A model generated the notes under the pieces. That model did no database searches. It was given only the letters and a program-made list of their open reading frames with translations, and was not told the DNA's origin. Shown in pieces: positions 1 through 64,000 of a stretch of 64,000 nt of DNA. The DNA comes from Verrucomicrobiaceae bacterium E54 (GTDB lineage Bacteria; Verrucomicrobiota; Verrucomicrobiia; Verrucomicrobiales; Akkermansiaceae), in assembly GCA_022548915.1 (NCBI GenBank), contig JAKZES010000026.1, forward strand, positions 1 through 64,000, read 5' to 3'. The number at the start of each line of letters is the position of its first letter. Within the stretch, counting starts at the first letter, position 1. The position numbers were made by a program, and so were the translations under genes.

Positions 1-1
1 C

Positions 2-304
2 CAAGAGGAAGAACGGCGCGCGGCCAATTCGCGAGTCGGCCGAAGCCCGCCTGTTTTCCCTGCGGGCCTTGCGCGTGAGGCCAGTCGGTTGAGCGTTTTG
101 AAGGGGTCATTTGAAGGGGGTGCTGCATTGCAGCATCTGGCTTGCGCAGGGTGTTCTTCTGGTTTGGGACCGGGGGCGCAGCGCAAGAAGAAGGAACAGG
201 CGGACACCTACAGCGTGCCCGTCGCCTCCGGCCTGATCGCCGGCAACGCCCTGATTTCGGTCCTGATCATCCTGCTGGCCGCGCTGGTGGTGGCGATGAA
301 GTAG
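2..304 (+). pseudogene. C-terminal fragment of an OPT-family oligopeptide transporter (tentative)
   Basis: The frame enters from the left edge and ends at TAG 302-304. Its last 35 residues contain ASGLIAGNALISVLI followed by a hydrophobic helix, which resembles the C-terminal end of OPT-family oligopeptide/metal transporters. Upstream of about position 180 the codon use loses the strong GC3 bias of the window, and a neighbouring frame shows transporter-like FFWFG. A second frame (3-92) has good GC3 and closes at a TGA. I read this as a decayed or frameshifted gene end, not an intact CDS. The family call rests only on the short C-terminal motif. Confidence 0.35.
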
Positions 305-536
305 GCACCCCGTCGGAATTTCTGCCAGCGCCATGGCCCGCCGGCACGGCGGAAAGCCGGGGGATGCCTCCCGGCTGGCTTTGTCGCCCCACTTGAGGGG
401 TCGGATTCCCGAGCCTCCGCTGTGATTTTCGCCAACTCGTCCGTGGCGAATTGACCGGATGCCAACCCCTCGGGCAAACTTTGCTGTGATGCCAAGTCTT
501 TCTCCGTGCCCGCTGTCTGGCCGACCGGAGGTCCGG

Positions 537-1325
537 ATGCGGACCGACCGGGACGGCGGGGGTGGACTCGTGGGGCGGACCTTCGACGTCAAGCGCTTCG
601 CAATCCACGACGGTCCCGGAATCCGCTCGACGGTGTTCTTCACCGGCTGCCCGATGCGCTGCGCGTGGTGCCACAACCCGGAGGCCTTCGCGCTGGTCGA
701 GCCCGGGCATGCGGAGTCGGAGCTTTGCCTGCGCGACTGGACCGTCGAGGAGCTGGTCCGCGAGCTCGAGCGGGACATCCCCTACTACGACCGTTCGGGG
801 GGCGGGATCACCCTTTCCGGCGGGGAGCCGCTGGAACAGGCGGAGTTCTCGATCGAGCTGCTGAAGACCTGTCGGCGTCGTGAGCTGCACACCGCGCTGG
901 ACACGAGCGGCTGCGCGGAGTCGGGAGTGCTCGAAAAGGCGGCGGCGAACTGCGACCTGATCCTCTACGACCTCAAGGCGATCGACGACGAGGTGCACCG
1001 CCGGTGGACCGGCGTGAGCAACGTGACCATCCTCGAGAACCTGGAGATGCTGGACGGCCTCGACGTGGAGACCTGGATCCGCGTGCCGCTGATACCCGGG
1101 GTGAACGACGATCCGGATGCCATCGAGGCAATGATCGGGTTCCTGCGCGGGACGAGGTTCCGGCGGGTATCGGTGCTGCCCTATCATCGGATTGCGGCGG
1201 GAAAATACGCTCGGCTGGGACTGACGAACCGGATGGCCGGCGTGGAGCCGCCGAGCGGGGAGGAAGTGGAAGCGGTGCGGGCGCAATTTGCCGGGGCGGG
1301 CTTCGACCCTTGGGTCGGTCGTTAG
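537..1325 (+). CDS. Glycyl-radical enzyme activating enzyme (radical SAM; HypG/PflA-like)
   Basis: It should install the glycyl radical on the dehydratase encoded 18 bp downstream, using SAM and a [4Fe-4S] cluster. The N-terminal motif FDVKRFAIHDGPGIR is the activase signature, and CPMRCAWC gives the CxxxCxxC cluster ligands. SGGEP follows, then a DLK and an RVPLIPGVND stretch typical of PflA-like proteins. I chose the ATG at 537 because the family begins only about 10 residues before FDVKRF; ATGs at 459 and 489 would add an unconserved Pro/Arg-rich leader. The protein is 262 aa and lacks the Cys-rich ferredoxin-like insert that usually follows the CHNPE motif in many non-PFL activases, so it is a compact member. 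It is clearly an activase; its partner is inferred from adjacency. Confidence 0.9.
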   Translation: MRTDRDGGGGLVGRTFDVKRFAIHDGPGIRSTVFFTGCPMRCAWCHNPEAFALVEPGHAESELCLRDWTVEELVRELERDIPYYDRSGGGITLSGGEPLEQAEFSIELLKTCRRRELHTALDTSGCAESGVLEKAAANCDLILYDLKAIDDEVHRRWTGVSNVTILENLEMLDGLDVETWIRVPLIPGVNDDPDAIEAMIGFLRGTRFRRVSVLPYHRIAAGKYARLGLTNRMAGVEPPSGEEVEAVRAQFAGAGFDPWVGR

Positions 1326-1343
1326 TTTTCAAATCCACATCCC

Positions 1344-3707
1344 ATGAACGAACGAATCCGGAAACTGCGGGAAGCCACACTGGCGGCGGTGCCGCGGATC
1401 AGCAACGAGCGGGCGAGGATCGTGACCGAGACGGCCGCCTCGCCGGAGTTCGCGCGCGCCTCGGTGCCGATGCAGCGGGCGATGGTCTTCGCCAGCATCT
1501 TCGACCGCAAGGAGCTGTATCTCGGCGAGGGCGAGCTGATCGTCGGCGAACGCGGGCCGGCACCTGCGGCGGTTCCGACCTATCCCGAGATCTGCATCCA
1601 CACCGCGGAGGACCTCGAGATGCTCGATGGACGCGAGAAGATCCCCTACCGGGTCGGCGCGGAGGAGAAAAAGGAACACCTGGAGACCATCCGGCCGTTC
1701 TGGGAGGGCCGCTCGCAGCGGGAGCGCATGTTCCGCGAGCTGCCGCCGGAGTGGCACGACTGCTACGAGGCCGGGATCTTCACCGAATTTCAGGAGCAGC
1801 GGACGCCGGGCCACACGGTGCTCGGCGACACGATCTACCGCAAGGGGATGCTCGACCTGAAGCTCGAGATCCGCGACGCGATCGCCGCGCTCGATTTCGA
1901 GGCCGATCCGCTGGCTTACGAAAGGCGCGAGGAACTGCGCGCGATGGACACCTGCGCCGACGCCCTGATCCGTTACGCGCAGCGATACGCCGGCCGGCTC
2001 GATGCCGAGACCGGGAATTGCGCGGATGACGAACGCGCGGCGGAGCTGCGGGCGATGGCGGAGGTCTGCCGCAAGGTGCCGGCCAACGCACCGGAGAATT
2101 TCCACGAGGCGCTGCAGTACTACTGGTTCGTCCACGTCGGCGTGGTCACCGAGCTCAATCCCTGGGACTCGTTCAACCCGGGCCGGCTCGACCAGCACCT
2201 GTGGCCTTTCTATCAGAAGGGGCTCGAGGACGGCACGCTCGACGAGGAACGGGCCCGCGAACTGCTGCAGGCATTCTGGATCAAGTTCCACAACCACCCC
2301 GCCCCGCCGAAGGTCGGCGTGACAGCGGCGGAAAGCGGCACCTACACCGACTTCGCGCTGATCAACGTCGGCGGCGTGAAGCCCGACGGCAGCGACGCGG
2401 TGAACGAACTCAGCTTCCTCATCCTCGACGTGATCGAGGAGATGCGGCTGCTGCAGCCGAGCTCGATGGTGCAGGTGTCGAAGAAGAACCCCGACCGCCT
2501 GCTCCGCCGCACCGCGCGAATCGTGAAGACCGGCTTCGGGCAGCCTTCGATTTTCAACACCGACGCCGTCGTGCAGGAGCTGATCCGACAGGGCAAGTCG
2601 CTTGAAGACGCGCGCACGGGCGGCTGCTCGGGTTGCGTCGAGGCCGGCGCCTTCGGGCGCGAGGCCTACTTCCTCAGCGGCTACTTCAACCTGCCGAAGG
2701 TGCTCGAGATCACCCTGCACAACGGAACCGACCCCCGCAGCGGAAAGAGGATCGGCATCGAGACCGGCGATCCGCGCTCGTTCAAGAGCTTCGATGAGTT
2801 CTTCGACGCCTTCGAGAAGCAGTTGCAGCACTTCATCAGCATCAAGATCCGCGGCAACAACCTGATCGAGACGCTGTTCGCGAAGTACATGCCCGTGCCC
2901 TTTCTTTCGCTGCTGCTCGACGACTGCATCGCCAACGGCCGCGACTACCACCAGGGTGGCGCCCGCTACAACTCGACCTACATCCAGGGCGTCGGGCTGG
3001 GCACCGTGACCGACGGGCTGGCGTCGATCCGCCACAACCTCTTCGAGACCGGCCGCTGCACCTGGGACGAGATGCTCGCCGCGCTCGACGCCGACTTCGA
3101 CGGCCACGCCGAACTGCACCACGATTTTCTCGAAAAGACGCCGAAGTACGGAAACGACGACGACCGCGCCGACAACCTCACCTCGCGGGTCTTCGAGTCC
3201 TTCTGGAAGCACATCGACGGTCGGCCGAACGTCCGCGGCGGGTACCACCGCGTGGACATGCTGCCGACCACCTGCCACGTCTATTTCGGCAAGGTGACCG
3301 GCGCGCTGCCGGACGGCAAGCGGAGCGGCGAGACCGTCAGCGAGGGCATCTCGCCGGTACAGGGTGCGGACCGCCGGGGACCGACCGCCGTGCTCAACTC
3401 GGCGGCGAAATTCGACCACATCAAGACCGGCGGCACGCTGCTCAACCTCAAGCTCACGCCCACCCTTCTCGACGACAAGCAGGGCATCGACCACTTCGTC
3501 CACTTGGTCCGCGGCTACTTCGCCAAGGATGCCCACCACATCCAGTTCAACGTCGTGACCCGCGAGACGCTGCTCGAAGCCCGCGAGCATCCGGAGAAGC
3601 ACCGCGACCTGATCGTGCGCGTGGCCGGCTACTCGGACTACTTCGTGAACCTGACGCCCGAGCTTCAGGAAGAGATCATCAAGCGCACCGAGCAGCAGGG
3701 ATTCTGA
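1344..3707 (+). CDS. hypD: Glycyl-radical dehydratase, trans-4-hydroxy-L-proline dehydratase type
   Basis: This is a 787-aa pyruvate-formate-lyase superfamily enzyme. The thiyl-radical cysteine lies in GGCSGCVE (C431, with E433), and the glycyl radical motif RVAGYSD puts the radical on G762. The family is close to Clostridioides difficile HypD (789 aa). With a constant offset of 3, the HypD hydroxyproline-site residues as I recall them are present here: F149, H157, D275, S331, F337, Y447 and T642. HypD removes water from hydroxyproline to give pyrroline-5-carboxylate under anoxic conditions. The activase is immediately upstream on the same strand. No proC follows; instead a convergent OCD-family gene lies beyond a hairpin. 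The GRE assignment is certain and HypD specificity is likely. Confidence 0.85.
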   Translation: MNERIRKLREATLAAVPRISNERARIVTETAASPEFARASVPMQRAMVFASIFDRKELYLGEGELIVGERGPAPAAVPTYPEICIHTAEDLEMLDGREKIPYRVGAEEKKEHLETIRPFWEGRSQRERMFRELPPEWHDCYEAGIFTEFQEQRTPGHTVLGDTIYRKGMLDLKLEIRDAIAALDFEADPLAYERREELRAMDTCADALIRYAQRYAGRLDAETGNCADDERAAELRAMAEVCRKVPANAPENFHEALQYYWFVHVGVVTELNPWDSFNPGRLDQHLWPFYQKGLEDGTLDEERARELLQAFWIKFHNHPAPPKVGVTAAESGTYTDFALINVGGVKPDGSDAVNELSFLILDVIEEMRLLQPSSMVQVSKKNPDRLLRRTARIVKTGFGQPSIFNTDAVVQELIRQGKSLEDARTGGCSGCVEAGAFGREAYFLSGYFNLPKVLEITLHNGTDPRSGKRIGIETGDPRSFKSFDEFFDAFEKQLQHFISIKIRGNNLIETLFAKYMPVPFLSLLLDDCIANGRDYHQGGARYNSTYIQGVGLGTVTDGLASIRHNLFETGRCTWDEMLAALDADFDGHAELHHDFLEKTPKYGNDDDRADNLTSRVFESFWKHIDGRPNVRGGYHRVDMLPTTCHVYFGKVTGALPDGKRSGETVSEGISPVQGADRRGPTAVLNSAAKFDHIKTGGTLLNLKLTPTLLDDKQGIDHFVHLVRGYFAKDAHHIQFNVVTRETLLEAREHPEKHRDLIVRVAGYSDYFVNLTPELQEEIIKRTEQQGF

Positions 3708-3721
3708 TCGGAGCGGGATGT

Positions 3722-3748
3722 GACCGGGCCTGGAAGGCCCGGCCACGC
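3722..3748. repeat. REP-like hairpin between convergent genes
   Basis: A palindrome with arms CCGGGCC/GGCCCGG around TGGAA lies between the 3' ends of hypD and the OCD-family gene. Read on the minus strand it begins GTGGCCGGGCCTTCCAGG. The same element occurs as an inverted pair at 32571-32646. A short 5' GTGG before a GC-rich hairpin is the usual look of REP elements recognised by RAYT transposases. It could also serve as a bidirectional terminator, although no T-run follows. Confidence 0.6.
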
Positions 3749-3749
3749 C

Positions 3750-4772
3750 CTAAATTTCCGGCATGTATGCCTCGAACTCGAGTCCGTTCGACAGGCAGGG
3801 ACCGACCGGGACGTCCGCGAGGGTGACTTCCCGACCGACATTCAGCCGTTCGGCTTCCTCGAGCACGTAACAGGCGCTGACCGCATCCTGGATGGCCATG
3901 CCGACCGACTTGAAGACGGTGATCTCATCCTGGCTGGTCCGCCCCGACTTGGCTCCTGTCACGAGTTCCCCGAGTTCGGCATCCGGAGTGATGCCCGGGA
4001 TCAGCACTTCGCCGGCCTCGCGGCCTGCGGCCGCCATTCCATCCACGACCACGTAGGAGCGGCGCATGGTGTCCTCGTCCAGCTCGCGCCGGTCCGGCCG
4101 GTAGGCGCCGATCGCATTCACATGCGTGCCGGGCCGCAGGACGCTTCCGTGAAACGTGGGCACCGGGCTGGTGGTGGCGGTGATCACGATGTCGGCATCC
4201 GCCACCCCTTCATCCGACTGCCGGGTCCGGGTGATCACCGGAGGATCCGGCATTGCACCGAACTCGCTCTTGAGGATCTCGACGGCTTCATCCGAAGGAT
4301 CAAACACCGTCACATACTTGATGTTTCTCACCGTCATGGCCGCCAGCAACTGCTGGCGCGCCTGCACCCCGGCCCCGATCAGGGCGACCGCACAGCTGTC
4401 GGGACACGCCAGCAGGTCGGCGGCCAGCCCGCCGCCGGCACCGGTCCGGATGGAGGTCAGCTGGCCGGCATCGATCACCGCCCGGGGAGTGCCGGTGACG
4501 TCATCGAAGACCAGCACGATTCCCTGGACCAAAGGCAGTCCCTTGTCCGGGTTTCCCGCACAGGTCGTCACCAGCTTCACCGTCATTCCACGCCCCGGCA
4601 GACAGCATGGCTTGAGCAGCATGTCACCATCGGCCATCTCGACTTTTTGCCGGACCGGCATTTCGGTGCGTCCTTCGGCCAGCGCCCGGAATCCCTCCCG
4701 GGTCAGCTCGATGGCGCGGTCCATGGGGAGCAGCTCGGCAACTTCGCTGCCGGCGATCATGCGAATCGACAT
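3750..4772 (-). CDS. Ornithine cyclodeaminase / mu-crystallin family dehydrogenase
   Basis: The 340-aa protein has the OCD/mu-crystallin fold: an N-terminal substrate lobe (VKLVTT near residue 66, LTSIRTGA near 106-112) and a Rossmann nucleotide loop GAGVQAR at 133-139. The family includes ornithine cyclodeaminase (ornithine to proline), alanine dehydrogenase and ketimine reductases acting on pyrroline- or piperideine-2-carboxylate. I chose the ATG at 4772 (MSIRMIAG) because the longer frame adds a low-complexity leader. Its convergent position beside the hydroxyproline dehydratase suggests imino acid or proline metabolism, but the exact substrate cannot be read from the sequence. Confidence 0.85.
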   Translation of the reverse strand: MSIRMIAGSEVAELLPMDRAIELTREGFRALAEGRTEMPVRQKVEMADGDMLLKPCCLPGRGMTVKLVTTCAGNPDKGLPLVQGIVLVFDDVTGTPRAVIDAGQLTSIRTGAGGGLAADLLACPDSCAVALIGAGVQARQQLLAAMTVRNIKYVTVFDPSDEAVEILKSEFGAMPDPPVITRTRQSDEGVADADIVITATTSPVPTFHGSVLRPGTHVNAIGAYRPDRRELDEDTMRRSYVVVDGMAAAGREAGEVLIPGITPDAELGELVTGAKSGRTSQDEITVFKSVGMAIQDAVSACYVLEEAERLNVGREVTLADVPVGPCLSNGLEFEAYMPEI

Positions 4773-4944
4773 GGGTTCGGGGAATGGGTTGATCGCCGGG
4801 GCGACTGACCGCGCTCCCGGCGCCCGTCGACTCTGGCACAAGCGACCCCGAAGACAAGACGGGTCAGTGTCTTACCCGGAAGGTTCTGCAGAAAGCTCGA
4901 ACCGGTCCGAAGCCGTCGCCCTCCCCGGCGTCCCGGCCCGGGCC

Positions 4945-6192
4945 TCAAAAGCTCTCCAGCGCCAGCCGGATGCCGGCGGCCTTGTGCAGGGTCTCTTCGT
5001 ACTCCTTTTCCGGATCCGAGTCGGCAACGATGCCGGCACCGGTATGGAAATGCAGCCGCCCGCCCTCGCGGACGATCGTGCGGATGGCAATGTTGAACTG
5101 ACTCTCGCCGTGGTAGCCGAGGTAGCCGATCGCGCCGCAGTAAAGGCCCCGCGCCTCCTGCTCGAGTTCGTGGATGATCTCCATCGCCCGCCGCTTCGGA
5201 GCCCCGGTGATGCTGCCGCCGGGAAAGCACGCCGCCAGGGCATCGACCGCGCCGACATCCCCGCGCAGCCGCCCGCGAACCGTGGAAACAAGGTGATGCA
5301 CCTGGGCAAGGGTCTCGAGCCGCAGCATCTCGTCCACCTGCACGCTGCCGAACTCGCAGACCTGCCCGAGGTCGTTGCGCATCAGGTCGGTGATCATCAC
5401 CAGCTCGGCGATCTCCTTCGGCGAGGTCTGCAGCTCGACGGCCGAGCGGCGGTCGTCCGCCGGATCGGCGAAGCGGGGGCGGGTGCCCTTGATCGGGCGC
5501 GTTTCGATCCCGCGCCCCGAAATCCGCAGGAAGGTCTCGGGAGAGGAGGAAAGAACCTCCTTCCCGTCCAGCGACAGCCAGGCGGCCATCGGCGCCGGCG
5601 ACGCCTCGCGCAGGCGCTCGTACAGGGAAAACAACGACGAACCTCGTACTTCCGCCTCGAAGCGCTGGGCGAGGTTGACCTGGTAGATGTCGCCGGCCGC
5701 GATCCATTCACGGATCCGGCGCACGCCTTCGACAAACCGCCGGCGCGTCCAGGTCTCCCGCAACGGGCCGACGACGACGGGCTCCGCCGGGGTATCGGCG
5801 AGGCGCCCGGAAAGGTCGCCGACCTCGTGCCAGCCACCGTCGGGGGTGTGCACCAGCATCTCCGGATAGTCGCCGAAGACAAACCGCCCTTCGTAGTCCA
5901 CCCAACCGCACAGGCCGCCCTCGGGAAATCCACGGTCTGCCGAGGGAAGCGCGCCACCGCGCTCGGCAAGGCGCGCACTCAACCGGGCACGGTCCGAAGG
6001 ATCGTGAATCGAGCCTTTGAAGACTTCGGTGGGATCCGCGGCAAGAATGGACAGCGGCGCGCCCCGGTCGGAGGGCACATTCCCGGCCGTGTCGAAAAAG
6101 ACGAAGCCGGGCCGGTGACGCAGGCGCGACGCCACCTCGCTCGGCGTGAGGGCGTCGAGCCGGGGCCGGCGGCGGGCAACGTTCGGCGTCAC
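4945..6192 (-). CDS. pabB: Aminodeoxychorismate synthase component I
   Basis: This 415-aa chorismate-binding enzyme belongs to folate (p-aminobenzoate) synthesis. The diagnostic motif is RPIKGTRPR (PIKGT, K235): PabB uses this lysine as a nucleophile, whereas anthranilate synthase TrpE has PIAGT. Other family motifs are GDIYQVNLAQR, SSSPETFL, ELVMITDLMRND, PGGSITGAPK and the C-terminal HTGAGIVADSDPEKEYEE. The start is GTG at 6192; no ATG exists near it and the family length fits. The gene is divergent from the TPR-like gene, with 99 bp between starts. No glutaminase subunit is adjacent. Confidence 0.9.
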   Translation of the reverse strand: MTPNVARRRPRLDALTPSEVASRLRHRPGFVFFDTAGNVPSDRGAPLSILAADPTEVFKGSIHDPSDRARLSARLAERGGALPSADRGFPEGGLCGWVDYEGRFVFGDYPEMLVHTPDGGWHEVGDLSGRLADTPAEPVVVGPLRETWTRRRFVEGVRRIREWIAAGDIYQVNLAQRFEAEVRGSSLFSLYERLREASPAPMAAWLSLDGKEVLSSSPETFLRISGRGIETRPIKGTRPRFADPADDRRSAVELQTSPKEIAELVMITDLMRNDLGQVCEFGSVQVDEMLRLETLAQVHHLVSTVRGRLRGDVGAVDALAACFPGGSITGAPKRRAMEIIHELEQEARGLYCGAIGYLGYHGESQFNIAIRTIVREGGRLHFHTGAGIVADSDPEKEYEETLHKAAGIRLALESF

Positions 6193-6291
6193 GCGTCCAC
6201 CTCTACCGGCGCCCACTCCGCTGCCAAGCGCCAAGTTTCCGGCGGGAATCCCGTCTTGCTCCCGGCGGCGGCGCGCGCCTACCGTTGCCGG

Positions 6292-7428
6292 GTGAATCCG
6301 AGTGGCGCCCGAACCGGCCCCAACCTGTGCTTCCGGCTTTCGTGCTGGGTGCTCGGTCTGGTTGCATTCGTCCAGCTTCTCGCCGCGGGCGTGGCGCTGG
6401 CGATCCGCCTCGAGGCGAGCCGCGAGGTGGTGGTCGAGGAACGCATCGTCACCCGCCTGGTGAATGTCGCGCCCGAGTCCCCCGCGGCGGCGAAACCCGA
6501 CCCGGTCGTCGCACTGCCGCCGGTTCCCGAGCTGGTCGCCGCGGACCCGCTGCCGCCGGCACGAGAGCTGGATGCCCCCGCCATCGCCGATCCACGGGTC
6601 GAGCGTCTCGTGACCGAGGCCCGCGAGGCCCGCGTGGCCGAGGACATGGGCAAGGCGATCGTGAAGCTCGAAGAGGCCCGGGCCAAGGACCCCGACGAGC
6701 CGAACGTGCACTTCGAGCTCGGCATGGTCTATGAAACGATGGCCGCCTTCGATCCCTCGCTGGCCGACAAGGCCGCGGCCGCCTACCAGGAGGTCTTCCA
6801 GATGGGCACGACCCGGGCGGGAGCGCTCTATCCGCTCGCCGCCAGGAAACTGCGCGACGGCATCTCCATGCCCACCGACATGCGTGGCAAGCTGGCACTG
6901 GGGCGGACCCGCATCTTCAAGGACGACCGCTTTCCCGATGGCGAGCGGGTCGTGCTCACGATCCCGGTGCGCGCGGCTCCGGGCCATGAGCCGAAGCCCG
7001 AGGACTTCATGGTGGCCGTGCACTTCTTCGACGAGTCGCCCCAGGGTGAGGTGATGAATGCGCTCGGCGAAGCGGCGGTGGCGGCCCAGGCGACCATCGC
7101 CTGGCCCACCGCCCCGATCGACTGGCTCGGCGGTGAGGAAGCGATGCGGGTGACCTACACCATCCCCCGCGCGACCCCCGCCGACGAGCATCTGTTCGGC
7201 CGCCGCAAGTACTACGGGCAGGTGGTCGAGCTGACCTACAAGAACGAGTTGATCGACAGTCAGGCATGGCCGCGCCACCTGGCCTCGCGCAGCCGGGTCG
7301 AGCCGGCCGGGCGTCAGGATCCGGTGTTTCTCGATGAGGACCTGAATTTCGACGGCTCCCTGCTGCCGCCGCTCGACGACGAGATCCCGCTGGAACCGGT
7401 CCTGCCCCCTTTCCCCGCCGAACGCTGA
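6292..7428 (+). CDS. Membrane-anchored TPR-like protein of unknown function
   Basis: It encodes 378 aa from a GTG start. One N-terminal hydrophobic segment (about residues 12-35) is followed by a Pro-rich periplasmic stretch, then a helical repeat region resembling tetratricopeptides (EAREARVAEDMGKAIVKLEEAR, then FELGMVYETMA). After it comes a beta-rich domain of about 170 aa that I do not recognise. The C-terminus is acidic and Pro-rich. It lies 6 bp upstream of the pseudokinase/FGE gene, so the two are probably co-transcribed and may act together at the inner membrane. No catalytic motif was seen. Confidence 0.65.
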   Translation: MNPSGARTGPNLCFRLSCWVLGLVAFVQLLAAGVALAIRLEASREVVVEERIVTRLVNVAPESPAAAKPDPVVALPPVPELVAADPLPPARELDAPAIADPRVERLVTEAREARVAEDMGKAIVKLEEARAKDPDEPNVHFELGMVYETMAAFDPSLADKAAAAYQEVFQMGTTRAGALYPLAARKLRDGISMPTDMRGKLALGRTRIFKDDRFPDGERVVLTIPVRAAPGHEPKPEDFMVAVHFFDESPQGEVMNALGEAAVAAQATIAWPTAPIDWLGGEEAMRVTYTIPRATPADEHLFGRRKYYGQVVELTYKNELIDSQAWPRHLASRSRVEPAGRQDPVFLDEDLNFDGSLLPPLDDEIPLEPVLPPFPAER

Positions 7429-7434
7429 AGCCCG

Positions 7435-8907
7435 ATGGAATCCCGCACGCTCGGCGACTACCGCCTGCTTGAGAAACTCGAAGAACGCGACGGCGAAGTG
7501 TTCTGGCTCGCCGAGCAGGCGTCGGTCGGGCGGAAGGTCCGGCTGGTCGAGCTGACCGATCCGTCCCGGCGCGAGGACTTCCTCGGCCACATCCGGGCCA
7601 AGGCCTCGGTCGATCACCCCCTGATCGGGTCGGTTTACGAGGCGGTCGACGACGGCGAGTGCTTCGCCGCACTGGAATTCGTCAGCGGCAGCACCCTGGC
7701 GGACCGCCTGAGGGCCCGTGAGGCCATGCGTCCCGCCGACCTCGCCCACGTCTTCCGCCGTACCGCCGAGGCCATGCTGCAACTCGAGGCCAACGATTGC
7801 GCCACCCGCCCCCTCACTCCCGGCGACATCCACTTCGACGCCCACGGCGTGGTCCGCCTCGACAACACCGTCCGCTCCGGCAAGTTCAATCCGGCCGTCG
7901 TCGAGGCGGACATCGTTCGTCTCGGCAGGGAGCTGCCGCCGCTGGTGGCCGACGGTCTGCCGGGTGCCAGCCGCGTGCTCACGGTGCTCGCGTGGATGCG
8001 CGGCGAAGGGGTGGAAAAGCCGCTGACCTGGAGTTCGATCCGCTCCTACGGCGAGCAGATCGAGGAACAACTGCGCGAGACGCGCCCGCTGCCCACCGCA
8101 CCGCGCACGCAACCGGCAAAGCGGAAGTCCAAAGTCCCGGCGGTGCTGGCCATGGTCACCGGCCTCATCGTCATCGCTGCCGCCATCACCATCCTGCTTC
8201 CGAAGAATGAAGCGGAGGTTCCCGTCACCGAGCCCACTCTTCCCGATCCGGTCTTCATCCCGGCCGGCGTGCATCCGACTCCGGACGGCGACGAGGAATC
8301 CCTGGGGGCCTTTGAAATCGGTGCCTGCGAGGTGACCATCGGGGAATACCTCCAGTTTCTCCAGGTGCTCGAGCGCCTCGAACCCGGCGAGCGGGACGTC
8401 TTCGACGTCGAAGGCCAGCCCGCGGAGAAAAAGGGACACGAGCCGGACGACTGGCAGGCCATGCTCGATGCCGCCCGTGACGGGGCGATGTGGCGGGGCC
8501 GGCAGATGGATCTGTTCTGCCCGGTGGTCAACGTCGACTGGTGGGATGCCTCGGCCTTTTGCAACTGGAAGGGTGCCCGACTTCCCACCCAGGAACAGTG
8601 GTTCGCCGCCCTCCGGGCCAAGGCGACGAACCCCGGAGCCCTCCAGCCATCCGCGTGGGGCCCGGTCACCGAGATCGGCAATCAGGACCGGACACCGAAC
8701 GGACTCCGGGGCATGGCGGGATCGGTCGCCGAGTGGACGCGCCGCCCGGCGGTCAATCCGGCCAACCCGCTCGGTCCCCGGCACCACGTCATCATCGGCG
8801 GGTCCTACGATCGCCCGGCCAACGGTGCCCTCGCCCGCGAGTGGACCCCCAACCGCCTCCAACGCCGGCCCGACCTCGGCTTCCGCGTCGTCTTGCGGCC
8901 GGAGTGA
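7435..8907 (+). CDS. Pseudokinase fused by a transmembrane helix to an FGE/sulfatase-modifying-factor-like domain
   Basis: The protein has 490 aa. Residues 8-200 look like a bacterial Ser/Thr kinase (LGDYRLLEKLEERDG, HPLIGSVYEAVDDGE, ALEFVSGSTLADRL). The catalytic loop HRDLKPxN is replaced by TRPLTPGDI and DFG by LDN, so it is predicted inactive. A single membrane helix spans about 234-255. Residues 270-490 form a formylglycine-generating-enzyme fold (FEIGACEVTIGEYLQFL, WWDASAFCNW, RLPTQEQW, GGSYDRP, GFRVV). The C-terminal pair of catalytic cysteines of true FGE is missing, so it is probably a binding fold and not the maturase for the sulfatase near 54 kb. It is co-directional with the gene 6 bp upstream. 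Confidence 0.8.
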   Translation: MESRTLGDYRLLEKLEERDGEVFWLAEQASVGRKVRLVELTDPSRREDFLGHIRAKASVDHPLIGSVYEAVDDGECFAALEFVSGSTLADRLRAREAMRPADLAHVFRRTAEAMLQLEANDCATRPLTPGDIHFDAHGVVRLDNTVRSGKFNPAVVEADIVRLGRELPPLVADGLPGASRVLTVLAWMRGEGVEKPLTWSSIRSYGEQIEEQLRETRPLPTAPRTQPAKRKSKVPAVLAMVTGLIVIAAAITILLPKNEAEVPVTEPTLPDPVFIPAGVHPTPDGDEESLGAFEIGACEVTIGEYLQFLQVLERLEPGERDVFDVEGQPAEKKGHEPDDWQAMLDAARDGAMWRGRQMDLFCPVVNVDWWDASAFCNWKGARLPTQEQWFAALRAKATNPGALQPSAWGPVTEIGNQDRTPNGLRGMAGSVAEWTRRPAVNPANPLGPRHHVIIGGSYDRPANGALAREWTPNRLQRRPDLGFRVVLRPE

Positions 8908-9282
8908 GCCTGTGGAAAAGCGGGTGGCCGGGAGCTCAAGAGCCCCAAGGGGACGGATCAGCCCTTCGGGTGCCGACGCTCGGGCCAAACCGCCCCCCGT
9001 TACCCGGGCCCGGCCCAAAACCCCTTGCACCATCGTGCCGGCGCGTGTTCACTCCGCCCGCTGTCAGGGGCCGTGGAGGTTCGGCAGGTGAATCCCGCCA
9101 GGCCTTGATCGGAGCAACGGTAGCTTGTCCGGATTTGCCGCGGTTCCCTGGCAGCACTTCCTTTTTCCGGGAAAGGCCGGACGCGCCGTGCCAACCGGCG
9201 GATCGGTCGGGTGGATCACGAAACCATTGATCCCCGGGACTTTCGGAAATTCCACCCCACCGGGGCATCCCGCGAGTGGGGA
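8908..9282. other. Intergenic region with no recognisable gene
   Basis: This 375-bp gap separates two converging genes. The frames crossing it are short, inconsistent in codon bias and match nothing I recognise. It contains GC-rich stretches but no clear terminator with a T-run. Confidence 0.5.
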
Positions 9283-10092
9283 TCAGTAGGTCGGGGCGAG
9301 CACGCTCACATCGACGCCTTCCTCGCCGGTGTAGCGGTAGTGGCCGATGATCTTGAAGTTGAACAGGCAGTTCTCCCACACCGGTCCTTCGCCGATGTTG
9401 TGGACGACCCATGGCTCGGAACGATTTTCGCCGGGACCCGGAACCACGATGCCGATGTGGCTGCGGCCTCCCGCCAGGCGCCAGGTCACCACGTCGCCGG
9501 GCCGGTAATCCCCCGCCTCACGGCTGGGCGCGTCCCCTTCGACGCCGCTGGTGAGCAACTCGGCACCCGAACGCCGGAAAAAACGTTGGAGATTGGCGGT
9601 CAGGCGGTGATCGATGTTGGCATCGGCCGACTTGCGCCCGAAAATCTGCGGGTACTCGGAAAAATTCCGGCTCATGTCCTCATGGACCCGCTGCTGGAGA
9701 TCGACGCCCAAAGCGCGGTACGACCGGACCACCAGATCCTCGGCACGACCCTTGCCCGAGGGGATGTCTCCGTTGGGGTAGGGAATCTTGTAGTACGCAT
9801 CCTCATAGACCACCGACGACTGGGTCCGCTGCAGCGCGGCGGCGGCGAGGCGATCACCGATGGCAGCTGACGGCTGGAGCTCGCCGATGAGGGCGTTGGC
9901 CCGCTCTGAAGTTGGCGCAACTTGCTGAGCCTGAAGGAGCGGAAGGAACGGCTTACCGAAGAAGTAGACGGCTCCGGCCGCCACCAGAAGCACCACCCAG
10001 CCGAGCAGGAAATTGGGTCGTTTCGCCGGCTTTTGCGGCCGGGGACCGATGTATTCGATTGTGTCGAGGCGATTGGATCTGCGGCGGGCCAT
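9283..10092 (-). CDS. DUF1287 family protein, membrane anchored
   Basis: It encodes 269 aa with one N-terminal membrane helix (about residues 28-50) preceded by an Arg/Lys-rich cytoplasmic tail. The rest matches DUF1287 (YijF-like): YYKIPYPNGDIP, RAEDLVVRSYRALGVDLQ, VHEDMSRNFSEYP, ADANIDHR, RPGDVVTWRL and SHIGIV. The fold is thought to be related to NlpC/P60-type cysteine hydrolases, but the activity is not established. It has its own divergent promoter region shared with the CBM9-like gene. Confidence 0.85.
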   Translation of the reverse strand: MARRRSNRLDTIEYIGPRPQKPAKRPNFLLGWVVLLVAAGAVYFFGKPFLPLLQAQQVAPTSERANALIGELQPSAAIGDRLAAAALQRTQSSVVYEDAYYKIPYPNGDIPSGKGRAEDLVVRSYRALGVDLQQRVHEDMSRNFSEYPQIFGRKSADANIDHRLTANLQRFFRRSGAELLTSGVEGDAPSREAGDYRPGDVVTWRLAGGRSHIGIVVPGPGENRSEPWVVHNIGEGPVWENCLFNFKIIGHYRYTGEEGVDVSVLAPTY

Positions 10093-10236
10093 CTGCGCTG
10101 TCGGTGTCTTACCTTACCGATGAACAATCGCAATACGCGAATGCATTAATCAGAATTTCGGACAATTCATTGAGCTGAAGCCATTAAGCTGACTCCCGGA
10201 GTCGACCTCGGGCGCAGCAGATTGTATGCCGTCGCC
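10093..10236. promoter_or_regulatory. Divergent promoter region
   Basis: The 144 bp between the starts of the DUF1287 gene (minus) and the CBM9-like gene (plus) is clearly AT-richer than its surroundings (for example around 10120-10190), as expected for back-to-back promoters. I cannot assign a convincing -35/-10 pair to either gene. Confidence 0.4.
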
Positions 10237-10857
10237 ATGATAGCGATATCGTCGGACCGGGTGCTGGAATGGGGCGGGCTCGACCTGACGATTTTCGGAG
10301 TCCATCGGGACTGGTTCGGAAATCCCGTGGATCCGCCGGTCGGATGGAGCCTCGCCATTGATCCCGTCCGCCTCTGGTTCGTCGCGACCCGGCGGCAGCC
10401 GGCTCGCGGGCACCCCGATGCCGCCCCGGGCGCCTTCGCCGCCGGACTCTGGCGGCACGACGTGGCGGAGTTGTTCCTCGCAGCGCCCGAGGGTGGCCGC
10501 TACCTGGAACTCAATCTCGCGCCGAACGGTGCCTGGTGGAGCTGCGAGTTCACCGCTCCCCGGCGGAGGGCCCACGAAGAGGACCGGGAATGGCCGGACG
10601 TCCGGACCCACGCCGAAACGCAGGCCGATGGCTCGTGGATCACCGCGATGTCGCTGCCACTGTCGTCGCTGCGCGATCGCCTCGATTTCGGGCCGGGCAC
10701 GATGGCCAATGTCAGCTTCATCCTCGATTCACCCGCACTGCGCTTCCTCAGCGTCACCCGCCTGGGTGGCGACGAGCCGGATTTCCACCAACCGGAGAAA
10801 TTCGCCCCCTTGCGGATTCACGATGGTGACTTGCCGGGGTCGGGCAACGCTCCCTAG
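10237..10857 (+). CDS. CBM9-like carbohydrate-binding domain protein (cytoplasmic)
   Basis: The 206-aa protein has no signal peptide. The middle part (LWRHDVAELFLA, YLELNLAPNGAWWSCEF, then SWITAMSLPLSSL and VSFILDSPALRFLSV) matches the family 9 carbohydrate-binding-like beta sandwich found in many Verrucomicrobia and Planctomycetes proteins, where W-x-D-D-x-x-E/F-F motifs mark the fold. I used the ATG at 10237; a TTG at 10222 is possible. It ends 9 bp before the glycosyltransferase gene, so the two are likely one transcript. The ligand is unknown. Confidence 0.65.
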   Translation: MIAISSDRVLEWGGLDLTIFGVHRDWFGNPVDPPVGWSLAIDPVRLWFVATRRQPARGHPDAAPGAFAAGLWRHDVAELFLAAPEGGRYLELNLAPNGAWWSCEFTAPRRRAHEEDREWPDVRTHAETQADGSWITAMSLPLSSLRDRLDFGPGTMANVSFILDSPALRFLSVTRLGGDEPDFHQPEKFAPLRIHDGDLPGSGNAP

Positions 10858-10866
10858 CTTCCTCGC

Positions 10867-11766
10867 GTGGCCGAACCCCTGCTGGTCGTGGCCCCGTCGA
10901 CCTGGCGGGATGCCTGCTTCTCGCTGCCCGCGACCCGTGCGCTGGCCGACGTGGCCGAGGTGACCGTTCTCTGCGGGGCCCGCCAGGAATCCTTCTGGAG
11001 CCTCGCCGGTTTTCCGGAAGTCATCGCCCACGAGGAAAATCCGGGCCGGCTGGCCTCGATCGTGCCCGACCTGCCGCGAGCACTCCTGTGGGAGGGCGGT
11101 GCCGCGGCCAAGGCCTGTGCCAAGGCGGGCATCCCGCACCGGACCGGACTCCCGGCACCCGACCTCGCAAAACACCTGACCCACCCCCTCGAGCGAACGG
11201 TGGTTCCCGGCCCGCCCGAGCATCAGGTCCGGCGGTTTCTCGACACCGCCGCGCTGCTCGGAGCCCGACCGAACGAACCCCGGTGGTTCGAACCGCTTGC
11301 GAAATCGCGCGATGCCGGCACCGCGCTCATCGCCCCCGACAGCGACTTCGGTGCCCACTTCGAGTGGCCGCTGGAACGCTGGCTCGAGCTGATCGGCTCC
11401 ATCGTGCCGGATCCCTCACAAGTGCGGATCGCACGGGGCCCTCTTGGCGGGCGGATCGCGGCCGAAACGGGCATCGAGCTCGTCGATCTGGCGGACCCGA
11501 CCGGGGCCGGCCGCTTCGATTGGTTGATCGGCGCCGACGCGTCGCTCCCCCATGTTGCCGCCGCCTTTGGTACGACCTGCATCGTACTCTATGGCCCCGG
11601 CGATCCACGGTCCATCCGGCCGCTCGGCACGCGCCACGCGGCCATCCGCCGCAAGGTCGAGTGCTCGCCCTGCCTCGCCGATCGATGCCTGCTGGACGGA
11701 CGCTGCCAGGCGGAACTCGGGATCGACCGGGTGAAGCGGCGGATCAGAGCGCATCTCCGTCCATGA
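10867..11766 (+). CDS. Glycosyltransferase family 9 (heptosyltransferase-like)
   Basis: It encodes 299 aa from GTG 10867. GT9 hallmarks are the N-terminal Rossmann start (PLLVVAPSTWRDACFSLPATRAL), an HEENPGRL region and the C-terminal donor-site segment FDWLIGADASLPHVAAAFGTTCIVLYGPGDPRSIRPLG, followed by the Cys-rich ECSPCLADRCLLDGRC typical of heptosyltransferases. The N-terminal lobe is shorter than in WaaC/WaaF. The likely role is adding a sugar to lipopolysaccharide core or a related glycan. Its 3' end overlaps the convergent DUF2017 gene by 23 bp. Confidence 0.85.
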   Translation: MAEPLLVVAPSTWRDACFSLPATRALADVAEVTVLCGARQESFWSLAGFPEVIAHEENPGRLASIVPDLPRALLWEGGAAAKACAKAGIPHRTGLPAPDLAKHLTHPLERTVVPGPPEHQVRRFLDTAALLGARPNEPRWFEPLAKSRDAGTALIAPDSDFGAHFEWPLERWLELIGSIVPDPSQVRIARGPLGGRIAAETGIELVDLADPTGAGRFDWLIGADASLPHVAAAFGTTCIVLYGPGDPRSIRPLGTRHAAIRRKVECSPCLADRCLLDGRCQAELGIDRVKRRIRAHLRP

Positions 11767-12202
11767 GGAAGTGCAGCAGCATTCCCTGGAGCATCTGGTA
11801 GAAGTGGCTCCGGATCCCGGCGGACTTCACTTCGTCGTCCTCCTCGATGCCCTCGTTCTCCGAGAGGTGGTAGCGCTCCTCCAGGGCCAGGCGCGCCTGG
11901 TTCAAGCCGCCGAACCACGCTTCCGCATCTTCCCGCCCGATGAAGAAGGTCTCGCCGGGCGTGACCTTTCCCAGCACCCCGACGATGGTCTCCAGCTGGG
12001 CATTGAAGGATCCACGCAGCTCGGGCAGCACATAGTCGTCCCAGTCTTCGGCGAGGTCCGGGTCGATGCCGGCCGCCAGACGCGAGGCCAGATCGTCGTC
12101 GCGCGCATGGGCATCGGCCACGATCGCCCGCAGCACCGCCAGATCCAGTGCATCCTCGATGTCGATGCGGATCCTGCCGTCCAATGTGGGCGCGGCCTTC
12201 AT
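11744..12202 (-). CDS. DUF2017 family protein
   Basis: The 152-aa, mostly helical acidic protein has no membrane segment. Its start codon overlaps the clpS stop (ATGA), so the two are translationally coupled. DUF2017 genes commonly sit beside clpS, which suggests a role linked to ClpAP proteolysis, but no function is established. The family call rests on overall pattern (AWFGGLNQARLALEERY near residue 95, a hydrophobic C-terminal helix MLLHFLMDGDAL) and on the clpS context. Confidence 0.7.
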   Translation of the reverse strand: MKAAPTLDGRIRIDIEDALDLAVLRAIVADAHARDDDLASRLAAGIDPDLAEDWDDYVLPELRGSFNAQLETIVGVLGKVTPGETFFIGREDAEAWFGGLNQARLALEERYHLSENEGIEEDDEVKSAGIRSHFYQMLQGMLLHFLMDGDAL

Positions 12203-12477
12203 TCGCCGGGCTTCTCCATCTTCGCCTGGAGTTGGTGGGACTGGAGCTGCTGGGTGTAGAGTTCCGCCTCCTCCCGGCCGCCGTTCCAGACCACCGAGCG
12301 GCCCTGCTCGTGCACCTCGCGCATGCGCCTCTCCGCGACGCTTTTCGGAAGGGACAGAACCTTCATGAAGACCCAGGTCACGTAGTCCATCAGGTTCACC
12401 GGATCGTCGTAAACGACCACGTTCCACGGCTGGTCCAGCGCCGTGTCCTGCTCCAGCAGCGTGTCGCTCTCGGGCAT
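12199..12477 (-). CDS. clpS: ATP-dependent Clp protease adaptor ClpS
   Basis: The 92-aa protein carries the ClpS core: PWNVVVYDDPVNLMDYV (the DD.N N-degron pocket), a VF.KVL helix, and HEQGRSVV, then EAELYTQQL before the end. ClpS delivers N-end-rule substrates to ClpA or ClpC. It starts 3 bp after the ispG stop and overlaps the DUF2017 start, giving an ispG-clpS-DUF2017 operon. Confidence 0.92.
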   Translation of the reverse strand: MPESDTLLEQDTALDQPWNVVVYDDPVNLMDYVTWVFMKVLSLPKSVAERRMREVHEQGRSVVWNGGREEAELYTQQLQSHQLQAKMEKPGE

Positions 12478-12480
12478 CGT

Positions 12481-15015
12481 TCAGACTTCGGCAGGCTGCT
12501 CGGCGGGCGCGTCGATCCATTTCCCGTGCTCACGGATCAGGTCGACCAGCCGGTCGACCGCTTCCTCGGCCGGAATGTTGAACTTCACCGCCTGCTTGCC
12601 GACGTAGAGGTTGATCTTGCCCGGTGCCCCCCCGACGTAGCCGAAGTCGGCATCCGCCATCTCGCCGGGACCGTTGACGATGCAGCCCATGACCGCGATG
12701 CGCACTCCCTTGAGATGGCCGGTGGCCTCGCGGATCTTCTGGGTGGTCGTCTGCAGGTTGAAGAGCGTGCGCCCGCAGCTCGGGCAGGCGACGTAGTCGG
12801 TCTTGAAGATGCGTGCGCCCGAGGCCTGGAGGATGTTGTAAGAGAGTCGTAGTGACTGGCCCGGCGCCGGCTCGCCCTGGACGAGGATGGCGTCGCCGAT
12901 GCCGTCGCAGATCAGCGAGCCGATCACCCGCGAGGCCACCAGCAGGGTTTCGACGAAGTCGCCGCTCTCCTTCGCCGGTTGCAGCGTGTCCTTGAGCAGG
13001 ATCGGGTGCCGGGCATCGAGGCGGAAGGCGAGCATGCGGAAGGCGTGGATGGTTTCCATCTCCAGCCCGTCGGCCACGGTCACCAGCTTCGGGGTTTCCG
13101 AGCGGTTGATCCCGGCGATGGCCTCCTCGTCGCGAGGATCGACGGCCACCACGCCGGATTTCTCCAGCACGATCTCCGGCTTGTAGTCGCCCATCTTGGC
13201 GATCTTGTGCGCCACGGCATTCCATTTTTCCTGGCTCGTGAAGACGCGGATCTCGCGGTCACCACCCAGCTCGTGGCCCATGACTTCCACCACCTCGGAC
13301 CTACGGCGTTCATAGGAGAAAGGGTCGTAGGTGGGGGTGAGTGAAGTGGCTGCCCCGGCCCGGGGCAGGCCGTGGTTGCGGCGGCCCGCCGCAAGTTCTT
13401 CATAAACCGTTCCCACCCATTTCCAGCCGTGAAGCCCCGCCTTGACCGGATTCGCCAGCACATACTTCACCTGCGCCCGGAGATCCGCCGTGTCGCGCAC
13501 GAGATGATCGTAGCTCTCCTTCTGCCATAGCTCTGCTTCCCGGCCCAGGCGGCGATTGAGCTCGTGCGCCGTGAAGCTTTTCCAGGTGTGGAGGATCCTC
13601 TCAAGTTCGTGGCCTTCCTTCGGTCGCAGGACGGCATGCACATGATTCGGCATCACACACCAAGCGAGGAGGTCGTAGCGCTCACCGTCGAAATGACCGA
13701 GACACTCCGCCATGACCGCCGCCAACTCTTCATTCCCGAACAGGCACTCGCCATGTCCGCGATCCATTTCGGTTTCAACGAGGTTCTCGCGCAGGCTGCC
13801 GAGCTCGTTTCGCAGATCGATCAACTCCCCACGAACGCTTCGCGAACCGGAGGACTTGGACAGCTTCTCCAGACGGGCGAGCAGCAGGTTCCGCTTCGAA
13901 CGGTAGTCTTCGACGACCTTTGCCGGAAGTGAATCACCCAGCCTGAAGGTGACGGCGTAGGTTCCTCCTTTCACCCTCCAATGCGGAAGAAAGGAGGCAT
14001 CCGCCTTCTCGACCAGATCCCAATCGATGGAAATGGCGGCACCATCCCTCTCCAAGGACCGGCTGCGGGCCGCAGCCTCCACGGCCTGCCCCGGGCCGGG
14101 GCAGCCACTCGCAGAAGCACCCGGCTGGAACGGCGCGGCCAGCGCCCTCGCCACGGGAATCTCATGGACGGAATCCTCGGTGAGGCTCACCCGCACCGTG
14201 TCGCCGATGCCGTCGGCCAGCAGCGAACCGATGCCGATCGCGCTCTTGATGCGGCCGTCCTCACCGTCGCCGGCTTCGGTCACGCCGACGTGCATCGGGT
14301 AGTTCCAGTCGGGGCCCTCGGCGTCGAGTCGGGCGACGAGCAGGCGGTAGGCCTCGATCATCACCTTCGGGTTCGACGCCTTCATGGAGAAGACGAAGTT
14401 GTGGTAGTCCAGCTCGCGGGCGATGCGGGCGAACTCGAGCGCGCTCTCGACCATGCCCAGCGGCGTGTCGCCGTAGCGGTTCATGATGCGGTCGGAGAGC
14501 GAGCCGTGGTTGGTGCCGATGCGCATGGCGCGGCCGAGCTCCTTGCACCGCTCGACCAGCGGCGCGAACTGCCCGCGGATCCGCTCCAGTTCCTCCTCGT
14601 ACTGGGCGTCGCTGTACTCGCGGATCTCGAACTTCTTCTTGTCGGCGTAGTTGCCGGGATTCACGCGGATCTTCTCGACCCACTTGGCCGCCTCCATCGC
14701 GGCGTCGGGCTTGAAATGGATGTCCGCCACCAGCGGCACATCGCAGCCGGCGGCCCGGACCTCGCGAGCGATGTTCTCGAGGTTCTCCGCATACTTGCGG
14801 GTCTGGGCCGTGACCCGCACGACCTCGCAGCCCGCCTCGGCCAACTCGAGGATCTCCTTCACGCAGGCCGGCGTGTCGCGCGTGTCGGCGGTGATCATCG
14901 ACTGGACCCGGATCGGGTGGTCGCCGCCGAAGCCCACGTGGCCGACCATCACCTCGCGGGTGCGCCGGCGGTGGTAGGCCAACAGGTCGGGGCAGTAGCG
15001 GAGCGTCTCGGACAT
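12481..15015 (-). CDS. ispG: 4-hydroxy-3-methylbut-2-enyl diphosphate synthase interrupted in frame by a RAYT transposase
   Basis: IspG makes HMBPP in the MEP isoprenoid pathway. Residues 1-299 form the TIM barrel (HPIRVQSMITADTRD, MRIGTNHGSLSDR). Residues 561-844 hold the middle domain found in the large chlamydial/plant-type enzyme and the [4Fe-4S] reductase domain, with ligands in CPSCGR (C744, C747), CIVNGPGE (C778) and E785. Between them, residues about 300-560 are a complete Y1 transposase with REP-encoded flanks, inserted at a linker without breaking the frame. Without it the protein would be about 585 aa, normal for the family. MEP-pathway IspG is normally essential, so the fused product is probably functional or the insert is tolerated. 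The start is ATG 15015. It heads ispG-clpS-DUF2017. Confidence 0.93.
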   Translation of the reverse strand: MSETLRYCPDLLAYHRRRTREVMVGHVGFGGDHPIRVQSMITADTRDTPACVKEILELAEAGCEVVRVTAQTRKYAENLENIAREVRAAGCDVPLVADIHFKPDAAMEAAKWVEKIRVNPGNYADKKKFEIREYSDAQYEEELERIRGQFAPLVERCKELGRAMRIGTNHGSLSDRIMNRYGDTPLGMVESALEFARIARELDYHNFVFSMKASNPKVMIEAYRLLVARLDAEGPDWNYPMHVGVTEAGDGEDGRIKSAIGIGSLLADGIGDTVRVSLTEDSVHEIPVARALAAPFQPGASASGCPGPGQAVEAAARSRSLERDGAAISIDWDLVEKADASFLPHWRVKGGTYAVTFRLGDSLPAKVVEDYRSKRNLLLARLEKLSKSSGSRSVRGELIDLRNELGSLRENLVETEMDRGHGECLFGNEELAAVMAECLGHFDGERYDLLAWCVMPNHVHAVLRPKEGHELERILHTWKSFTAHELNRRLGREAELWQKESYDHLVRDTADLRAQVKYVLANPVKAGLHGWKWVGTVYEELAAGRRNHGLPRAGAATSLTPTYDPFSYERRRSEVVEVMGHELGGDREIRVFTSQEKWNAVAHKIAKMGDYKPEIVLEKSGVVAVDPRDEEAIAGINRSETPKLVTVADGLEMETIHAFRMLAFRLDARHPILLKDTLQPAKESGDFVETLLVASRVIGSLICDGIGDAILVQGEPAPGQSLRLSYNILQASGARIFKTDYVACPSCGRTLFNLQTTTQKIREATGHLKGVRIAVMGCIVNGPGEMADADFGYVGGAPGKINLYVGKQAVKFNIPAEEAVDRLVDLIREHGKWIDAPAEQPAEV
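13346..13394. repeat. Left REP of the RAYT element
   Basis: Positions 13346-13375 are one arm of the perfect 30-bp inverted repeat. It starts GTGG and contains the hairpin TGCCCCGGCCCGGGGCA. A second palindrome follows at 13376-13394 (TTGCGGCG, GCC, CGCCGCAA). A GTGG-type tetranucleotide before a hairpin is the standard substrate of RAYT enzymes. Confidence 0.85.
14063..14108. repeat. Right REP of the RAYT element
   Basis: Positions 14079-14108 are the exact reverse complement of 13346-13375. The adjoining palindrome CTGCGGGCCGCAG (14063-14075) sits at the same relative place as the second hairpin of the left copy but differs in sequence, so only the outer 30 bp is strictly conserved. Confidence 0.85.
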
Positions 15016-15066
15016 CTGCGGATGAAATACACCACGGATCGGTGGCGGACAAGCGGAGGCCTCCGA

Positions 15067-15140
15067 CGGACCGCGAGCTTCAGCTCGCCTCCTGTCAACG
15101 CACCGGGAGTGGTCGATGCGAGCCGAAGCTCGCGGTCCGA
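15067..15140. repeat. Inverted pair of REP-like elements (GGACCGC family)
   Basis: Arms at 15067-15088 and 15118-15140 share CGGACCGCGAGCTTC with GCTCGC after one variable base, in opposite orientation. Each arm can form its own hairpin (GCGAGC/GCTCGC). They fill most of the gap between ispG and atpC. A related arrangement with the same GGACCGC start is at 28382-28440. Confidence 0.7.
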
Positions 15141-15142
15141 CA

Positions 15143-15553
15143 TCAGTGCATGCGGCGCTTGAGATTCAGCTGCGCCATCGACTTGGCGATGGTGGCCCGG
15201 AGGTGGCTCAGGTCCTCCGCGTCGTCGCTGTGGCTGATCTTGGCCAGCTTTTCCTGCGCGCGCTTCATCGCTTCCTCGGCCTGGGCCTCGTCGATCTCGT
15301 CCTCGCCGAGCGCCATGTCGGTAAGCAGGTTGACCCGCTGCTGGGTGATCTCCGCGAAGCCGCTGCCGACCGCGAGAGTGTGAATCTGCCCGCCCTGCTC
15401 GTAGCGCAATTCGCCGGGCTCGAGTGCCGTGATCAGCGCGGCGTGGCCCTCGAGCACCCCCATCTCCCCGTTCGAACCCGGCATGTAGACATTGCCGACC
15501 GGACCGGAAAACACGGTTCTCTCCGGGGTGACGATTTCGAGGTGCAGGGACAT
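15143..15553 (-). CDS. atpC: F-type ATP synthase epsilon subunit
   Basis: The 136-aa protein is the F1 central-stalk epsilon subunit. The N-terminal beta sandwich is clear (LHLEIVTPERTVFSGPVGNVYMPGSNGEMGVLEGHAALITAL), and the C-terminal helical hairpin runs from about residue 88 (DEIDEAQAEEAMKRAQEKL). It is the last gene of the atp operon, 43 bp after atpD. Confidence 0.95.
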   Translation of the reverse strand: MSLHLEIVTPERTVFSGPVGNVYMPGSNGEMGVLEGHAALITALEPGELRYEQGGQIHTLAVGSGFAEITQQRVNLLTDMALGEDEIDEAQAEEAMKRAQEKLAKISHSDDAEDLSHLRATIAKSMAQLNLKRRMH

Positions 15554-15596
15554 GGGTAAGAGCTGAAACGCTGGAATCCTGAAACGCTGAAATGAA

Positions 15597-17170
<1,574 letters not shown>

Positions 17171-17179
17171 CGGCACCTC

Positions 17180-18061
17180 TTACTCCATCGCCTTCATGGC
17201 GGTGGTGATTTCGAGGAGCTCGGAGGTGATGGCGGCCTGGCGGACCTTGTTGTACTCGAGGGTCAGCTCCTTGATGAACTTGTTGGCGTTGTCGGTGGCG
17301 GCCTTCATCGCGACCATCCGGGCGGAGTGCTCGGAGGCGCGGCTCTCGAGCAGCATCTGGTAGACCTGGAAGTTGATGTAGAGCGGCAGCAGGGCGTCGA
17401 GCACGCCCATCGGGCTGGGCTCGAAGAGGTAGTCGGCACCGGCACCCGCGCCCTCGACGATCTCGTCGTCGCCGCCCTCGACCTCGTTGACCTTGCCGAT
17501 CGATTCGTGGGAGATCGGCAGCAGGGGCACGATGACCGGCTCCTGGGTGAGGGTGCTGATGAAGCGGGTGAAGGCGATGCTGATGCGGCTGTATTCGCCT
17601 TCGAGGAAGAGGTTGGTGAGCTGCTTGGCGATCGGGCGGGCCTGCGAGAAGGGAACCGGATCCCTGACCTCATGGTCGGCCACCAGGTGGTACTTCGCCT
17701 TGCCCAGCTGCACCCGCAGCTTGCGGCCGACGGTGACGATGTCGGCCTCGGGCTTCTCGGAGAGGATCTTGCGGCCGAGGTTGGTGTTGAGCGCGCCGCA
17801 GAGGCCCTTGTCTGTGGAGATGACGAGGATCAGCTCCTTGCCGCCCTCGCGGGTCCGGAGCAGGGGATGGACGTCGTCCTCGAAATTCGACTCGAGGTTG
17901 GAAAGGACCTTGTTGAGCAGTTCGGCATAGTCCCGGCCGGCGAGCGCCTGGTCCTGCGCCTTCTTCATCTTGGCCGCCGCGACAAGCTGCATCGCCCGGG
18001 TGATCTGGGCGGTGTTCTTGACCGACTTGATGCGTCGGCGGATGTCGCGGAGGTTGGCCAT
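17180..18061 (-). CDS. atpG: F-type ATP synthase gamma subunit
   Basis: The 293-aa central shaft subunit has the conserved N-terminus MANLRDIRRRIKSVKNTAQITRAM, STDKGLCGALNTN in the Rossmann part, and the C-terminal helix SEHSARMVAMKAATDNANK followed by YNKVRQAAITSELLEI. It is at its normal operon place between atpA and atpD. Confidence 0.96.
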   Translation of the reverse strand: MANLRDIRRRIKSVKNTAQITRAMQLVAAAKMKKAQDQALAGRDYAELLNKVLSNLESNFEDDVHPLLRTREGGKELILVISTDKGLCGALNTNLGRKILSEKPEADIVTVGRKLRVQLGKAKYHLVADHEVRDPVPFSQARPIAKQLTNLFLEGEYSRISIAFTRFISTLTQEPVIVPLLPISHESIGKVNEVEGGDDEIVEGAGAGADYLFEPSPMGVLDALLPLYINFQVYQMLLESRASEHSARMVAMKAATDNANKFIKELTLEYNKVRQAAITSELLEITTAMKAME

Positions 18062-18101
18062 GGCTTAGCGTGGAGCTTGGAGCGTTGAGCGCGGAGTGGG
18101 T

Positions 18102-19643
<1,542 letters not shown>

Positions 19644-19678
19644 GGGATGGGGACCGTTGTCGTTTGTCGGTTGATCGT

Positions 19679-20071
19679 TCAGAATGCCTCGGCGAGGCGG
19701 TCGAGGCGGCCCTTCACGGTGCCGTCCCAGACGTCGCTGCCCACGCGGACCTTGAGTCCGCCGAGAAGCTCGGGATTGGTCTTGTATTCGTAGGTGAGAT
19801 CGGCGCCGTACTGAGCGGCGAGGCCGGTGGCCACGCGCTGGCGGGTGGCCTCGTCGAGGACCTCGGCGCTTTCCACCACCACGTGGCGGCGGGCAAGCTC
19901 GAGGCGCACGAGGCGCTTGAGGGCGTGGAGCACGCCGCGGTAGCCGCGCGGCTTGGAGGCGGCCACCTGGCGCACCGCCTGGCCGAGCTTGGTCTCGTCG
20001 AGCCGGCCCTCCGACTGGCACATCCGGAAGATGCGTCGGGCGGTGGAATTGGCGGCCTTGGAGATTTTCAT
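19679..20071 (-). CDS. atpH: F-type ATP synthase delta subunit (short)
   Basis: The 130-aa protein stands at the atpH position between atpF and atpA and has the C-terminal delta signature ([45 protein letters not shown]). The usual subunit is about 175-180 aa; here the N-terminal six-helix domain is shortened. This is either a lineage trait or a reduced stator contact. Start ATG 20071. Confidence 0.88.
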
Positions 20072-20098
20072 GGCGGGGTGCGGAGAAAAGGAGGCGGG

Positions 20099-20629
20099 TC
20101 AGCTCTCGACCTTGGCGAGCGCTTCCTGGTTGATGCGGGCCTTGTCCTCGTCGTTGAGGACCTTGCCGGTGACCTGCGCGGTGGTCGCCGCGACGAGGTG
20201 GCCGAACTCCTTCTTGAGTTCGGCGGCGATCTGCTGGCGCTCGGCCCTGGCCGCGGCCTCGGCCTTGGTGAGGATCTGCTGGGCCTGGTCGATGGCCTCC
20301 TGCGCTTTCGCCTCGGAGAGCGAGGCGGCGCTCTCGCGGGCTTCCTCAATCAGGCGCTTGGCCTCGTCGTTGGCCTTGGCGATGGCCGCCGCGGTCTGCT
20401 CCTCCGAATCGGCGAGCTGCTGCTCGATGCGCTTGAGCTTCTCCTCACCCTCGACGATGCGCGCGCGGCGCTGCTCGAGCATCTGCTGGATCGGCCCGAA
20501 GGCGAACTTCTTGAGGACCAGAATGACCAGGATGAAGTTGATGACCTGGGCAAAGAAAAGGGGCCAGCTGAAGCCAAAGGGTCCAAGGATGCCGTCACCG
20601 GACGCGGCGGCTGCGAGAAGGGTCATCAT
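20099..20629 (-). CDS. atpF: F-type ATP synthase b subunit
   Basis: The 176-aa peripheral-stalk subunit has an N-terminal membrane helix (about residues 22-42, [23 protein letters not shown]) followed by a long charged, Ala/Glu-rich coiled coil. Two Met codons open the frame; ATG 20629 is used. Confidence 0.94.
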
Positions 20630-20709
20630 GGTTCGGAAAGGCTGGGCTTGGAGAGGGAATGGGTTCCACCCCGCTCACCACGACGGCGAACGGGATGGAA
20701 CGAATCGGA

Positions 20710-20910
20710 TCAGTCGAAACCGACGGCGAAGGCCGAAAGGATGAAAATTCCTTCCATGAGGGCCGCCAGGATGATGGAGATCACGAGGATCGGGGTGGCG
20801 GCACCGGGATTGCGCCCGGTGGCTTCCGCAGCCTTGGAGCCGAGGAGACCGATGCCGATGGCGGCACCGATGGCGGCGAGGGCAACGGCGAATGCTTTGG
20901 TGAATTCCAT
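20710..20910 (-). CDS. atpE: F-type ATP synthase c subunit
   Basis: This 66-aa proteolipid has two membrane helices joined by the polar loop SKAAEATGRNPGA. The ion-binding carboxylate is the glutamate in AALMEGIFI of helix 2. The glutamine and Glu-Ser pair of sodium-binding rings are absent, so proton coupling is expected. I used ATG 20910 (MEFTKAFAVALAAIG); the longer frame adds a charged leader. Confidence 0.95.
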   Translation of the reverse strand: MEFTKAFAVALAAIGAAIGIGLLGSKAAEATGRNPGAATPILVISIILAALMEGIFILSAFAVGFD

Positions 20911-20989
20911 GGTCGTTGTTGGTTGGTGTTGTTGTGTTTTCCCGCGACGCCCACAGATCTTTGCCATGGTCCCGCCGCCGAAATCTGGA

Positions 20990-21865
20990 TCAATGATGTT
21001 CCTCGTCGCCGTGGTCGCAAATGAGCTTGAGGAAGATCGCGCAGAGCAGCGTGAAGACGAGGGCCTGGACGAAGCCCACGAGCAGCTCGACGAAGTAGAA
21101 GGGCAGGGCCGGCAGGAAATGCAGGTACTTGTTCGGCATCAGAAGCATCAGCTTCTCAAGCGTCTGCTCGCCGCCGTAGATGTTGCCGAACAGACGGAAG
21201 CTGAGCGCCACCGGGCGGATCAGGATCGAGATCACCTCGAGCACGCCGACGAAGAGGAAGACCGGCACCATCAGCACCAGCATGATGCCGCCGAAGTCGC
21301 CCTTCGGCGCGAAGATGTGGGCCATGAACCCCTTGAAACCGTTCTCGCTGATCGCCCAGTAAAACCACAGCAGCGCGAAGGTCAGGGCCATCGCGGCGGT
21401 CATGTTGAGGTCCGCATTGCCCCCCCGCAGCAGCGGCGTGAAGCCGATGACCTCGCCGGTCTCCTTGTCCAGCATCTCCCAGCCGGCGGTGCCGACGCCC
21501 GGGATGAGGGCGAGGTAGTTGACCGTGATGATGAAAAAGAAGGTCGAGCCGAGGAACCAGAAGGTGCGCTTGGTGAGGTGCGCACCCAGCAGGCCCTCGA
21601 GGAACCCGTAGAGCGACTCGAACAACCACTCGGCGACGTTCTGGAGGCCGCTCGGAATGAGCTTCATCTGCTTGGTTGCCGCGCGGCAGAAAAGCACGAT
21701 CACCCCGACCCCGATCCAGACGGCGATCATCGAGTTGTTGATCGGCAGATAATCGCTCAGCCGGGGCGCGTCGAGCGGCAGCGCGTGACCACCCGCCGCC
21801 AAAGCCGGCGCAAGGCTGGAGAGCCATGCGAGCAGCACGGAAAGGGTCAGGCGACGGGAAAACAT
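20990..21865 (-). CDS. atpB: F-type ATP synthase a subunit
   Basis: This 291-aa proton-channel subunit begins with a signal-like segment (MFSRRLTLSVLLAWLSSLAPALAAGG) and has multiple membrane helices. The essential arginine is in the helix ISILIRPVALSFRLFGN, and FVQALVFTLLCAIFLKL is the last helix. It is the first gene of the atp operon; no atpI or atpZ precedes it. A perfect palindrome lies 74-91 bp upstream of its start. Confidence 0.96.
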   Translation of the reverse strand: MFSRRLTLSVLLAWLSSLAPALAAGGHALPLDAPRLSDYLPINNSMIAVWIGVGVIVLFCRAATKQMKLIPSGLQNVAEWLFESLYGFLEGLLGAHLTKRTFWFLGSTFFFIITVNYLALIPGVGTAGWEMLDKETGEVIGFTPLLRGGNADLNMTAAMALTFALLWFYWAISENGFKGFMAHIFAPKGDFGGIMLVLMVPVFLFVGVLEVISILIRPVALSFRLFGNIYGGEQTLEKLMLLMPNKYLHFLPALPFYFVELLVGFVQALVFTLLCAIFLKLICDHGDEEHH

Positions 21866-21938
21866 GGCAAAATCATCCGCGCTCAGGTACGGCGCGCGGG
21901 GCGTTTATCAGACCGCTTCGCAGAGGAGCAAGGGCGAT

Positions 21939-21956
21939 TTGTGAAAAATTTCACAA
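21939..21956. promoter_or_regulatory. CRP/FNR-type palindrome upstream of the atp operon
   Basis: The 18-bp sequence TTGTGAAAAATTTCACAA is a perfect inverted repeat with 8-bp arms and contains TGTGA-N6-TCACA, the CRP consensus. Downstream on the minus strand TTGCTC and GATAAA, 16 nt apart, could be -35 and -10 boxes about 30-60 bp before atpB. Regulation by a CRP-family protein is inferred from sequence only. Confidence 0.6.
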
Positions 21957-21996
21957 GCGGGACAAAGCACTGATTTTCCAACAATTAGGAAAGCCA

Positions 21997-23337
21997 TCAT
22001 AAGCCGGCGCGCGCGCCGTGCAGGGCGGTCTCGGCGGCGGCACCGGTGAGCAGCCCGCCACCGCCCAGGTTGGCCGTCGCGACGATGCGGAATCCCTGCT
22101 CCAGGGCCTGGTCGATGAGCGCCTCGGCCGGCAGGCACAGGCGGCCGCCGGATTCGATGAGCCGGAACTCGAGCCCGCCCTCGCCGTGGTAGGCGCGATA
22201 GACCACCTCGGTGCAGACGAGCCGGTCGCTCTTGCGGAAGTCGAAGACGAAGTCGTAGAGCTTGCCGGCGTGGCGGGCGGCCCGCTCCAGGGCGCCGGCG
22301 ATGGCGGCGGGTTCCAGCGGCGGGCGCAGGATGACGAAGCGGTCGACCGCCAGGGTCTCGCCGGCCGGGCGGAAGCGCACCCCATCCTTCTTCGCCTCGA
22401 GGAAGCATGCGGGGTCGCCGGCCTCGGCGGGCAGCTCGATGCCCATCTCGCGGCGCTGGGCCTCGCTGCCGACGTGAAAGGCCGCGTGAGGCCAGAATCC
22501 CGGCAGGAAGAGGTTGCTGAGGGCGTCGTCGTGGCGGGTGATGAAGACATCCCCCGGGCGCGCCAGCTTCAGGGCCGCCTCGCGCAGTTCCGCGGTGACC
22601 TTTTTCGGACCCGGTCGATGACCCGGCTGGCGAAGGTCGGCGATGCGGCAGCCGGCGTCCTCGAAAACCCCGAAAACCGCCCTTTTCCAGGCCGAATGAT
22701 GACGGCGGCGGAAGGAAAACCACCGATACCGGACCCGATCCGAAAAAATTTTCGACCCGCTGAGGGGCGGAATGGCGGCAATCCAGCCGTCGAGCCGGTC
22801 GACGAGCTCGCCGTAACGCCCGGTGCCCGCGCCGGCGTGGATCTCGTCGTGATGGGCCCGGTAGAGGGCCAGCGCGTCATGAAACTGGAGCAGCCGCCGC
22901 GGGCGGGTGGCGGCGCGGTAGATGAGGGTGAAGGTCTTGCGCGGAATGCCCCGGCACGGATCGGCCTCGTCGAGCTTCTTGCGCAGCAGCCGGGAGGTCA
23001 GGGCCGTCTCGATGGTTTCCCGCGCCCCGCGCAGCAGCACGGTGGCCGCCGCGAGCGCCACGACAAAGGACGGGAGGCGCTCCAACCATTGATTTTCCTT
23101 GGATCCACAGGATTCCTCCATGCTCGCGAGGGCTTCCAGCAGGGCCGCCCGGCCGGCCAGGAACGACCGGTAGCGGACCCGGATGCGCTCGTCCTCCCCC
23201 GGCGTGAAATAACCCCGCGCCCCGGCCGCCGCGAGGACCTCCGGAGACGCCGGCGCGCCCTCGAACGAATCCGCCGCCGCCAGCACCGCCGCCGCCGCGC
23301 GGGCCACCTTCGGGTCGTCTGGATGCGGGGTCGTCAT
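21997..23337 (-). CDS. YiiX/YebB-like NlpC/P60-superfamily cysteine hydrolase
   Basis: The 446-aa protein has an N-terminal helical half of unknown function and a C-terminal permuted NlpC/P60 domain (peptidase C92 type). Key segments are LARPGDVFITRHDDALSNLFLPGFWPHAAFHVG, which supplies the histidine, and DRLVCTEVVYRAYHG, which supplies the catalytic cysteine. A hydrophobic stretch near residues 88-102 may be a membrane segment. Such domains cleave amide bonds in lipids or peptidoglycan fragments. It lies upstream of atpB on the same strand, with a regulated gap between. Confidence 0.78.
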   Translation of the reverse strand: MTTPHPDDPKVARAAAAVLAAADSFEGAPASPEVLAAAGARGYFTPGEDERIRVRYRSFLAGRAALLEALASMEESCGSKENQWLERLPSFVVALAAATVLLRGARETIETALTSRLLRKKLDEADPCRGIPRKTFTLIYRAATRPRRLLQFHDALALYRAHHDEIHAGAGTGRYGELVDRLDGWIAAIPPLSGSKIFSDRVRYRWFSFRRRHHSAWKRAVFGVFEDAGCRIADLRQPGHRPGPKKVTAELREAALKLARPGDVFITRHDDALSNLFLPGFWPHAAFHVGSEAQRREMGIELPAEAGDPACFLEAKKDGVRFRPAGETLAVDRFVILRPPLEPAAIAGALERAARHAGKLYDFVFDFRKSDRLVCTEVVYRAYHGEGGLEFRLIESGGRLCLPAEALIDQALEQGFRIVATANLGGGGLLTGAAAETALHGARAGL

Positions 23338-23439
23338 GGTCGCGGATCGAAGGTCGTGAAGTACGATTGATCTAGTAATTGACCGGGCCCCGGAAAGCCC
23401 CTTAGCGCCCGGAAAGCCTTTCAGTAAAGGAAAAATCAG

Positions 23440-23486
23440 GCGTGCAGCGCGTTTATTTTAGCTTGTCAAACAAGCTTGATGCACGC
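23440..23486. promoter_or_regulatory. Nested inverted repeats in the HU gene leader
   Basis: An outer 7-bp inverted repeat (GCGTGCA 23440-23446 with TGCACGC 23480-23486) encloses a perfect inner one, AGCTTGTCAAACAAGCT (23460-23476). The structure ends 15 bp before the HU start codon and could be an operator or an mRNA hairpin controlling translation. Confidence 0.5.
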
Positions 23487-23501
23487 ATTAAGGTTCCTGC
23501 C

Positions 23502-23777
23502 ATGAACAAAGCTGAACTTGTCGAAGCCGTCCAGAAAGCCCTCGGAGAAGATGCCACCAAGCGTTCCGCCGAGGACGCCCTGTCCGCCGTACTTGACTCC
23601 ATTTCGGGTGCCCTGAAGGCCGGCCAGAAGGTGCAGATCATCGGATTCGGCACCTTCGACGTGAAGAACCGCGCCGCCCGCATGGGCCGCAACCCGAAGA
23701 CCGGCGAAGCAATGCAGATCGCCGCCTCGAAGTCCGTGGGCTTCAAGGCCTCCTCGACGCTGAAAGGCGCGCTGTAA
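23502..23777 (+). CDS. HU family DNA-binding protein
   Basis: The 91-aa histone-like protein starts at ATG 23502 (MNKAELVEAVQKAL) with AAGG upstream. It contains the HU dimer core and DNA-binding beta arms (VQIIGFGTFDVKNRAARMGRNPKTGE). It bends and compacts DNA as a dimer. The longer frame from 23442 would run through the leader hairpins and is unlikely. A strong terminator follows, so it is monocistronic. Confidence 0.95.
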   Translation: MNKAELVEAVQKALGEDATKRSAEDALSAVLDSISGALKAGQKVQIIGFGTFDVKNRAARMGRNPKTGEAMQIAASKSVGFKASSTLKGAL

Positions 23778-23845
23778 GCCGACCGTCCCGGCCGGGCCTT
23801 CCGCCCGCCGGGGTCCGCCAACCCCCATTGAACCTCAAACAGAAA

Positions 23846-23874
23846 ACCCCGGCCAGATGGCCGGGGTTTTCTGT
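23846..23874. terminator. Bidirectional intrinsic terminator
   Basis: The stem CCCCGGCC/GGCCGGGG closes a four-base loop (AGAT), preceded by AAAA and followed by TTTT. It lies between the convergent HU and TM2 genes and can stop transcription from both sides. Confidence 0.9.
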
Positions 23875-23895
23875 TTGGAAACAGGCTTCAGTCGA

Positions 23896-24285
23896 TCAGA
23901 ACCACGGCTTCTGGCCGGTGATGTAGGTCTTCTCGAACTCGTCGTCGGACTTGGTCAGGTAGAGGATGCCCTCGATCAGGCCGATGACGCCGACAATCGC
24001 CGTCGGAATGGCGCAAAGGAAGTAGCCGACGAGGCCGACCACCAGCATGATGATTCCTTCCTTCTGGTAGCCGAGGTAGAACTTGTGGATGCCGATCCAG
24101 CCGAGCAGGATGCCCAGCACGCCGGCGATGACCTTCTTGTCGGAACCACCACCGCCAGCCGGGGCGGGTTGGGGAGCCGGGGGTGTCTCGGCGGCCGGAG
24201 GCGTCTCGGGTGCAGGGGCCGGTTCAGGAGCCGGAGGCGGTGAATCTTCGGATTCCGGCTTTGGATTCTCAGGTTCGTTGGACAT
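23896..24285 (-). CDS. TM2 domain membrane protein
   Basis: The 129-aa protein has a Pro/Glu/Ala-rich N-terminal half (about residues 1-48) and a TM2 domain: DKKVIAGVLGILLGWIGIHKFYLGYQKEGIIML, then a second hydrophobic helix and the C-terminal WF. TM2 proteins are small two-helix membrane proteins of mostly unknown role. It is convergent with the HU gene across the terminator. Confidence 0.85.
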   Translation of the reverse strand: MSNEPENPKPESEDSPPPAPEPAPAPETPPAAETPPAPQPAPAGGGGSDKKVIAGVLGILLGWIGIHKFYLGYQKEGIIMLVVGLVGYFLCAIPTAIVGVIGLIEGILYLTKSDDEFEKTYITGQKPWF

Positions 24286-24328
24286 GTCGACCCCTTTCTA
24301 CTAAATCCTGCGCGCACCGCAAGAAAGC

Positions 24329-25003
24329 ATGAAGCCCCGCGTCATTCTCGCCCAAACCATCCAAGCCGATGGCTCGGAGCTCGTCCTCCACGAGCACGAC
24401 GCGCGCCCCTACCTCACGGTCGACGGCATCCAGACCGCCGGTCCGGCCACCCGGGCCAGCGAGGAAGGCCTCGCACGGCTGGCGAGTTCGCCCTTCCGGC
24501 CGGTGCGGCAGCCGCGGGTTTGGATCGCCGGACTCGGGCTCGGCACGACGGTCCGCGCCATCGCCGAGGCCCTGCCGCAGAAGCGCGGCCACTTCCACGT
24601 CGCCGAACCCTGCCCCGAACTGCCCGGCTGGCTGGCGGAACATCTGGAGATCGATCCCCTCGAAGATCGGCGCGTGACCCTCGGTCGCGACGTCGGACCC
24701 GCGGGCCTGGAGTCCGCCGCGGATCCCTGGCACCTGCTGCTGGTGCATGCCGAGACCGCGCCACTGCTCGATCGCAAGCGGGCGCTCCACGAAGACCACC
24801 GCTGGCTCACCGCCGCCTACGACTCATTGCGCGACGGCGGCCTGCTGGCCATCGCCGCCGCCAAGCCGATCCCGAAGCTGGAGAAAACCCTCGCCCGCGT
24901 CGGCTTCGAGGTCATCCGGCACGAGATCGACATCGCCCCGAAGGCGAAAAAACCTCGTCTCCACCCCCTCTGGCTTGCGCGAAAGGGTCGACCGGCCGAT
25001 TGA
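24329..25003 (+). CDS. Spermidine-synthase-like (SAM-dependent methyltransferase fold) protein
   Basis: The 224-aa protein has no signal peptide. The nucleotide-binding glycine loop WIAGLGLGTTVRAIAE near residue 65 and the acidic end of the second strand (HFHVAEPCPEL) match spermidine-synthase-like proteins with a Rossmann methyltransferase fold. The polyamine-site residues are not evident, so the reaction is unknown. The HlyD-like gene begins 16 bp downstream. Confidence 0.65.
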   Translation: MKPRVILAQTIQADGSELVLHEHDARPYLTVDGIQTAGPATRASEEGLARLASSPFRPVRQPRVWIAGLGLGTTVRAIAEALPQKRGHFHVAEPCPELPGWLAEHLEIDPLEDRRVTLGRDVGPAGLESAADPWHLLLVHAETAPLLDRKRALHEDHRWLTAAYDSLRDGGLLAIAAAKPIPKLEKTLARVGFEVIRHEIDIAPKAKKPRLHPLWLARKGRPAD

Positions 25004-25019
25004 TTCACCCCAGCACCCG

Positions 25020-26408
25020 ATGAACACCCGATTTTTCATCCCCGTCCTCCTCGCTCCCGCCCTGTCCGCGGGCGAGTTCACCGTGGAATCCCGGCCGTTC
25101 CAGGTCGAACACCGCTTCCAGGCCACGGTCCTCCCCATCGACCCCCCGGTGCTCGAGCTCGAGCCGGAGACCTGGAGCAGCTTCGTGGTCGAAACACTGG
25201 TCGATCACGGAACCGGCGTGAAGAAGGGCGAGCGGATCGTGCTTTTCGAGACCGAGGCCCACGAGCGCCGTGTCGAGGACCTGCAGCGGGCGGTGAAAGC
25301 GAAGGAAATCGCCGTCGCCCGCCAGCAATTCGACCTGAAGAAGCTCGAGGAGGAACAGGCCATCGCTTTGGAAGCCGCCAGGCGCGCCATGGAGATCGCG
25401 GCCGAGGACCTCAAGTATTTCCGGGAGATCGGCCGCCCCGCCGCCGAGGCGGAGGTCGAGCAATCGCTGGTCGGGGCCCGCTTCCGCGTCGAGTCGGCCG
25501 CCGAGGAGCTCAAGCAGCTCAAGCAGATGTACGAGGCCGACGACCTCACCGAGGACACCGAGGAGATCATCCTCAAGCGTCAGCAGATCTCCCTCGAAAT
25601 GGCGGAGTTCAGCCTCACCGAGGCCGAGCGCACGGCCAAGCAGACGCTCGGCACCCAGCTGCCCCGCCAGCTCGAAGCCCTGCAGCGCGCCGCCAGCCAG
25701 GCCGCCCTCGCCTTCAGCAAGATCGAGAAGGATCAACCCCGCGCCCTGGAAGAAGCCGCGCTCGCCCTGAAGGGTGCCGAGGCCGGGCTGGCGCGCGAAA
25801 AATTGGAGCTCGAGCGGCTGCAAAAGGATGAAGCCCTGCTCGAATGGAAAGCCCCCGCCGACGGCGTCGTCTTCCACGGCGGGCTCGACGGCGACGGCTG
25901 GGACTACGGCGACCTCGCCAAGACCCTAAAGGTCGGCGGCAGCGTGCCGCTGAGAACTCCACTGCTCTCGCTGGTCCCGAACGATGCCAGGACCCGCCTG
26001 AGCGCGAAAGTGGAGGCCGGAATTGCCGGCGACCTGCGCTCGGTCGAACCCCTCACCCTCCACATTCCGGGCGGCGGCGAGGCGACCGCCTCCCTTTCCT
26101 CCATCGACGAGGTCCCGGGGCCCGACGGAAAACACGCGGTCACCCTCGATGCCAATTGGCCGGAAGAACTCAAGTCGGAGGTCGGCACCACGGTCGAGTG
26201 CATCCGCGTTGCCCATCACCGGCCGGACGCCCTGACCGTGCCGCTGAAGGCCCTCACCCCCCGCCCGGCAGGCGGCTGGGCGGTGGAGCTGAAGCTCGCC
26301 GACGGCAAGACCCAGAACCGCCCGGTGAAACGGGGGCCGTCCGACGGCAAGCAGGTCGTGATCACGGAAGGCCTCGAACCCGGTCAGGTGATCGTCGTCC
26401 CGGAATGA
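25020..26408 (+). CDS. HlyD-like periplasmic adaptor protein
   Basis: It encodes 462 aa from ATG 25020 with a short signal peptide (FFIPVLLAPALSAGEF). The layout is that of membrane-fusion proteins: a first barrel/lipoyl half (VDHGTGVKKGERIVLFETEAHERRVEDL), a very long charged coiled coil (about residues 75-280), the second lipoyl half (LLEWKAPADGVVFHGG), and C-terminal beta domains (LTVPLKALTPR, ITEGLEPGQVIVVPE). No inner-membrane pump is adjacent; instead an exported toroid protein overlaps its stop. It may serve as a structural adaptor and not as part of an efflux pump. Confidence 0.75.
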   Translation: MNTRFFIPVLLAPALSAGEFTVESRPFQVEHRFQATVLPIDPPVLELEPETWSSFVVETLVDHGTGVKKGERIVLFETEAHERRVEDLQRAVKAKEIAVARQQFDLKKLEEEQAIALEAARRAMEIAAEDLKYFREIGRPAAEAEVEQSLVGARFRVESAAEELKQLKQMYEADDLTEDTEEIILKRQQISLEMAEFSLTEAERTAKQTLGTQLPRQLEALQRAASQAALAFSKIEKDQPRALEEAALALKGAEAGLAREKLELERLQKDEALLEWKAPADGVVFHGGLDGDGWDYGDLAKTLKVGGSVPLRTPLLSLVPNDARTRLSAKVEAGIAGDLRSVEPLTLHIPGGGEATASLSSIDEVPGPDGKHAVTLDANWPEELKSEVGTTVECIRVAHHRPDALTVPLKALTPRPAGGWAVELKLADGKTQNRPVKRGPSDGKQVVITEGLEPGQVIVVPE

Positions 26409-27565
26409 TCCGCCCGCTGGTCATCGTCGGCCTGCTCGCGGCACCCGCCGCGGCCCAGGAAAAACCGGTCGCCGAGGTCACCCCGGAAACGGTGGCCGCA
26501 TCGCTGCGCAAGGGCGTCGAATTCCTGGTCGCCGACCAGAATCCAAACGGCTCGTGGGGCGGACCGACGCGCACCAAGGGCCTGAACATCTACGCGCCGG
26601 TCCCCGGGGCGCACCACGCCTTCCGCGCCGGCGCCTCCGGGCTGGCGCTCAGTGGGCTGATCGACAGCGGCGACACCCGGCCCGAAACCCTCGCCGCCAT
26701 CGAGAAGGGTGCCGCCTGGATGGAGGAACACCTGCCGAAGCTCCGCCGCGCCGACCAGACCACCACCTACAACGTCTGGGGCCACGCCTACGGACTCAAG
26801 GCACTGACCCGGCTGCACCGTCTGGCCGAGGACGAGGCCGAGCGCTCCAAGTGGAAGCAGCTCGCCGCGCAGCAGATGGAGTTGCTCGAGCGCTACCACG
26901 AGGTCAACGGCGGCTGGGGTTACCTCGATCTCTTCGACGGCTTCACCAGCCAGCGGCCCAGCGGACTGCCGACCTCGTTTACGACCGCCACCGTACTTCT
27001 GGCGGCACACGAGGCGGAGGAGGAAATGGGTGTCGGGCTCGATCCGAAGACGGTCCGGCTGGCGATGGAGAGCATCGTCAAGCAGCGCACGCCGGACTTC
27101 TCCTACACCTACTCCTTTCCGCATCGCATGGCGCCGCGGCGCCCGATCAACCGCCCCGCCGGATCGCTGGCCCGCAGCCAGGTCTGCAACGCCGCGCTGC
27201 GGGTGCTCGGTGACGAGGCGATCACCGACGAGGTCCTGGAAACCTGGCTCAAGCGCTTCATCGACCGCGAGGGTTTCCTCAGCATCGGCCGCAAGCGGCC
27301 CCGACCCCACGAGACCCACTTCGCCATCTCCGGTTACTTCTACTACTACGGCATCTTCTACTTCACCGAGTCCGCCAAGCTGCTGCCGGAGGGCCGCCAC
27401 GCCCACCACGCCGGGGAACTCGCGCGGGTGATCCTTCACCGCCAGGAAAAGGACGGCTCGTGGTGGGACTACCCGCTCTACGACTACCACCAGCCCTACG
27501 GCACCGGCTACGCGCTGATGGCGCTCGCATGGTGCCAGAGCAGCCTCGCCTCCGACCCCGAGTGA
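26405..27565 (+). CDS. Secreted prenyltransferase/squalene-cyclase-like alpha/alpha-toroid protein
   Basis: The 386-aa protein has a signal peptide (MIRPLVIVGLLAAPAAAQ). Repeats such as GVEFLVADQNPNGSWGG, YHEVNGGWGYLD and VILHRQEKDGSWW with QxxxGSW patterns indicate a terpenoid-cyclase-like alpha/alpha toroid. The DXDD motif of a working cyclase is absent, so it is more likely a binding or complement-type fold. Its start overlaps the adaptor stop (ATGA), so the two are coupled. The last 47-50 codons have two degenerate relatives downstream (28239-28382 and 29575-29724). Confidence 0.75.
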   Translation: MIRPLVIVGLLAAPAAAQEKPVAEVTPETVAASLRKGVEFLVADQNPNGSWGGPTRTKGLNIYAPVPGAHHAFRAGASGLALSGLIDSGDTRPETLAAIEKGAAWMEEHLPKLRRADQTTTYNVWGHAYGLKALTRLHRLAEDEAERSKWKQLAAQQMELLERYHEVNGGWGYLDLFDGFTSQRPSGLPTSFTTATVLLAAHEAEEEMGVGLDPKTVRLAMESIVKQRTPDFSYTYSFPHRMAPRRPINRPAGSLARSQVCNAALRVLGDEAITDEVLETWLKRFIDREGFLSIGRKRPRPHETHFAISGYFYYYGIFYFTESAKLLPEGRHAHHAGELARVILHRQEKDGSWWDYPLYDYHQPYGTGYALMALAWCQSSLASDPE

Positions 27566-27590
27566 AGAGTCTCCCCCGTCGAAGACCTAT

Positions 27591-27884
27591 TCACATTGCC
27601 GGACACGGTCGGATCCCGGCCAGTGTGGATTTCATGGTCTCCCTGGTGGCGAGCTGATCGTGGTGGGATTGGAGATTCAACCAGACTTCGGCAGGCCAAC
27701 CGAAATAGCGTTCAAGACGAAGGGCCGTGTCAACGGTGAGAGCCCGCTTGCCCTTCACGATTTCGTTGATGCGGCGCGGTGGGACGCCGATGTCCTGAGC
27801 GACTCGATACTCGGACAGGCCGAGAGGGATCAGAAAATCCTCGCGGAGGACTTCGCCGGGATGGATTGGGGCATGTGTTTTCAC
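27591..27884 (-). CDS. higA: HigA-type antitoxin
   Basis: The 97-aa XRE-family helix-turn-helix protein belongs to the VapI/HigA branch: HPGEVLREDFLIPLGLSEYRVAQDIGVPPRRINEIVKGKRALTVDTALRLERYFG is the HTH, followed by WLNLQSHHDQ. It neutralises HigB and represses the operon. It lies 9 bp after the toxin gene, in the toxin-first order typical of higBA. Confidence 0.9.
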   Translation of the reverse strand: MKTHAPIHPGEVLREDFLIPLGLSEYRVAQDIGVPPRRINEIVKGKRALTVDTALRLERYFGWPAEVWLNLQSHHDQLATRETMKSTLAGIRPCPAM

Positions 27885-27893
27885 AGGAGCGGA

Positions 27894-28175
27894 TCAGTGG
27901 TAATCGATCACTTCGACTTCGTGCGGACCGTCCGACTTCCAGCGGAAGCAGACGCGCCATTGGTCATTGATGCGAATGGAGTAAGTGCCTTTGCGATTGC
28001 CCTTGAGGGCTTCCAGACGGTTGCCCGGCGGCACGGACAGTTGATTGAGTTCGGTAACGGCATGAAGTTGTGCAAGTTTCCGCAGGGCAACTCGCTGGAT
28101 GTCCGGCGGGAGGAATCTCGTTTTCCGTTTCTCGAAGAAAAGGGCGGTCTTCTTGCAAGCGAAGGAACGGATCAT
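27894..28175 (-). CDS. higB: HigB-type ribonuclease toxin
   Basis: The 93-aa RelE-superfamily toxin starts MIRSFACKKT and carries FLPPDIQRVALRKLAQLHAV, RLEALKGNRKGTYSIRINDQWRVCFRW and the C-terminal EVEVIDYH. HigB cleaves mRNA on the ribosome. The promoter -10 box is only 12 bp before the ATG, so the transcript would be nearly leaderless. Confidence 0.9.
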   Translation of the reverse strand: MIRSFACKKTALFFEKRKTRFLPPDIQRVALRKLAQLHAVTELNQLSVPPGNRLEALKGNRKGTYSIRINDQWRVCFRWKSDGPHEVEVIDYH

Positions 28176-28187
28176 GAAGACGGCTGA

Positions 28188-28215
28188 ATAATAACGCGCG
28201 CCGTTAATACGTCAA
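28188..28215 (-). promoter_or_regulatory. higBA promoter with internal operator
   Basis: On the minus strand TTGACG (28210-28215) and TATTAT (28188-28193) are 16 bp apart, a near-consensus sigma-70 promoter. The spacer holds the palindrome TAACG-CGCGC-CGTTA (28192-28206), well placed for autorepression by HigA. Confidence 0.7.
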
Positions 28216-28238
28216 GCAGTGCGTTCGTCCCTGGGTCG

Positions 28239-28382
28239 GGGAAACTCGCGCGGGTGATCCTCCACCGCCAGGAAAAGGACGGCTCCTGGTGGGACGACCC
28301 GCTCTACGACTACCACCAACCCTACGGCGCCGACTACTCGCTCATGGCCCTGGCCTGGTGCCGGGATGCGCTGGCAGAGTAG
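28239..28382 (+). pseudogene. 3'-end fragment related to the toroid gene (copy B)
   Basis: Forty-seven codons plus TAG repeat the C-terminus of the protein ending at 27565, in the same orientation: GKLARVILHRQEKDGSWWDDPLYDYHQ and ending CRDALAE. There is no upstream part and no start. It differs from the intact gene at several codons and shares WWDDPLYDYH and CRDALA with copy C, so B and C probably come from a lost paralogue. The stop codon runs into a REP-like element. Confidence 0.8.
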
Positions 28383-28440
28383 GACCGCCGATCTCCGAAT
28401 CGGCATGCAGGTAAGGAGCCGATTCGGAGATCGGCGGTCC
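28382..28440. repeat. Perfect 23-bp inverted repeat (GGACCGC REP family)
   Basis: The arm GGACCGCCGATCTCC plus GAATCGGC at 28382-28404 recurs exactly inverted at 28418-28440, separated by 13 bp. Each arm holds its own hairpin (GCCGAT/ATCGGC). It shares the GGACCGC start with the pair at 15067-15140 and separates copy B from the next toxin-like module. Confidence 0.8.
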
Positions 28441-28441
28441 C

Positions 28442-29248
28442 TCACGAGTTGGCTGGGGTCTCCGAAACCACCGGCCAGGCGCCGCGAACCGACCCACGGT
28501 GACGGACAAGGTCCCGGAACCGCTCCGAGTCCGGATCGGGATCGATCGGAGCCTGCCCTGCGGCAAGATACAGACATCCCATATCCTCCGCCGGCAGGGC
28601 TCGCACCAGCTCACGGGAGGTTTCGAGCATGGCCAGCCACTTCTTCTTCAGGCTCCGAATATCCAGCGGCTCACGCAGTTGCAAGCGATCCAGGTCGGCC
28701 TGGGTGTAGGCCGAGTGACGGGCAACTTGCTCAAGCAGGAAGTCCGGCGTGAAGCCGGCATCCTTTCCGCAGGCGGCCCAGGCGAGCGCCCCCAGCGAGA
28801 GATAGGTCTCGTGAAGGTGGAGCACATCGACGAAATCCCGAACCTCGCTGCGGCCCGCCAGGGCCAGGACTTTGTTGGTTGCCGCATCCGCCGCATGAAG
28901 TCGAAACCCGAGATCAACGTCTTCCTCCACGGGAAAGAAGCGAAACGCGCTGTCATGAGCCCATTCGATCCTCAACCGTTTGTCTTCCTTCCGGACCACC
29001 GCCCGGAAGAAGGATGGCGTCCGGAGCATCCAGTCCAATTCATAGCCTGCGGCCACGAGCGTTTCCGCATCCTTCTCCGCACTCGACGCCACGCTCTGCT
29101 CGACGTCATGAAACAGGTCCAGATCCTTGGAGTACCGCGGGGACTTCTTGTCCCGATGCAGAACCGTTGCCCCTGCCAGAAAGCTCTCGGGGCTGCGGTT
29201 GGCCGCGATGCACCGCAGGATCTCGGCTTGAAATTCGCTTATCGGCAT
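28442..29248 (-). CDS. AbiEii/AbiGii-like nucleotidyltransferase (putative toxin)
   Basis: The 268-aa protein has the AbiEii nucleotidyltransferase signature: FLAGATVLHRDKKSPRYSKDLDLFHD, with the DLDLF metal-binding aspartates, and a following EEDVDLGFRLHAADAATNKVLALAGRSEVRDFVDVLHL, the conserved KxLAL..R...RDFVDV region. AbiEii-type enzymes transfer nucleotides to tRNA or other acceptors and act as toxins. The start is ATG 29248. It overlaps the upstream small gene by 10 bp, as toxin-antitoxin pairs do. Confidence 0.8.
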   Translation of the reverse strand: MPISEFQAEILRCIAANRSPESFLAGATVLHRDKKSPRYSKDLDLFHDVEQSVASSAEKDAETLVAAGYELDWMLRTPSFFRAVVRKEDKRLRIEWAHDSAFRFFPVEEDVDLGFRLHAADAATNKVLALAGRSEVRDFVDVLHLHETYLSLGALAWAACGKDAGFTPDFLLEQVARHSAYTQADLDRLQLREPLDIRSLKKKWLAMLETSRELVRALPAEDMGCLYLAAGQAPIDPDPDSERFRDLVRHRGSVRGAWPVVSETPANS

Positions 29249-29523
29249 AGCTTCGCCGCGAGGATGAAGCCCTCGCGCCCTCCGTGCTGACGCAGACCCC
29301 GCACGATCTCGGGAATGTCTTCCAGACCGACCTCCAGATCCTCCCGCAGGTGCCAGAAGCACTGACCGTAAAAGCGTCGAAACGCCCGCCGTGCCTCGCG
29401 CACCCGGACCATGTCCCGCGCCTGCTCCGGACTAAGTCGACGCCGGCTCTTCGCGCCGCCCTTTCGCCCGATCTCAGCCAGATACTCACGCACCTGATTT
29501 GGCGTTCCACTCATCTCCTCCAT
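29239..29523 (-). CDS. Small basic protein paired with the AbiEii-like gene (putative antitoxin)
   Basis: The 94-aa protein is basic at its N-terminus (IGRKGGAKSRRRLSPEQARDMVRVREARRAF) and probably helical; I do not recognise a characterised DNA-binding domain. Its gene overlaps the nucleotidyltransferase start by 10 bp and precedes it, the position of an antitoxin. A second in-frame ATG (MSGTPNQ) lies three codons in. The antitoxin role is inferred from context only. Confidence 0.55.
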   Translation of the reverse strand: MEEMSGTPNQVREYLAEIGRKGGAKSRRRLSPEQARDMVRVREARRAFRRFYGQCFWHLREDLEVGLEDIPEIVRGLRQHGGREGFILAAKLCR

Positions 29524-29574
29524 ATCAAAGCCCGCTTATGATCGTTCTGCAAGATCTATTACGATTGGGGTTCG

Positions 29575-29724
29575 CCCCGGCCAGGAACCCGCACGGTTGA
29601 ATTTCCACCGCCAGGAAATGGACAGCTCGCGGTGGGACGACCCGCTCTACGACTACCACCGGCCCTACGGCACCGGCTACGCGCTGATGCCTCTGGCGTG
29701 ATGCCGGGATGCGTTGGCAAAGGA
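29575..29724 (+). pseudogene. 3'-end fragment related to the toroid gene (copy C)
   Basis: A degenerate copy of the same 3' segment: FHRQEMDSSRWDDPLYDYHRPYG, then GYALMPLA, a TGA, then CRDALAK. It has no start and contains an internal stop. A hairpin follows immediately (29716-29744, GGCAA..GGAGG pairing with CCTCC..TTGCC). It marks the right edge of the toxin-rich island, next to the secreted-protein locus. Confidence 0.75.
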
Positions 29725-29760
29725 GGACCGCGCCTCCTCTTGCCAGGACGCCTGGCGGCT

Positions 29761-32544
29761 TCACTTCGACTCGCGCCCGCCGGACCGGGGAACACCCGTA
29801 TCGAAGGTGATGCCGACCACCTGTTCGAAGGGGCCGGGATGGTTCGACGTCGAGATCGTGGTGCAGGTCACCTCGAAGGTGTAGCCCGGGCGCAGGTCGG
29901 TCAGGTCGAAGAACGCGACGTCGAGGCCCTTGCCGGTCCATTCGTGCACCGGCGTGGTCGCCGTGGCGGTGCCACCGAAAGTCTGGCGGAGGGTGTAGGT
30001 GGCGGTGTTGGGGCCGCCCATGACGTCGAAGAGGACGCCCACGCGCAGGACTTCTCCCTCTGGGATCTCCTCCGTGATCTCGAAGGTCACCAAGGGGGCG
30101 CTGGTCTCTCCCGCATTCGCCTTGGCGTCGTGCAGGACCCCCTGGGTGGTGTCCTTGCCCGCAGGATCGAGCGGGTCGTCCCAGCGTCCGTGGGCATTGG
30201 CATTCGGAGCGACCTGGGCGGTGGTGGCGTAGGGTGGATCCGACACCGCATTCCCCACCTGGCCCACCCGCCAGCCATCGGTGCCCAGAATGTGGTCGCC
30301 GTCGACATCCAGCGGCTTTGGCGGCGAGGGATTGCGCCAGCCGACGCCCGGATCGTCCTCGGGGGACTCGATGTCGAACTGGGTGTCGACGTAGGTGATG
30401 GTCGCGTATTTTGCGGTCGCCGGGGTGGCGAAGCTCCACGCTTCGGCTCCACGGGTCCCGAGAAAGGCGTTGCCCGAATTGTCCCTGATGGCGGTGCCCT
30501 CGATCTCGACGTAGAGGTCGGTTCCAAGCGGCAGGTCGGCCACCGGGTTGATCGTGATCGTGTCGCCCAGGTAGGTCAGGCCGTCCGGCGGGTCGTCGAC
30601 ATCGAAGCTTTCGACCACGGTGCCGTCGGAGCGACGGATGTGAATCGCGCCGCTGCCGAAGCCGATGTTCTCCGAGAAGGTGATCACGAGATTGTCGGCG
30701 GGAAAGAAGTCGTCGGTCCCCGGCGGCGGAACCAGCGAGGCGATCACCGGCGCGGTTCGATCCGGCACGACGGTGGTGAAACTCCATGCCTCATCGCCGC
30801 CGAACCCCGCGAACGGGTTGCCGGCGAGATCGACGATGGCGGTGGCGTCCACTTCAACGGAGTAGGTCGTCGATTCCTCCAGATCCTCCGCCGGGTCGAT
30901 CGTCAGCGTGCCTTCGGTCAAGTCCAGGCCGCTGCCGGGCGATCCGACATCGAAGCTCTGGACCGGGGTGCCGTCGCTTCGGCGAAGGTGGATCTTGCCA
31001 CTGCCGAACACGACATGCTCATCGAAGACCAGGATGAGGTCGCGACCCGGACGGATCTCCGTGGCCTCACGCGGCGGGCTCACGAACTTGATCCGAGGTG
31101 CGGTGGAGTCCGGCTTCTCGGTCACGGCCTTGGGCGACCGGGGAGACGGACCGGCAGCTTTCGACTCGGCGGTGAAGCGGATCTCCGCGAGGCCGGTCCG
31201 GTGCCTTTCCCCCTTCCAATTGCGGTTGACCTCGAAGCGCACGTAGCGAACGCCCTCGCCGGGCAGCGGGGTCCCCGCGACCGTCGCCAGGTCGAAGCCG
31301 GTGTTCGGCGTGCCGGTGGCAGGCGCCCGGGGAAACTCCACCGGACCGTCTCCGAGGCGGATCCAGTTGGCGGCCTCCGCCCCCTCGGGATCCCCGGGAA
31401 AGGCGACGTTGGAAACATAAACGTCCGCCGTGCGAATGCCGGCGTCGGTGTCGTCATCGACCTTCAGGTTCCAGACGTGGATCGACTCAAGTTCGTAGCT
31501 GGCACCCAGGTCCCACTGGATGAACGAGTCCGAGGGATCGATCCTCTCGGTCATCCAGCCCGCGTTCTTCCCGCTCCCGTGCTCGCCATTCTCCAAACCC
31601 GAGCCATCGACCGTGTGGTTCGGATGCCATGCCGGGTGGCCCTTCTGATCAAAGGTGGAGAAGCTGAGGGAACCATCGGAGGAGCTGACGATGATCGCCT
31701 CGCCATCGATCACTCCACCCGCCTTGGTGGAGGTCTCGTCGCCGGTCCCTGAGAGCTCGGTGGGGCCTGCCGATTGTGGATCCCCTTCGAGCGTGTTGAG
31801 GTAGGCCTGGGCATAGGCATGGCCCAGATCGATGTATCCCTGGCCCGTGAAGTGGAGGTTGTCCTTCTGCATCTCCATCCCGTCCGTATCGATCAGATGG
31901 GCCTTCGGATCGGCGGCGGCGACGTATTCCTGCGCCGTCCGGACCGCCTCGACCGGGCGGGCGGTCTGCAGCAACGACAAACGGCTGAAGAAGAAGGGCA
32001 GGTCCTCACCCCAGCGCGAGCGCATGTCGGCGATCAGGGCTTGCAGATCGGCCTCGTACTGGGCCGTGGTCCGGAGGTTCCAGGCGTCGCGTTCCCCCTG
32101 CGTCCAGAGGATGCCGACGATCTCGTAGCTGTGCCCGGACCGGGTGAGGGCTTCCAGGGCGATCTCCACCACGTGCTTGAGCCGGGTGTAGCTCCTCCCA
32201 TCCTCGAGATTCCACTCGTTCCACAGGCTGGTGCCCCCGTCGGAGTGCTTGATCAGGTAGAAATTCTCGCGAGGAAGCGCATCCGCGATGGCGCGGCCGA
32301 AGGTGACCTCCGGACCAAACACACGCCCGCTCCCGGGCTTGAGCCTGGAGAACTCGGATCCGCTGTAGAGCAGCACGTCCTCCTGCCGCTGCTGCAGATC
32401 CTCGGGCAGGGCCTCCAGTTTGGAGTCCGCGCCATACATGTTCGACTGCCCGCCGAGGATGAAGACCTTGTAGTGCTCGGCCTGCGCGAAACCGGCGACA
32501 AGGGCGACAAGCGCCAGGGTCCAGGTCTTGGGAGTGTTTTTCAT
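29761..32544 (-). CDS. Secreted GQSN hydrolase (sialate O-acetylesterase-like) with Ig-like domains
   Basis: The 927-aa protein has a signal peptide (residues 1-22). The SASA/CE6 domain begins HYKVFILGGQSNM with the nucleophile S34, has WTQGERDAW and ends with the DNLHFTGQG histidine block near residue 235. A discoidin-like domain follows (about 310-450, FIQWDLGASYELESIHVWNL), then two Ig-like Big_5 domains (about 480-690, each ending in W-SF-T) and a C-terminal beta domain of about 230 aa. The expected role is removing acetyl esters from an extracellular glycan. I used ATG 32544; an ATG 3 codons earlier is possible. It is transcribed toward the accessory island and has no downstream partner. 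Confidence 0.82.
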   Translation of the reverse strand: MKNTPKTWTLALVALVAGFAQAEHYKVFILGGQSNMYGADSKLEALPEDLQQRQEDVLLYSGSEFSRLKPGSGRVFGPEVTFGRAIADALPRENFYLIKHSDGGTSLWNEWNLEDGRSYTRLKHVVEIALEALTRSGHSYEIVGILWTQGERDAWNLRTTAQYEADLQALIADMRSRWGEDLPFFFSRLSLLQTARPVEAVRTAQEYVAAADPKAHLIDTDGMEMQKDNLHFTGQGYIDLGHAYAQAYLNTLEGDPQSAGPTELSGTGDETSTKAGGVIDGEAIIVSSSDGSLSFSTFDQKGHPAWHPNHTVDGSGLENGEHGSGKNAGWMTERIDPSDSFIQWDLGASYELESIHVWNLKVDDDTDAGIRTADVYVSNVAFPGDPEGAEAANWIRLGDGPVEFPRAPATGTPNTGFDLATVAGTPLPGEGVRYVRFEVNRNWKGERHRTGLAEIRFTAESKAAGPSPRSPKAVTEKPDSTAPRIKFVSPPREATEIRPGRDLILVFDEHVVFGSGKIHLRRSDGTPVQSFDVGSPGSGLDLTEGTLTIDPAEDLEESTTYSVEVDATAIVDLAGNPFAGFGGDEAWSFTTVVPDRTAPVIASLVPPPGTDDFFPADNLVITFSENIGFGSGAIHIRRSDGTVVESFDVDDPPDGLTYLGDTITINPVADLPLGTDLYVEIEGTAIRDNSGNAFLGTRGAEAWSFATPATAKYATITYVDTQFDIESPEDDPGVGWRNPSPPKPLDVDGDHILGTDGWRVGQVGNAVSDPPYATTAQVAPNANAHGRWDDPLDPAGKDTTQGVLHDAKANAGETSAPLVTFEITEEIPEGEVLRVGVLFDVMGGPNTATYTLRQTFGGTATATTPVHEWTGKGLDVAFFDLTDLRPGYTFEVTCTTISTSNHPGPFEQVVGITFDTGVPRSGGRESK

Positions 32545-32570
32545 GGGATGCAACGTGGGCGATGGGACCG

Positions 32571-32646
32571 TTTGTGGCCGGGCCTTCCAGGCCCGTCGCC
32601 CTCCATGGAATGAAACTTGGCGACGGGGCTGGAAGCCCCGGCCACA
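32571..32646. repeat. Inverted pair of REP-like hairpins (GTGGCCGGG family)
   Basis: Two elements face each other: 32571-32598 and 32617-32646. Both read outward as GTGGCCGGG(C/G)CTTCCAG followed by the complementary arm and GTCGCC. The single element at 3722-3748 belongs to the same family. The pair sits between two secreted-enzyme genes and resembles a BIME. Confidence 0.75.
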
Positions 32647-32649
32647 ATT

Positions 32650-35600
32650 TTACTGCTCCTCGACGCGGAAGAACGCTCTCGGCGACCCGGAGAGCGGAGC
32701 CGGCATACCGAACGCGTGCTGGGTGGAGGAACCCTGAGATTCGATGTCAGTGGACACCGCGTGCGGGAAGCCCTGCAGATCTCCGGATCCCATGATCCGG
32801 TAGGTCTTACCGGGGCTCGAGGCCCAGGTCAGGTCACCGCCCGCCGGTCCCACCTGCGAACCGAGCATCCTGAGCTGGTTCTCGAAGATGCCGACCACCT
32901 CGGTATCGTAGTTCGTGTAGCTCGTGTAGGTGCCTCGGAACCAGACGACGCTGCGGTCGTAGCCGTGGTTCTCCGGCACGATCGGGCGGAGGTTGTCGCT
33001 CGTCGAACCCACCGTGACCGGCTGCCAGGAGAAGGTCAGGCCGCCGTCGGTTGTGGTGCCCTGCCAGATTTCGTAGCGATCATCCGTCGCCAGCGGCACG
33101 TTGTTGAGGTCTCCCAGGTTGAAGGGATCGGCGGCGTTGGTGGAGATGTAGATGACGTTGGGGTTGTCCGGATCGATGGCCATCCCGCCACCATAGTCAT
33201 CTTCGGAGGAATAGAGGCCTCTTCCGCCATGGGCGACGAAGCGCCGCTGCCACTCCGTGCCGGTCCATCTCGCATAGTAGTAGTAGATGCGGTCGTGGTT
33301 CCAGCCGCTGCCGGTGACGTTGTCCACCTGCACCTGGAAAGCGCAGACCGGATGACCGTCGGCGCCGTAACAGATGTCCCAGGTCCAGCCGCGGCCGTTG
33401 GGGATCCAGTCGTCGGGCCCCTCCTCCGGACCCCAGGCCGCTGCGGAGTAGGTGTAAACCTGGGTGCCACGCTCACCGGAGTCGTGGTCAAGCGGCAAAT
33501 CCGCGAAGGACTTGATGATGCTTCCATCCGAGGCCCGGAAATTGCCACCTTGGTAGTGAAGGTGGTAGATCGAGTTGTTATCGTTCCGGGGGTGCCCGTC
33601 GGTGTAGATCAGGTCGATCCGGTCGGTTCCATTGGATGTGTATTTCGGATAGGGCCGGTCACTGCCACCACCCCGGTCGATCACGTGGATCTGCGGGCCG
33701 AAGGTGGCCCCATTGTCGTCGGAAATGGTCAGGGTGGGATCCCAGTTGATGGCCCGGCTGAAGTGATAGATACGGTCGGATTCCCCGGTTAGTCGATAGG
33801 TGTTTGCGTAAGAGGTGCCGTAGGTCGATATCTCAGGGCCCCAGTCGCCGATCGAGGCGGGTTCGGTCACGGTGGAGAGGCGGCGGTAGGCGCTTCCGCC
33901 GTGCAGGGAATAGACGACCATCAGGCGATTGTCGGGAAGAACCGTGATGGACGGATTGTTGTGGTCATCGACCTGGGTGAATCCGGAAAGCTCGGTATGG
34001 GTGGTGGCGAGGGTGGCCGGATCGAAGCGGGAGATGCCGACCTTCCCGTTCTGCTTGACGTATCCGGTGTAGAGCTTGCCGAGGTGCCAGATGGACCGCT
34101 CGTCGTTGAACCAGGTCCAGACCCCGTCGGGGGCGAGCTGGAAGATATTTCCCGCCAGCAGGGCATTGGGGTCGGTGTTGTCCGTCGGGTCGGTGTTGTT
34201 CGCGACCTCGAGGCCGTCATTGATCCCGTCCAGGTCCGAGTCGGGATTGACCGGACTGGTGCCGGTGTCGGCGGCATTCACGAAGGTGTTCGTGTTCGTT
34301 TCAACGCCGTCGAGCAGGCTGTCACCGTCCGTGTCGTCGTCGAGGGGATCGGTCCCGGTGTCCGAGGCGCTGACCCAGATTCCCGTGTTGGTTTCCACGC
34401 CATCGAGCAGACCGTCGTTGTCGCTATCCTCATCCAGCGGATCGGTCCCGTTGGCGAATTCCTGGGCATCGTTGGCGCCGTCGGCATCGAAGTCGGTCAC
34501 CGCGGGTGCGGCTCCCGTACCCATGACATCGGCGAAGCCGGTGACGCTGTCGTTGGGATCGGCGTCGATGATCGCCTGCTCGTAAAAGTCCGGGAGGCCG
34601 TCTCCATCCGTATCCTGGAACAACTGGTAGGAGGCCCCGTCGAACCAGACGCGCTCGGTGCCGAGACCGCCATTGCCGTCGTCATCGACGAAAAGCACGA
34701 TCGCACCCGATCCATCGGCCACCGCCGTACCCACGTATCCGCGCAACCCGACGCGATCGGTATTGATGAAGCCGGTCAATTCGGCATGACCCACGGTCCT
34801 CGGGGGGACCACCAAGGGGTCGCTTTCAGCGGTGAATGTCGTGAAGTTGGTCCCATCCAGCGAAGCGCGAATCCCCGCACGCGGATTCGAAGCCGGATTC
34901 GGGATGATATCCCCGGTCACCGGGTCGAGGGTGTATCCAAAGCGGATGTAGTTGACGTAGACGTCGTACGTCGCCCCCGGGCTCAGGCCGCCGAGGGTCA
35001 TGGCCAGGCCGACCGCATCCTCCCCGCTGTCCCAGGCCTCGAGAATAGTCACGCCTCCCTCGCCAAAGCCGTCGCGCTGGCGCCAGAGATTGTCCGAGCT
35101 GTTGCTGCCGGTGGTTGCAAACGGATCAACGAGTGGGTCGACGCTGCTGACATTGCCTAAATCTCCGGCAACCGAAACAAAGGTGAGGGCCGCATTCGGG
35201 TTGCCGACCAGGATATCCAAAGTCGCGGTCACTGGAGTGGGGATCACGCCGTCGGTGACGCTCACGGTGAAGGCGTTGGGGCCGAAATCTCCGCTGGTCG
35301 GCGTGCCGCTCAGGGTGCCGTCGCCGGCCACATTCAACCAGGCCGGACCGCTGACCTTGGCATAGGTCAGGGGGTCTCCGTCGCTGTCGGTCGCGCTGCC
35401 GTCCAGCGTCCCGGAGTAGGCCACGCCCTGGGTCGCGTTGGCACCGGTGATCGGATCGACGGTGAAGACGGGTGCGGCGTTCGTGTCAGTGACCAGAATC
35501 CTCAAGGTTGCCTGGTCGGGAGGCGAATTCCCGTCCGTCACGCTGACGATGAAATCATTCGTGCCCAGATCACCGATTTGCGGCGTCCCGGTCAGCTCGC

Positions 35601-36711
35601 CATTGCCGGCCACGCCCAACCAGGCCGGGCCGCTGATCTTGAGGAAGGTCAGCGGGTCGCCGTCGTCATCGCTGGCGGTGCCCACCAGGGTGCCCGAGTA
35701 GGGCACTCCGACCCTTCCCGTGTTGCCGATGACCACTTCGGCGGCGAAGGCCGGCGCGTCGTTGGTGTTGATCACCGTGATGTCGAGCGTGGCCTGGGTG
35801 GGCGGAGCGATGCCGTCGCTGGCACTCACGGTGAAGCTGTTGGCTCCCACGTCCGCATTCGTCGGCGTGCCGCTCAGCGTGCCGTCGCCCGCGACGGACA
35901 GCCAGGCAGGCCCACCGACCTTGGCATAGGTGATCGGGTCCTCATCGGCGTCCGTGGCGCTGCCGGCCAGCGTCCCGGTGTAGGCCGAATCCTCCGTGGC
36001 GTCCGTGCCGGTGATGGGATCGACCGTGAAAACCGGTGCTGCATTGCCACTGCCGCCCCCTGTGATGCTGAAGCCGTTCACCAAAGCGAAAGCCCCGCTG
36101 CTGCCCGCACCGTCCACAGACGTGTTTGTAAAGCGGAACTGCACATCCGCGCCCGTCGCCGTGAAGTCGAAGCTGGCAGTGACTGGACCCGAGGCATTCT
36201 CGGCAGCTTGTCCGGCACCGCCACCCGCGTAATTGACGAGGTCAAAGGCAGGCACCACATCGGTGAAAGATGCACCATCATCGCCCGAGAACTGGATCTT
36301 CATCTCCCCGGTCTGGTCTTCATGGTCCAGGTGCCAGCTCGTGAACGTGTAATTACCGGCTGCCAAGCCGGCGATGTCGATGGTGATGTAGCCGCCGGGC
36401 CCCGTGCTTGATTGACGCTGCCCCCACCAAGTTTGGGACATGCTCGCAAGAGGACCGGCATAGCCGTCGTTCCCTCCGCGGTTGATGGACCGCAGGGTGG
36501 TGCCCGCGTTGATGCCCGTGCCAGGTGCGCTAAGCGTCAGCCCCGCGATCGACAGATCGGACGGAAGCGAGTTGTCTCCGGACTCCCAGTTCGTGAAGCC
36601 CGTCTCGGATGGTGCGCCTGAGCGGGTGAGATTGATGCTGACGTCCACGGCATGAGACTGAAATGCTGACGCTGCGAAACAGAATGCGAGGAAGAGACTT
36701 TTTTTGATCAT
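32650..36711 (-). CDS. Large secreted BNR_4 beta-propeller protein (putative polysaccharide lyase or glycan-active enzyme)
   Basis: It encodes 1353 aa from ATG 36711 with a signal peptide. Order: a beta-sandwich module (VSINLTRSGAP..., about 20-215) shared with the next gene upstream; three cadherin-like repeats (about 220-500, each VFTVDPITG or AFAAEVVIG up to ATLDI); a CBM-like domain; TSP3 calcium-type repeats (DTDGDGLPD, DSDNDGLLDGVETNTG); and a C-terminal BNR_4 propeller (about 865-1300, WTWFNDERSIWHLGKLY, QVDDHNNPSITVLPDNRLMVVYS). It ends RAFFRVEEQ. BNR_4 includes the ulvan lyases of PL24 and PL25, but specificity is not assignable here. Confidence 0.75.
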   Translation of the reverse strand: MIKKSLFLAFCFAASAFQSHAVDVSINLTRSGAPSETGFTNWESGDNSLPSDLSIAGLTLSAPGTGINAGTTLRSINRGGNDGYAGPLASMSQTWWGQRQSSTGPGGYITIDIAGLAAGNYTFTSWHLDHEDQTGEMKIQFSGDDGASFTDVVPAFDLVNYAGGGAGQAAENASGPVTASFDFTATGADVQFRFTNTSVDGAGSSGAFALVNGFSITGGGSGNAAPVFTVDPITGTDATEDSAYTGTLAGSATDADEDPITYAKVGGPAWLSVAGDGTLSGTPTNADVGANSFTVSASDGIAPPTQATLDITVINTNDAPAFAAEVVIGNTGRVGVPYSGTLVGTASDDDGDPLTFLKISGPAWLGVAGNGELTGTPQIGDLGTNDFIVSVTDGNSPPDQATLRILVTDTNAAPVFTVDPITGANATQGVAYSGTLDGSATDSDGDPLTYAKVSGPAWLNVAGDGTLSGTPTSGDFGPNAFTVSVTDGVIPTPVTATLDILVGNPNAALTFVSVAGDLGNVSSVDPLVDPFATTGSNSSDNLWRQRDGFGEGGVTILEAWDSGEDAVGLAMTLGGLSPGATYDVYVNYIRFGYTLDPVTGDIIPNPASNPRAGIRASLDGTNFTTFTAESDPLVVPPRTVGHAELTGFINTDRVGLRGYVGTAVADGSGAIVLFVDDDGNGGLGTERVWFDGASYQLFQDTDGDGLPDFYEQAIIDADPNDSVTGFADVMGTGAAPAVTDFDADGANDAQEFANGTDPLDEDSDNDGLLDGVETNTGIWVSASDTGTDPLDDDTDGDSLLDGVETNTNTFVNAADTGTSPVNPDSDLDGINDGLEVANNTDPTDNTDPNALLAGNIFQLAPDGVWTWFNDERSIWHLGKLYTGYVKQNGKVGISRFDPATLATTHTELSGFTQVDDHNNPSITVLPDNRLMVVYSLHGGSAYRRLSTVTEPASIGDWGPEISTYGTSYANTYRLTGESDRIYHFSRAINWDPTLTISDDNGATFGPQIHVIDRGGGSDRPYPKYTSNGTDRIDLIYTDGHPRNDNNSIYHLHYQGGNFRASDGSIIKSFADLPLDHDSGERGTQVYTYSAAAWGPEEGPDDWIPNGRGWTWDICYGADGHPVCAFQVQVDNVTGSGWNHDRIYYYYARWTGTEWQRRFVAHGGRGLYSSEDDYGGGMAIDPDNPNVIYISTNAADPFNLGDLNNVPLATDDRYEIWQGTTTDGGLTFSWQPVTVGSTSDNLRPIVPENHGYDRSVVWFRGTYTSYTNYDTEVVGIFENQLRMLGSQVGPAGGDLTWASSPGKTYRIMGSGDLQGFPHAVSTDIESQGSSTQHAFGMPAPLSGSPRAFFRVEEQ

Positions 36712-37004
36712 GAGATCATCTTGGAATCGAGGAGCGTCATGGCGGCTGCCAGTCAACAGGCGCTGGTGAGGGTCTTCAGGTGGGTTTTCGTTTTAGATGG
36801 AAAAGCGTGGGGGAAGGGGGCGGTTTCGTCTGGAGGGGTTGCATTGGGATTCGGCGATCCGCGCTGGAACGATGGCCGGTTGCACAACCAAGCTCGCCCT
36901 CGGATGGCGAAGTTACACCCCTGCCACCGTCCGGCCCGAGACGGGGGACTTGCGAATCGGTGACTCCAGTGGCTTCTGGAATCAAGCGAACCAAATAGAG
37001 CTTC

Positions 37005-37721
37005 TCAGCGCCGCCGACGACGAAGCAGCCCAAAGCCGGCTGTCACTCCAAGCACAAGGGCGGAGGAGGGCTCGGGGATGACGTCCAATTCGAAGCCGTT
37101 GACCACGGGGAAGACCCCTGAAACAGGTGATGAGCCCGGATCAACGGCCGTATTCGTGAACCGAAAATGCACGTCTGCCCCGGTCGAGGTGAAATTAAAA
37201 GATTGCACCACCGGAGCCGTGGCACCGTCATCCGTAACCGAGACAAGGTCGAAGGGCGAGACAACGTCGGTAAAGCTTGCCCCGTCGTCATCGGAGAACT
37301 CGATCTTCATCTGGCCGGTCTGATCATTGAAATCTAGGTGCCAGCTGGTGAAGGTGTAGCTCCCGGCCGACAAACCCCCGATCTCAATGGTGATGTATCC
37401 GCCAGGGGTCTGGGATCCTTCACGCTGCCCCCACCAAGTCTGATTAAGGCTCGGCAACACCCCGGCATATCCTGCCCCCGTACCCCGATCAATGGAGCGC
37501 AGGGTCGTGCCGGAATTGATGCCAGTGCTGGGCGCACTGAGGGTCAGGCCGGCGATCGACAGATTGGAGGGCAGATTGTTGTCATCCGACTCCCAGTTGG
37601 TAAACCCCGCTTCAGTTGGTGCGCCGGACCGCGTGAGGTTGATGCTGACGATGGCGGCCTGGCTCAGGCCGGCTCCGGTCGAGACGAGCAAGGCAGCGAT
37701 GAGAACATTCTTGGTGATCAT
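37005..37721 (-). CDS. PEP-CTERM protein made of one VSINLTRSGAP module
   Basis: The 238-aa protein has a signal peptide, then a single beta-sandwich module nearly identical in pattern to the N-terminus of the BNR_4 enzyme encoded just downstream (VSINLTRSGAPTEAGFTNWES, QTWWGQREGSQTPGGYITIEIGGL). It ends with a PEP-CTERM sorting signal (IPEPSSALVLGVTAGFGLLRRRRR). It has no catalytic motif. Exosortase would process it to an outer surface or matrix location. The ECF-like motif at 37791-37819 precedes it. ATG 37721 is used. Confidence 0.85.
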   Translation of the reverse strand: MITKNVLIAALLVSTGAGLSQAAIVSINLTRSGAPTEAGFTNWESDDNNLPSNLSIAGLTLSAPSTGINSGTTLRSIDRGTGAGYAGVLPSLNQTWWGQREGSQTPGGYITIEIGGLSAGSYTFTSWHLDFNDQTGQMKIEFSDDDGASFTDVVSPFDLVSVTDDGATAPVVQSFNFTSTGADVHFRFTNTAVDPGSSPVSGVFPVVNGFELDVIPEPSSALVLGVTAGFGLLRRRRR

Positions 37722-37790
37722 GGGGCGTCTGTAGCTGGCAAGTTGAGGCAAATCTGAAAATCTGCCATGGAAGGCACATTTTCGCTTGGT

Positions 37791-37819
37791 AAGCACAGGT
37801 TTCTCGATTCGTTACAGGG
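37791..37819 (-). promoter_or_regulatory. ECF-like promoter motif, instance 1
   Basis: Minus strand: TGTAACGAATC, then 9 nt, then GTGCTTA. It lies about 80 bp before the PEP-CTERM gene at 37721. The same pattern recurs at 40330, 47622, 52259 and 59811. Confidence 0.6.
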
Positions 37820-37825
37820 TTTTTG

Positions 37826-39871
37826 TCACTCAGTCCCCGCAAGGCGCCCGAACAGCTTCCCTCCGGCAGCCGCCCCCGAGTCGATGGTCGCGGTGACGGT
37901 ATTGAGCGGGCTGCCCGCCGCCACCGAGAAGGTGACGTTGCTGGTGGGCCCGCCGCTGGTGTCCGGCACCTCGACGCCCGTCGGCGACGGCGTCCAGGTG
38001 GAAAGGTCGCTGCTGTGCTGCACATACAGCTTCGCGGTTCCGCGGTCGGCGACCGGCAGGCAGTCGAAGGTCATCTGCAGGCCCCCACTGCCGTCTTCGC
38101 TGACGGTCGGCAGGGCGCCAGTGGCGTCGTCGTCCGGATTGGCCACGCCGAGCAGGAAGGCGATGCCGTCCTGGACACCATCGCCGTTGAGGTCACCCTC
38201 GAAGGTCACCGTGCCCGGCAGGGTGCCGGAGTCCGCCCAGACATCGAACGGCTCGGTGGGGGTGCCCGTCGCCGTCCGCACCTCGAAGTTGTCGAGGATC
38301 CCTTGCATCAACGTGTAGTTCGAATACAGGGCGATGTAGTTCTCATCGGTTCCGGACCAGAAAAAGCTGCCGGTCGCCACCGGGCTTCCTCCGTTGATGA
38401 AGGCCTCGTAACTCACCGTGGTGTTGGCATTGAAGTCGGAGAACCCATGGAAGCGCACCGAAAGCGTGCCACCGCCATTCAGGTTGATGGTCTGCTGGTA
38501 AACCTGTTGCCCACCGCGGAAGATTTTGACCTCCGTGGTGCCGGTCGGGTCGTAGCCGAAGAAGAAATCCGATGTGAACAAGGTCGGGGAGCTGGTTGAC
38601 CAGCCATCCAATTCTGCCTTGGAATTCCCCACCGCAATCCCGGAAAACCGGGTGCCGCCGCCGGAACCGGTGGCCCCGAGATCGACGGAAACCGTGAATT
38701 CCCCACTGCTTGCGATGGAGGAATCGATGAAGTTGTGATCGGGGTAGGCAAGCGAGTAGCCGCCGCCGCCGCCGCCCGACTCGCCGAGGCGCAGGGTATT
38801 CCCGGTGACGGTCGGTTCACCGGCACTCTTGACCTCGACCCAATCGAGGGTGCCCAGGGTGCCGGATTTCCCGGACGCTGAGGCGTTCAAGTCGCTGCTG
38901 TCGGGCCGGTTGAAGGTGTCGGCAAAAAGGGCGGGATCAAAGGCAGCGGTCGTGAAACTCCAGGAGGTGGTGTCGGTGATCCCGGCGTAGGGGTTGGTGG
39001 CAAGGTCGGTGATGGCGCCGGCGGGAATGTTGACATAATAGGAGGTGCTGAACGCCAGGTCAGCGGGCGGATCGATGGTGACCTTGTCGTTCGCGAAGGT
39101 CACGAGGGTGGAGTTGACGTCGATCGATGCCACCACGCTGTTGTCGCTGGCGAGGTGGATGGTGATATCGCCGGAGGCCCCGGCTTGGACATCTTCGTCG
39201 AATGTGGCCACCAGGCTCCCGGATGGCGGGGCGTCGGTCGCACCAACCGCCGGGTCGGTCGCGACCAACGTCGGATCCGTGGTGTCAGGCACATCAGCTG
39301 CAATCCCGAAACCATTCCAAATGAGCAAGCTCCTGGCGGTAATGGTACCGGAGATGGTCGCTTCGCCGTCTCCGTCGGCAGTCAGGGGCAAGGTAACAAA
39401 ATTGCTGGCAAACCCGCCGGGGCCGGAGTCATCCCAAGCCAGCGCAGCGCTGCCTCCATTGGTTGTCCACGTGTTTTCACCACCATTGTTGGCGTTGTCG
39501 CCGTCGTAGGAATACACCGTCACAATGTAATCCTCGTTAGGAGTCAAGCCGGTGAGCGTGAATGTGACGGGTCCAGTATGATAAGCGAAATCCCTGAAGA
39601 GATCGAAGAGCGGATCCGATGTAGTGAAGCCCTTCGGGATCATCTTATCATCACGTTCGCGAGTCGACGTAAAGGCCGACGCAGTGATGGTGATGCCGTC
39701 ACTTGTGGCTGATTCTGTGCCAATAACCCCAGTGTATCCGGCTTCGACCGGACCCGTGTTGGCAGGCTGCGGAACCACATCAGAACTGCCGTAATCAAAC
39801 AGTGCATCTGCATGCAGGCTTGAGGCACCGGCCATTAGGGAGGTCACGAGTGTGAGGTTGAACCATTTCAT
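37826..39871 (-). CDS. Secreted multi-domain non-catalytic protein with the NFNRPDS module
   Basis: The 681-aa protein starts at ATG 39871 with GGAG 8 bp upstream and a signal peptide. It has an N-terminal beta domain (about 25-190), an Ig-like Big_5 domain (about 195-300), then a module opening FADTFNRPDSSDLNASASGKSG (about 300-535) that is also the N-terminal module of the GQSN hydrolase at 49379-52060, and a C-terminal beta domain ending KLFGRLAGTE. No catalytic residues were recognised. It probably binds or displays on the cell surface or in the matrix. It may share a transcript with the small gene upstream. Confidence 0.75.
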   Translation of the reverse strand: MKWFNLTLVTSLMAGASSLHADALFDYGSSDVVPQPANTGPVEAGYTGVIGTESATSDGITITASAFTSTRERDDKMIPKGFTTSDPLFDLFRDFAYHTGPVTFTLTGLTPNEDYIVTVYSYDGDNANNGGENTWTTNGGSAALAWDDSGPGGFASNFVTLPLTADGDGEATISGTITARSLLIWNGFGIAADVPDTTDPTLVATDPAVGATDAPPSGSLVATFDEDVQAGASGDITIHLASDNSVVASIDVNSTLVTFANDKVTIDPPADLAFSTSYYVNIPAGAITDLATNPYAGITDTTSWSFTTAAFDPALFADTFNRPDSSDLNASASGKSGTLGTLDWVEVKSAGEPTVTGNTLRLGESGGGGGGYSLAYPDHNFIDSSIASSGEFTVSVDLGATGSGGGTRFSGIAVGNSKAELDGWSTSSPTLFTSDFFFGYDPTGTTEVKIFRGGQQVYQQTINLNGGGTLSVRFHGFSDFNANTTVSYEAFINGGSPVATGSFFWSGTDENYIALYSNYTLMQGILDNFEVRTATGTPTEPFDVWADSGTLPGTVTFEGDLNGDGVQDGIAFLLGVANPDDDATGALPTVSEDGSGGLQMTFDCLPVADRGTAKLYVQHSSDLSTWTPSPTGVEVPDTSGGPTSNVTFSVAAGSPLNTVTATIDSGAAAGGKLFGRLAGTE

Positions 39872-39966
39872 GGATTGTACTCCTGCAAGCATCGCACGCG
39901 TTGGACTTTTCATGGAACTATTGGATCTAGGATTTTCGTAGGAATGTTTGGCTGCCGAGAGGAGAT

Positions 39967-40236
39967 TTACATCGATGGCTGAACTCGAGGTTCTTGACTG
40001 GCGTCCAACCCGGAGATCGTGATGATGGATGGAGGGTCTGTTTGCCACTGGGTGACGTCGCCGGTGAGCATGACTTCACCTCCGGTGAAGGGGCGTGACA
40101 GGTCGCTTGGGCAAGAAGCGTCCGAAGTCCGCGATTTGGCGTTGCCACCAGCTCCGAAATCGAACGGAAAGGGACTGGCGGAAGCGGCAACGAGGAGAAG
40201 GGCGGAGAAGGCTGCGACGGGAGTTGTCACCTTCAT
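39967..40236 (-). CDS. Small secreted protein, possibly a truncated enzyme start
   Basis: It encodes 89 aa with a clear signal peptide (AAFSALLLVAASA) followed by FPFDFGAGG. The FDFG start resembles the first strand of some plant-cell-wall acetylesterases, but nothing else of such a domain follows. The ECF-like motif at 40330-40359 precedes it. It may be a real small exported protein or the remains of a larger gene; the broken esterase fragment at 40526-40890 lies just upstream. Confidence 0.4.
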   Translation of the reverse strand: MKVTTPVAAFSALLLVAASASPFPFDFGAGGNAKSRTSDASCPSDLSRPFTGGEVMLTGDVTQWQTDPPSIITISGLDASQEPRVQPSM

Positions 40237-40329
40237 TGTGCTTGGAGGCACTGACGGCGCAGAAGCAGGTAGCCGGTGCTGCTGTGAACAGCGGAGTTTT
40301 TGACTGAAATCTGACATCTCCGGGAAGCT

Positions 40330-40359
40330 GAGCACCGAACTCCGGGTTTCGTTTCATTT
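40330..40359 (-). promoter_or_regulatory. ECF-like promoter motif, instance 5 (variant)
   Basis: Minus strand: TGAAACGAAACCCGGAG, then TTCGGTGCTC. It keeps the AAC core, the CCGG segment and the GTGCTC end of the consensus. It precedes the small gene at 40236. Confidence 0.5.
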
Positions 40360-40525
40360 TTTTTGGTCGGTGAAGGGGCGAAAGCCGAAGCCTCCCCGCG
40401 TGGCCGGGCTTTTTCGGCCCAGAGGTGCGAGATCCGTCCCGTGACGGCCTGCCTCGAAGGTTGGGCCAACCCCCCGATCCATCGCAGACGAATGCATCCA
40501 AGTCAGGGGGAGCCTGCACCGCCGA

Positions 40526-40890
40526 TCACTGTTTCAGTTCCACCATCGCCTTGCCCATCGCCTCACCGACGAGCATGTAGGTTTCGGCATTGCCGTGGTA
40601 GTGGAAGCTCTGGTTGCGGGGAGACTGCGCGGGCGGGCGGTAGAAGGGGCGGGTATCCACCGATGCGACCGTGCCGGCGAATTTCGGGTGCTTCCGGGGG
40701 TCGCCGACCGCCATCTGCGCGTTCCAAATGGTCTGGGCGCTGCTGCCGGGCTGCCAGCCCTCGCCGCCGTTGAATCCACAGGTTGCGACCACAAAGGGTG
40801 CGTTGGGAGCCTTGAATTCCTCGCGCAGCAGCTCGATCAGCCGTGTCAGGTTCTGCTCGTAGCGAAGGGCATGGGCCCCCGCCTGTCGGG
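40526..40890 (-). pseudogene. 5'-truncated copy of a GQSN hydrolase gene
   Basis: The frame closes at the same place as the hydrolase at 47809-49260 and encodes its last 120 residues almost unchanged (AGAHALRYEQNLTRLIELLREEF, FVVATCGFNGGEGW, RNQSFHYHGNAETYMLVGEAMGKAMVE). Homology stops abruptly near 40890, upstream of which the frame is unrelated; the GQSN nucleophile part is missing. Nucleotide similarity over the shared part is high, so the copy is recent. Confidence 0.8.
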
Positions 40891-40979
40891 AACTCGTCGA
40901 AATCCGACTCCACGACACCAGGTCCGCCCTGCGGACCGCCCGCGGAAGAGCCGCCAATGATGGCCGGGAAAAGGCCCGC

Positions 40980-43900
40980 CTATAGATCGTTCGTTGCCTG
41001 TTCCACCCGTTCCAACTGCCAGAATCGGCGCGGTTCATTGGTTGGCCAGGTGCCGAGCTCCAGCCAGCTGCCATCGCCCGGGACGCTCTCCGCCGGCGGG
41101 TCGCTAAAGTCGAGATTGGTGCTGGTCCGCAGGTCGTAGCGGAAACCGGCCCGCGTCCTGGCCGTGACCTTTGCCTGACCCGGGGTGCTCGCCATGTCGA
41201 CGTTCCAGCGGATCGGGCTGTTGAAGTAGGCCCTGGCGTTCCACTCGACGACCGAGACCGGAGTTGAGTTGTTCTGCCCGGTAAAGCTCATCCCCATTCC
41301 GGGAAGCTTCTGGTAGAGCATCTGCAGCACGCCGTCGCGCTTCCAGCGCTCCTCATCATAGGTCGTCTCCCAGTTGCCCACGTTCTCGCTGGTGATGTTC
41401 ATCCGCGTCCAGTGCAGGCGGTCGGGATCCTGGGCCAGTGGCAGCGAGAAGACCACGGTGATGCCGTCGAAACGGTTGTCGTTGTAGACGACGAGGATGC
41501 GGTCGTCGGCGTCGGTGAGGACGACCGGGCGCCCCATCTTGCTGGAGCCCAGCTGGCTTTCCGAATACTTGGTGGCCGGATTGTCGATGGCGCGGGCCGA
41601 AACGGTGCGCTGGTGCCATTCCGTTCCGTCGTGGAAGAAGATGTGGTACTGGCGGGTGTGGTCGCCGGTGGACGCATTGTCGGCCCACCAGTTGGCGATG
41701 ATGGGGCGACCCGCGCTGTCGGTGGTCATGCCCGACTCGTTCATGATGCTGTGGCCTTCGGGCAGGTCCTTGACGATCTCCGGCACATGGGCGGCACCCA
41801 GATTCTGGAACCAAGCGGCTTCCACCACCGGCAGGTCGAGCGTGCTGCCGTCCGAGCGCTCCCAGTTCGTCCCGCCGTCCGGCGAGCGCAGGTAGACATA
41901 GCGGTGATTGGTCTGATAGCCCGATTGTCCGGCCTGCGAGTCGGCATTGTAGCGGAAGACGCCGGCCATGTGGAGCATGCCGTCGGGCCCGAGGGTCAGG
42001 CGGTCGGGATAGAAACAGTTGTCCGGGGAGTCGCCGCGGCCCAGCATCAGCGGCTGCTGGATGCCGCTGCCGTTGGCATGGATGGGCGCCCAGGTGTCGG
42101 TGTCGATGTCGTAGCGATGCAGATACCAGTCGCCGCTGCCCGAACCGCCCTCGCGATAGAGGAACACGACGTCGCCATCCGGCAACGTCTGGAACTTCGG
42201 ATAGGTCACACCGTTTTCCTGCCCGGTCATCCCGGCGGTGCCGAGGCTCACCATGTTGATGGGAGCGGCGCCCGTCACCGGCGCGTCGCTCCTGGCGTAG
42301 AGCAGCGGATGGCCATGGACCCCCCAGGCCATGTGGAGGATGCCATCACCGTCGATCGCGCAACTGATGACGTTGTGGGTGTCGTTGATGTTGAAGGACA
42401 CGAAATCGGTGGAGAAGATCTCCCACTGGGCTTCTCCAAGGGTCCGCCGCCCCACCACCACCGTGTTGTTGTCCGGGTGGCTCGCATCCGTCGCATGACG
42501 CCTGTAGTAGCTGATGAACTGCTGGTCACCGACGGTGATCAGGTTGTTCTGGGCGAAGGCGATCGAGTTGATCGCCGATCCGGCGTAGCCGTTCTCGTCG
42601 GTGTTCTCGTTGCCATCGGTGACGGGAATCAGGGAGACCAGCGGAAAGTCAGTCGCATCGGTGGGATCGGTTCCGGCATTCAGCTCGGCGAGATTGCCGA
42701 TGCCATCGCCGTCGAAGTCGTCCTGCGGGCCCTGGCCGAGGCCTCCGAAGAGCGATCGCTCCAGGTCATCGTCAAGACCATCGGCGTCGGTGTCGTCCGG
42801 ATCGGACAGCCCGTTGGCCGGGTCGGTTCCGGCGATGAGTTCCTCGGCGGTCGTGAACCCGTCGCCGTCCGGGTCGTCGGCGGGACCGTAGGCGGTCGTG
42901 CCGAAGGTGGCCAGCTCCCAGGCATCCTCGTAGCCGTCCCGATCGGCATCGAAGGGCGTGTGATTCGGATCGTTGGGATCCGTGCCCGCCGTCTCCTCGG
43001 CCTCGTTGTCGTAGGTGTCGAGATCCGGGTCGTCGTCGCCATCATACTTGGCGAGGATCTCCGCCTCCGTTTCGCCCGGGCTCTCCCGGAAATGGAGAAT
43101 CTCCCAGGGATCCGCCAGGCCGTCGCCGTCGGTGTCCGGCGCCACGAACAGAAAATCGCCGGCACCGCGGGCGATGCTGCTGATCCGCACCTCGTCGATG
43201 CGGCCCTCGAGGTTGTCGGACGGACTTCGGTATTCCTGACCGACGCCGAAGGTGGTCGCGATGCCGCCGAGATCCGAAGTCATGGTGTCCGATGCGATCT
43301 CGTTGGCCTCGGTGTGCACGGGATCGACCCGCGTCCAGAACAGCTTGAGGTTGTCGACGGTGCCCGCGTTCCCGTCGTAGGCCACGGCGACATGGAACCA
43401 CTCGTTCGCCACGAAGGCGTGGTCGCCCGTGGTCGGAATGGTCCCGAGTATGGACTGAGACCCGGCGCTGACATTGATGAAGCGCAGGTTGCCTCCGTCG
43501 ATCCGGAACTGAAACGGTCGGTCAGCTGCGTTGCCGCTGGCATTCTCCATCGTGATGATCTGCTGGAGGTCCGTGACGTTCGCAATGCGGACCAGGGCCT
43601 CGAAGGTGAAGGCTCCATCGGGCCCGGTGACATCGCCCACCGGAATCACCGATCCCTGGAAGCCGGCATCGGCCGCCGCGCTCACATCGCCAGCATTGCC
43701 AAAGCCGGGATAGGCCGCCGCACCCAGAACCGCACCGGCAGAGGGCGTCAGGCTGAAGCTGTCGACCACGCCCGCTGCGGGGGCAGCCGGACCGGGATCG
43801 GCCTCGTCAAAGTGCCAGAGGTGAAGTGTGTGGAGGTCCACCGAGTAGGGCGCTAGGGAGGCGGTGGACGCCGACTGCGTGGTGAAGTTCCACGAATTGT

Positions 43901-44978
43901 CACTGATCCCGGCAAATGCGTTGCCTGAGCCGTCCAGAATCGCCGTGTCGGAGATCTGCACGTAATACTCAGTGTTAGGCTCGAAGTCGCTGGGAGTTTC
44001 GACCATGACGGTCTCATTGACGATGCTCACCGCCAGCGAACTTGCCACGTCGAAGGCCTCGACGACACTGTCATCGGCCGATCTCAGGATGGTGATGTTG
44101 CCACTTCCCTTAACGATCACCTCGTTGAACGTGATGCTGACATTCGAGTCCACCCCCACATTGCCCGCGCCTAGCCCAGGGCTACGAGCGATGACCACAG
44201 GCGGATCCGTGTCTGACCCGCCACCACTCCGGGTCAGCGAGAAACTGTTGATCTGTCCGCTACTCAAGTCCGTGACGGCAAAACCCACCGAATTGATGGT
44301 CTCGGTCAGGAGAGTCTCTTCACCACGCACCGCAACAAATCCCGAGCCGGTGTCGGCAAACCACGCCGCGGTCCAGTTGCCCGTACCTCCCGTGGTGTCG
44401 AGCACGATGCGCATGTCCAGATTCCCACCGAAGGTCGTACCGGCCGTAGACCAGGCAGCACCATCCGCAATCCCGGCATTCCCGGAGGAGACCGTGGGGT
44501 CGCTACCCCGGAAAGCTGAATTCGCAGCCGTTGCACCACTCCCGCGGGCGAACATCCATGCAACCCCCGTCACCGAACCATCGCCGATCGTCGATGGTGC
44601 CGGCGCCACGTTGTTGGAAATGAACCGCGAGTTTGAGCTGTTCAGTGTCGATTCACCATAGGCAAAGCCGAACGCCAGCCAATTTTCGTTCGTCGAGGCA
44701 AGTGACCCGATCGAGGCCTCCAGCGTGTAGACAAAGCCATCGACCGGCGTGAAGGACAGGGTGGCCGTCGAGCGGCCGCTCCCGAAGCTGCCATCCGCCT
44801 TGTAGGTGGTGCCAGCAGTCCAAGTCTCCCCACCCGTGGTGGTATTCGGGGTCGTTCCGTTCAGGTCGGTGCCGCCGCTGTCTTTGAAATCTTCGGAGAA
44901 AAGCGTTTCCGCATCGGCGAAAGAGGCGAATGCCAGCAGGGCAAATGCGTGAAATCCGATCGACTTGACGGCACTCAT
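40980..44978 (-). CDS. Large secreted BNR_4 protein, second type
   Basis: It encodes 1332 aa from ATG 44978 with a signal peptide. Order: a module opening LFSEDFKDSGGTDLNGTTP (about 22-255) shared with the two neighbouring genes upstream; an Ig-like domain (about 260-365); a LamG-like domain (about 375-610, WFHVAVAYDG, RIDEVRISSIARG); a TSP3-type repeat linker (about 615-775); and a BNR_4 propeller (about 785-1260, FNINDTHNVISCAIDGDGILHMAWGVHGHPLLYARS). The DTHN...HGHPL pattern matches BNR_4 proteins, the superfamily of PL24/PL25 ulvan lyases. The substrate is inferred only. C-terminal tail ends RRFWQLERVEQ. Confidence 0.75.
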   Translation of the reverse strand: MSAVKSIGFHAFALLAFASFADAETLFSEDFKDSGGTDLNGTTPNTTTGGETWTAGTTYKADGSFGSGRSTATLSFTPVDGFVYTLEASIGSLASTNENWLAFGFAYGESTLNSSNSRFISNNVAPAPSTIGDGSVTGVAWMFARGSGATAANSAFRGSDPTVSSGNAGIADGAAWSTAGTTFGGNLDMRIVLDTTGGTGNWTAAWFADTGSGFVAVRGEETLLTETINSVGFAVTDLSSGQINSFSLTRSGGGSDTDPPVVIARSPGLGAGNVGVDSNVSITFNEVIVKGSGNITILRSADDSVVEAFDVASSLAVSIVNETVMVETPSDFEPNTEYYVQISDTAILDGSGNAFAGISDNSWNFTTQSASTASLAPYSVDLHTLHLWHFDEADPGPAAPAAGVVDSFSLTPSAGAVLGAAAYPGFGNAGDVSAAADAGFQGSVIPVGDVTGPDGAFTFEALVRIANVTDLQQIITMENASGNAADRPFQFRIDGGNLRFINVSAGSQSILGTIPTTGDHAFVANEWFHVAVAYDGNAGTVDNLKLFWTRVDPVHTEANEIASDTMTSDLGGIATTFGVGQEYRSPSDNLEGRIDEVRISSIARGAGDFLFVAPDTDGDGLADPWEILHFRESPGETEAEILAKYDGDDDPDLDTYDNEAEETAGTDPNDPNHTPFDADRDGYEDAWELATFGTTAYGPADDPDGDGFTTAEELIAGTDPANGLSDPDDTDADGLDDDLERSLFGGLGQGPQDDFDGDGIGNLAELNAGTDPTDATDFPLVSLIPVTDGNENTDENGYAGSAINSIAFAQNNLITVGDQQFISYYRRHATDASHPDNNTVVVGRRTLGEAQWEIFSTDFVSFNINDTHNVISCAIDGDGILHMAWGVHGHPLLYARSDAPVTGAAPINMVSLGTAGMTGQENGVTYPKFQTLPDGDVVFLYREGGSGSGDWYLHRYDIDTDTWAPIHANGSGIQQPLMLGRGDSPDNCFYPDRLTLGPDGMLHMAGVFRYNADSQAGQSGYQTNHRYVYLRSPDGGTNWERSDGSTLDLPVVEAAWFQNLGAAHVPEIVKDLPEGHSIMNESGMTTDSAGRPIIANWWADNASTGDHTRQYHIFFHDGTEWHQRTVSARAIDNPATKYSESQLGSSKMGRPVVLTDADDRILVVYNDNRFDGITVVFSLPLAQDPDRLHWTRMNITSENVGNWETTYDEERWKRDGVLQMLYQKLPGMGMSFTGQNNSTPVSVVEWNARAYFNSPIRWNVDMASTPGQAKVTARTRAGFRYDLRTSTNLDFSDPPAESVPGDGSWLELGTWPTNEPRRFWQLERVEQATNDL
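44231..44880. repeat. Near-identical module repeat, copy 1
   Basis: About 650 bp at the 5' end of the BNR_4 gene are nearly identical to 45161-45810 and 46200-46830. All three encode the same beta-sandwich module. The high nucleotide identity points to recent duplication or gene conversion. Confidence 0.85.
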
Positions 44979-45088
44979 ATCTGTGAAAGAGACCAAGGTT
45001 GGCTGCTTGAGCACCTCGCAAGAAATGCCGCCCCGGATTGCCCGGGGCAGCCCCGCCATCGAGATTGGTCAACCACGTGCCGTTTGGT

Positions 45089-45910
45089 TCAACGGCGGCG
45101 GCGGAACAGGGCCAGCAACCCAATTCCGCCAAGCAGAGCGGTAGAGGGCTCCGGGACCTGGGTCAGCGAGAAGCTGTTGATCTGTCCGCTACCCAAGTCC
45201 GTGACGGCAAAACCCACCGAATTGATGGTCTCGGTCAGGAGAGTCTCTTCACCACGCACCTCAACAAATCCCGAGCCGGTGTCGGCAAACCATGTCGCGG
45301 TCCAGTTGCCCGTCCCTCCCGTGGTGTCGAGCACGATGCGCATGTCGAGATTTCCGCCGAAGGTCGTCCCGGCAGCGGACCAAGGACCACCATCCGCAAT
45401 CCCGGAATTCCCGGAGGAAACCGTGGGGTCGCTACCCAGATAAGCTTCATTGGCCTGCGTTGCACCGCTCCCGCGCGCGAACATCCATGCAACCCCCGTC
45501 ACCGAACCATCGCCGATCGTCGTTGGTGCCGGGTTCACGTTGTTGGAAATGAACCGCGAGTTTGAGCTGTTCAGTGTCGATTCACCGTAGGCGAAGCCGA
45601 ACCCCAGCCAATTATTGTTCGTCGAGGCAAGTGAACCGATTGATGCCTCCAGCGTGTAGACAAAGCCATCGACCGGAGTGAAGGACAGCGTGGCCGTCGA
45701 TCGTGCGGTACCGAAGCTACCATCCGCCTTGTAGGTCGTGCCAGCAGTCCAAGTCTCCCCACCCGTGGTGGTGGGGGGGGGCGTTCCGTTCAGGTTGGTG
45801 CCGCTGCTCCCCCCGAAATCGTCGAAGAAGAGCGTCGTGGATGTGGCAGGACTAGTGGCGAGCGCAAGGCCTGCAAGTGTCGCCAGAATCAGGTTGGGAG
45901 TCGTTTTCAT
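45089..45910 (-). CDS. PEP-CTERM protein made of one DLNGT module
   Basis: The 273-aa protein has a signal peptide, one copy of the LNGT.P.TTTGG module shared with the BNR_4 enzyme downstream and the gene upstream, and a PEP-CTERM tail (VPEPSTALLGGIGLLALFRRRR). It is non-catalytic. A run of nine C on the coding strand (45773-45781) encodes the PPP near residue 45. It lies between the two other genes carrying the same module, so it is likely in one operon with them. Confidence 0.85.
   Translation of the reverse strand: MKTTPNLILATLAGLALATSPATSTTLFFDDFGGSSGTNLNGTPPPTTTGGETWTAGTTYKADGSFGTARSTATLSFTPVDGFVYTLEASIGSLASTNNNWLGFGFAYGESTLNSSNSRFISNNVNPAPTTIGDGSVTGVAWMFARGSGATQANEAYLGSDPTVSSGNSGIADGGPWSAAGTTFGGNLDMRIVLDTTGGTGNWTATWFADTGSGFVEVRGEETLLTETINSVGFAVTDLGSGQINSFSLTQVPEPSTALLGGIGLLALFRRRR
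45161..45810. repeat. Near-identical module repeat, copy 2
   Basis: This is the second of three direct copies of the module-coding DNA. The nine-base homopolymer (45773-45781) is present only in this copy; the others have interrupted sequence at this point. Confidence 0.85.
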
Positions 45911-45968
45911 AATTCAGTCAGCAAGGTGGTGAAGCAAAGATGCAGCTTGGGGTTGGAGAGACAGTTTT

Positions 45969-47582
45969 CTAGTTGCGGATCCGGAAGAAATCCGCCCCGT
46001 CGGCGTTCGGATCCACGTCACTCGAAGCAATGGTCAGGGTGTTGCCGCTGATGGTCGAATTCACATCGATGAAACCGCCGAGGTCATCCGACCGCTGCGC
46101 CGTCAATCCGGCCGCCGGTCCGTCGAGGGTGAGGACCACATTGCCGTCGATGTCGAACGCGATATCGATGATGTCCGGCAGCTCGCCGCCGGGAACTGAG
46201 GTCAGCGAGAAGCTGTTGATCTGTCCGCTACCCAAGTCCGTGACGGCAAACCCCACCGAATTGATGGTCTCGGTCAGCAGGGGCTCTTCGCCGCGCACCT
46301 CAACAAATCCCGAGCCGGTGTCGGCAAACCACGTCGCGGTCCAGTTGCCAGTGCCTCCCGTGGTGTCGAGCACGATGCGCATGTCCAGATTTCCACCAAA
46401 GGTCGTCCCGGCAGTGGACCAGGCAGCACCATCCGCAATCCCGGCATTCCCGGAGGAGACCGTGGGGTCGCTACCCAGGAAAGCCGTATTGGCCAGCGTT
46501 GCACCGCTCCCGCGTGCGAACATCCATGCAACCCCCGTCACCGAACCATCGCCGATCGTCGTTGGTGCCGGGTTCACGTTGTTGGAAATGAACCGCGAGT
46601 TCGAGCTGTTCAGTGTCGATTCACCGTAGGCAAAGCCGAGCGCCAGCCAATTATCGTTCGTGGTGGTGAGCGAACCTACCGAGGCATCCAGCGTGTAAAT
46701 GAAGCCATCCACCGGTGTGAACGGCAGGGTGGCCGTCGACCTGCCACTTCCAACGCCACCACCGGCAGCATAGGTCGCCCCGGCCGTCCACGTCGCACCA
46801 CCCGTGGTCGTGTCCGGGGTGCTTCCGTTCAAGGAGTCGCCGGGGGCAAGCGCGGGTGACTCGGGATTGGTGTCCGGGTCGAAGTCATCCGCGTAAATGA
46901 CGGTCACGTCGTTCTCCTGCACGGTGAAGTTGGTAAGCGTGCTGCTTCCGCCGACGGTGCGCAGATCGCTCCAGATGCCGATGGCGGAACCATCCGCCGT
47001 CAAGTCCACCCCTGCTGCCGAGGTCACGTTCGTGAGGTAGTAGGTCACGACCTCGCTGGTCGAGATCCCACCGAAGGACCACCCAATCGCTGATTTTTCG
47101 ATGAACAACGTGTCGGTATCCGCGGCAATCACCACGTCGTTGATGGTGCCGTAGGCCGAGGCACCATCAAAGGTGAGGAGCTGCGCGGTTCCCGTGCTCT
47201 TGAAAAGCCAGGCAAAGAGATTTTCGCGAACCGCAGGCGTCTCCGCGCTGGCAACGGCCAGACCAAGCGAGTGAGTGACGCCCGAACCAAAGGCGTCGAG
47301 CTCCACCAAGATCCGATCACCCACAGTGAGTGTGGCGAATTCGTCGGTCAGGAAGGCCTCCTGGCCGATCGGATTGCTGGTGTGTGAATTGTACGCGGCC
47401 GTGATGTCCGGCCCGCTGGTGTTGAAGTCCTGTTCGAGCTCGTTGCCGGAGCCCGCCGGCAGCAGGTTGCCGCTCTCACTCCAGCCGCTGAAGTCGGTCA
47501 CGATCGTCTGGGCTCCCGCGGAACCGGGGGTCAGGCCCAGCAAGGCGGCAGCGGAGGTGAGGAGTGTGAGAGTCCTGTTCAC
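45969..47582 (-). CDS. Secreted two-module protein with FFRIRN tail
   Basis: The 537-aa protein starts at GTG 47582 and has a signal peptide (LLTSAAALLGLTPGSAGAQ). The N-terminal half (about 25-225) is a beta-sandwich resembling PEP-CTERM protein ectodomains. The second half (about 230-460) is the LNGS.P.TTTGG module. A C-terminal domain ends VDPNADGADFFRIRN, the tail type seen on other large proteins here in place of PEP-CTERM. The ECF-like motif at 47622-47651 precedes it, and the two genes downstream likely share its transcript. Confidence 0.75.
   Translation of the reverse strand: MNRTLTLLTSAAALLGLTPGSAGAQTIVTDFSGWSESGNLLPAGSGNELEQDFNTSGPDITAAYNSHTSNPIGQEAFLTDEFATLTVGDRILVELDAFGSGVTHSLGLAVASAETPAVRENLFAWLFKSTGTAQLLTFDGASAYGTINDVVIAADTDTLFIEKSAIGWSFGGISTSEVVTYYLTNVTSAAGVDLTADGSAIGIWSDLRTVGGSSTLTNFTVQENDVTVIYADDFDPDTNPESPALAPGDSLNGSTPDTTTGGATWTAGATYAAGGGVGSGRSTATLPFTPVDGFIYTLDASVGSLTTTNDNWLALGFAYGESTLNSSNSRFISNNVNPAPTTIGDGSVTGVAWMFARGSGATLANTAFLGSDPTVSSGNAGIADGAAWSTAGTTFGGNLDMRIVLDTTGGTGNWTATWFADTGSGFVEVRGEEPLLTETINSVGFAVTDLGSGQINSFSLTSVPGGELPDIIDIAFDIDGNVVLTLDGPAAGLTAQRSDDLGGFIDVNSTISGNTLTIASSDVDPNADGADFFRIRN
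46200..46830. repeat. Near-identical module repeat, copy 3
   Basis: This is the third direct copy of the module-coding DNA, in the second half of the gene starting at 47582. Divergence from copies 1 and 2 is concentrated at its 5' coding end (46670-46830). Confidence 0.8.
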
Positions 47583-47621
47583 AGTTGGTGTCCGTGGCTC
47601 GGTCGGTACATGATCATTGGG

Positions 47622-47651
47622 ATAGCGCCAATTTTCTGGTTCGTTACAGTT
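47622..47651 (-). promoter_or_regulatory. ECF-like promoter motif, instance 2
   Basis: Minus strand: AAACTGTAACGAACC, then AGAAAATTG, then GCGCTAT. It lies about 55 bp before the GTG start at 47582. Confidence 0.6.
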
Positions 47652-47808
47652 TTTTGGTGGGCGAAGTGGATCCCTGTAGCCGGGAGGCGACGGGCTGTGG
47701 TTGCGGCCCGGGTCAACGGATTGCCTGCGTGAGAGCCGCCCATGGTGGCTGAGGCAAGGCCCGGCGCCACTGACGGGCGGATGGGTCGTTGGACCCGATT
47801 CTTCAAGA

Positions 47809-49260
47809 TCACCGCTTCATTTCCACCATCGCCCTGCCCATGGCTTCTCCGACGAGCATGTAGGTTTCGGCATTGCCGTGGTAGTGGAAGCTCTGGTTGC
47901 GGGGAGATTGCTCGGGCGGACGGTAGAAGGGGCGGGTATCGACCGAGGCGACATTGCCCGCAAGCTTCGGGTGCTTGTCGGAGTCCCCGACCGCCATCTG
48001 GGCATTCCAGATGGTCCGGGCGCTGCTGCCCGGCTCCCAGCCCTCGCCGCCGTTGAAGCCGCAGGTTGCGACCACGAAGGGTGCGTTCGGAGCTTTGAAC
48101 TCCTCGCGCAGCACCTCGATCAGCCGTGCCAGGTTCTGCTCGTAGCGGATGGCATGGGCACCGGCCTCGCCTTCGCCGGCTTCGCCACCGTCCTTGTGAC
48201 CCTGCCACCAGCAAAAGCCGGCGATCTCATAACCCCGATCCTGCCAGTGGGGGAACTTCTCATCGAAATTTGCCAGCACCTCCTTGGCGGCGTCGAAGCA
48301 CTCGTCATACTGCTTCCCGCCATACCAGGAGCTCTCCTCAGGCTCGGTCCCCTTCTCCCAGCGCCCGGCCCGGTCCTTGTAGCCCGCGTAGATGTAGGTG
48401 GTCCCGTCGGGCTCGGTGTGCTCGAAACGCTCGGACCCGGGCGGGAGAAAATCCCAGCCGAGCGAGCGGTTGCCCTGGCTGGTCTTGAGCAGGAGCACCG
48501 GCTCGTCGTGGAAATTGCCGACCATGTGGCCAAAACCGAGCTCGGGACCGATGCTTTCCTTGTTGGCACCGCAACCGACGTTCAGCCACTGATGGGCGGT
48601 CGCCGTGACGACGCCTTTGTACCAGACATCATCGCGGGGAGCGAAGCGGCCTTTCTCGTCGATCAGGTAGGGGAACTTCCCCTCGATGTTCACGACGGTC
48701 TTCAGGGTGCCGGGGATGTCCACCCGGCCGAACCAGCCGAGCCCGTCCGCCTTGTCCGTCAGATAGGTGACCTTGAAGGACACCTCCTTGTCCGCATCCA
48801 GCTTGATGGATTTCTGGACGGCAAGTTCTCCCGGCTTCTGGTGCCACACCTCCCGGCCATCCACATGCATGATGGCGTTTCTTGAATCGCCCAGGCCGGG
48901 AAAGAATTCATAGATGCCCGTCTCTTTCACCTGGAGTTGACCCCGCACGATCTGGGTGCCGCCGCCGGGGTATTTCTGCGGGGAAACCCCGCCGAATGTT
49001 TCCAGCTTCACCGTCCGGATCGGCGTCATTTCGTCGTAGTCCTTGGAAGGATCGTAATCCCCTTCGTAAACGGAGAGGACCGGGTCGATGAACTCGTCGC
49101 CCCAACGGCGACTGCCGCCACTGACCTGGCCGATGCCGACCATGTTCGACTGGCCCGCCAGGATGTAGACCTTCACCGGTGCCTCGGCCGCATGCAGCTC
49201 TTCGCCCGTGAGCAGGACCATGGCTGCTGCGAAGAGTGGAAAGATGCCACGTGCTTTCAT
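47809..49260 (-). CDS. Secreted GQSN hydrolase (sialate O-acetylesterase-like)
   Basis: The 483-aa protein starts at ATG 49260 with a signal peptide; an upstream ATG at 49308 would add 16 residues. The nucleophile motif is KVYILAGQSNM, a PA14-like insertion follows (about 90-195, LQVKETGIYEFFPGL), and later motifs are FGPELGFGHMVG-like IGPELGFGHMVGNFHDEP, LLLKTSQGNRSLGWDFLPPGS, GFCWWQGHKDGG and the histidine block SFHYHGNAETYMLVG. It is the catalytically complete parent of the fragment at 40526. Its start is close to the stop of the hydrolase upstream (49379), suggesting co-transcription. Confidence 0.82.
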   Translation of the reverse strand: MKARGIFPLFAAAMVLLTGEELHAAEAPVKVYILAGQSNMVGIGQVSGGSRRWGDEFIDPVLSVYEGDYDPSKDYDEMTPIRTVKLETFGGVSPQKYPGGGTQIVRGQLQVKETGIYEFFPGLGDSRNAIMHVDGREVWHQKPGELAVQKSIKLDADKEVSFKVTYLTDKADGLGWFGRVDIPGTLKTVVNIEGKFPYLIDEKGRFAPRDDVWYKGVVTATAHQWLNVGCGANKESIGPELGFGHMVGNFHDEPVLLLKTSQGNRSLGWDFLPPGSERFEHTEPDGTTYIYAGYKDRAGRWEKGTEPEESSWYGGKQYDECFDAAKEVLANFDEKFPHWQDRGYEIAGFCWWQGHKDGGEAGEGEAGAHAIRYEQNLARLIEVLREEFKAPNAPFVVATCGFNGGEGWEPGSSARTIWNAQMAVGDSDKHPKLAGNVASVDTRPFYRPPEQSPRNQSFHYHGNAETYMLVGEAMGRAMVEMKR

Positions 49261-49378
49261 CGAGGGGATGAAGCTGGCTGCTTCGTGTGCGCTCTTCTTG
49301 TTTGTCATGACGAGATGGGGTTTCCGCGGTCGGGGTTTTCCGAGCTCCGGCTTCAGGATGGGGAATGGCATGCCGGGC

Positions 49379-52060
49379 TCAGCGCAAGGTGGCCGTTGCC
49401 CGGACAAAAACGGCCCCGGGCGCGGTGCCGGTGATCGTCGCAGTCACGGTGGTCGTCCCCGGCGTCGGCTGGTTCTCATCCGGGACAAGGCTGACCGACG
49501 TCCCGTTGATCTCCGCACCCGAAAGATGCCAGGCCGACAGGTCCAGCGACCATTCGTAGGAACCGGTGACATCGGCAAGCGGCTGACCAGGCTGAGGGTG
49601 GGTAAAGGTCAGGCCACTGCCGGTCACGGAGGCGACCGCCAGTCCGGGATTCGATTCCGTGGGCAGGGTGCCGAAGAACGCCTCGACTCCGTTGTCCAGG
49701 CCGTCGCCGTCGGCATCGTCGTCGAAGCCGGTCAGCGCGCCGACATCGAAACCTCCGATCCAGTCGGCGAAGGTGCCACCTCCGATCAACTCGACCATCG
49801 CGCGGCCCAGCGCATCGCCGACCAGCAGGTAGGTGCCGGCGCGCTGGTTGTAGTGACCGTTGGAGGCACCACCCTCGCTGAGCGGATGGGCATAGACGGT
49901 CTTCACGTTTCCGGCGAACTGCGGGTAGTTGCCCGATTCGCCATCCACGGCAAGCTTGGCGTCGAGGATCGCCTTTTCGGCGGCATTGGTGCTGTCCAGC
50001 GGCGTCTGGCCGAGCGTGGCAAGGACGAAGGGGGCATCGGCCACGACCTTGCCGGGGTAACGATTCTCATAGTAGTTGCGCAACGAGGTGATCAGGTTGA
50101 CCAGGTTCTGCTCGTAGCGCGTCGCGAGACCCAGGTCGTAGCGGTCCTTGTCGCCCTGCCACCAGACGAATCCCGCGATCTCAAAATCCTGGCCAGCGAA
50201 GGGTTTCCCGGGATCCGCGTACTCGGCGTCCCAGTTGTCGAGGATGTCCACCACGTTGGTGTACGGCGCATCCGGATGCGCCCATTCGCTTTCGTCCATG
50301 AAGAAGCGATCGAATTCCTTGCCGGCATACCACGCGCCCTGAGTCGCCGGGATCGGCAAGCCGTATCCGGAGTAGTTGGTGCCGTTGTAAGCGTAGGACG
50401 GGCTGTCGGGCGGCAGGACGTCCCAACCGAGGCTGCGGTTGCCGGTGCACGACTTGAGCAGGAGAACGGGCTCGTCGTGAAACCATCCCATGATCTGGCC
50501 GAAGCCGAGTTCCGGACCGAAAAACCTGCTGTCTTTGCCGAAGCCGGGGACGAGCGGTCCATCGCCGACGGCCGATATGACCCCGCGATAGCGGACGTCC
50601 TGGCGGGCGATGAAGTTTCCGTCTTCATCAATCAGGTTCGGGAACTTGTTCTGGCGGCGGGTCATCGTCTCCAGGGTGCCGTCACCAGCACCGCTCACGG
50701 TGCCCTCGCCGACCATGTTCGACTGCCCGGACATGATGTAGACCTTGACCGGCTTGTCGCCGGCACCGGGCGAACCGTCGTGGGTGGGCAGAGGGTAGGG
50801 AACGTTGGGCTTGTCGCCCGGGTCATGCGGGTCGGTGAAGGAGGCGTAAATCTCATACCAGTCGCCGGCCCCGTCCTGGTCCGTGTCCGCCAGCAAGGGG
50901 TTCGTCCCCGGATCATCCGCATCAATGAAGATCCCCGATTTCGTTTCGACTCCGTCCGGGAGGCTGTCGCCATCGGTGTCCGCAAGCAGCGGGTTGGTTC
51001 CGGTGTTGCTGCCCGAAACGAAGGTCCCGGTGTTGGTCTCCACACCATCCTTGAGGCCGTCGCCGTCGGTGTCGTCGGCCGCAGGATGCGTTCCCGTGTT
51101 GGTCGCGCTGACCCAGATCCCGGTCGCGGTCTCGACGCCGTCGTCGAGCCCGTCGCCATCGCTGTCCGCGAGGATCGGATTCGTGCCCAACTGGAACTCC
51201 TCCCCATTGGTCACGCCGTCGCCGTCGGGTCCATCCAGGCTGGGATCCGCTGCGGTCGGAGAGTTGAAATACAACTGCTCCCACCAGTTCGGCAGGCCGT
51301 CGTCGTCATCGTCCTCGGCGACGGTGCTCACCTCGAAGTTGTCCGCCCGAGCCGTGTGCTGGGTGTAGTTCGAGTAGAGGTGGATGTAGTTCTCATTGGT
51401 GCCCGACCAGGTGAAGGATCCGGTCTTCACGGGTGAGCCACCGTTAATGAAGGCCTCGTAGCTCACGGTCGTGCCCGCGTTGAAGTCGGAGAAACCATGG
51501 AAGCGGACTGACAGCGTGGCGCCGGCATCCAGGTTGATGGTTTGCTGGTAGGCCTGAGTGCCTCCCAGGAAGATCTTGACCTCCCGTGTGCCAGCGGAGT
51601 CGTAGCCGATGAAGAAGTCCGAGGAGAAGGAGACCGGGTTGTTGACGGTCCAGCCGGTGAGGTCGGTCAGCGCACTGCCGACCGCGAAGCCATTGAAGCG
51701 GGTGTTGCCACCCGAAGGGGCGGTTTGGCCGATCTCGACGGAGACGGTGAACTCGCCCTGGGTGGCGATGATGCCGTCGATGAAGTTGTGGTCGACCCAG
51801 GCGATCGACCAGCCACCACCGGCACCGGTCTCACCCAATTGCAAGCGATCGCCGACGATCTCCGGAGAGCCGCTGTTGCTCTTCTCAATCCAAGCCAGCG
51901 CGCCGAAGCTTCCCGACTTGCCCACGGATGAAGCATTCAGGTCGGTGCTGTCGGGGCGGTTGAAGTTGTCCGCGAAGAGGAACTCCTGACCCTTCACGGG
52001 CATCAGGAAAGCTGCGCTGGACAGCACAATAAGGAGTGCCCTATTGAAATTGCTATTCAT
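49379..52060 (-). CDS. Secreted GQSN hydrolase with NFNRPDS module and TSP3 linker
   Basis: It encodes 893 aa from ATG 52060 with a signal peptide. Order: a module opening FADNFNRPDSTDLNASSVGKSG (about 25-250), shared with the protein at 37826-39871; five TSP3-type repeats (about 255-430, DSDGDGLDDGVETATG); the SASA-like hydrolase (about 445-780, KVYIMSGQSNMVGEG, LLLKSCTGNRSLGWDVLPP, FVWWQGDKDRYD); and a C-terminal Ig-like domain ending VFVRATATLR. The hydrolase core is closest to the neighbouring 47809-49260 protein. Confidence 0.82.
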   Translation of the reverse strand: MNSNFNRALLIVLSSAAFLMPVKGQEFLFADNFNRPDSTDLNASSVGKSGSFGALAWIEKSNSGSPEIVGDRLQLGETGAGGGWSIAWVDHNFIDGIIATQGEFTVSVEIGQTAPSGGNTRFNGFAVGSALTDLTGWTVNNPVSFSSDFFIGYDSAGTREVKIFLGGTQAYQQTINLDAGATLSVRFHGFSDFNAGTTVSYEAFINGGSPVKTGSFTWSGTNENYIHLYSNYTQHTARADNFEVSTVAEDDDDDGLPNWWEQLYFNSPTAADPSLDGPDGDGVTNGEEFQLGTNPILADSDGDGLDDGVETATGIWVSATNTGTHPAADDTDGDGLKDGVETNTGTFVSGSNTGTNPLLADTDGDSLPDGVETKSGIFIDADDPGTNPLLADTDQDGAGDWYEIYASFTDPHDPGDKPNVPYPLPTHDGSPGAGDKPVKVYIMSGQSNMVGEGTVSGAGDGTLETMTRRQNKFPNLIDEDGNFIARQDVRYRGVISAVGDGPLVPGFGKDSRFFGPELGFGQIMGWFHDEPVLLLKSCTGNRSLGWDVLPPDSPSYAYNGTNYSGYGLPIPATQGAWYAGKEFDRFFMDESEWAHPDAPYTNVVDILDNWDAEYADPGKPFAGQDFEIAGFVWWQGDKDRYDLGLATRYEQNLVNLITSLRNYYENRYPGKVVADAPFVLATLGQTPLDSTNAAEKAILDAKLAVDGESGNYPQFAGNVKTVYAHPLSEGGASNGHYNQRAGTYLLVGDALGRAMVELIGGGTFADWIGGFDVGALTGFDDDADGDGLDNGVEAFFGTLPTESNPGLAVASVTGSGLTFTHPQPGQPLADVTGSYEWSLDLSAWHLSGAEINGTSVSLVPDENQPTPGTTTVTATITGTAPGAVFVRATATLR

Positions 52061-52129
52061 CGATTCAGGTCCAACCAGGGCACACACACCTCCGCAGCGG
52101 AAGCATGCGGAAAAGGATCGCTTCAATCG

Positions 52130-52240
52130 TTATCGACTCCTTCGACGGAACGGCCCTTCCGAATATCGCCGGCGGGGCACCAAACCCAGTGTGGCCAGTG
52201 CCAGAAGCGCGCAAGAGGCGGTGAGGATGGAGTTGTTCAT
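52130..52240 (-). CDS. Tiny hydrophobic peptide with Arg-rich tail (remnant or micro-PEP-CTERM-like)
   Basis: The 36-aa frame is one hydrophobic helix (ILTASCALLALATLGLVP) followed by RRRYSEGPFRRRSR, as if only the signal and the anchor end of a PEP-CTERM protein remained. The ECF-like motif (52259-52288) lies 19-48 bp upstream of its ATG, at a normal promoter distance. There is no obvious ribosome-binding site. It may be a deletion remnant or a small membrane peptide. Confidence 0.35.
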   Translation of the reverse strand: MNNSILTASCALLALATLGLVPRRRYSEGPFRRRSR

Positions 52241-52620
52241 GTGTGTTGCTTTACTATCGAGCGCCGATTCCCGGGATTCGTTACATGGATTTTGCGGTCG
52301 CCGGATGCTTTCCTCTGGTTTGGCTACCGCGGTCCCGTGTTCCGCTTCACGGAGAGGGTTTCGGAACGAGCATCCTCGAATCGGACACCCCTGGCCGAGG
52401 GCGCAGAAGGGGATCACCTCCTTGAGCATGCAGGTGCCCCCGTCATCGAGATGGGTGCGGGTCGTGGGTCGGCGGCTGTTTCTCAGATTCCCTCCAAGGT
52501 CGATCAGGATCGGCACGAGCAGGGTGAGGACCTCGCCTGCGGTCGAGGTTCGCGAGGTGGGTGAGCAGCCGACCATTTCTGCGATTCACCTGACGGAGTG
52601 TCGGCCTCCGTGAGCTCGGG
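52241..52620. other. Intergenic region with one promoter motif
   Basis: The 380 bp between the tiny frame and the end of the sulfatase fusion holds the ECF-like motif at 52259-52288. The rest shows no coding pattern, hairpin-T run or repeat that I could recognise. Confidence 0.5.
52259..52288 (-). promoter_or_regulatory. ECF-like promoter motif, instance 3
   Basis: Minus strand: CCATGTAACGAATCC, CGGGAATCG, then GCGCTC. It could serve the 36-aa frame and, through it, the hydrolase gene starting at 52060. Confidence 0.6.
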
Positions 52621-55600
52621 TCAGGGTTTCACCACCGTGATCCGAACGAACAGGGCTTGGAGGTCGCCGATATTGCCATCGACCGCGTCGATGGTCGCCT
52701 TGTCGAGCGGGACGGTAATGTCCGCGCCGGTTCCCGGGTGCGATGAGTAGCTTGTCCAATCGGCGAGATTGGTGCTCCAGAAGATCTCATAGTCCCGGTC
52801 GGCGACCGTTGGCCAGGTGACCGAGAAGGTCGTGGCGGCATCCTGAGTGTCGATGACCCGGAAGACACTCCCAGGGTCGTTGGGATCGGTGCCGGCGATG
52901 CTTTCGGAGAGGTTGTCGGCACCGTCGCCGTCGTTGTCGAGAGAGGCGTCCTTGGGCGAGTCGCGGTCGAGCCCGTGGGTGGTCTCGAAGCTGTTGCTCA
53001 TGCCGTCGGCGTCGTTGTCGGGCTCGCGGCCATCGAGGGTGACGGCGCCGGTGGTGCGCAGCTGGTCGAGGGCACCCAGCAGGTCGCGGCCGGTCAGGCT
53101 GACCAGTTCCGCGCGGATGGCCGCGTCGCCGGTGAGGCCTGAGATGCGATTGTCGTCCTCGCCGAGGTCGACGGGCATCTCGAAGAGCTGTTTCGGCGTC
53201 CCCTGGTCGATCCCGACGGCGCTGGAGATCGTGCTGTTGTCCGAGTCCCACGAGGTGTTGTTGCCGCCGCCTCCGGTGGAATCGATCAGCTTCCAGCCGT
53301 CCGGGGTCTTGAGGGCGAGGTGCCCGTTGATCGAACACAGCACCACGCCGCCGCGCGCCTCGCCCGGCTTGCGCTGGCCGCGCAGAACGTTGAGGAACGA
53401 TTCCCCGTCCGGAGCCGTGCTGTCAGGCAATTCCTCGCCGAGGAATCCCGCGATGGTCGGAAAAATGTCCACCTGCGAGATGACCTCATCCGTAACCACC
53501 ATTCCGGCCGGGGCCTGGCCGGGCCAACGGACGATGAAGGGCACACGGGTGCCCCCGTCCCAGATGTCGCGCTTGGCTCCACGCAGGGGACCGTTGGCAT
53601 CGTCGCCGTTCCCCAGCGTGTTGCTCATGGCGGTCGTTTCGGGGCCATTGTCGGCGGTGAAAATGACCAGGGTGTCGTTGGTCATGCCGTTGTTGTCGAT
53701 CGCGGCGAGGATCCGTCCGATGCGGTCGTCCACCTCGGCCATCCAGCGCTGGTAGTCGTAGCTGCCGTAGGTGCCGGTGTTGAACTCGGGCGTGATCGCC
53801 CAGGGGAGGTGCGGCGAATGAAGTGCCACGTAGGCAAAGAACGGATCGGTGTCATTCGCGGCGACGCGTTCGTCGATGTAGCGTTCGAAGTCCGCGACCA
53901 GGACCGGGCCCGCGTCGATTTGCCGGTAGGAGGGATCCCCGAGGCTGGCGCGGGAGTCCTTCGGCCCGACGACGGTGGAGTTGAGATCGCCTGTTGTGAA
54001 CCACTGGAAGGTGTCCGAAGCGGTGGCATCCCGGAAGTAGCCCTTGCGGCCGTTGGGCAGCTTGTCCCCGTACTCGTTGCTGGGTCCCGAGTCTTCGACC
54101 CAGTATTGGACCACATCATCGTGCATGTAGACGTACGGCCCGAAGTTGATCGCCACGGGCAAGCCGCGGTAGTAGTCAAAACCGTTGTCCGTCGCATGAC
54201 CTTCGATGCGACGGGTCCAGTCCACTGCGGAGGGATCGCTTGGGTTGTTGGTGATCCGGTTGTTGGTCCCGGGCGCATACCATTTGCCACCCATGTGCCA
54301 CTTGCCGAACGCGGCGGTGTCGTAGGTCTGGGTCTTCAGGAACTCCGCCAGTGTGACATCGCTATCGAGAGGAATATTGTCGATGCCGCTCTTGAAGCCA
54401 TAGAAGCCCGAGATGCTCTGGAAGCTCCGCCAATTGTAGCGTCCGGTAAGCAGCGAGTAGCGCGAGGGCGTGCAGACGGCGTTGGCGGAGTGGGCCTGGG
54501 TGAAGGTGACTCCTTGATCTGCCAGACTATCGACATTCGGTGTCGGCGACGCGCTTGGGGTGCCGAACAGGTTGCCGTAGCGGGAGATGTCCCCGAATCC
54601 GAGATCGTCGGTGTAAATGATGAGGATGTTCGGCTTGGCCGGGCTGGGCGTGTGATCAGGGCAATCGTCCGGATCGTTCGGATTTGAACCCAGTGCGGTC
54701 TCGGCCTCGTCGCGGTAACTGTCGCCATCGGTATCGACGAAGGGAGCCGTGAAGCCGCTGTTCGGAGGCAGAGCATTCGGGTCGGTGCCCAGCGTGATCT
54801 CCGTGCCATCGTTGACTCCGTCACCGTCGGAGTCCGGCTCGTTCGGATCGGTGGGCTCGCCCGGTGGCGATCCCTTGACGCCCGCCGTCCATGGATTGAG
54901 CGTCCCGTTCACCTCATCGCCGTCGTTCAGGCCGTCGTCGTCCGTGTCGGAGTCCTGGGGATCGGTTCCCTCTTGGAACTCTTCAAGGTTGGTCAGCCCA
55001 TCGGGGCCGCCGTTGGCATCGTTGTCCAATGCGGCATCCGCCGGGTCATTCTTGTTCAGGCCATTGGCATCTTCCCACGAGTCCGGCATGTCATCCCCGT
55101 CGGTGTCCACCGTGGAAATGCCCTCGAGTGTTATGCGGCCCATGTTGAGCTGGGCACCCACTTCGCCCTGCATGCTGGCATAGATGCCCGCGGTCGCCAA
55201 ATCCGAGTAGGTCAGGTTTGAAAGCGTGCCGGTCTGGTTCAGCTCAGGGCTCAGGCCGGTTGACGAAATCTGCCATGTATCGTCAGCAAAGACGCTGATC
55301 CTCACGGTAAAGCCGTCGAGGAACGAGGCGTTGGGAGGCTGCGGAGTAGTGAGGTTCGAGGCTGTGACGCTCACGCCGCCGGTGTTCTCGGCCATGATAT
55401 GGGAGCCCCAGGAGGCAGAACCCGGGACGTAGCCGAAGCTGGTGGGATCATTGACCCAAAGGCTGTTACCCGCGGTGCCGGTGGCGCTGTTGCCCGAGAC
55501 CACACCGAAAAAGAGACCGTTGAAGTTGAGAGCTGCCACCGTGCCGGCCACACTCATTGAGTCCACCACGAAAGTGGCGGTGAATCCCGAGTAGGACGAG

Positions 55601-57792
55601 AGATCCACGGTGCTGCTGCTGTTGAAGCCGATGTTGTGGGAGTCCGCAGGTTGGGGAGAGGCCCTTTCCCCGGTGATGATGAGTCCGGTGCCGGTGTTGG
55701 CGCTACCCGCGACGAGATTATCGACGTTGTTCTCCACCACCTGGATGGCGGGGCCGACGTCCGTGCCGCCGAAGGTGTAGTCGATGAGGGTCGCACTGGC
55801 AGGCGGAGGCTCGACCGTGATCGCCGTGTCATCGACGATGGCCGCATCGGTGTTCAGCGGATTGCCTGCCGCGTCGTTCAGGGTCGCACCCGCGTTCACC
55901 TGGAACTCCAGCGTGCCGACGTTGTCCGGGGTGACCACCACTTCGATGACACCGGGGGAGGTCTCGGTAATTGAAAGGAAGCTGAGACTCACGTCACCGC
56001 CCGCATCCGAGAAGTCGGTGGGGTTGAAAGTGGTGTGATCCATGTCCTCGTTGAAAGTCAGCGTGTAGGTGATCGCCGTGCCCACCGCGACCGGTCCGCC
56101 CGACCGATCGTCGATGATGGCGCTTGGGGCGAGGGTTGGCGGGGTCGTGTCTCCCGACGGAACGAGGGCGCTCACCGTGATGCGGTCCACCGTGATGGAT
56201 TCGCCGAAGACATCGGTCCCCTGCAGGCTGACAAAGGGCGTCAGGTCCGTGGAGATGGCGGCGTAGTCGAGCATGCCGGCACCCGAAGTGATGAGGCTGC
56301 CGGAGCCATTCAGCTCGGTGCTGAGCCCGGTCGATGTCACTGCCCATGTATCATCATCAAAGACGCGGATGGTGACGGTGAAGCCGTCCTTGTAGGATGC
56401 ATCAGTGGGAGCGGTCCCGAGCGAGGTGTTGACCGAGTTGGCGTCGTTGCCCGTGCCATTGTTTCCATTGATCTGGCCCCCTTCCGCATCCTGCCGCACA
56501 AGGTTGGGGCCATAGCTGGCACCCCCAGCAAGGTAGCCGAAGCCGTGGGGATTGTTGACCCAGAGGCTGGTTCCGCCGGTATTATTGGCGTCGGTGCCGG
56601 ACACCACGCCGAAAAACAGACCGTTGAACGCCAAGGAGGAAACATCGACGTCCGTGGCACTGACCTCGAAGGTGATCTCGAATCCGGTCGCTGTTGGCTC
56701 GAGTGCGCCCACGTCGATGGAACTTGTCGCATTGAAGCCGTAATTGCTGTTGATAAAGTTCCCAGAAAAGCTGTTGCCCGGCGTGATGACTCCGGTGGAC
56801 AGGTCCGAGGAGCCACCGCTGCCCAGGCCGTTGGCCACCTGCTGGAAAGTCAGACCGCCCGTGTCGTTGGCCAGCCCGTCGAAGGTGTGGTCGATGAGGG
56901 TGCTTGTCGTTGTTGGAGGCGGCGGAGGTGGAGGATTGGCCTCCAATGACAACATTCCCGCGGCGAGGCCCTGACCGAGGGCGATCTGTCCGTTGTACTC
57001 GAAGTGGATGGCATCGCCGGCCCTGACCTGGAAGCCGTCGGTATTCACGAAACCGACCTGGTTCATGGCGGCGGCAACGGCTTCCTGGGCTTGCCGCACC
57101 CTGTAGGAACCTGTTCCGGGAGTGGTGATCTGTGCGCCGTATTGGCTGTCGGACAGTCCGCTCAGGACAAAGGGCGCGCTCGTTCCTCCAAAAAGGTCGT
57201 TCCGCACCCGATTGATCAGGTTGGTCAGGTTCGTCTCGTAGTTGACCGCGTTTCCGTCGGTGTCCGCTTCACCCTGGACCCAGATCATTCCGCCGAGCTC
57301 GTAGGTGTCACCGGCCGACGTCAGGGCCGCCAAGGCGGTTTGCACGGTGGAGACGAAGGTCGTGTATTGGGTGCCGCCAGAGGCCCATTGGGTGTGGAGG
57401 TTCGTCCCGCCTTCGGTGTATTTGATAAGGGCAATGTTGACCGCGGGGTCGTTGTCCGCCATGGCCCGCCCGAAGGAGACTTCCGGCCCGAATTCCCTTG
57501 GATAAACCGGACTGGTCGTGCCGTGACCGGATCCCGTGTCGAGGTCGATCCAGGCATCTTCGGTCAGGTGGCCGACATTGCTGACCGCCTGGGTCCGGTG
57601 CCAGTAGAAGCGGACATCGCTTTGCGCTGCGTTGTATGGGCTACCGAGCTGCGAGGCATCGCCCCGTCCATTGCCATTGGATTGGCCGCCCAGCAAATAG
57701 ACTCGGTAGTGCGCTCCATGCAGGCTGCCTGCAAGGTGGACGGTGAATAATGCTGCGAGAAGTGCCAGGCGTGTCGTGGAAGAAGAGGACAT
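52621..57792 (-). CDS. Secreted fusion of a GQSN esterase-like hydrolase and a type I sulfatase
   Basis: The 1723-aa protein has a signal peptide. Order: a SASA-like hydrolase (about 28-280, HYRVYLLGGQSNGNGRG, MIWVQGEADTDG); a proline run; a module opening LIDHTFDGLANDTGG (about 298-560); an Ig-like domain (about 565-690); a second related module (about 695-905, LIDYTFGGTDVG); a TSP3-type linker (about 910-1045); a sulfatase (about 1053-1590) with NILIIYTDDLGFGD and VCTPSRYSLLTGR, where C1107 in CxPSR is the residue converted to formylglycine, plus GKWHMGG and FTADNGPE; and a second TSP3 stretch with a beta tail. It would remove acetyl and sulfate groups from the same glycan. Start ATG 57792. 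Confidence 0.85.
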   Translation of the reverse strand: MSSSSTTRLALLAALFTVHLAGSLHGAHYRVYLLGGQSNGNGRGDASQLGSPYNAAQSDVRFYWHRTQAVSNVGHLTEDAWIDLDTGSGHGTTSPVYPREFGPEVSFGRAMADNDPAVNIALIKYTEGGTNLHTQWASGGTQYTTFVSTVQTALAALTSAGDTYELGGMIWVQGEADTDGNAVNYETNLTNLINRVRNDLFGGTSAPFVLSGLSDSQYGAQITTPGTGSYRVRQAQEAVAAAMNQVGFVNTDGFQVRAGDAIHFEYNGQIALGQGLAAGMLSLEANPPPPPPPTTTSTLIDHTFDGLANDTGGLTFQQVANGLGSGGSSDLSTGVITPGNSFSGNFINSNYGFNATSSIDVGALEPTATGFEITFEVSATDVDVSSLAFNGLFFGVVSGTDANNTGGTSLWVNNPHGFGYLAGGASYGPNLVRQDAEGGQINGNNGTGNDANSVNTSLGTAPTDASYKDGFTVTIRVFDDDTWAVTSTGLSTELNGSGSLITSGAGMLDYAAISTDLTPFVSLQGTDVFGESITVDRITVSALVPSGDTTPPTLAPSAIIDDRSGGPVAVGTAITYTLTFNEDMDHTTFNPTDFSDAGGDVSLSFLSITETSPGVIEVVVTPDNVGTLEFQVNAGATLNDAAGNPLNTDAAIVDDTAITVEPPPASATLIDYTFGGTDVGPAIQVVENNVDNLVAGSANTGTGLIITGERASPQPADSHNIGFNSSSTVDLSSYSGFTATFVVDSMSVAGTVAALNFNGLFFGVVSGNSATGTAGNSLWVNDPTSFGYVPGSASWGSHIMAENTGGVSVTASNLTTPQPPNASFLDGFTVRISVFADDTWQISSTGLSPELNQTGTLSNLTYSDLATAGIYASMQGEVGAQLNMGRITLEGISTVDTDGDDMPDSWEDANGLNKNDPADAALDNDANGGPDGLTNLEEFQEGTDPQDSDTDDDGLNDGDEVNGTLNPWTAGVKGSPPGEPTDPNEPDSDGDGVNDGTEITLGTDPNALPPNSGFTAPFVDTDGDSYRDEAETALGSNPNDPDDCPDHTPSPAKPNILIIYTDDLGFGDISRYGNLFGTPSASPTPNVDSLADQGVTFTQAHSANAVCTPSRYSLLTGRYNWRSFQSISGFYGFKSGIDNIPLDSDVTLAEFLKTQTYDTAAFGKWHMGGKWYAPGTNNRITNNPSDPSAVDWTRRIEGHATDNGFDYYRGLPVAINFGPYVYMHDDVVQYWVEDSGPSNEYGDKLPNGRKGYFRDATASDTFQWFTTGDLNSTVVGPKDSRASLGDPSYRQIDAGPVLVADFERYIDERVAANDTDPFFAYVALHSPHLPWAITPEFNTGTYGSYDYQRWMAEVDDRIGRILAAIDNNGMTNDTLVIFTADNGPETTAMSNTLGNGDDANGPLRGAKRDIWDGGTRVPFIVRWPGQAPAGMVVTDEVISQVDIFPTIAGFLGEELPDSTAPDGESFLNVLRGQRKPGEARGGVVLCSINGHLALKTPDGWKLIDSTGGGGNNTSWDSDNSTISSAVGIDQGTPKQLFEMPVDLGEDDNRISGLTGDAAIRAELVSLTGRDLLGALDQLRTTGAVTLDGREPDNDADGMSNSFETTHGLDRDSPKDASLDNDGDGADNLSESIAGTDPNDPGSVFRVIDTQDAATTFSVTWPTVADRDYEIFWSTNLADWTSYSSHPGTGADITVPLDKATIDAVDGNIGDLQALFVRITVVKP

Positions 57793-57976
57793 GAATCAAG
57801 CTGGGGCCAGAGGAGATCGCCGGGCAGAGATCGTTAAGAGATGCATCCGCACGCGGTTTCGAGGTTGGGTTTTTATGATTGAGAACGGGAGGGTCTCCCG
57901 GCTCCGAAAGGGAGCAGGGCACTTGGAAGTGGATGGATGACCGGCCGTCGCGGCCTTTGCGCGGCAGCCGCTTTGC

Positions 57977-59023
57977 CTACTGCTGCTCCACCCGGTAGAA
58001 CGCCGCGTCCTCGGTCGCACCGGTGTCCTGCAGCTCGCCGGTGTCGGTTCCGCTCAGCGTGATGCTGTCCTGACTGTCCAGAGTCGAGAAATCCAGGGTG
58101 GTGGACTTGTTGAGATCGTAGGTCTCACCATCGGTCCCCTTGAACTGCACGGTCACGACATCGTTCGCCTTGGAAATCGACACGATCTCCAGTGTTCCCG
58201 GCACTGTCGTTTCGAGGGCGGTGACGGTGATGCGGTCTACTTCAATGGTTCCCTGATACTCGCCTTGCAAGCTGACGTAGGGCCTCAGATCGCTTGAAAT
58301 CGCGGCATAATCGAACATCCCCGTGCCTGTCGTGGTCAGACTCCCGCTGCCATTGAGGTCGGTGCTGAGGCCCGTCGAGGTGAGCGTCCAAGTGTCGTCA
58401 TCGAAAAGGGACAGGGTAATGGTGAATCCGTCCTGGAAAGAGGCGTCGTCGGGGGCCGTTCCGCCGAGGACCTTATTGACCGAGTTGCCGTCATTGGCGG
58501 CGCCACCCTCGGCGTCCTGCCGGACGAAATTGTCCTCGCCATAACCAAACTCGATGGATCCGCCGTCGCCGCTGCCGGCCACATAACCGAAGCCGTGTGG
58601 ATTATTGGCCCAAAGACTGGGGCCTGCGGTGCCGTTGGCGTCGCTTCCGGATGTCACCCCGAAAAACAGGCCGTTATAATAGAGGTCGGAAACGGCAACA
58701 TCCGTCGCACTCACCTCGAAGGTGATTTTAAAACCGTTGGCCGTCGGTGCAAGAGCACCCACATCGATCGGGGAAGAGGTATTGATTCCGACGTTGCTGT
58801 TGGGCGTATTCGCGGCCACCCCGGTCGTTGTGATGAGACCTGTCGAGAAATCGACGGAACCCGCACCACCCGCGCCGTTGTCGATTTTCTGGAAGGTGAG
58901 GCCCCCAATATCGTTGGCCAAGCCGTCGAAGGTTTGGTCGATGAGGACGTTGTCAGCAGGCAAGCTCGGGATGCCGAAGGCGAACGCAGCCAATGAGGCG
59001 AAGAAAGGGTTTTTGGCGATCAT
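57977..59023 (-). CDS. Secreted single-module protein with FYRVEQQ tail
   Basis: The 348-aa protein has a signal peptide and one copy of the LIDQTFDGLANDIGGLTF module (about 26-265) found in the sulfatase fusion encoded just downstream. It ends with a small beta domain (TYDLNKSTTLDFS...) closing in AAFYRVEQQ. It has no catalytic motif and no PEP-CTERM. I chose ATG 59023 (MIAKNPFFAS). Confidence 0.8.
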   Translation of the reverse strand: MIAKNPFFASLAAFAFGIPSLPADNVLIDQTFDGLANDIGGLTFQKIDNGAGGAGSVDFSTGLITTTGVAANTPNSNVGINTSSPIDVGALAPTANGFKITFEVSATDVAVSDLYYNGLFFGVTSGSDANGTAGPSLWANNPHGFGYVAGSGDGGSIEFGYGEDNFVRQDAEGGAANDGNSVNKVLGGTAPDDASFQDGFTITLSLFDDDTWTLTSTGLSTDLNGSGSLTTTGTGMFDYAAISSDLRPYVSLQGEYQGTIEVDRITVTALETTVPGTLEIVSISKANDVVTVQFKGTDGETYDLNKSTTLDFSTLDSQDSITLSGTDTGELQDTGATEDAAFYRVEQQ

Positions 59024-59105
59024 GGCTATTGGTGAAACGGGATGAGAGCGCACCAAGCGCTCCGAACAATCTTGGGAAAGACACCATCACGAACGGAGAC
59101 GCCCG

Positions 59106-59783
59106 TCAGGAACGCCGACGGCGAAGCAGCAGTCCGACCAGAGCGGCTGCGGAAAAGCCCGCAGCAGAGGGTTCGGGAACGAGCGTGACGGAATACGTGT
59201 TGTCTACCTCACTACCAAAGGCCGTTTGGACATCGCCCGCGAAGGCCAGCGTGTGCGATTCCGACGCGTTGGTGTTGGTGAAAACTTGGTTTGCTACCGA
59301 ACCCTCAACCCTGACCGAAGTTCCGACGAACGACCCAGCCCCGGACGTGTCTGAAAACACCAAAAATATGGCCTCGTCAGTTGGTAGCGCAATACTGGCG
59401 AAATTCCACGTCAGCGAGTCGCCGCTTGCGGCAGAAGCGGTGTCGATGGAGTTTGTCGATGAACCAAGAAAATTGAGATTCCCCGTCTCGACACCTGTCC
59501 CAAAATTGAGATCGTCGAAAACGGCAGTTCCGATGGTGTAAACATCGATATAGCCGGTCGTGGTACCACCTCCGCTTCCTCCTTTTGTGAGGGAGAAACT
59601 GCTGAGCAGGTTATCGGGAAGGGTGCTATCCACCTCAAAGGATTGTCCGTAGTTTCCGCTCCCGGAAGAGGCGCTGGCGCCATTGGCAGTCTGCGAGATG
59701 ATCGTCGCGGCCGACGCGGCATTTCCGCAGAACAAACCGGCGACAACGAGACCTTGGCGTAGGGAGGTGGGGCTAAATTTCAT
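59106..59783 (-). CDS. PEP-CTERM protein
   Basis: The 225-aa protein has a signal peptide (about 1-26), a beta-rich ectodomain (NYGQSFEVDSTLPDNLLSSFSLTKGG) and a PEP-CTERM tail (VPEPSAAGFSAAALVGLLLRRRRS). No shared module with the neighbours was recognised. The ECF-like motif at 59811-59840 starts 28 bp upstream of the ATG. Confidence 0.85.
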   Translation of the reverse strand: MKFSPTSLRQGLVVAGLFCGNAASAATIISQTANGASASSGSGNYGQSFEVDSTLPDNLLSSFSLTKGGSGGGTTTGYIDVYTIGTAVFDDLNFGTGVETGNLNFLGSSTNSIDTASAASGDSLTWNFASIALPTDEAIFLVFSDTSGAGSFVGTSVRVEGSVANQVFTNTNASESHTLAFAGDVQTAFGSEVDNTYSVTLVPEPSAAGFSAAALVGLLLRRRRS

Positions 59784-59810
59784 GGTGTAGAAGTGGTGTC
59801 TTCATGTAGG

Positions 59811-59840
59811 GAAGCACCGATTCCCGGATTCGTTACAAAG
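59811..59840 (-). promoter_or_regulatory. ECF-like promoter motif, instance 4
   Basis: Minus strand: CTTTGTAACGAATCC, GGGAATCG, then GTGCTTC. This is the closest of all instances to the one at 52259, identical over most of the segment. Confidence 0.65.
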
Positions 59841-59915
59841 TCTTTTCGGCTTTCCAGACCGGGTGGTGCCGGGGATCCACGGAGAGAGCCCGTCGAGGGA
59901 CGGCCTGCATTCAGA

Positions 59916-62789
59916 CTACAGCGAGCGGAGGAAGGCGATCAGCGCGGCGCGGTCGGCGGCAGGCATGGTCCGGAAGGCTTCCTTCGAAGCCTCCCCCTCG
60001 CCGCCGTGCCAGAGGATGGCCTCCTCGAGGGTGCGGGCGCGGCCGTCGTGGAGATAAGCCTCGCCGCCGCTGACGCCGGCGGTCAGGCCGATGCCCCACA
60101 GCGGCGGCGTACGCCACTCGGCACCGCCGGCCTCCTCCTCGCCGAGGTTGTCGGCCAGGCCGGGACCCATGTCGTGGAGCAGCAGGTCGGTGTAGGGCCG
60201 GATGGTCTGGATGCGCAGCTCGGCCATCGGGTGATGGGGGCTGGTCGTGTGTTGAGGCGTGTGGCAGGCGATGCAGTTGGCGGCGGTGAACAGCTGCTTT
60301 CCGCGCACAACCTGCGGGTCGGCGTAGTTCCGCTGGGAGGGTACGCCGAGCAGCGCGATGTAGCGGGTGAGCCGGTCCAGCTCGGGATCGCCGAGTTCCA
60401 CCGGTCCGGCTTCGGTTTCACCGTCGAGGATCGGGAAGACCGCGGTGGTGACCCCCATGTCGGTGTTGAGGGCCGAGGCGATCTGATGCCGCAGGCTTGC
60501 CTGGCCGCCCTTGGCGGTGAAGCGGCCGAGCCGGGTGTCGCCGGTCTCCAGATCGGTGACCGTGCGCCAGCGGCCCGAGATGCCGTCGCCGTTGGAGTCC
60601 TCGGGATCGGCGAGGGCGACGATGGACTGCTCGTCGATCGCTTCGAGCAGGCCCATGCCGACCAGCGGCGGCGCAAGCCGGACCGAGAAATGGTATGGGG
60701 CGGTGCCGTCGAAGGCGTAAACCGGTCGACGCAAGGAGTAGGCGGAACCATCGCCATACTGGCCGGTGCTTTCGATCCACTCGGCGAGGGTCGCGCTGCC
60801 CTCGACATCGCCGAAGGTCGTCTGCGGCTGCAGAATGTGCCCGAGCACGGGGTGGGGTGTGCCGGCGGCATCGGCGGCGGTCTTCACCACCGAGCGCAGC
60901 ATCGGCTGGCCGATGGCAGGCGGCAGGGCGCGACCGTTGTTGACGTGGCATTCCACGCAGCTCCGCGAGATGAAGGCCGGGCCGAGCTTGTCGGCGTGGA
61001 CGGTGAAGTCGGGATTGCCGGACTCCGAGTGGGAGCCGTCGCGGAAGTCGGTGTGGTGAAGGCGGCGGCCCAGCAGGAAGGGCTGGGCGTTGGTCGGCGA
61101 GATGTTGCCGGCCATCTGCTTGAAGCGGTTGTCGGGCTCGTCCGAATACGGGTAGGGCAGGCTGGTGAGTCCGCCGAGCCAGGTTTCCTCCGGAAGCGGA
61201 TAGGAATCGAGGGGCGGGCCGCCCGGTAGCGTGATTCCCTCCCAGGGGACGATACCCCGGCCGACGATGTAGAGCATCGTGGTGCCGTAGTAGTTCTTGC
61301 GCCCGTTGGCCGGGGCCTCGAGGAACTGGCTGATCTCGATCTCGATCCGGTCGCCGATGGCGAGCGGGGCACCGCCCGGTTGGCGGTTGTTGAGGGTCAC
61401 CGAGTACTGGTTCGGGCCGACCAGGTCGGCACCCACGTTCGTGTAATACTCGGCCACGGTATTGATGCCGCGGAAGAAGGCACGGAAGTCAGGGGAGCCG
61501 AGCGGGGTGAGGGTCGTGTAGTTGAAGGTCACGCCACTTCCGCCCTGAGCGACGCGGTCGACGATCTCGACGGCGATGGTACGGTCTTCCCAGTACCAGG
61601 AAAGGTAGTGGTCGTAGGCCTGGAACATGTCCTCGCGAGCGTGGCGGTCGCGGGCACGATCGGCGATGTGGGTGATGAGCGCCTCGGGGGTCGTGACCGT
61701 GGTCGGCGGCTCGAGCAGGGTCGCGGGGCCGTGGAGCGGCACGATCCCGGTCACGGGGGGCGGAGCCGGCGGATCCGGGTAGGCGACGCGGTAGAAGGCC
61801 GTGTCCTCCACAGCCGGAATGAGCATCTCATGGATGCCGCCGTCGCCGAGCACGGGCGGGGAAAGTGGCGTCCAGTCGTCGAGGTTGGTCGTTGTCTCGG
61901 GCTGATAGAGAACCGATGGCGTGGTCGGCCAACTGATCCTCGCGGTCGGCCGGCCGTCGAGCGGATGGTGTCTCGTTTCGCCCGGCTCACCCTCGCCATT
62001 CCCGCCGGACAGGGCCACATCGTCGATCAGGACCTCGCCGTGGCCGCCCTCGACGGCCCCGGTGACGAAGCGGAACCGCACGGACGCCCCGGCGGCGGAG
62101 GCCGGCGCGGTCAGGCCGGTCTCGATGATTTCCGTCCACTCGCCGATGGTGGCACCGAAGGACTTGAGTCCGGTGGTTCCGACGACCGCACCGGCCGAAT
62201 CGAGCCACTGCATCTCGTACTGCTGGAGGTAGGACGGCCCCGAGCTGACCTGCCGGGCCCAGAACGAGAACTCGTAGGCCTGCCCCGGGACGATCGCGCC
62301 CCCGGCGTCGTTGACGCTCTGGACAAGCTGACCCTCGCGAGGCTGGGCACCGACGTTGACGAGCCGGGAGCGGATGCCGAAGCTGCCGCTGCGGGCGGCC
62401 TCGGCGCTGCGGGCCGGTGGTGTGTTGCCCGCCGTGGACCACTGGTCCGCCACGGTGCCCGTGCCCGACTCGAAGCCTCCATTGCCGGGAAAAGGAGGTG
62501 CGGCCGGGGTTGCCGGAACCTCTTCGACGATCCGGTAGCTGCGGCGGTGCAAGGGGCCGGGATCGAAGAAGGAACGGCTCTGGCCGTCTCCGGCGATCGA
62601 CGGCCCGAGATCGATCCACGGGCCTTCCGGAGTTTCTGCCGATTGGAGTTGGTAGCCGTGCCCCGTCAGGGTCGACCACTCCACCCGGGTTCCCGGGTCG
62701 AAACGGAGTTGGGGTGAGGTTGGCGTCAAAGCACCGCCTGCGGCACCGGCAAGCATTCCGAACAAGGCGGCAGACAGGTGAGCGGTCAT
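59916..62789 (-). CDS. Di-heme DUF1111 oxidoreductase with N-terminal binding domains
   Basis: The 957-aa exported protein has a signal peptide, a first beta domain ending RRSYRIVEE, a CBM-like domain (about 95-270, GNGGFESGTG...), a second beta domain ending TAFYRVAYP, and a C-terminal DUF1111 di-heme domain (about 470-957). Heme c sites are SCVECHVNN and NCIACHTPQ. DUF1111 proteins are related to di-heme cytochrome c peroxidases (MauG-like). The N-terminal domains are of the same kind as in the neighbouring polysaccharide enzymes, so it may oxidise a glycan-associated or secreted substrate. Its function is not established. Confidence 0.8.
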   Translation of the reverse strand: MTAHLSAALFGMLAGAAGGALTPTSPQLRFDPGTRVEWSTLTGHGYQLQSAETPEGPWIDLGPSIAGDGQSRSFFDPGPLHRRSYRIVEEVPATPAAPPFPGNGGFESGTGTVADQWSTAGNTPPARSAEAARSGSFGIRSRLVNVGAQPREGQLVQSVNDAGGAIVPGQAYEFSFWARQVSSGPSYLQQYEMQWLDSAGAVVGTTGLKSFGATIGEWTEIIETGLTAPASAAGASVRFRFVTGAVEGGHGEVLIDDVALSGGNGEGEPGETRHHPLDGRPTARISWPTTPSVLYQPETTTNLDDWTPLSPPVLGDGGIHEMLIPAVEDTAFYRVAYPDPPAPPPVTGIVPLHGPATLLEPPTTVTTPEALITHIADRARDRHAREDMFQAYDHYLSWYWEDRTIAVEIVDRVAQGGSGVTFNYTTLTPLGSPDFRAFFRGINTVAEYYTNVGADLVGPNQYSVTLNNRQPGGAPLAIGDRIEIEISQFLEAPANGRKNYYGTTMLYIVGRGIVPWEGITLPGGPPLDSYPLPEETWLGGLTSLPYPYSDEPDNRFKQMAGNISPTNAQPFLLGRRLHHTDFRDGSHSESGNPDFTVHADKLGPAFISRSCVECHVNNGRALPPAIGQPMLRSVVKTAADAAGTPHPVLGHILQPQTTFGDVEGSATLAEWIESTGQYGDGSAYSLRRPVYAFDGTAPYHFSVRLAPPLVGMGLLEAIDEQSIVALADPEDSNGDGISGRWRTVTDLETGDTRLGRFTAKGGQASLRHQIASALNTDMGVTTAVFPILDGETEAGPVELGDPELDRLTRYIALLGVPSQRNYADPQVVRGKQLFTAANCIACHTPQHTTSPHHPMAELRIQTIRPYTDLLLHDMGPGLADNLGEEEAGGAEWRTPPLWGIGLTAGVSGGEAYLHDGRARTLEEAILWHGGEGEASKEAFRTMPAADRAALIAFLRSL

Positions 62790-62911
62790 GGGCGGGACAG
62801 GTCCATCAGAAACAGGTTACTCTCGGGGTGCCGGGTGCCGGCTTCGTTCGGTCATTTCGCGGGACCTTGGACTCCGAGTCCTGAGTCCGTGCATGGGACG
62901 ATCGGGCCGCC

Positions 62912-64000
62912 TCACTCATCCGGGAGCCGGCGGAAGCCGACGCCATCGTACCAGGTCCGCTCATCGAGCACTCCGGCACCGACGACCGGGTCGTCGATAT
63001 AGACCGTCACCACGTTGCCATCGGTCGAGGTGTTCCAGACACCCAGCTCCGCTTGGAACAGATTCTGGCCGGTGCCGTCATCGGTCGGGACCGGGCCGGT
63101 GAACGCCTGCGGGAACGAGGCGAGATTGACCGCGTTGTCCTTGGTGTAAACGGTCATGGCCCTGCCGGAACCGAGCTGGAATGCCACATCCCACGAGCCC
63201 TGGCCCCATCGGTTGTTCCAGAAGTAGCCGTAGATGGCATACCGGCCCGACTTCGGCAGACCGAAGCTCGTGCGGAGGCGCGGCTCCGATTTCTCACCCA
63301 CGGCGGAGGTGAGCACGCTGCCGCCGGAGACTCCGGCGCGGGTGCGCACGCTCCATCTCCCATCGAAGCTGTTGGGCATCTCCGAGGTCGTTTCTCCAAA
63401 GCTGCCGGGGCCATCGAGGACGGTGTTGCCGTTGGGCCAGTCGACATCCGCATCGACGAAGGTGATCGCATCGGGCAACGCGGTCACGAATGCTCCCGGA
63501 TTCAGTTCGATCTTGCCGAAGCCCCCGCCCGCCAGGACCTCGCAGGCATCGCCCGTCGCCAGCACCAGGGCTTCCTTCGCCTTGTCCGGCCCGGCGGCCT
63601 TCACCGACACCGAACCCTCGATGACGTGGACCTGGTCTCCCTGATCCGGTCGCGCCAGCACGCCGAAGCGGGTGCCGAGGTCCACGGCGGTGAGCTGCGG
63701 CGTTTCGACCGTGAAGCCCACCGCCGGGGGTGGCACCTCGAACCAGGCGCTTCCCTCCGGAATCCCGACCCGATTGCCGGCGAGCAGCTTGAGATTCGCC
63801 GGGCCTTGCACCACGCACCGTACGCCTGAAACAAGATTCACCTCGATGGTGCCCTGGCTCAGCAGCAGCCGCGAGCCCTCCCGCAATTCATTGCCCGATG
63901 TGGCTTCATCCTCGTCGGCATGGGCGACGGAGAAGAGCGCCCCGGAGGCCGCACGGAACTCGCCCAGGGTGACCGGAGCCTGCGGGATCATCTTGACCCA
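62912..64000 (-). CDS. FecR-domain protein (partial, N-terminus beyond the window)
   Basis: At least 362 codons are in view; the frame is open at the right edge. A FecR domain (about the first 150 visible residues: LREGSRLLLSQGTIEVNLVSGVRCVVQGPANLKLL, GVLARPDQGDQVHVIEGSVSV, ATGDACEVLAGG) is followed by a beta-sandwich ligand-like domain ending YDGVGFRRLPDE. In Verrucomicrobia such proteins are usually encoded next to an ECF sigma factor and act as its membrane-bound regulator, so that gene may lie just outside the window. Confidence 0.8.
   Translation of the reverse strand, partial: WVKMIPQAPVTLGEFRAASGALFSVAHADEDEATSGNELREGSRLLLSQGTIEVNLVSGVRCVVQGPANLKLLAGNRVGIPEGSAWFEVPPPAVGFTVETPQLTAVDLGTRFGVLARPDQGDQVHVIEGSVSVKAAGPDKAKEALVLATGDACEVLAGGGFGKIELNPGAFVTALPDAITFVDADVDWPNGNTVLDGPGSFGETTSEMPNSFDGRWSVRTRAGVSGGSVLTSAVGEKSEPRLRTSFGLPKSGRYAIYGYFWNNRWGQGSWDVAFQLGSGRAMTVYTKDNAVNLASFPQAFTGPVPTDDGTGQNLFQAELGVWNTSTDGNVVTVYIDDPVVGAGVLDERTWYDGVGFRRLPDE

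Follow-up and report, generated by a model that had tools for sequence, protein, structure and literature searches.

Gene content of the cluster

The window analysed here is a 64-kb stretch of DNA from a Haloferula-like Verrucomicrobiota bacterium, and the gene cluster examined runs from position 29761 on, with every mapped gene on the minus strand. Its end gene is a SASA esterase with two Big_5 domains (29761..32544, Pfam scan). Next comes a BNR_4 enzyme (BNR4a, 32650..36711) in which Pfam and BLASTP delineate a VSINL module (36064-36645) followed by Ig-like repeats, the BNR_4 domain and a C-terminal tail. The adjacent PEP-CTERM protein, PEPa (37005..37721), carries its VSINL module at 37077-37658. 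It scores 20.1 bits against PF07589 (20.8 with neighbours, over the cut-off; 17.1 bits in another scan, below the Pfam cut-off) and 22.3 bits against TIGR02595, over the cut-off. A non-catalytic multidomain protein follows (37826..39871; Pfam, BLASTP), consisting of an N-terminal domain, Big_5, an NFN module (38273-38929) and a tail domain; its homologue in the operon of a congener has a TTTGG module at the N-terminus in place of NFN.

The second BNR_4 enzyme, BNR4b (40980..44978), combines a TTTGG module (44229-44915) with Big_5, TSP3, BNR_4 and tail regions, as assigned by Pfam, BLASTP and a PDB match. It resembles L-Rha-GlcA lyase structures, matching the L-Rha-alpha-1,4-GlcA lyase 7esk with an E value of 1e-24. 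Directly upstream lies PEPb (45089..45910; TTTGG module 45155-45838), a PEP-CTERM protein at 27.2 bits, over the Pfam cut-off, whose signal peptide was judged by eye and whose predicted structure has a helix at residues 258-269 that fits the PEP-CTERM transmembrane helix. A non-catalytic tail protein (45969..47582; Pfam, BLASTP) then places a TTTGG module (46195-46880) between an N-terminal domain and a tail domain.

Pfam and BLASTP identify three further enzymes: an SGNH/SASA-type esterase lacking any shared module (47809..49407), a SASA-type esterase with an N-terminal NFN module (51320-51988) and TSP3 repeats (49379..52060), and a fusion enzyme (52621..57792) joining a SASA esterase, two TFD modules (56158-56904 and 55117-55791), TSP3, a sulfatase and a tail. 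Beside the fusion, BLASTP defines a non-catalytic protein made of a TFD module (58211-58957) and a tail domain (57977..59023). The small protein at 59106..59783 is PEP-CTERM-like in a motif recognised by eye; it has no Pfam match, is absent from the genome's 58 PF07589 matches and has no module in common with others in the window by BLASTP. Upstream, a FecR-type anti-sigma protein (62912..64000), whose frame reaches the window end, shares no module with a neighbour by Pfam and sequence comparison. By Pfam, the window's co-localised polysaccharide enzymes comprise two BNR_4, one sulfatase and four SASA domains. This content, together with the 7esk match, agrees with the role in polysaccharide handling proposed in an earlier note on this DNA.

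The cluster also contains a DNA duplication of no obvious function. A truncated second copy of the SGNH esterase's 3' end (40526..41074) retains a 361-bp segment, 40524-40884, with 88.6% DNA identity to 47807-48167. The repeats of 120-146 bp at 27413, 28239 and 29584, considered as recombination sites, instead derive from the 3' end of a coding sequence, which they repeat.

Shared modules and their predicted fold

The earlier note had proposed that four module types each occur on a large enzyme and on a non-catalytic neighbour. All four cases were confirmed, with BLASTP E values of 1e-35 to 1e-120 that rule out chance similarity as the cause of sharing. VSINLTRSGAP is indeed common to the first BNR_4 protein and its PEP-CTERM neighbour (E 1e-83, module identity 72%). 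DLNGT/TTTGG was likewise rightly placed on the second BNR_4 protein, a PEP-CTERM protein and a tail protein: BNR4b matches PEPb at 87% (E 4e-120) and the tail protein at 86% (E 2e-103), and the corresponding DNA identities are 90.4% over 676 bp and 88% over 632 bp. For NFNRPDS, the sharing between the esterase and the protein ending at 39871 stands (59% over 272 aa, E 3e-88; 67% for the module alone), but that partner is a multidomain protein of about 680 aa in which a PEP-CTERM Pfam match is absent. TFDGLAND is common to the sulfatase fusion and the tail protein (62%, E 9e-89), but the sulfatase's second copy has diverged (about 39-45% to the tail-protein copy, E 3e-35) and the partner drew no match in a Pfam scan. 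A PEP-CTERM partner is therefore present in just two of the four window pairings, VSINL and TTTGG.

The window modules are almost private to the locus. Whole-genome searches at E ≤ 0.001 returned no further copy of VSINL, one of NFN at 40% (C217), four of TTTGG at 36-39% (C11, C44) and three of TFD at 43-45% (C199), which rules out a domain so widespread in the genome that neighbours would be alike by default. The four families are mutually unrelated, with hhalign probabilities below 5%. A single sequence family behind all four is thereby ruled out, a common remote fold being possible, and the arrangement of enzyme and partner must have arisen more than once.

Confident fold prediction covers one of the four window modules. 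The AF2 model of the TTTGG module (pLDDT 85.5) is a predicted ConA/L-type-lectin beta-sandwich with VIA Z scores as high as 15.2 for ERGIC-53 and 15.3 for galactocerebrosidase, and legume lectins lead its Foldseek matches (E 4.5e-6). Sequence identity to ConA-like lectins is about 10-12%; in Pfam scans of PEPb, BNR4b and the tail protein the module drew neither a lectin nor a LamG hit, and a PDB profile search reached an E value of 0.75 at best. For TFD the model reached a pLDDT of just 51, too poor for the lectins among its Foldseek matches to be more than a hint. At other loci, three paired modules coincide with Pfam domains, namely LamG (C201 and G048 C1:3426323) and F5/8-type C (C213). Together with the lectin-like prediction, these are in line with the suggestion that the modules are binding domains. 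The modules are probably sugar-binding, a ConA-like fold being by itself no proof of this.

Recurrence of the pairing across loci and genomes

Sharing was surveyed as at least 45% identity over at least 100 aa with a neighbour. The PEP-CTERM list of this genome was drawn at E ≤ 1 (58 frames, 48 of them over the cut-off) and those of the congener G048 and of G011, from another genus, at E ≤ 0.01. Here a module-sharing neighbour was found for 17 of the 58 frames, compared with 9 of 359 control ORFs (Fisher's test, 3e-10; 14/48 when over-cut-off frames alone are taken); the figures are 8/29 vs 4/224 in the congener (4e-6) and 3/37 vs 3/249 in the other genus (0.03). The control set is imperfect, as it includes spurious long antisense ORFs and excludes the sharers themselves; counting the excluded sharers as positives leaves odds ratios of 2.9 and 4.2 (p = 0.002 and 0.005, respectively), lower than before, and taking half of the controls as spurious gives p = 3e-6 and 4e-4. 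Under a looser cut (E ≤ 1e-4), 27 of the 58 PEP-CTERM frames have a passenger in common with a frame at most 10 kb away. The genome has one exosortase gene (PF09721, 170.6 bits, C196:2871-3623).

The sharing is local. BLAST segments of at least 50% identity and at least 100 aa number 23 near and 1 far in this genome, ruling out the common-domain explanation for the survey within the sampled 762 kb, and 9 near and 0 far in the congener; near segments lie on the same strand in 49/52 and 18/18 cases, respectively.

Several counts weigh against a strict reading in terms of matched modules. PEP-CTERM genes without a partner at threshold amount to 41/58 here, 21/29 in the congener and 34/37 in G011. 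This genome and the congener together have 25 partnered PEP-CTERM genes; a catalytic Pfam domain is present in a partner of 14 of them, while the other 11 have non-catalytic partners alone (with RCC1, Ig-like or fn3 domains, or without any match). The proposed pairing of an enzyme with a sorted surface protein is accordingly upheld in its recurrence with unrelated modules here, in the congener and weakly in the other genus, but not for those 11. Pairing of enzyme and PEP-CTERM protein is a lineage habit that is not obligatory and is weak in the other genus.

The earlier note had also called for the pairing to be sought in other genomes, its absence beside the same enzymes to count as a refutation, and on this point the outcome is mixed. 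Among BNR_4 enzymes bearing TTTGG, an adjacent PEP-CTERM partner is present at all three same-genus loci (the window, L089 and L090) but, by motif-pattern search of upstream stretches of 2-8 kb, at none of four loci outside the genus (L127, L128, L131, L135). Across 60 family genomes, this one included, the TTTGG module occurs in six and TFD in three. One genome (G036) gave a single weak match in the family-genome search, and another (G008) gave 59 matches in the PEP-CTERM search.

A clean division between enzyme and surface protein, as first envisaged, is not supported: the module is also found alone and on FecR proteins. Two other genomes, G030 and G013, encode FecR anti-sigma proteins with a TTTGG module (FecR being below the cut-off in G013). 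At two loci one module is common to FecR, PEP-CTERM protein and enzyme: the FecR protein at G048 C1:2566411 is 58% identical to its PEP-CTERM neighbour and 56% to a SASA enzyme, and the one on C242 is 37% and 41% identical to PEP-CTERM protein and enzyme. Such neighbour-sharing is rare for FecR (4/17 FecR-like frames, one at 28%), which counts against the explanation favoured below.

Module copying and its possible meaning

The window BNR_4 operon was compared with the orthologous operon of the congener (G048a). The lyase halves are 88% identical in amino acids (dS 0.79), and the modules are 58-63% identical between the operons (dS 1.3-2.8). Inside each operon, PEP-CTERM and enzyme modules agree at 87% (dS 0.23) and 97% (dS 0.043); in the congener 667 of 671 bases are identical, and the identity stops at the module borders. 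The module tree groups by operon, with an AU p of 8e-98 against a clade of the two orthologous BNR_4 modules, so ancestral duplication followed by vertical inheritance is rejected. Since the modules group by operon though the lyase halves are 88% identical, they have been copied within operons. Matching is imperfect: homogenisation has not reached the third carrier of the congener operon, a protein of 883 aa (67-68% identity with the other carriers, dS >2), and a second congener pair (G048b) has a dS of 1.1.

The main rival to a functional reading, possible though rather unlikely in our estimate, is neutral tandem duplication, in which some duplicates gain or keep a PEP-CTERM tail, gene conversion homogenises them and the match is functionless. 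Conversion and duplication of tandem repeats can be purely mechanical, the locus carries the scar at 40524-40884, and conversion tracts stop at the module borders, where homology stops too. The patchy distribution among the family genomes, the near duplicates of the nine control ORFs and the carriers missed by homogenisation fit as well, and a module dN/dS of about 0.35-0.44 in two young pairs vs 0.08 for the lyase half suggests loose constraint. Yet the frames remain open with dN/dS <1, module-bearing PEP-CTERM proteins recur beside module-bearing enzymes with unrelated families in two genera, and every control applied to this genome and the congener leaves an excess of sharing among PEP-CTERM genes relative to other ORFs (odds ratios between 2.9 and 21).

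Putative homotypic docking, in which like modules bind each other and the enzyme is thereby tethered to the surface or matrix through its PEP-CTERM partner, seems improbable. Modules alike within an operon despite divergence between species are what self-recognising domains would display, and legume lectins, the top fold matches, dimerise; however, the same module family is found unpaired on enzymes, PEP-CTERM proteins and FecR proteins. A module serving secretion, folding or matrix assembly, its match reflecting a common route and not a common ligand, would suit the 11 structural-looking non-catalytic partners but is very improbable, given that routes seem to be marked elsewhere (PEP-CTERM on small proteins and, by eye, a C-terminal tail on many partners), that a general route domain is unlikely to be private to each locus and that module position in the partner varies (N-terminal, internal or C-terminal).

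The explanation favoured here, at about an even chance, is a locus-private glycan-recognition module reused on a surface protein, an enzyme and sometimes a sensor. A polysaccharide-degradation locus would place its private module on a PEP-CTERM protein, presumably exosortase-sorted to the cell surface or matrix, on one or more large secreted enzymes, sometimes also on a simple tail protein and, at certain loci, on a FecR sensor. The module may bind the glycan handled by the locus, a candidate ligand suggested by the neighbouring enzymes, such that the surface protein would capture the polysaccharide, the enzyme cut it and the sensor, where present, detect it. Copying within the operon, by gene conversion or re-duplication, could keep partner specificities matched as the module diverges or is swapped.

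This working mode would parallel the SusD/E/F-type binding proteins and CBM enzymes of Bacteroidota polysaccharide utilization loci (PUL), in which membership is not claimed. Both group polysaccharide enzymes in a cluster with a surface protein that has a binding-type domain but no catalytic one and, at least at locus L028, with an ECF sigma factor and FecR; here, in contrast, the surface protein is of PEP-CTERM type, binder and enzyme carry the same private module homogenised within the operon, and Pfam scans of the window proteins from 29761 on turned up neither SusC nor SusD. Small signal-peptide proteins with a C-terminal PEP-CTERM and one exosortase fit the system of Haft 2006, part of which (PMC1569441) describes PEP-CTERM proteins as typically without discernible homology beyond PEP-CTERM, <10% matching Pfam, whereas 27/58 passengers here are common with a frame within 10 kb. 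L-type/ConA-like lectins (ERGIC-53, legume lectins) and LamG share the predicted beta-sandwich (Z about 15 to ERGIC-53) but differ in the low identity and the missing Pfam lectin match noted above. Cellulosomes also join enzyme and non-catalytic surface partner, but cohesin-dockerin needs two complementary domains while the same module is on both partners here, and Pfam matches to either are absent in the proteins scanned from the window and partnered loci. The type IV-pilus-like MUL2 system of Akkermansiaceae, as described in excerpts of its report (PMC13174399), is another case of surface glycan attachment in this family that uses other proteins, PEP-CTERM going unmentioned in the text. Titles and abstract openings of open-licence papers yielded no account of module pairing.

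The pairing gives many homology-poor PEP-CTERM passengers a testable partner and ligand, with the neighbouring enzyme pointing to the probable glycan. Here adjacent genes evolve in concert, so that the recognition domains of two proteins stay alike while diverging between species. The pairing is also a candidate means of capturing glycans at the surface for a phylum in five strains of which part of one study reports SusCD absent (PMC11980603). As a tentative generalisation, Haloferula-type Verrucomicrobiota might possess SusCD-independent loci with one private lectin per operon on sensor, surface protein and enzymes, gene conversion keeping the copies matched and exchange affecting all of them together, so that sensing, capture and cutting would switch sugar jointly. 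Judged from the sequences, the sharing hints at a way for these bacteria to retain a particular polysaccharide at the cell surface and cleave it there.

The cluster and its modules

A polysaccharide-degradation cluster of the 5.9 Mb E54 genome lies on the minus strand of its contig C174, from 64000 down to 29761 in the window. Read in that direction, its first half consists of FecR, a di-haem oxidoreductase (59916-62789, minus strand, with a weak CBM_4_9 match below the cut-off), a PEP-CTERM-like protein, a tail protein with the TFD module (57977-59023), a SASA-TFD-TFD-sulfatase fusion (52621-57792), an NFN-SASA esterase (49379-52060) and a SASA esterase. The second half comprises a tail protein with the TTTGG module (45969-47582), the small PEP-CTERM protein PEPb, the large BNR_4 enzyme BNR4b, an esterase scar, an NFN/Big_5 protein (37826-39871), PEPa, BNR4a and another SASA esterase. 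The scar (40526-41074, minus strand), at the 3' end of BNR4b, is a truncated copy of the SGNH esterase 3' end left by segmental duplication, 88.6% identical to 47807-48167. Elsewhere in the window, the 3' coding end of gene 25844-27565 is present in three copies (27413-27536, 28239-28388 and 29584-29731; 84-90% DNA identity), two of them fragments flanking an ORF (28442-29362) with a by-eye likeness to AbiEii-type nucleotidyltransferases. A bacterial small SRP RNA (RF00169) lies at 9062-9156.

BNR4b, a lyase type which we take to be PL27, is similar to PDB chains 5muk, 4irt, 5mum and 5mvh (E 1e-50 to 5e-52). It also matches the L-rhamnose-alpha-1,4-D-glucuronate lyase 7esk, with E 1e-24, and has a weak similarity to short ulvan lyases. 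The closest structure to the sulfatase is the N-acetylgalactosamine-6-O-sulfatase 6s20. A sulfated, acetylated polysaccharide with rhamnose and uronate is a reasonable guess at the substrate.

The earlier note had placed each of four module types (VSINL, TTTGG, NFN and TFD) on a large enzyme and a small protein, and all four sharings hold. Its view of the small partner as a sorted surface protein fits the two pairings with a PEP-CTERM protein, but in the other two the non-catalytic partner has no PEP-CTERM. The TTTGG module has no Pfam family match and, by sequence, none among solved chains (best E 0.75). With its AlphaFold2 model (27 sequences; pLDDT 85.5), Foldseek placed legume lectins at the top (E 4.5e-6), and in VIA comparison the Z score was 15.3 against a C-terminal portion of galactocerebrosidase and reached 15.2 against ERGIC-53.

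Recurrence beside PEP-CTERM genes

Haft et al. (2006, PMC1569441) describe PEP-CTERM proteins as typically without homology beyond PEP-CTERM itself. Every PF07589 match in E54 was surveyed (58 frames at E<=1, of which 48 exceeded the cut-off) with some 8-10 kb of flanking sequence to either side, contig ends permitting, giving 41 segments and 762 kb including the window, and passengers, with PEP-CTERM removed, were compared with all segments. Twenty-seven of the 58 frames share their passenger with another frame at most 10 kb away (E<=1e-4), 17 of them at a threshold of at least 45% identity over at least 100 aa; control ORFs from the same segments gave 9/359 near and 26 far. At 50% or more over at least 100 aa, 23 shared segments in the sampled 762 kb were near and one far. 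Near segments lay on the same strand in 49 of 52 cases, as against 28 of 59 far ones, and other PEP-CTERM frames accounted for two near segments.

The pairing was also found in the congener G048 and only thinly in G011, of another genus. In G048, 11 of 29 frames share at any identity and 8 at threshold (control 4/224), all on the same strand (18/18), with two far at threshold. G011 gave 7 of 37 and 3 of 37 (control 3/249); among these three there is a TFD pair (53-54%), and another partner is a frame of 63 aa only, probably broken. Judged by these sequences, the pairing habit is strong within the genus and weak outside it.

Of the 25 PEP-CTERM genes with threshold partners in E54 and G048, 19 have a partner downstream, in 17 cases no more than 300 bp away from frame to frame. 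Thirteen have one upstream, and some have both. Partners with a catalytic match cover 14 of the 25, leaving 11 without one. The catalytic partners are sulfatases (E54 contigs C199, C247 and C44; G048 locus L114), BNR_4 enzymes (twice in the window, twice in G048), SASA or GDSL esterases (C242, C213, C11; G048 loci L103 and L117), a FAD oxidoreductase (C11) and a PhoD phosphatase (C111). The common part may be N-terminal, interior or C-terminal in the partner, and coincides with a LamG domain in C201 and at G048 C1:3426323 and with an F5/8-type C domain in C213.

Several loci were observed in passing. At locus L079, an RCC1-repeat protein and another protein (7900-10521 and 3850-5466) flank a PEP-CTERM protein, and a LamG module is common to all (82-87%). 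Over about 15 kb of C11 (L068/L027, C11:29749-44055), a single module family occurs on two PEP-CTERM proteins, a tail protein and frames of 737 and 1488 aa. Two adjoining frames on JAHECQ010000459.1 (L123), a contig titled Acidimicrobiales and possibly mis-binned, are module-bearing, one starting like BNR4b. A C-terminal tail, by eye YxLxxSxDLxxW ... FYRV or LFxRL, recurs on BNR4a, the 57977-59023 protein, L028 9795-10871 and many partners; it is present on enzymes and tail proteins, absent from PEP-CTERM proteins, and possibly a second sorting signal. No profile matched this tail over the cut-off, and a phage-adaptor match at its edge in L028 fell below it.

Concerted evolution within operons

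The orthologous G048 operon (G048a, locus L089) encodes a PEP-CTERM protein, then a BNR_4 lyase, then an 883-aa protein whose homologue in the window is 37826-39871 (57% across 490 aa). The lyase halves of the window and G048a are 88% identical (dS 0.79) and sisters in the lyase tree (100/99), with only 31% identity at residues 281-400, past the module. Between the two operons the modules are 58-63% identical, with dS of 1.3 to 2.8 (near saturation); inside each operon, PEP-CTERM and enzyme modules agree at 87% in the window (dS 0.23), 97% in G048a (dS 0.043) and 73% in the second G048 operon, G048b (dS 1.1). The DNA shared in G048a is identical at 667 of 671 bases and ends at the module borders. 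The module tree follows operons: window trio 100/100, G048a pair 100/99, G048b pair 95/89 and L132 pair 92/86. Clades uniting the window and G048a modules by gene were rejected by the AU test, for BNR4 (8e-98) and for PEP (4e-4).

Because gene order is identical in the window and G048a operons, the modules' likeness is most simply read as gene conversion within the operon, though it may instead have come about through repeated duplication or matched replacement. The module of the G048a 883-aa protein is not homogenised (67-68%, dS above 2). It is a TTTGG module, in a place where the window counterpart has a different N-terminal domain, which makes this a module swap.

Possible function of the shared modules

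The TTTGG module also reaches FecR proteins. In G030, of the same genus, and in G013 it is on a protein where a FecR match (over the cut-off in the former, below it in the latter) precedes a LamG domain. At G048 C1:2566411-2571303 a single module is found on FecR, a PEP-CTERM protein and a SASA esterase (FecR 58% and 56%, PEP/enzyme 83%), and in C242 of E54 a FecR, PEP-CTERM protein and enzyme likewise share one among themselves at 37-62%, FecR being on the opposite strand. Among 17 FecR-like frames, located by a home-made five-sequence profile, four have sequence in common with a neighbour, in one case at a weak 28%.

Verrucomicrobia MAGs were described with sulfatase genes near proteins carrying the pfam13385 carbohydrate-binding module (He et al. 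2017, PMC5615132), the Thalassobacterium paper (PMC11980603) reported no SusCD, and Akkermansia outer-membrane proteomics recorded 9 of 23 predicted PEP-CTERM proteins (PMC4960237). Among the open-licence PMC papers that searches listed, none describes enzyme/PEP-CTERM module pairing in its title or the opening of its abstract.

Tandem modules convert and duplicate by themselves, which stands against a functional account, as do the unpaired BNR_4 loci, the non-catalytic partners and the imperfect homogenisation. Outside the genus, 0 of 4 BNR_4 loci had a PEP-CTERM partner within the stretches seen, some of which extend only 2-5 kb upstream. The sequences show the evolutionary part of a functional account; we infer the ligand and the use of the module. 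The simplest such account would be a locus-private glycan-recognition module, reused on a surface protein, an enzyme and sometimes a sensor.
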